Source of the DNA: Candidatus Altarchaeales archaeon
GTDB taxonomy: Archaea > Altiarchaeota > Altiarchaeia > IMC4 > SCGC-AAA252-I15
Length of the DNA stretch: 16,218 nt
Direction: 5' to 3'
NCBI GenBank assembly: GCA_016867655.1
Contig: VGJA01000007.1
Location: 1-16,218 of the forward strand
Shown: positions 1 through 16,218 of the stretch, one piece after another
How positions within the stretch are numbered: the stretch's first letter is position 1
Layout of the letters: every line of letters starts with the position of its first letter
Notes under the pieces: model-generated
Told to the model about the DNA's origin: nothing
Database searches by the model: none
Seen by the model: the letters and a program-made list of their open reading frames with translations, nothing else
Position numbers and translations under genes: made by a program

Positions 1-1
1 C

Positions 2-988
2 ACCACAACGTCTGACACAGAAGTGATAGCACATTTGATAGTTAGAGAGCACATTAAGACAAACAATCTGGTAGCAGGCATCAGAAATGCTATGGGCTAC
101 CTCAAGGGCTCTTATTCCTTGACAATGCTGTTCGAAGACAAAATCATTGCTGTGAGAGACCCCTACGGAGTCAGGCCCCTTGTTTACGGCAGGTCTGGAG
201 ACACTCACGTTTTTGCCTCGGAAACCTGCGCTTTGGATGTTTTGAATGTTGATTTTGTTAGGGATGTGAAGCCTTCCGAGATTCTTGTAATAGGCGATAA
301 GGTTGAGTCGCATATGGGCGTTTCGGAAAAGGTTGCGCACTGCATGTTCGAATACGTTTACTTTGCCAGGCCTGATTCGGTCTTAGACGGCAGGTCAGTG
401 TACGAGGTTCGGAAAAACCTTGGAGCTGTTTTGTCCAGGGAAGGCAAAGTAAAGGCTGACTTGGTTGTCCCGGTTCCAGACTCTGGCATAACCCAGGCGA
501 TAGGCTACTCGAGAGAGTCGAAGATTCCCTTTGGAGAAGGCCTGATGAAAAACCGCTACATAGGAAGAACTTTCATACTGCCGGACCAGGAGAAGAGGGA
601 CGTCAGCGTCAAGGTGAAGCTGAATCCGATAAGGAGCGAGCTGAAGGGAAGGGGCATAGTGTTGGTTGACGACTCCATTGTAAGAGGCACGACAATAAAA
701 AAATTGATAAGGCTTCTGAAAGATGCTGGCGCAAAAAAAGTTCACGTTAGAGTCTCTTGCCCGCCGCTTCGTTCGCCCTGCTTCTATGGCATTGACATGC
801 AGTCCCGGAAGGAGTTCATAGCGGCGAAAAAAACTGTCGATGAGATAAAGAGGGAAATTGGGGCTGATTCTCTGGTGTACACCAGCATAAAGGGTTTGAT
901 AGAGGCCATAGGCCTGCCGGCAACAAGCTTGTGCATGGCCTGTCTGAATGATGAGTACCCAATAAAAGACGTTCAAACAAAATTATAG
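2..988 (+). CDS. purF: Amidophosphoribosyltransferase, 3' part (5' end outside window)
   Basis: This enzyme makes phosphoribosylamine from PRPP and glutamine, the first committed step of purine synthesis, in the cytoplasm. The reading frame is open to the left edge (TTTSDTEVIAHL, typical of PurF), so the GTG at 23 is internal and the glutaminase N-terminus with its catalytic Cys lies outside. Visible are the end of the Ntn glutaminase domain (DPYGVRPL) and the phosphoribosyltransferase domain with the PRPP loop VLVDDSIVRGTT at about 658-695. Four cysteines sit where the Bacillus-type enzyme binds a [4Fe-4S] cluster: HCMFEYVYFARPDS, SPCFYGID and LCMACLNDEYP. It is therefore the Fe-S type. The next gene starts 8 nt downstream, so they are probably co-transcribed. 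Confidence 0.97.
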   Translation, partial: TTTSDTEVIAHLIVREHIKTNNLVAGIRNAMGYLKGSYSLTMLFEDKIIAVRDPYGVRPLVYGRSGDTHVFASETCALDVLNVDFVRDVKPSEILVIGDKVESHMGVSEKVAHCMFEYVYFARPDSVLDGRSVYEVRKNLGAVLSREGKVKADLVVPVPDSGITQAIGYSRESKIPFGEGLMKNRYIGRTFILPDQEKRDVSVKVKLNPIRSELKGRGIVLVDDSIVRGTTIKKLIRLLKDAGAKKVHVRVSCPPLRSPCFYGIDMQSRKEFIAAKKTVDEIKREIGADSLVYTSIKGLIEAIGLPATSLCMACLNDEYPIKDVQTKL

Positions 989-996
989 CGGTTGAA

Positions 997-2759
<1,763 letters not shown>

Positions 2760-2777
2760 CTAAAGAAAAATCAATTC

Positions 2778-2869
2778 AGAGCCTATCCCAGTAGGCTAGA
2801 ATACACTACCAAAGAACCAGCCCCAACACATATCCTGGAGAAAGCAACTCGTCTACCAGTATAGGCTCT
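2778..2869. other. Stem-bounded structured intergenic element between cupin and tpiA
   Basis: The 9-base arms AGAGCCTAT (2778-2786) and ATAGGCTCT (2861-2869) are perfect inverted repeats that close a 92-nt segment. A second, competing stem AGCCTA/TAGGCT lies inside the left arm (about 2780-2796). The element sits after the cupin stop and before tpiA on the minus strand, so it could be a cupin 3' UTR, a tpiA leader, or a small RNA. The function is not known. Confidence 0.4.
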
Positions 2870-3213
2870 TAACGCCGATAGTCATCCTCAACTCTAACCA
2901 CATCATCCAAATGCGGAGTAGAAATCTCAATAATCCTTAAATCACTCAAAGCCTTAACACGATGAACCTCCCTAGGGTTAATAGTAATCGTGACATTATC
3001 CCCCTCCTTCAGTTCAAAAACATCCCCCCCAACCGTAAACTCACCGTGGCCGCTCAAAACATACATAGACTCCTTCTTCACCTCATGATACTGCAGGCTA
3101 AGTCTTTTCCCCTTCTTGACCTCCAAAATCTTGCCGGCATATTCTTTCTCAACCACAAGCCACAACTCACGACCCCAAGGCTTAACAACAACCTTCACTA
3201 CATTACGCTTCAT
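2869..3213 (-). CDS. Single-domain cupin, mannose-6-phosphate isomerase type II-like
   Basis: 114 residues forming one cupin barrel. The start VKPWGRELWLVV is the signature of the C-terminal domain of type II phosphomannose isomerase (ManC-like) proteins. Probable metal ligands are seen in the first cupin motif (LQYHEVKKESMYVLSG) and in the second (NPREVHRVKA), with the GEFTVGGDVFELKEGD strand between. Stand-alone cupins like this may isomerize or bind sugar phosphates; the substrate cannot be read from sequence. The ATG at 3213 is 60 nt from the divergent tRNA-Gly start and both flank the same A/T-rich block at 3238-3254. Confidence 0.85.
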   Translation of the reverse strand: MKRNVVKVVVKPWGRELWLVVEKEYAGKILEVKKGKRLSLQYHEVKKESMYVLSGHGEFTVGGDVFELKEGDNVTITINPREVHRVKALSDLRIIEISTPHLDDVVRVEDDYRR

Positions 3214-3237
3214 AACTCAGCAATATATATAAGCCAG

Positions 3238-3254
3238 CAAAACTTAAAATATAC
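3238..3254. promoter_or_regulatory. Shared TATA-like block for tRNA-Gly (+) and cupin (-)
   Basis: The segment AAAACTTAAAATATAC lies about 24 nt before the first base of tRNA-Gly, the usual archaeal TATA spacing. Read on the other strand, TTTTAAG lies about 26-30 nt before the cupin ATG. One TBP site could serve both directions. Confidence 0.5.
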
Positions 3255-3272
3255 ACCTTTCACAAGAGAAAA

Positions 3273-3452
3273 GCGTCCATAGTCTAGTGGTAGGACCTAA
3301 GCCTTCCACAGCCTTTTTCTTTCTTTTCGCAAAAGAAAGGCCCCCTAAAGGGGATGTCCCAAAGGGACAAAAACGCTGGCGAAAAAGAAAGAAAACACGC
3401 CAGCCACGCATGGAGAGAGCTTATGACTCGGGTTCGAATCCCGATGGACGCA
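3273..3452 (+). tRNA. tRNA-Gly(UCC), interrupted by a 109-nt intron
   Basis: The acceptor stem GCGTCCA (3273-3279) pairs with TGGACGC (3445-3451), with discriminator A at 3452 and no encoded CCA. The D arm is GTCT/GGAC around AGTGGTA. The anticodon stem TAAGC (3298-3302) pairs with GCTTA (3419-3423). The anticodon loop CTTCCA gives anticodon TCC at 3305-3307. The T arm is TCGGG TTCGAAT CCCGA. The intron (3309-3417) lies between positions 37 and 38. A bulge-helix-bulge is visible: central helix CTTC (3303-3306) with GGAG (3412-3415), 3-nt bulges CA|C and AG|A. It reads GGA and GGG codons. Confidence 0.95.
3309..3417 (+). other. tRNA-Gly intron made of stacked hairpins, related to the tRNA-Leu intron
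   Basis: The intron begins CAGCCTTTTTCTTTCTTT, as does the tRNA-Leu intron at 16051, and shares the segment around ACGCTGGCGAAAAA (3373-3386 here, 16086-16099 there). It folds into consecutive stems: CTTTCTTTT/AAAAGAAAG (3319-3339, loop CGC), CCCC/GGGG (3342-3353), TGTCCC/GGGACA (3355-3369, loop AAA) and GCTGGCG/CGCCAGC (3375-3404). No long open frame or homing-endonuclease motif is present; it is far too short for one. Confidence 0.85.
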
Positions 3453-3455
3453 AAC

Positions 3456-3635
3456 CTTTTTTCTTTCTTTAAAAAGAAAGAAAAAAGCTTTACCAAAAAA
3501 GAAAGTGCCGTGTAACGGCATGCCAGCATTTCAATGCTGGCAAATCCCGTCCCTTCGGGACGGGACGTGCCCCCAAAGGGGGCACTGTAGGAGGGGGTCA
3601 GGAACAACTTAGAACTGGGTCCAGGTTACCTGGAC
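3456..3635. repeat. Chain of six perfect hairpins between tRNA-Gly and tRNA-Gln
   Basis: Consecutive non-overlapping stems: a 15-bp T/A palindrome (3456-3487), TGCCGT/ACGGCA (3506-3520, loop GTA), a 10-bp stem TGCCAGCATT/AATGCTGGCA (3521-3542), TCCCGTCCC/GGGACGGGA (3545-3565, loop TTC), GTGCCCCC/GGGGGCAC (3567-3585, loop AAA) and GTCCAGG/CCTGGAC (3619-3635, loop TTA). The first palindrome is nearly the same as the one inside the tRNA-Leu intron. No TATA-like box is visible ahead of tRNA-Gln, so the chain is probably transcribed as spacer between the two tRNAs. Confidence 0.8.
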
Positions 3636-3645
3636 GCGGTTCAGA

Positions 3646-3755
3646 AGCCCTGTAGGGTAGTGGCCAATCCTTCCCGACTTTGGCGGCATCCCCGGTGGGA
3701 TTCCGGGGAAAACCGACGACATCGGGAGACGGAGGTTCGAATCCTCCCAGGGCTA
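3646..3755 (+). tRNA. tRNA-Gln(UUG), interrupted by a 37-nt intron
   Basis: The acceptor stem AGCCCTG (3646-3652) pairs with CAGGGCT (3748-3754), with discriminator A at 3755. The D-arm segment GGGTAGTGG...ATCC resembles archaeal tRNA-Gln. The anticodon stem CCCGA (3673-3677) pairs with TCGGG (3722-3726); the loop CTTTGG gives anticodon TTG at 3680-3682. The T arm is GGAGG TTCGAAT CCTCC. The intron is placed at 3684-3720 between positions 37 and 38; inside it CCCCGG/CCGGGG forms a stem. The bulge-helix-bulge is imperfect: CTTT against GACG has one T-C mismatch and one G-U pair, flanked by GG|C and AC|A bulges. Confidence 0.93.
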
Positions 3756-3769
3756 TGGCCTTTAATAAA

Positions 3770-3817
3770 GTGCACCTACAAGGTGCACAATCAAAGGTAA
3801 TCCTTTTTGTTTTTTTT
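3770..3817 (+). terminator. Hairpin plus T-rich tract after tRNA-Gln
   Basis: GTGCACC (3770-3776) and GGTGCAC (3782-3788) form a 7-bp stem with loop TACAA, followed at 3803-3817 by two T runs. Archaeal termination relies on T runs, so this is a plausible end of the tRNA transcript. Confidence 0.55.
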
Positions 3818-3843
3818 GCTTTAGCATACTATATTCTATGTTG

Positions 3844-3854
3844 TTTATATATAT
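3844..3854 (+). promoter_or_regulatory. TATA box of the nucleotidyltransferase gene
   Basis: TTTATATATAT is centred about 32 nt before the ATG at 3881. With normal spacing, transcription would start about 5 nt before the start codon, giving a nearly leaderless mRNA. This supports the ATG at 3881 over the longer upstream-open frame. Confidence 0.6.
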
Positions 3855-3880
3855 GTAGCTACAATGTATACACATATACT

Positions 3881-4660
3881 ATGGAAACATTGATTAAGGA
3901 ATGCAAGCCGCGCGGTAATTCCGCAAGCGTTTACGTGCCAAAGGATTGGGAAAACCAGTTGGTTAAGGTTAGCTTGCTTTCCCCGAGAGAATTGATACTT
4001 GAAGTCTTGAAACCGCACCTACAACACATTAAAGGCGTGTATGTATACGGAAGTTATGTCCGGGGGGAGGCTAAAGGAGGTTCTGATATAGATGCATTAG
4101 TTGTTGTCTCCAAAAAGATGGGTATCATCTCCAAGAAGCCGTTGGAGTTGATTGTGGCAACAGAAGAAGAGCTAAGAGCGACATTGAACAAATATCCCAT
4201 TCCCCTTAAGTCTATCCTCAATGAAGCGCAGGTATTGATAAACGACGAGTTGCTTGAAAGATTACAGGCGGTTGAGATTGACAAACAAAGATATATTGAC
4301 CTACTGAACGAGACAATAGAAAGAGCTGAAAAATACGCTCCAGTGATTGAGCGTGAACAGAATATAAGGGCTATTGTATACTCTCTAATGCTGAGGTTGA
4401 GGGCGGTATACCACCTGGAATTAATGAAGGAAGGCGGGAAGTATACACACAGGGATTTTAGGGAGTATGTTTTGAAGTGTGGTTTAGACGAAGATGCCTA
4501 TGAAGAGTTGTGCTGGGTTTATCGCATGGTCAGGGATAAAAAAGCATTTTCAGAGGCGAAAATAACCTTAGGTGACATTAAAAAATTGAATGCGATTGTT
4601 CGTGTTGAAGCTGGACGCGTGAAGGAGGTGTTAGATGTCCAAAAGAAAAAAGCGTCTTGA
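3881..4660 (+). CDS. MNT-type nucleotidyltransferase with N-terminal AbrB/DUF2080-like and C-terminal helical domain
   Basis: 259 residues in three parts. Residues 1-35 (CKPRGNSASVYVPKDW) look like the small AbrB/DUF2080-type beta domain found on archaeal and transposon-linked proteins. Residues about 45-110 contain GSYVRGEAKGGSDID (57-71), the complete GSx10DxD signature of minimal nucleotidyltransferases such as the MntA antitoxin. Residues about 145-240 are helical; RLRAVYH gives an Rx5H pattern like HEPN proteins, but a HEPN call is only inference. The start is fixed by the TATA box at 3844; the open frame running back into tRNA-Gln is incidental. The 3' end overlaps the next gene by 26 nt, so the two are translationally linked. 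It may be a toxin-antitoxin-like or RNA-modifying module. Confidence 0.8.
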   Translation: METLIKECKPRGNSASVYVPKDWENQLVKVSLLSPRELILEVLKPHLQHIKGVYVYGSYVRGEAKGGSDIDALVVVSKKMGIISKKPLELIVATEEELRATLNKYPIPLKSILNEAQVLINDELLERLQAVEIDKQRYIDLLNETIERAEKYAPVIEREQNIRAIVYSLMLRLRAVYHLELMKEGGKYTHRDFREYVLKCGLDEDAYEELCWVYRMVRDKKAFSEAKITLGDIKKLNAIVRVEAGRVKEVLDVQKKKAS

Positions 4661-4832
4661 AAAAAAGATAGCAAGCTTGGAAGAGCGTGTTGCCGAGCAT
4701 GAGCGCAAGAGGGCTGAGTATACAGGAGAGGAGGTTTACATCAGGCCTTACTGGGAGGGCGAGATTCAAGACCTTATTCGTGAGAAAGAGAAGGCAATTA
4801 GATTGATGGGGCGCAAAAAGAAAAGCAAATAA
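4635..4832 (+). CDS. Small basic coiled-coil protein paired with the nucleotidyltransferase
   Basis: 65 residues, very rich in Lys, Arg and Glu. It starts MSKRKKRLEKKIASLEERV and continues as one long amphipathic helix broken by YIRPYWEGEIQ in the middle, ending GRKKKSK. A strong ribosome-binding site GGAGGTG (4622-4628) lies 6 nt before the ATG, inside the end of the upstream gene, which it overlaps by 26 nt in another frame. The overlap and shared promoter suggest the products act together, for example as partner or antidote. I do not recognise a named family; it has no visible catalytic motif or membrane segment. Confidence 0.75.
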   Translation: MSKRKKRLEKKIASLEERVAEHERKRAEYTGEEVYIRPYWEGEIQDLIREKEKAIRLMGRKKKSK

Positions 4833-4834
4833 GT

Positions 4835-4845
4835 CTTTTATATTT
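4835..4845 (+). promoter_or_regulatory. TATA box of the exchanger gene
   Basis: CTTTTATATTT is centred 26 nt before the ATG at 4866, predicting a leaderless transcript that starts at the start codon. Confidence 0.55.
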
Positions 4846-4865
4846 GTTTCTCCAAATTCTTTTAC

Positions 4866-5858
4866 ATGTTTGCAGTGGTGTTGTTTGTTGCTTTTTTGCT
4901 GTCGATTTACTTGATTTTGAGGGGTTCGGATTGGATTACGGATTCTTCGGTTCATGTGGCGAAGCATTTGGGGACCAGCAATTTGGCTGTGGGCTTGCTT
5001 GTCATCTCTTTTTTGCTGAGCCTGCCGGAGTTGGTTATTGCAGTCAGCTCTATTTTGAAGGGGCATGCTGCGCTGGGTTTTGGCGCTAGTATCGGTTCTG
5101 TGATTGTGAACATCGGCTTGATTGTCGGCATTTCTGCTTTGATTAGGCCTATGAGGGTTCCCAGGATTATGGTCACTAGGGACATGATTTTCATGGTGGT
5201 TGTGTCCATAATCGTCGTTGCGATGGGTTTTGAGGATAGAATGCTGTCCAGAACTGACGGTTTTGTGTTCTTGCTTTTGTTCCTACCCTATGTGATAAAT
5301 GTTTATGAGCAGGAGAGGAATTTAACCCACAGCGAGAGGATAATGAAGACTGAGAAGATGACTGAGGCCCTTGAGATGTATGGGGAGTATGAGGTGGACC
5401 ACAAGCCGAAGTATGGTTTGAAATACTTTCTTTTGGGTGCTTTTGTGCTGATACTTGGTTCTGAGATTTTTGTGAGGGTTTTGCTTGAACTGGCTTCTTT
5501 CATGAGGCTTCCGGAGCTTCTTGTTGGGGTGACTTTAGGCGCCATTGGGCCGAGCATTCCCAATCTTGCGGCGTCTTTGGGTGCTGCGCGGAAGGGCGTT
5601 GAGGAGCTTGTGGTTTCTGAGACAATAGGCTCGAACATCTTCACCTTGCTGATTACAATCGGCGTTATAGCTGTTATAAGCCCGATTATGGTCGACGAAA
5701 TGGTTGTGATGGTTACTGCTCCAGCCCTGCTGCTTGTAACCTTCATACTGCTTGTCGCCATGCTGAAGGGGCATGTGAGGAGGCGGGACGGCCTGCTTTT
5801 GCTGTTGGTTTACGTTGGCGCTGTGATGGCTGAGTTCATATTTAGGATAAATCATTGA
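4866..5858 (+). CDS. Sodium/calcium exchanger family (CaCA, YrbG-like) membrane protein
   Basis: 330 residues with about ten hydrophobic segments in two halves, joined by a charged loop at about 140-185 (YEQERNLTHSERIMK). The alpha-1 repeat is recognisable at about residues 42-82: SFLLSLPELVIAVSS then GFGASIGSVIVNIGLIVG. The alpha-2 repeat at about 222-262 reads GAIGPSIPNLAASLGAA then SETIGSNIFTLL. Family members exchange cytoplasmic Ca2+ (or another cation) for Na+ or H+ across the membrane. The Glu expected in alpha-2 (SLPEL in the family) is Asn here, while alpha-1 keeps it, so ion stoichiometry or substrate may differ. It has its own TATA box and is probably monocistronic. Confidence 0.88.
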   Translation: MFAVVLFVAFLLSIYLILRGSDWITDSSVHVAKHLGTSNLAVGLLVISFLLSLPELVIAVSSILKGHAALGFGASIGSVIVNIGLIVGISALIRPMRVPRIMVTRDMIFMVVVSIIVVAMGFEDRMLSRTDGFVFLLLFLPYVINVYEQERNLTHSERIMKTEKMTEALEMYGEYEVDHKPKYGLKYFLLGAFVLILGSEIFVRVLLELASFMRLPELLVGVTLGAIGPSIPNLAASLGAARKGVEELVVSETIGSNIFTLLITIGVIAVISPIMVDEMVVMVTAPALLLVTFILLVAMLKGHVRRRDGLLLLLVYVGAVMAEFIFRINH

Positions 5859-5883
5859 TGGATCTGTGGTGTGGGGTTCTTAT

Positions 5884-6000
5884 TACAAACCCGCAGAATA
5901 TCCCCTTCGGGGAATGAATGCGATGCTGCTTCAATATGCCTTCTAATTGGTAATCGTCTGCGGGTTTGTATATCATACCCTGCCTTTTAAGGCAGGGTAT
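5884..6000. repeat. Nested inverted repeats downstream of the exchanger gene
   Basis: A perfect 14-bp inverted repeat, TACAAACCCGCAGA (5884-5897) with TCTGCGGGTTTGTA (5957-5970), encloses a TCCCC/GGGGA hairpin (5901-5913, loop TTC). Four bases later comes a perfect 12-bp hairpin ATACCCTGCCTT/AAGGCAGGGTAT (5975-6000, loop TT). It lies in a 240-nt gap between the exchanger stop and the next small gene. It could act as a terminator or structured 3' UTR, and its stem style matches the hairpin arrays at 3319-3635 and 7406-7650. Confidence 0.75.
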
Positions 6001-6059
6001 TTGATTTTGGCCTTTGTAGCACGTTATCAAAATGTCGATTTTTTCATGAAAACATATGT

Positions 6060-6071
6060 CTTTTTATACTT
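6060..6071 (+). promoter_or_regulatory. TATA box of the four-cysteine small protein gene
   Basis: CTTTTTATACTT is centred about 32 nt before the ATG at 6098, giving a predicted leader of about 6 nt. It supports the reality of the short downstream gene. Confidence 0.5.
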
Positions 6072-6097
6072 GAACTGCGATACTTTAAGTCCTAAAA

Positions 6098-6241
6098 ATG
6101 AGCAGAGTGTGTGTTTTAGACGGTCGGAGAATCTGCAACAACTCTTGTATCGCCTATGAGCCTGGCGGCGGATGCAGGGCTTCTGGTCTTGGTTCTAGGA
6201 GAAGAATAGATTCTGACGACTTTGGTTTGAGGGAAGTTTAG
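6098..6241 (+). CDS. 47-residue four-cysteine protein, unknown function
   Basis: The short frame reads MSRVCVLDGRRICNNSCIAY, then EPGGGCRASGLGSRRRID and an acidic tail DSDDFGLREV. Cysteines fall at residues 5, 13, 17 and 26 (Cx7CxxxCx8C), a spacing that could bind one zinc ion or an Fe-S cluster. A clear TATA box lies upstream, and the frame closes with TAG well before the next promoter. There is no signal peptide or membrane segment; basic residues flank the Cys core, so a small cytoplasmic nucleic-acid or protein adaptor is possible. I do not recognise the family. It precedes the zinc-ribbon/winged-helix gene but has a separate promoter. Confidence 0.6.
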   Translation: MSRVCVLDGRRICNNSCIAYEPGGGCRASGLGSRRRIDSDDFGLREV

Positions 6242-6291
6242 TCTTGCTTTTTTCTGCAAGGTTTTGAGTGTTAGTGTAGGTTAAAATAAAG

Positions 6292-6304
6292 TTTTTATAC
6301 TTAG
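6292..6304 (+). promoter_or_regulatory. TATA box of the membrane-wHTH gene
   Basis: TTTTTATACTTAG is centred about 48 nt before the ATG at 6345, predicting a start near 6323 and a leader of about 22 nt without an obvious ribosome-binding site. Confidence 0.45.
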
Positions 6305-6344
6305 AATACTATTTTTAGATTACCTCTTTTCATATTTACCTAAA

Positions 6345-7403
6345 ATGGAATTGAATACCAAAATATTTTTGTCTTTCGTCCTGAGTTTTGGTGCTCTGGG
6401 CGCTGCTTACATGGTTTTCTACAAGTACCGGGGTTATAAAAAGCATCAGCTTGAGTTTTTGGATTTGGTTTACGACAGTACTGCTCGGCAGCTTGAGCTT
6501 TTTGTCGTTAACCAGGGGGAGAAGTCGGTTTACGTGAATCCTTCATTGAGGTTGATACATTTCTTGAACCCTGAGGAGTGGAGGGAGAAGAATTCCAACG
6601 GAAACGGCAATGGCAACAGCAGTCCGGGGTATATGGCTGCCGGCAAGTGTTACCAGGTTGACAGTGTTATCAAGGGATACAGCTTGATTGGGGACTGCCC
6701 TGAGTCTGTGAGGGTTGAAGGTAAGAGCGTTAGGAAGATTGTCTATCCTTTGCCTGATGACATTAGTTTGAGGGTTTACGACAATATTCAGGTTGACTCG
6801 ATGTATGGCGTTAACAGCGACTCCGAAAGCAGGCTGGTTAACACAATGCGTGTTATGCTGAAGGATGATGTTGACTGTGGGGTTTTTGACGGTGTTGTTC
6901 CAGAGGGCGTTGATGGCATTAAACCTGCTTACAACCCTAATTTCTGCACGGTTCCGACTGTGGACAAAGAGGGTGTCATAGCTGAAAGCGATTTTCCACT
7001 GCAAGCTATGTGCGTCTGCTGCGGCAAGGACCGGTGGCTGGGGTGGATTGTTGATGGTAATCATGTTTGCTCTGAGTGCAAGGACTTTCTTGATGGGGGT
7101 GTAGAACAGCTGGTTGACGAGGGTTTTCCATTGCTGGCCGAGCAGGAGGCCGAGATTTTTGTGGGTGATATACTGTCGCAGAGGGAGGAGGTTTGCGATT
7201 CTGGTGCTGATGTTGGCTTGAAGCCGAGGCATAAGGAAATTCTTGGTTTGCTGGAGCATGAGAATAACCTTACGGTGAAGAAGATTTCCAAGCTGTTGTC
7301 CCTGCAGGAGTCTACTGTGGTGTCTGATTTGAATTTTTTGATGAAGAGTGAGCTTGTTGGCAGAGTGAAGGTTGGAAACAAGTTTATGTACCATCTGGCT
7401 TGA
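6345..7403 (+). CDS. Predicted membrane-anchored zinc-ribbon / winged-helix protein
   Basis: 352 residues. One N-terminal membrane segment (about 7-26, FLSFVLSFGALGAAYMVFY) is followed by a basic stretch KYRGYKKHQ; by the positive-inside rule the rest is cytoplasmic. Residues about 35-200 look like a beta-rich domain, interrupted by a low-complexity NGNGNGNSS linker at about 85-93. Residues 223-245 hold CVCC and CSEC, a CxxC-x15-CxxC zinc ribbon. Residues about 292-352 form a winged helix: LKPRHKEILGLLE, helix-turn-helix LTVKKISKLLSLQESTVVSD, then wing GRVKVGNKFMYHL. This suggests a membrane-tethered DNA-binding regulator, but no target or signal can be named. It is convergent with smc across the hairpin array. 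Confidence 0.8.
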   Translation: MELNTKIFLSFVLSFGALGAAYMVFYKYRGYKKHQLEFLDLVYDSTARQLELFVVNQGEKSVYVNPSLRLIHFLNPEEWREKNSNGNGNGNSSPGYMAAGKCYQVDSVIKGYSLIGDCPESVRVEGKSVRKIVYPLPDDISLRVYDNIQVDSMYGVNSDSESRLVNTMRVMLKDDVDCGVFDGVVPEGVDGIKPAYNPNFCTVPTVDKEGVIAESDFPLQAMCVCCGKDRWLGWIVDGNHVCSECKDFLDGGVEQLVDEGFPLLAEQEAEIFVGDILSQREEVCDSGADVGLKPRHKEILGLLEHENNLTVKKISKLLSLQESTVVSDLNFLMKSELVGRVKVGNKFMYHLA

Positions 7404-7405
7404 TT

Positions 7406-7650
7406 TTTCGGTTTTCGGTCTTCGGTTTTCCCCCTTACGGGGATTCATGCCATAGGCATGAACGGTCTTCGGTTCTCGATCTTCCCCCTTATGGGGATTC
7501 CCTTCGGGAACAGTCTCCGGGTTTCCCTTTATCAGGAATCCCTTTGGGGGACAGAAAACGGAAAACAGTCCCCTCGGGGGATCCCCGATAGGGGAAAACC
7601 CGTGAAAACCATGGAGACCATGAAAACTTGAAAACCAGTGAAAACCGAAA
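7406..7650. repeat. Hairpin array filling the gap between the convergent wHTH and smc genes
   Basis: The array is bounded by a perfect 11-base inverted repeat, TTTCGGTTTTC (7406-7416) and GAAAACCGAAA (7640-7650), the latter touching the smc stop. Inside are CCCC TTAC GGGG (7431-7442), TTCATGCC/GGCATGAA (7444-7462, loop ATA), CCCC TTAT GGGG (7485-7496), TTCCC/GGGAA (7498-7510, loop TTC), TCCCC/GGGGA (7569-7581, loop TCG), TCCCC/GGGGA (7582-7595, loop GATA) and CATGG/CCATG (7610-7622). GTTTTC motifs on the left and six or more GAAAAC motifs on the right can pair across the array. It may end both transcripts. Confidence 0.8.
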
Positions 7651-10600
7651 CTACGCCTGTTGTACGCCTGCTAGTTTTACTCCTACGACTTGTGAGATTC
7701 CGTTTGTCATTGAGACTCCTATCACCGAGTTGACTTGTTTTAATACTGCGTCGTTGTGTGTTACTAGTATGAATTGGGTTGTGGATTCTCTTAGCATTTC
7801 TGTGAGTTTGATGGAGTTTATTTTGTCCAGTGCGGCGTCCAGTTCGTCTATGAGGTAGAAGTCTGACGGCTTGTATTGTTGCACTGCCAGTAGGAATGCC
7901 GCTGACGTGAGGACTTTTTCGCCTCCCGACATTGCGTCCAGGCTCATCACTTTTTTTCCTCCTGGAGAGGCTCTGATGAGCAGTCCGCTTTCCGATATGT
8001 TGGTCGGGTTGTCGAGCATCAGGGTTCCCTGGCCGTCTGAGAGTTTGGCGAAAATTCTTTCAAAGTTTTCTTTAACAACCTCAAAGGTTTTCATGAAGGT
8101 TTCGTATTTTTTCTGCTCTACTTTGTCCATAAAGTCGAATATCGACTGCCTTTCAGTCTTCAGTGTGCTTAATTTCTCGAAGATTTCTTCATACTCCTTT
8201 TTGACCTGCTCGAAGGTTTCTATGGCGCGCATGTTTATGGAGCCGAACTGCCCCAGGCGTTCTTCCAGTTTTTCAAGCTCTTCCTTTAGTTCCTTCATGG
8301 ATTTGTCCAATACTTCAACTCCGGCGTATTTTTCGAACTCTTTGTTGAGGCCTTCAAGCTGCGTGTCGCTCTTTGTTTTTTCTATCACTACCTGGTTTAT
8401 CTCCTCGTTAACGCGTTCGAAGCTTCTTTCCAGGGCGCCGATTTCCTCGCTGCTGGCTGTTATCTCGGTTTCAATTTGGCCTCTTCTCTGAATCAAGTCT
8501 TCTATCTCTTTTATGACCTTTGCGCTTTCTTTCTCAACTAATGCTTTGTCTTCCCTCAGTTTTTTGAGCGCTTCCTCAACTTTTGTCTTGTCTGCGTTTG
8601 TCGTCTTTTCGTCTGCTTCCAGCTTTTCTATCTCCTGGCTTGCTTCAGACATCTGAGCTTCCAGCAGGCTTTTCCTCTCCAACAAGGTGTTTTCCTCTAT
8701 GCTGGTGTCTCTTGCCTTGTCCTTCAGCTTGTCCAAAACGCTTGTGTCTCTCCCACCTCTGGCCTTGACCAGCTTGCTGTGTTGCCTTTCCTTTTCTTCA
8801 AGCTCTTTGCCGAGCGTTTTTATTGACTCACTTCTTTTGTCGCAGTTTTCCTGCATTTCAGCCAGTTTTTTCTTAAGCTTTTCGGCATTCGCCTTCAGCT
8901 CCACCTCTTTTTCAGACAATGCTTTCTGCTCAAAGGAAAGCTGGCCTTCAACGGTCTTGTCTTCAGAATAATCCATCTCCAGCTTTGCAATAGCGTTCTT
9001 CAGCTTGCTTTCAGAGTCAAACATCTTCTGTATTTCAGACTCCATTACAGTGGTTTGTCCCTCCAGCTCTGTTATCTCTTTTTCCTGGAGCTCGAGATTT
9101 GAAAAGCCTATTTCAATCTTCTTTGTGTGGCCGCCGGTGATTGCACCGCTCGCCTCAAACAAGTCGCCTTCAATAGTGACCATACGCCATCTGCCTATGC
9201 CGACCTTCTTTGCATCATTCATGTCCCCAACGATTATTGTGTTCTCAAACACGTAGTCGAAAATCTTTTTGTATTTCTTCTCAGTTTTTATGAAGTCTCT
9301 TGCAAACCCGATGGCCTCTTTGGGAGGGGTTTCCTCAACCTGCGTGTTTATCTTGTCCAAAGGCAGGAACGTGGCCCTGCCAACCTCTTTCTTCCTCAAG
9401 TAGTCGATGCACTTTCCAGCCACGTCAACGTTTTCAACAACGATGTTTTGCATCTTCTCTCCTGCAGCTATCTGGAGGGCGGTTTCGTATTTCTCCTCGG
9501 CGACGTTTCCAAGCTGGAACACTGGCCCGTGGATTCCTGGAACAACATCTTTTATCTTCAATACAGCGGTTATTGCGCTCTTCAATCCGTGGCTTGCCTG
9601 CTCCAAAGCCTTTAAGTTAGCTCTTTTTTCGGCAACGCTTACCCTGGTTTTTTCAAGGGCTTCCTCGCTTTCCCTAATGCTTGCCCTCAAAGAATCTAGT
9701 TCTTTTTTGGATTCAGCCAGCTTGCTGGCTGTTGAAGAAACTTTTGCCTTCTGTTCTTTCAGCCTTGTTTCAGCACTCTTTCTTTTTTCGGCAATCTCGA
9801 ACAGATTCCTGCCTGCTAGTTCTTCATCTTTTCTCAAGTCTTCCAGATTCTGCTGGTCGACTATGTTCAATTCCTTGAGCGTTTTCGCCTGCGAGTGTAT
9901 CTCGTACACCCTCTTCTGCAGTTCTTCAATCTCCTTTTCAAGCTTCTGCTCGCTGCTGTCCACAACCTCTTTTTCTATGTCGCCTTTGATTCTAGCTGCT
10001 TCTTCCCTGACTTTTCCAAGCTGTGTCTCAACCTCCTTCCTCTCGTCCTCGAGCATCTGTTTCCTGGTTTTCCTCTTTACCTTGTTTTCCGAATCAGAAA
10101 CCAGCTTTTCATTCAGCATTGCAATGTGGTCTTCCCTGCGGCCTATCTCCCCGTTGAGCTCTATTATCCTCTGCCTGCTTTTCTCCTCCTCAAGGTTGAT
10201 TATCTCAGAGTTGATTCTCTTGAGCTCCTGGTTTCCTCTCACTATCTTTTCCCTGAGCCCGGAAACCCTCTTTGTGTCGCCTTCCTTCGTCTGCTTCAGG
10301 GCTTCCATGCTTTCAACCAGCTTTTCATTCCTCTTTTCAATGCTCTTTATCTCCTTGAAAAGCATGGACGCACTGTGCCTTTTTATCTCCCCAGTGACGT
10401 TCTGGTATTCCAACGCCTCGTCCCTCTCCTTCTTGAGTTCGTTCATGTAGCCCTGCTTCTCGCCCAAGACAATGTGAGTCTCATTTATCAGCTTTTCAAC
10501 CTTCTCAAGCTCCTTTATGGCTTTGGCCTTTTTTTCGTCGTATTCAGCTATGCCGCAGAGGCTGTCTATCACCTCCCTTCTCTCGGGAGACTTCATCTCA

Positions 10601-11010
10601 ATGACCTTTGTGACGTCATCTTGGAGTATTATGTTGTATTCGTTGTCCCCAACAATGTCCACAATCCTCGTTCTCGTAACCCTTTTGTCGTTTAGGTTGT
10701 AAGTGCTCCTGCCTTCAGTGTCCACAATCCTGGTTATCTTGTATCTTCCGTTGTTCTCGTCAACCAATTCTATTGAGACAACAGCCTTGTCCGCGGCCTT
10801 GTCTGAAATACCTCCGTTGTAAATCAACTCCTGCAGGTTCGCAGCCCTCAAACCTCGAGAACGCCCCAGAACAAAGCATATGGCTTCAGTCAAATTGCTC
10901 TTGCCGCTTCCGTTCGGGCCTACAATGGCAGTCAAGTTGTCAGGGAACTCCAGAACCGTCTTGTCTCTGAAAGACTTAAACCCCTTTATCTCCAGTTTGC
11001 TTAAGCGCAT
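7651..11010 (-). CDS. smc: Chromosome segregation ATPase SMC
   Basis: 1119 residues, close to the family's usual 1150-1200. The N-terminal head has FKSFRDKT and Walker A GPNGSGKS (31-38). A long coiled coil runs to a hinge at about 485-650 (GIHGPVFQLGNVAEEKYE, then FLPLDKI and GAITGGH), and a second coiled coil runs to the C-terminal head. There the ABC signature MSGGEKVL (about 1025) and Walker B FYLIDELDAALD (about 1050) are intact. SMC dimers bridge and organise DNA, normally with kleisin and wHTH partners (ScpA/ScpB). Neither partner is visible in this window. It is divergent from the methyltransferase gene, with ATGs 58 nt apart. Confidence 0.97.
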   Translation of the reverse strand: MRLSKLEIKGFKSFRDKTVLEFPDNLTAIVGPNGSGKSNLTEAICFVLGRSRGLRAANLQELIYNGGISDKAADKAVVSIELVDENNGRYKITRIVDTEGRSTYNLNDKRVTRTRIVDIVGDNEYNIILQDDVTKVIEMKSPERREVIDSLCGIAEYDEKKAKAIKELEKVEKLINETHIVLGEKQGYMNELKKERDEALEYQNVTGEIKRHSASMLFKEIKSIEKRNEKLVESMEALKQTKEGDTKRVSGLREKIVRGNQELKRINSEIINLEEEKSRQRIIELNGEIGRREDHIAMLNEKLVSDSENKVKRKTRKQMLEDERKEVETQLGKVREEAARIKGDIEKEVVDSSEQKLEKEIEELQKRVYEIHSQAKTLKELNIVDQQNLEDLRKDEELAGRNLFEIAEKRKSAETRLKEQKAKVSSTASKLAESKKELDSLRASIRESEEALEKTRVSVAEKRANLKALEQASHGLKSAITAVLKIKDVVPGIHGPVFQLGNVAEEKYETALQIAAGEKMQNIVVENVDVAGKCIDYLRKKEVGRATFLPLDKINTQVEETPPKEAIGFARDFIKTEKKYKKIFDYVFENTIIVGDMNDAKKVGIGRWRMVTIEGDLFEASGAITGGHTKKIEIGFSNLELQEKEITELEGQTTVMESEIQKMFDSESKLKNAIAKLEMDYSEDKTVEGQLSFEQKALSEKEVELKANAEKLKKKLAEMQENCDKRSESIKTLGKELEEKERQHSKLVKARGGRDTSVLDKLKDKARDTSIEENTLLERKSLLEAQMSEASQEIEKLEADEKTTNADKTKVEEALKKLREDKALVEKESAKVIKEIEDLIQRRGQIETEITASSEEIGALERSFERVNEEINQVVIEKTKSDTQLEGLNKEFEKYAGVEVLDKSMKELKEELEKLEERLGQFGSINMRAIETFEQVKKEYEEIFEKLSTLKTERQSIFDFMDKVEQKKYETFMKTFEVVKENFERIFAKLSDGQGTLMLDNPTNISESGLLIRASPGGKKVMSLDAMSGGEKVLTSAAFLLAVQQYKPSDFYLIDELDAALDKINSIKLTEMLRESTTQFILVTHNDAVLKQVNSVIGVSMTNGISQVVGVKLAGVQQA

Positions 11011-11034
11011 TCTAAGTTAATTTATAGTATTCTG

Positions 11035-11043
11035 AAATAATAT
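11035..11043. promoter_or_regulatory. Shared A/T core between smc (-) and methyltransferase (+)
   Basis: AAATAATAT sits at the midpoint of the two divergent ATGs (11010 and 11068), about 26-29 nt from each, as expected for one TBP site with near-leaderless transcripts both ways. TTTATAGTA at 11021-11029 is an alternative for the plus-strand gene. Confidence 0.4.
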
Positions 11044-11067
11044 GATTCCGTCCTTAAATCATTAAAA

Positions 11068-11631
11068 ATGATTTCAGTTGTCTATGACGTCGGGCTATAC
11101 AGGAGTTTACTCGTAAAATGCGTCCAGAAGGGGGATATTGTAATCGAGATTGGGCCCCACACCGGAAAGAGCACTTTGGGCTATGTCAGCAACGCAGGCT
11201 TGGTCATAGCCTTAGACAAGTCTCCTGAAGCTGAAAAAAGCTTCAAAAAGCTTGCAAGGGAGCACAGGAATTTGCGTTTCATGAGGAAAGATGTCCGCGG
11301 CTTTGAGGCAATAAAAAAGGTTTTGCAGTTAACCCCAAAATGCGACGTGCTGGCCGTCGACTTGGGCGGTGGAAGGTTCAGCGACACAGTATACAAGGTT
11401 TGGGCGTGCTGGAGCGGCGTCTTCAAGCCAAAACACTCCATAATAAGGAGCAGAGCCCTGGCGGAGTTCATACAAAAGGTTAAGGTGGAAGATAATTCCG
11501 TGAAGAAAAAGTTTGCAGACGACGGCTGGCTCAGCACATGGGGCAGGGCAACGCCCTATGCCTTGAGGAAACAGCTTGATGAATTCAAACACTATGTTGA
11601 CATAAAAAAGCGGATTAAAGACGAAGACTGA
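11068..11631 (+). CDS. Class I SAM-dependent methyltransferase-like protein
   Basis: 187 residues with the Rossmann methyltransferase order. Motif I is VIEIGPHTGKST at about 25-36, the acidic end of strand 2 is VIALDKS at about 46-52, motif III-like RFMRKDV is at about 70-76, and DVLAVDLGGG at about 93-102 supplies strand 4 and the catalytic-side loop. The C-terminal third (SRALAEFIQKVKVE, GRATPYALRKQ) is archaeal in character. I cannot assign a substrate: RNA, protein and small molecule are all possible. The ATG at 11068 is the first in frame, and its 3' end overlaps the convergent membrane gene by 17 nt. Confidence 0.72.
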   Translation: MISVVYDVGLYRSLLVKCVQKGDIVIEIGPHTGKSTLGYVSNAGLVIALDKSPEAEKSFKKLAREHRNLRFMRKDVRGFEAIKKVLQLTPKCDVLAVDLGGGRFSDTVYKVWACWSGVFKPKHSIIRSRALAEFIQKVKVEDNSVKKKFADDGWLSTWGRATPYALRKQLDEFKHYVDIKKRIKDED

Positions 11632-12415
11632 ATGCGAAAAAAACCAGGAATGCAAGCCAGCTAACGGCATAAGGTATCACAAAAATCCTCCTCCTTTGGA
11701 GCCACGTCTCATATACTGGCTTCTCAGATTTGAACTTTCCTGGGCTGGCTGGCCTAAAAAAACTCTTATACAACTCGGTAACCATCCTCTCAACGCCAAT
11801 TGAAGAAAGCAATACAACGCCATAACTGCCGGAGAGATGTGAAAGCAAAATTCCGGCAAACGCTGAAATAACAGGGCTTCTCATAAACTTCAACACATCA
11901 AAACCTTCTATCGGGGCGTCCTTAAGACAGCCGCCGACTGCAACCAGCAGACCGCCAGCAAGCCCGAAAACCATTCCGCCAAACAGCCTGCCCAAGCTGG
12001 TTTTCTGGCCTATGCTGAAAACCAAAAGCGTGAGCAAAACCGAGCCCAAGCCGAAAACCAAGCCAGTCAGAAGCCGCTTCCCCCTGCCTTCAACCACTCT
12101 ACCAAGCATGTGCACTGTGGAAGGTATCTTATACTTGTCCTGGGGTTCCTCCCTGATGTAAGCCTTTATGAACTCGGTCAACGCTCTCTCAAAAACCACC
12201 ACAACGCCATACAAAACCCCCAGGTTTATCGTTTCAACAGACTCCGCTTTCAGAAAGAACACTGCAAGGAAGCCCAGCAATATTCCAAACACAACGCTCC
12301 TAAAAAATTTTTTCAATGTGAAAATTTCGTAAGGCGAGTCCTTGAAAGCCCCCCAGCAGGCCGAATGCAATCCGGCAAAAAACCCCGCCACAGCCGGCAA
12401 AATAATATTGTCCAT
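11615..12415 (-). CDS. Internally duplicated multi-pass membrane protein, unknown function
   Basis: 266 residues with about six hydrophobic segments, arranged as two copies of one unit. Copy 1 (about 10-90) has GAFKDSPYEIFTLKKFFRS, then a hydrophobic segment, then VVVFERALTEFIKAYIREEP. Copy 2 (about 145-225) has GCLKDAPIEGFDVLKFMRS, then VVLLSSIGVERMVTELYKSF. The conserved parts are a KDxPxExF..LKF.RS loop and an ER..TE..K helix that keeps charged residues near the membrane. Such duplications are common in transporters, but I do not recognise the family. The ATG at 12415 faces the divergent YqaA-like gene; the 3' end overlaps the methyltransferase gene by 17 nt. Confidence 0.75.
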   Translation of the reverse strand: MDNIILPAVAGFFAGLHSACWGAFKDSPYEIFTLKKFFRSVVFGILLGFLAVFFLKAESVETINLGVLYGVVVVFERALTEFIKAYIREEPQDKYKIPSTVHMLGRVVEGRGKRLLTGLVFGLGSVLLTLLVFSIGQKTSLGRLFGGMVFGLAGGLLVAVGGCLKDAPIEGFDVLKFMRSPVISAFAGILLSHLSGSYGVVLLSSIGVERMVTELYKSFFRPASPGKFKSEKPVYETWLQRRRIFVIPYAVSWLAFLVFFAFSLRL

Positions 12416-12436
12416 CCTTTACTACTGTCTTTCATG

Positions 12437-12449
12437 AAATATAACTTAA
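12437..12449. promoter_or_regulatory. Shared TATA block between duplicated membrane protein (-) and YqaA-like gene (+)
   Basis: AAATATAACTTAA is centred near 12441, 26 nt from both divergent ATGs (12415 and 12467). Both transcripts would begin at or next to the start codon. Confidence 0.55.
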
Positions 12450-12466
12450 ACCTACAATATCTAAGC

Positions 12467-12925
12467 ATGTTCGAATTCCTCACACACTTGGTCGTGGAAT
12501 ACGGGCTGATGGGCTTGTTCGCAACCTCCTTGGTGGGTTCAACAATATTCATACCCTTCGCAACAGAGTTGGTGTTCCCACCACTGCTTGCAGCAGGCAT
12601 AAGCCCATACAAAATACTGTTCGCCAGCGTGCTGGGCTCAACACTCGGAGTGTGGGTGAACTACCTCTTTGGCTACTATAGCATACACCTAATCCACAAA
12701 TACCTCAAAAAAGAGGAAATACACAAAGCCAAAAAAATCATGGACAAATACGGCTGGTTTGGACTGCTACTGGTGTTCATACTGCCAATACCCCTGCCCA
12801 CAGATCCAATAACAGTATTATGCGGTATGGGCGAGATGAATCCAGTTGAATTCACAATTGTGGTTTTGATAGGAAAAATAGTGAAATACGGGATAGCAGT
12901 CGGACTCCTGTCACTAATACTCTAA
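12467..12925 (+). CDS. YqaA/DedA (VTT-domain) family membrane protein
   Basis: 152 residues with four to five hydrophobic segments. The pattern LVGSTIFIPFATELVFPPLL, then GSTLGVWVNYLFGYY, a basic amphipathic stretch YLKKEEIHKAKKIMDKYG and LLVFILPIPLPTDPITVLCG matches the YqaA branch (COG1238) of the DedA/VTT superfamily. Some members of the superfamily act as lipid scramblases or flippases; the role of this one is unknown. The ATG at 12467 was chosen because the TATA block lies exactly 26 nt upstream; an ATG at 12434 and a longer open frame overlapping the divergent gene are rejected. The stop is 1 nt from the convergent PIN-like gene. Confidence 0.85.
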   Translation: MFEFLTHLVVEYGLMGLFATSLVGSTIFIPFATELVFPPLLAAGISPYKILFASVLGSTLGVWVNYLFGYYSIHLIHKYLKKEEIHKAKKIMDKYGWFGLLLVFILPIPLPTDPITVLCGMGEMNPVEFTIVVLIGKIVKYGIAVGLLSLIL

Positions 12926-12926
12926 T

Positions 12927-13580
12927 TCAGTCAAGGCCGCTTTTATACTCCTCAATCTCGCCCCAAGTTATCGCACAGCCTGAAAACTTCAAAGCGCACA
13001 ACACCGCCTCAATAATATTGCCCTCACCCTTGCTCATATACTTTGAAAGAATACCCCTCTCATAGGCCAATGCCGCAATCTCCGCCGACCTAATAACAGA
13101 AACCTTCGGAAGCAATCCACGGACCCTGTTAACCTGCTCCAAATTAAGCTCCACACTTTGGTTGTTCTGCCTCTCCAACAACTCCCTCAATTGCTTCGGG
13201 TCCTCCAACAAAAGTCTAGTAGTCCTCTCATCAACCAAAATCGCTTCAACATCACCCTCCTTCGCCAAAGCCAAAGCCTCAGCCTCGCCCTGATGGATAA
13301 TCTTCAAAGGCCTCTTGTCAATCAAATAAGCAGAATTAAAACACTCAAGAATCCTCTTCGTCAAGCCGCTGTCTGGCTTCCTCACAGAAATAATCTTGCT
13401 GTCAAAAAGCTTGTTAACCCTCATAGAACCCAAAGCAAAACGCTTGCCACCCATAGGTCTCGAGACTACTTCCTCAAAAACAGTAGGAGAGACAACAATC
13501 TTTTTTCCCAACTCAACCAAAACCTGCGACATACAGGTCATAGACAATGAGATAATGGCACTGGAATCCGCGGAAATCAT
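12927..13580 (-). CDS. PIN-like domain protein
   Basis: 217 residues. Acidic residues sit in the order expected for a PIN-fold nuclease: ISADSSAIISL at the N-terminus (Asp5), QGEAEALALA at about residue 97 and AILVDERTTRLLL at about residue 113. SPTVFEEVV near residue 31 also fits the fold. The C-terminal 60 residues (IRSAEIAALAYERGILSK and GNIIEAVLCALKFSG) are helical and extra compared with short VapC toxins. No VapB-like antitoxin gene is adjacent; it is divergent from tbp with ATGs 54 nt apart. A ribonuclease role is inferred from the fold only. Confidence 0.7.
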   Translation of the reverse strand: MISADSSAIISLSMTCMSQVLVELGKKIVVSPTVFEEVVSRPMGGKRFALGSMRVNKLFDSKIISVRKPDSGLTKRILECFNSAYLIDKRPLKIIHQGEAEALALAKEGDVEAILVDERTTRLLLEDPKQLRELLERQNNQSVELNLEQVNRVRGLLPKVSVIRSAEIAALAYERGILSKYMSKGEGNIIEAVLCALKFSGCAITWGEIEEYKSGLD

Positions 13581-13586
13581 TTTAAT

Positions 13587-13617
13587 ATTTTATATATATC
13601 TCTGTATCATATAATAT
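13587..13617. promoter_or_regulatory. Divergent promoter region of PIN-like gene (-) and tbp (+)
   Basis: Two TATA-like blocks are present, TTTTATATATAT (13588-13599) and CATATAATAT (13608-13617). The second is about 22 nt before the tbp ATG and 32 nt before the PIN-like ATG; the first would place the tbp start about 13 nt before its ATG. As tbp encodes the factor that binds such boxes, self-control is possible. Confidence 0.5.
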
Positions 13618-13633
13618 CTTCCTCAATATTAAA

Positions 13634-14179
13634 ATGACGTTAAGAACCCACATAGAAAACATGGTTTCAGCCATAACATTAAACCAAAAAATAGACATAA
13701 AAAACTTCGCCTCAAAAGCCTCAGGCGTAGAATACAACCCAGAAAACTTTCCCGGAGTCGTATTCAGAGTAAGAGAACCCAAACTAGCGATGCTCATCTT
13801 CAGCTCAGGCAAAGTAATATGCACCGGCGCCCGAGACAAAAAAGACATCGAAACCGCCCTAGAAAAATTGCGCAAAAAGCTGAACGAAGCCGGCATACGC
13901 CTCAGAGGAAAACCCAAAGTAGAAATACAAAACATAGTCGCCTCATCCGATCTAGAACTAAAAATAAACCTAGACCTGCTGGCAACAGAATGCGTGAACA
14001 CAGAATACGAACCAGAACAATTCCCAGGCCTAGTATTCCGCCTAGAACAACCAAAAACAGTAATGCTCATCTTCAGAAGCGGCAAAATAATCATCACAGG
14101 AGCAAAAAACACCAGTGACATCAAAAAAGCAGCCGAAGAAACCAAAAAAATGGTATTAGAATACAAAGCAATATTCTAA
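13634..14179 (+). CDS. tbp: TATA-binding protein
   Basis: 181 residues, the normal archaeal size, forming the saddle that binds TATA boxes and recruits TFB and RNA polymerase. The two direct repeats are clear. Repeat 1 has IENMVSAITLNQKIDI, GVEYNPENFPGVVFRV and AMLIFSSGKVICTGA. Repeat 2 has IQNIVASSDLELKINL, EYEPEQFPGLVFRL and VMLIFRSGKIIITGA. Each ends in an amphipathic helix (KKDIETALEKL, TSDIKKAAEET). There is no long acidic C-terminal tail. Its own promoter is A/T-rich and shared with the PIN-like gene. Confidence 0.98.
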   Translation: MTLRTHIENMVSAITLNQKIDIKNFASKASGVEYNPENFPGVVFRVREPKLAMLIFSSGKVICTGARDKKDIETALEKLRKKLNEAGIRLRGKPKVEIQNIVASSDLELKINLDLLATECVNTEYEPEQFPGLVFRLEQPKTVMLIFRSGKIIITGAKNTSDIKKAAEETKKMVLEYKAIF

Positions 14180-14511
14180 AAACAAAACCTGCAACACCAC
14201 CCTATTTTTTACCCCCACCTTCCCAATCAATATCCACCAAAAACCAGTCCACACGCCCGTGGAGTAGCTGATTCTCAACACTGCCGGTGTCACGACCAAG
14301 AATTTCTAAAATGCTTTTCGTTATACAGCTTATTTGATACAAGGTGTACCAACTGCGCACAGGGTGTATCAAATCCCTTCTATTCCCAGGCGGTTGGTTT
14401 TATGGGCGGATAATAAACTGCGTGATAATATCCTCTAGGCTCCATTCTCTTGGCTTGTGGCGGGTTATATCGTATTTTTAGTGGAAATTACATAGTATTC
14501 TAGTGGTTGAT
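14180..14511. other. Intergenic region tbp to cax with a perfect 10-bp inverted repeat
   Basis: No gene is seen here. ATTTGATACA (14332-14341) and TGTATCAAAT (14365-14374) are perfect inverted repeats with a 23-nt spacer that itself contains GGTGTACC. The repeat is about 140 nt before the antiporter start and could be an operator or an RNA stem. A TATA-like GTTATATCG lies at 14463-14471. Shorter stems, CCAC/GTGG near 14252-14265 and ACAC/GTGT near 14278-14291, are weak. Confidence 0.5.
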
Positions 14512-15576
14512 ATGGTTGTTAGGCTCGAGAAAATCACGTTGTTGTTGCTTCTTTTTGTCCCGGTTAGTGTTTATTTCAGCTTTTTCACGGAGGATAGGCT
14601 TTTGACTTTCGTTACTTCGGTTTTTGCCATCATACCTCTTGCCCGCATTATCGGCTATGCGACCAAAGAGGTTATCCTGCAGACCCGTCCTGTATTCGGG
14701 GGTTTTTTGAACGCGACGTTCGGTAATGCGGTGGAGCTGATCATAGCAGTGTTTGCGTTGAGGGCTGGTCTTTTGCAGGTTGTTCAGGCGTCTATCGTCG
14801 GCAGCGTCTTGAACAATCTCCTGCTGCTTATCGGCCTGAGCATCTTCTTCGGGGGCTTAAAGTACAAAAAGCAGACTTTCAACAAGGAGTCTGTCGGCGT
14901 TTCCTCCACAATGCTGATAATAGCCATCGTAGGACTGACAATCCCCACCATATTCTCGCTCACTGTGAAGGCTAACTCCTGGGGGGATATGATGATAAGC
15001 AACGCGGTTGCCGTGGTCTTGGCGGTCATCTACCTTGCAGGGATTCTATTCGCCTTTATCACGCACAAACATCTTTTTGACGCCAGCGATGAAATCAAGG
15101 CTGAACGCGAGACACCGCAGATAAGCGTGAAAACAGCCGCCATCATCCTCCTCTTGACCACGATAGCGGTGGTCTTTGAGTCTGAACTGCTGGTGGAAGG
15201 ATTCAAGCATGCGATAGCCGACTACGGGCTGTCGCAGGCTTTTGTGGGCGTGGTGGTCATCGCAACAATAACAAACATCGCCGAAAAAATCAACGCCGTC
15301 CATTTCGCAAGGGAGAACAAGCTTGACGTGGCATTGGAAATCGGTCTTACCAGCGCCACCCAGATAGCGTTGTTTGTAGTCCCCATACTCGTTTTCGTAA
15401 GCCACATATTCGACTACGGGTTCTCCCTGGTCTTCTCACCGTTCGAGATAGTCTCCGTCTTCTTCGCTGTGATGATAGTCAACTACCTCTCCTCAGACGG
15501 CAAATGCAACTGGCTGGAGGGCGTGCAACTAATATCCGTCTACCTGATAATCGCAATAGCATTCTACTTCATATAA
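14512..15576 (+). CDS. cax: Ca2+/H+ antiporter, CAX type
   Basis: About 354 residues with ten to eleven hydrophobic segments. It exports cytoplasmic Ca2+ (or Mn2+) using the proton gradient. The first cation-binding repeat is clear: GGFLNATFGNAVELIIAVFA then ASIVGSVLNNLLLLIG. The second repeat is ATITNIAEKINAVHFA then LEIGLTSATQIALFVVP. The key acidic residues (Glu in NAVE and NIAE) are both kept. The family's central acidic loop is reduced to SDEIKAERETPQ. I prefer the ATG at 14512 to the GTG at 14503; GGTTGAT precedes it. A possible operator-like repeat lies upstream. Confidence 0.95.
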   Translation: MVVRLEKITLLLLLFVPVSVYFSFFTEDRLLTFVTSVFAIIPLARIIGYATKEVILQTRPVFGGFLNATFGNAVELIIAVFALRAGLLQVVQASIVGSVLNNLLLLIGLSIFFGGLKYKKQTFNKESVGVSSTMLIIAIVGLTIPTIFSLTVKANSWGDMMISNAVAVVLAVIYLAGILFAFITHKHLFDASDEIKAERETPQISVKTAAIILLLTTIAVVFESELLVEGFKHAIADYGLSQAFVGVVVIATITNIAEKINAVHFARENKLDVALEIGLTSATQIALFVVPILVFVSHIFDYGFSLVFSPFEIVSVFFAVMIVNYLSSDGKCNWLEGVQLISVYLIIAIAFYFI

Positions 15577-15885
15577 GTTAATCCCTGAGGCATACCGTAC
15601 CGTTGCTTTCAACAGCGCAAACACTTGCTGGGTATCCCCTTCCAATTACTCTCTTTCATAACCCAATACTAAGACGCCAAACCACTTGTCGATTCACCCG
15701 AAAAAGACTTTTTTAACCAGAAAACCCCTATAAATTGAGTCAAAAAACGATATCGACAAGTCGATTGGCGATAATATACTATTTACATAAAAATACCGCC
15801 TAAATCAGGCCTGAAAAGCAAAATTTTCGAACGGTTTCCAAAAAACATTAAAGAGGCATAAGTCAAGGTCAAAAACAACCATAAA
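15577..15885. other. Intergenic region before the tRNA-Leu locus with an inverted repeat and TATA-like box
   Basis: There is no convincing coding frame. ACTTGTCGAT (15684-15693) and ATCGACAAGT (15752-15761) are a perfect 10-base inverted repeat. Between them lies CCTATAAATT (15728-15737), a good TATA box whose start would fall near 15758, so a short RNA reading toward the tRNA-Leu fragment is conceivable. Nothing else is recognised. Confidence 0.4.
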
Positions 15886-15950
15886 GCGGGGGTACCCGAG
15901 CGGCCAAAGGGGCTGGACAGCAACCCCTTTGCGAAAGGTGTTGCATCCCC
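15886..15950 (+). pseudogene. tRNA-Leu 5' fragment with an unrelated hairpin tail
   Basis: The first 28 bases (15886-15913) are identical to the 5' end of the tRNA-Leu at 16013: acceptor arm, D arm and position 26. Then the sequence diverges: the expected anticodon region has no T33, and a strong hairpin GCAACCCCTTT/AAAGGTGTTGC (15920-15944, one mismatch, loop GCG) follows, closed outside by GGGG (15909-15912) and CCCC (15947-15950). No 3' half, T arm or matching acceptor strand follows. It is most likely a broken duplicate; a split-tRNA 5' half or a tRNA-derived RNA are less likely readings. Confidence 0.6.
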
Positions 15951-15984
15951 AAACACAAAACAAAATTTACCCTTCACTATCATA

Positions 15985-15993
15985 ATATTATAC
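15985..15993 (+). promoter_or_regulatory. TATA box of tRNA-Leu
   Basis: ATATTATAC is centred about 25 nt before the first base of tRNA-Leu, the normal spacing. No equally good box precedes the 15886 fragment. Confidence 0.6.
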
Positions 15994-16012
15994 AAAAATC
16001 AGTCCACAAAAA

Positions 16013-16202
16013 GCGGGGGTACCCGAGCGGCCAAAGGGGCAGGACTTAAGCAGCCTTTTTTCTTTCTTTAAAAAAGAAAGAAAAAACGCTGGCGAAAAAA
16101 GAAAGAAACACCCAACAACCAGCTTTCCTAAAAAGCTTGAGAAAAAAGGTTTGAGTTATCCTGTGGCGCAGGCCTTCGAGAGTTCAAATCTCTCCCCCCG
16201 CA
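16013..16202 (+). tRNA. tRNA-Leu(UAA), interrupted by a 107-nt intron
   Basis: The acceptor GCGGGGG (16013-16019) pairs with CCCCCGC (16195-16201), with discriminator A at 16202. The D stem is CCC/GGG with loop GAGCGGCCAAA. The anticodon stem CAGGA (16040-16044) pairs with TCCTG (16159-16163) and the loop CTTAAG gives anticodon TAA at 16047-16049. A long variable arm (GGC/GCC stem) marks a type II tRNA; the T arm is GAGAG TTCAAAT CTCTC. The intron lies between positions 37 and 38. The bulge-helix-bulge is clear: CTTA (16045-16048) with TGAG (16152-16155), bulges AG|C and TT|A. Confidence 0.96.
16051..16157 (+). other. tRNA-Leu intron, related to the tRNA-Gly intron
   Basis: It begins CAGCCTTTTTTCTTTCTTT, matching the tRNA-Gly intron start, and continues into a 14-bp palindrome (16056-16086, loop AAA) almost identical to the one at 3456-3487. 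The ACGCTGGCG segment (16086-16094) is shared with the tRNA-Gly intron, but its pairing partner CGCCAGC is missing here. A small AGCTTT/AAAGCT stem lies at 16121-16137. The intron ends can also pair: AGCCTTTTTTCT near the start with AGAAAAAAGG near 16140-16149. Confidence 0.85.
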
Positions 16203-16218
16203 ACTGAACCGCGGAGGG

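Follow-up and report, generated by a model that had tools for sequence, protein, structure and literature searches.

A short, dispersed element with a three-strand plan in tRNA introns and beside RNA genes of an altiarchaeal contig and other archaea

Eukaryotic introners are small repeats that create introns on insertion, these introns being spliceosomal and located in protein genes. In IS200/IS605-type ends, a short guide strand beside a hairpin pairs with an internal stretch, and organelle genomes contain mobile double-hairpin and palindromic elements, whose mechanism of mobility is unknown and in which we know of no mirror third arm. Introners are mentioned in PMC11782384, and REP palindromes (REP/RAYT) and IS200/IS605 ends appear in PMC3733652 as short dispersed hairpins. 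Among archaea, introns have been transposed between tRNA genes in the Thermoproteales, by a mechanism stated to be unknown in the relevant part of a 2014 review (PMC4090602). For the disruption of Caldiarchaeum tRNA genes, part of the published account sets out a mobile-element model, with a 1,868-bp insertion that carries a putative recombinase (PMC3293823). A search of the open literature found no description of a three-strand element such as the one reported here.

The stretch analyzed (the window) comprises 16,218 nucleotides of a Candidatus Altarchaeales contig (VGJA01000007.1) and contains two tRNA genes, both on the forward strand, whose introns start with a common element of about 55 nt. 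ARAGORN at default settings reports no tRNA in the whole window; with introns allowed, it places a Gly-UCC gene at 3273-3452 with a 109-nt intron and a Leu-UAA gene at 16013-16202 with a 107-nt intron, the Rfam tRNA model matching the former and missing the latter at its cut-off. The Gly gene consists of a 5′ exon (3273-3308; ARAGORN and the Rfam tRNA model), an intron at position 37/38 (3309-3417) and a 3′ exon (3418-3452; Rfam tRNA model and tRNA structure), and the Leu gene of a 5′ exon (16013-16050), an intron also at position 37/38 (16051-16157) and a 3′ exon (16158-16202), both exons being placed by ARAGORN and tRNA structure. The limits of the two introns derive from tRNA structure, and both genes have intron-free orthologs. 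Removal of 3309-3417 or 16051-16157 leaves a canonical tRNA, as is characteristic of archaeal BHB introns, and both introns would be removed by splicing. Putative 4-bp BHB central helices can be drawn by eye (CTTC/GGAG in Gly, CTTA/TGAG in Leu), which minimum-energy folds do not single out. A group I origin was rejected, as the introns are only 107 and 109 nt long and match no group I core, with no group I family among the Rfam matches of either locus, even at E up to 1; the 39 archaeal examples listed in PMC6125680 all lie in rRNA and exceed 240 nt by their coordinates.

An earlier, sequence-only reading of this DNA had proposed that the two introns are homologous, and this is confirmed at both sites: each starts with CAGCC-T5/T6-CTTTCTTT and contains ACGCTGGCGAAAAA (3373-3386 and 16086-16099; zero expected from 200 shuffles). 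The same reading spoke of a small palindromic element; the palindrome alone does not define it, and three co-varying arms plus a short stem, P1, do. In order, it consists of the P1 left strand (3-6 nt), a C-rich step, a pyrimidine arm, a loop, a purine arm, a linker that contains the right strand of P1, and a third arm, again of purines, that reads as the mirror image of the second. It is about 45-60 nt long and gene-free, and its arms are composed of T3-6C and GA3-6 units. Beyond the third arm, the rest of the Gly intron is unrelated to the rest of the Leu intron.

Copies of the element lie at four places in the window, all on the forward strand. Copy 1 (type I, 3309-3394), in the Gly intron, comprises P1 CAGC (3309-3312), arm 1 (3314-3326), arm 2 (3332-3339 and 3369-3373), linker CGCTGGCG (3374-3381) and arm 3 (3382-3394); two mini-hairpins (29 nt, 3340-3368) are nested in arm 2 and are not found in the same-genus relative G001. 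Directly 3′ of tRNA-Gly, where a stray copy of the palindrome had been noted at 3456-3487, there is indeed a related copy, which proves to be not a loose palindrome but a complete element (copy 2, 3453-3505) with AACC, arm 1 (3457-3470), arm 2 (3473-3486), linker GCTTTACC (3487-3494) and arm 3 (3495-3505). Copy 3 (15919-15953), assigned by eye, is minimal, with P1 GCAA/TTGC, arms TTT/AAA/AAA and a linker ending in ATCCCC, in a frame that matches that of full-length copies in G001. Ahead of it lies a truncated tRNA-Leu 5′ duplicate (15886-15918), which takes in the acceptor strand, the D arm and the start of the anticodon stem, is identical to the real gene (16013-16045) at 32 of 33 positions, and ends, as a direct repeat, exactly at the start of copy 3. 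Copy 4 (type I, 16051-16108), in the Leu intron, has P1 CAGC (16051-16054), arm 1 (16056-16069), arm 2 (16073-16086), a linker (16087-16094) and an arm 3 (16095-16108) that is the exact mirror of arm 2. Copy 3 and the mini-hairpins of copy 1 had been missed in the sequence-only reading. Y-R-R mirror motifs with uninterrupted arms occur twice in the window, against a mean of 0.005 and a maximum of 1 in 200 first-order Markov simulations, and Rfam gives only matches far below family cut-offs for the window's element regions, none of them assigning a known family.

When copies are pooled, arms and P1 vary together. The proximal run lengths of arms 1 and 3 are equal (n1=n3) in 119 of 125 copies (permuted mean 52, maximum 71 in 5000 permutations), arm 3 follows the stem at 0.94 versus 0.70 permuted in longer-stem elements (n=83, z 12.6), and P1 covaries with z 13.0 (n=117), or z 10.9 on 83 distinct linkers (0 of 2000 permutations), all of these figures overstating independence because the pooled copies are related and not phylogenetically independent. 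The sets for arm co-variation and direct repeats omit L023 (Bradyrhizobium) and L032 (Sporosarcina), the two bacterial loci of a 20-mer scan, judged to be chance, as well as L105 (a G186 match in a reading frame); the P1 set omits L023, L105 and one CTTCTTC match. Both the architecture and this joint variation are shown by the sequences themselves, and the mirror arrangement suggests that the element may fold as a triple strand. A pseudoknot between the hairpin loop and bases after arm 3 was also considered and not adopted, its overall signal being weak (z 1.96, n=105, equaled or exceeded in 65 of 2000 permutations). The pairing is good in a few copies, e.g., CTGCC/GGCAG in G011.

A generic pattern of the element gives 409 matches in 62 of 394 archaeal genomes, as against 15 for a reversed-pattern control, both totals being sums of a per-genome table in which some match starts overlap, so that matches are not always separate elements; a recount again gave 409. 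Shorter-armed copies, such as those in the Gly introns of G002 and G007 and copy 3 of the window, are missed because the pattern requires TTTTCTTT arms, so a genome with no match may still carry the element. Context was classified for 66 copies, by eye on top of ARAGORN and Rfam (row 65, a repeat of row 15, was dropped before counting; the fetched loci overlap in part, and ARAGORN miscalls some isotypes, e.g., the Gly-UCC of G001 as SeC). Fifty-one of them lie within or next to genes for tRNA, 23S or RNase P RNA, or pieces of duplicated tRNA: 24 lie in introns (17 at the 5′ edge of tRNA introns, 3 reversed at tRNA intron 3′ edges, 4 in 23S) and 27 beside RNA genes or tRNA pieces (19 in tRNA trailers, 2 after tRNA 3′ fragments, 5 after tRNA 5′ fragments, 1 at an RNase P RNA 3′ end), the other 15 having no nameable RNA-gene context. 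The 5′ pieces were rejected as split tRNA halves, as they end at varying places short of the anticodon and are followed by complete genes. Beyond tRNA, the element occurs within the genes for 16S, 23S and SRP RNA, downstream of RNase P RNA, and at the ends and near the starts of protein genes, the identified host RNA genes being those of tRNA, rRNA, RNase P RNA and SRP RNA, and copies occupy many sites in both orientations. The notion of an intron-borne palindromic element with a copy outside stands as to the outside copies and fails as to the intron, the element being dispersed. In G000, the introns of Gly and Leu share one type-I unit with 23S and with the site that follows a tRNA-Trp 3′ fragment. 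In the single-contig genome G011, one subtype is present as five near-identical copies at separate loci. These loci are not wholly unrelated, because at least three of the copies have some 25-30 promoter-like bases in common on their right.

Intron movement between tRNA genes, raised by the sequence-only reading, is borne out. The one unit in both introns and the intron-free relatives for both tRNAs dispose of the possibility that the two introns are ancient and unrelated. Leu-UAA is intron-free in four of the five genomes in which the exon was found (G006, G025, G026, G027) and Gly-UCC in five of the ten phylum genomes in which its 5′ exon was found; Ala-UGC carries an element intron in G000 and none in the same-genus G001. 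At the level of sequence, these are precise filled and empty sites. In 26 of 134 copies a direct repeat (score at least 17) ends 4-10 nt before arm 1, i.e., at P1, the left edge, 4 nt being the smallest possible distance because the compared upstream stretch stopped there; permuted pairs reach a score of at least 16 in 1.3%, a figure that counts score irrespective of end position. Among the 26 alignments scoring at least 20, three pair element with element and 23 end at the left edge. Roughly one copy in five has such a repeat, the lengths lying between about 21 and more than 110 nt, and the right edge is ragged, with 4-190 nt, often hairpins, ahead of the second repeat. In G316, a 56-nt element is flanked by a 57-nt repeat, which also fits tandem duplication through an A-rich arm. 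No direct repeat was found at the edges of the Gly intron, the Leu intron or the Gly trailer copy (best scores 8.5, 7 and 11). Near-identical copies at separate loci and filled versus empty sites (Leu, Gly and Ala tRNAs), both seen here, are traits of MITEs and introner-like elements; the element is not filed as a MITE because its direct repeats vary in length, unlike a fixed-length target site duplication.

With a probability of roughly 0.64, we consider it a short, gene-free, dispersed mobile element of archaea with a three-strand plan, tolerated as an intron inside an RNA gene. It would insert as DNA, helped by a putative enzyme, probably in single-stranded form and folded so that a third strand joins a hairpin; the code would be that of a purine-purine-pyrimidine triplex (G over G-C, A over A-T). 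Insertion would duplicate a variable length of target, and copies would survive where the RNA or gene still works, in tRNA or rRNA loops as introns removed by the tRNA splicing endonuclease, elsewhere as trailers just outside the RNA or beside a duplicated gene end that restores the gene. In the window, this process would have produced both introns, the trailer copy after tRNA-Gly and the copy next to the duplicated tRNA-Leu 5′ piece.

Such an element would work like an introner, both being small intron-making repeats, although here the introns are of the splicing-endonuclease type and lie in RNA genes, and we place it neither among introners nor in any other named family. It would share with the organelle elements, which are not archaeal, the nature of a small mobile hairpin in small genomes. 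The Thermoproteales introns, as covered in that part of the review (PMC4090602), belong to other lineages; the present unit is a defined element found outside introns as well, with three arms that co-vary and with direct repeats flanking part of its copies. The Caldiarchaeum case, in the portion cited (PMC3293823), resembles window 15886-16050 in that intron gain goes together with a direct repeat, namely a 5′ fragment of the tRNA located upstream of the complete gene, but involves 1,868 bp with a putative recombinase rather than an element of ~50 nt without genes. Like REP/RAYT and IS200/IS605 ends, the element is a short dispersed hairpin with an adjacent short strand that pairs with an internal stretch; unlike them, it has a third mirror arm and direct repeats. 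A Y1 transposase, the one enzyme examined as mobilizer, is unsupported: PF01797 was found in only 4 of the 16 genomes with at least 10 matches (G011, G017, G088, G152), and was not found in the other 12 or in G000 or G001, several genomes being incomplete. Assignment to REP/RAYT or IS200/IS605-mobilized elements is likewise not supported by this Y1 transposase evidence.

The left edge is flush with exon ends, trailer copies start 0-9 nt past many tRNAs, others follow RNase P RNA and SRP RNA, P1 often takes in the last base of the tRNA (by eye), and in some introns a second pairing of its left strand, with the 3′ end of the intron, is possible. All this would suit a functional RNA module that does not move, a structured terminator or processing signal at stable-RNA borders evolving with its host gene, with the T-rich arm as an archaeal terminator or the P1/third-strand fold steering splicing or 3′ processing. 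However, copies that lie in reverse orientation at the 3′ ends of introns and upstream of tRNAs keep the same-strand code, a terminator would do harm inside the intron of an essential tRNA or rRNA, the Ala intron copy is missing from a same-genus relative, and there are target-like direct repeats and copies near protein-gene starts, so that we regard this account as rather unlikely. Concentration at RNA-gene borders and the copy-by-copy P1 match could nonetheless reflect selection for function there.

Ordinary intron transposition or gene conversion between tRNA genes at splice-compatible sites, with trailing copies as by-products, has its precedent in the Thermoproteales, in the portion of the review cited (PMC4090602), and would account for the intron families common to several G000 tRNAs (type I in Gly and Leu; a GAGCCCC type shared by Phe and Pro and related to one in Trp). 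It is improbable given that the Gly/Leu likeness stops after the third arm, that the 24 copies in introns are set against 27 beside RNA genes or tRNA pieces, that P1 and arms co-vary in a pooled set much of which is non-intron, and that complete elements with direct repeats occur at protein genes. Repeated origin of low-complexity T/A tracts by slippage or fold-back synthesis can draw on the simple repeat units of the arms, the small hairpins common nearby, and the reversed matches, which are spread over 12 genomes (in G068, 3 against 6 forward), but it has very little credence: forward matches far outnumber reversed ones overall, antiparallel copying cannot template a mirror, and the non-repetitive P1/linker covaries, with one unit recurring at separate loci. 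Searching the genome and its relatives for the intron core, as the earlier reading had suggested, likewise recovered copies with this non-repetitive core elsewhere, so the likeness is not one of T/A runs alone.

The proposed mobile element may be a source of archaeal introns, because it is scattered in and beside RNA genes of many archaeal genomes. It is a more tentative proposal that it represents a domain-wide archaeal mobile class, whose substrate would be an intramolecular triplex strand with a self-paired P1 left end, and which, duplicating variable lengths of target, would give rise to scattered tRNA halves as well as to introns in tRNA, rRNA and SRP RNA, and act as the engine of archaeal intron gain. 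The element offers one origin for tRNA fragments beside intact tRNA genes. Sequence evidence that an intramolecular triplex is under selection is rare, and the three-arm mirror, retained in many archaeal families, would be such a case. A concrete element that can be searched for, with a left edge, an orientation, filled and empty sites and copies outside introns, makes intron gain directly testable.

The introns of tRNA-Gly(UCC) (3309-3417) and tRNA-Leu(UAA) (16051-16157) both open with one and the same unit, as the sequence-only reading had proposed for their common start. Each begins with CAGC plus a further C; next come arm 1, the pyrimidine strand T5/T6-CTTTCTTT, then a brief loop, arm 2, which is the purine complement of arm 1, a linker, and arm 3, A5/A6-GAAAGAAA. 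The linker of this subtype (type I), CGCTGGCG, is composed of C, then GCTG, which pairs with CAGC to form the stem termed P1, and then GCG. In the Gly copy, arm 2 is split by two mini-hairpins. The internal segment claimed to be common to both introns also held, as a 14-mer above chance expectation, and beyond arm 3 the introns show no relation. The palindrome noticed past tRNA-Gly is indeed a related copy, but rather than a lone palindrome it is a complete element, occupying 3453-3505 and bearing the linker GCTTTACC. At 15919-15953 there is also a minimal copy, directly behind a duplicated piece (33 nt) of the tRNA-Leu 5′ end. The trailer copy behind tRNA-Gly is followed, at 3506-3590, by a series of perfect mini-hairpins of about 15-22 nt each; this genome (G000) has comparable ones within its 23S insertions and inside the element of the Gly intron, and they may represent a second family of small insertions. 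tRNA-Gln(UUG) (3646-3755) has an intron of 37 nt that lacks the element; its orthologue in the same-genus relative G001 has a far longer intron holding a complete element of another subtype.

Arm 3 is arm 2 written in reverse order, that is, a mirror, neither a direct nor an inverted repeat, which ordinary antiparallel copying cannot produce. In a non-redundant set of 125 elements, obtained from the fetched loci with a regular expression requiring at least four T or A per run, the T-run of arm 1 equals the A-run of arm 3 in length in 119 cases and mismatches in 6 (permuted mean 52, maximum 71). In the 83 elements with inward-extended stems, arm 3 tracks the stem at 0.94 versus 0.70 after permutation (z 12.6), as in LFW-281_4 and Bin_44_1, where CTCTT is answered by GAGAA. 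Arms outside the regular expression obey the same rule, such as TCTTTTT/AAAAAGA/AGAAAAA, found three times in the archaeal genome G306, and TTTTCTC/GAGAAAA/AAAAGAG in the 23S gene of G017 (ND3_Bin_21, of the window's phylum). Among 7-mer pyrimidine arms in 679 kb of partly overlapping fetched loci, mirrors numbered 161, and two of the other repeat types reached 5 and 6; the count of 140 for the "direct" type arises because short GAAA-type arms are near-symmetric. P1 covaries independently of the arms (z 13.0 for 117 elements, 10.9 for 83 distinct linkers), its pairs including CAGC/GCTG, GAAC/GTTC, CAAC/GTTG, TAAC/GTTA, TGGC/GCCA and GCAC/GTGC, while a loop-to-tail pseudoknot received no general support in the covariation test of pooled elements.

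The arm code, with A over A-T and G over G-C in antiparallel orientation, matches that of a purine-purine-pyrimidine triplex with all three arms in a single strand; read from the complementary strand, it would be the parallel pyrimidine type. We infer that the element forms such a triplex. A single-stranded DNA fold of positions 16051-16112, from a program that has no triplex model, gives a P1-plus-arm hairpin with arm 3 unpaired (z -4.8). As to whether DNA or RNA is the acting strand, one argument for a DNA-level role comes from the copies lying reversed in tRNA leaders and at the 3′ ends of introns, which retain the same-strand code.

The exact pattern matches in 13 of the 29 genomes of the phylum, and its reversed form in 0/29. 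A looser pattern occurs in 62 of 394 archaeal genomes (23/29 in the phylum, 39/365 elsewhere), totalling 409 matches versus 15 reversed ones, the latter in 12 genomes. When the window and one locus set were considered, 51 of 66 copies adjoined or interrupted RNA genes or duplicated tRNA pieces. Their sites include introns in tRNAs representing about a dozen isoacceptors, tRNA trailers, 23S genes from two taxonomic families, and the 3′ end of RNase P RNA; the other 15 copies had no assignable RNA-gene context. Positioned by eye, copies also lie in tRNA T-loops (G152, G255, G306) and D-loops (G116, G255), inside and directly after the SRP RNA gene (G152), reversed directly upstream of tRNAs (G201, G198, G316), and at protein-gene ends; G306 has a 16S copy. 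Of 19 loci in which no host RNA was evident, an Rfam search supplied one for the element in a single case (SRP RNA, L130); the tRNA it detected in L081 lies some distance off the element.

Within G000 (1.15 Mb, 78.65% complete, the window being its contig 7), ARAGORN with introns allowed gave 11 tRNAs for the window and 20 sampled contigs, 10 of them with called introns, 37-201 nt long, and Thr-GGU as the sole intron-free one; Rfam adds two tRNAs of intron-free size on contigs 30 and 45. The tRNA-Phe, Pro and Trp introns (loci L087, L042, L085) share a further subtype, marked by linker GGCCCTCGGGTTCAAAG; in tRNA-Phe and tRNA-Pro its copies begin GAGCCCC. Locus L041 contains the rRNA genes (5099-8328 and 9150-10641, minus strand), and its 23S gene has two closely spaced insertions, which inspection by eye places near the peptidyl-transferase region; each opens with an element at its 5′ edge and closes with a reversed one at its 3′ edge. 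In G198, G283 and G088 (L146-L171), many linkers have a common TAAGTT/TACGTT/TAGGTT core, which was not noticed within the window's phylum.

Three observations speak for movement of the element: orthologous sites occupied in some genomes and vacant in others, units of one subtype at separate loci, and direct repeats at the left edge. The intron-free orthologues envisaged by the sequence-only reading do exist. A search allowing at most 3 mismatches located the 5′ exon of Leu-UAA in 5 of the 29 phylum genomes, 4 of them intronless, with CTTAAG joined to ATCCTG at the exact intron point. Ten phylum genomes have the Gly-UCC 5′ exon; 5 are intronless, 2 carry a type-I intron and 3 a different intron, with minimal arms CTTTT/AAAAG/GAAAA in two of these three. 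The element intron that G000 has in Ala-UGC is absent from G001. In G000, type I occupies two tRNA introns, a 23S gene and a site behind a tRNA-Trp fragment, with identical P1 and linker, and G011 (IMC4, single contig) has five near-identical copies of another subtype, at least three of which also have about 25-30 promoter-like bases in common on the right.

Among the 134 elements with complete flanks, alignment of the upstream 116 nt with the next 300 nt detected a direct repeat in 26 (score at least 17), its upstream copy stopping at the start of P1, 4-10 nt short of arm 1; five more alignments were element to element. Of 1059 permuted pairs, 1.3% reached score 16 and 0.5% reached score 20. 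The repeats, from about 21 nt up to the whole length analysed, are frequently gene ends: the tRNA-Phe 5′ part plus its upstream region in G000, the tRNA-Leu 5′ part in G017, in G011 apparently a gene's first codons, a tRNA-Leu 3′ end in G006 and another tRNA's 3′ end in G012. The truncated tRNA-Leu piece of the window fits this pattern and ends exactly at the minimal copy; the Gly intron, Leu intron and Gly trailer copies have no such repeat at their edges. The right edge is ragged, the second repeat starting 4-190 nt after arm 3. G316 displays a 57-nt repeat, a 56-nt element and a 57-nt repeat, an arrangement for which a tandem duplication via an A-rich arm is another possible reading. Duplicated tRNA 3′ ends lie downstream of full genes in L041 (minus strand 6236-6400), L085, L179 and L208, with elements between or after them. 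In the class-level relatives G025 and G027 (L055, L056, L068, L069, L079, L113, L114), elements stand chiefly beside duplications of about 50-110 nt rather than tRNAs, and several of these stretches contain ATG codons.

Under an insertion model, duplication of a gene end would repair the gene that the insertion would break. Since such duplications would restore the interrupted gene, a single insertion process, together with survival of working genes, could account for introns, trailers and fragment-plus-element units alike; the introns would presumably be spliced. The one candidate mobiliser examined, the Y1 transposase, is absent from G000 and G001; it is present in 66 of 394 genomes and in 4 of the 16 with at least 10 matches (G011, G017, G088, G152).

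Among the openly licensed papers that literature searches listed, judged by title and abstract beginning, none described such an element. Its closest known counterparts are the transposition of introns that has been reported in Thermoproteales (PMC4090602) and the mobile-element model of tRNA disruption in Caldiarchaeum (PMC3293823); archaeal group I introns, as described in PMC6125680, are located in rRNA and larger than the introns of the window. We file the element as a short dispersed mobile repeat able to become an intron, outside any named family, the new part of which is its three-strand design.
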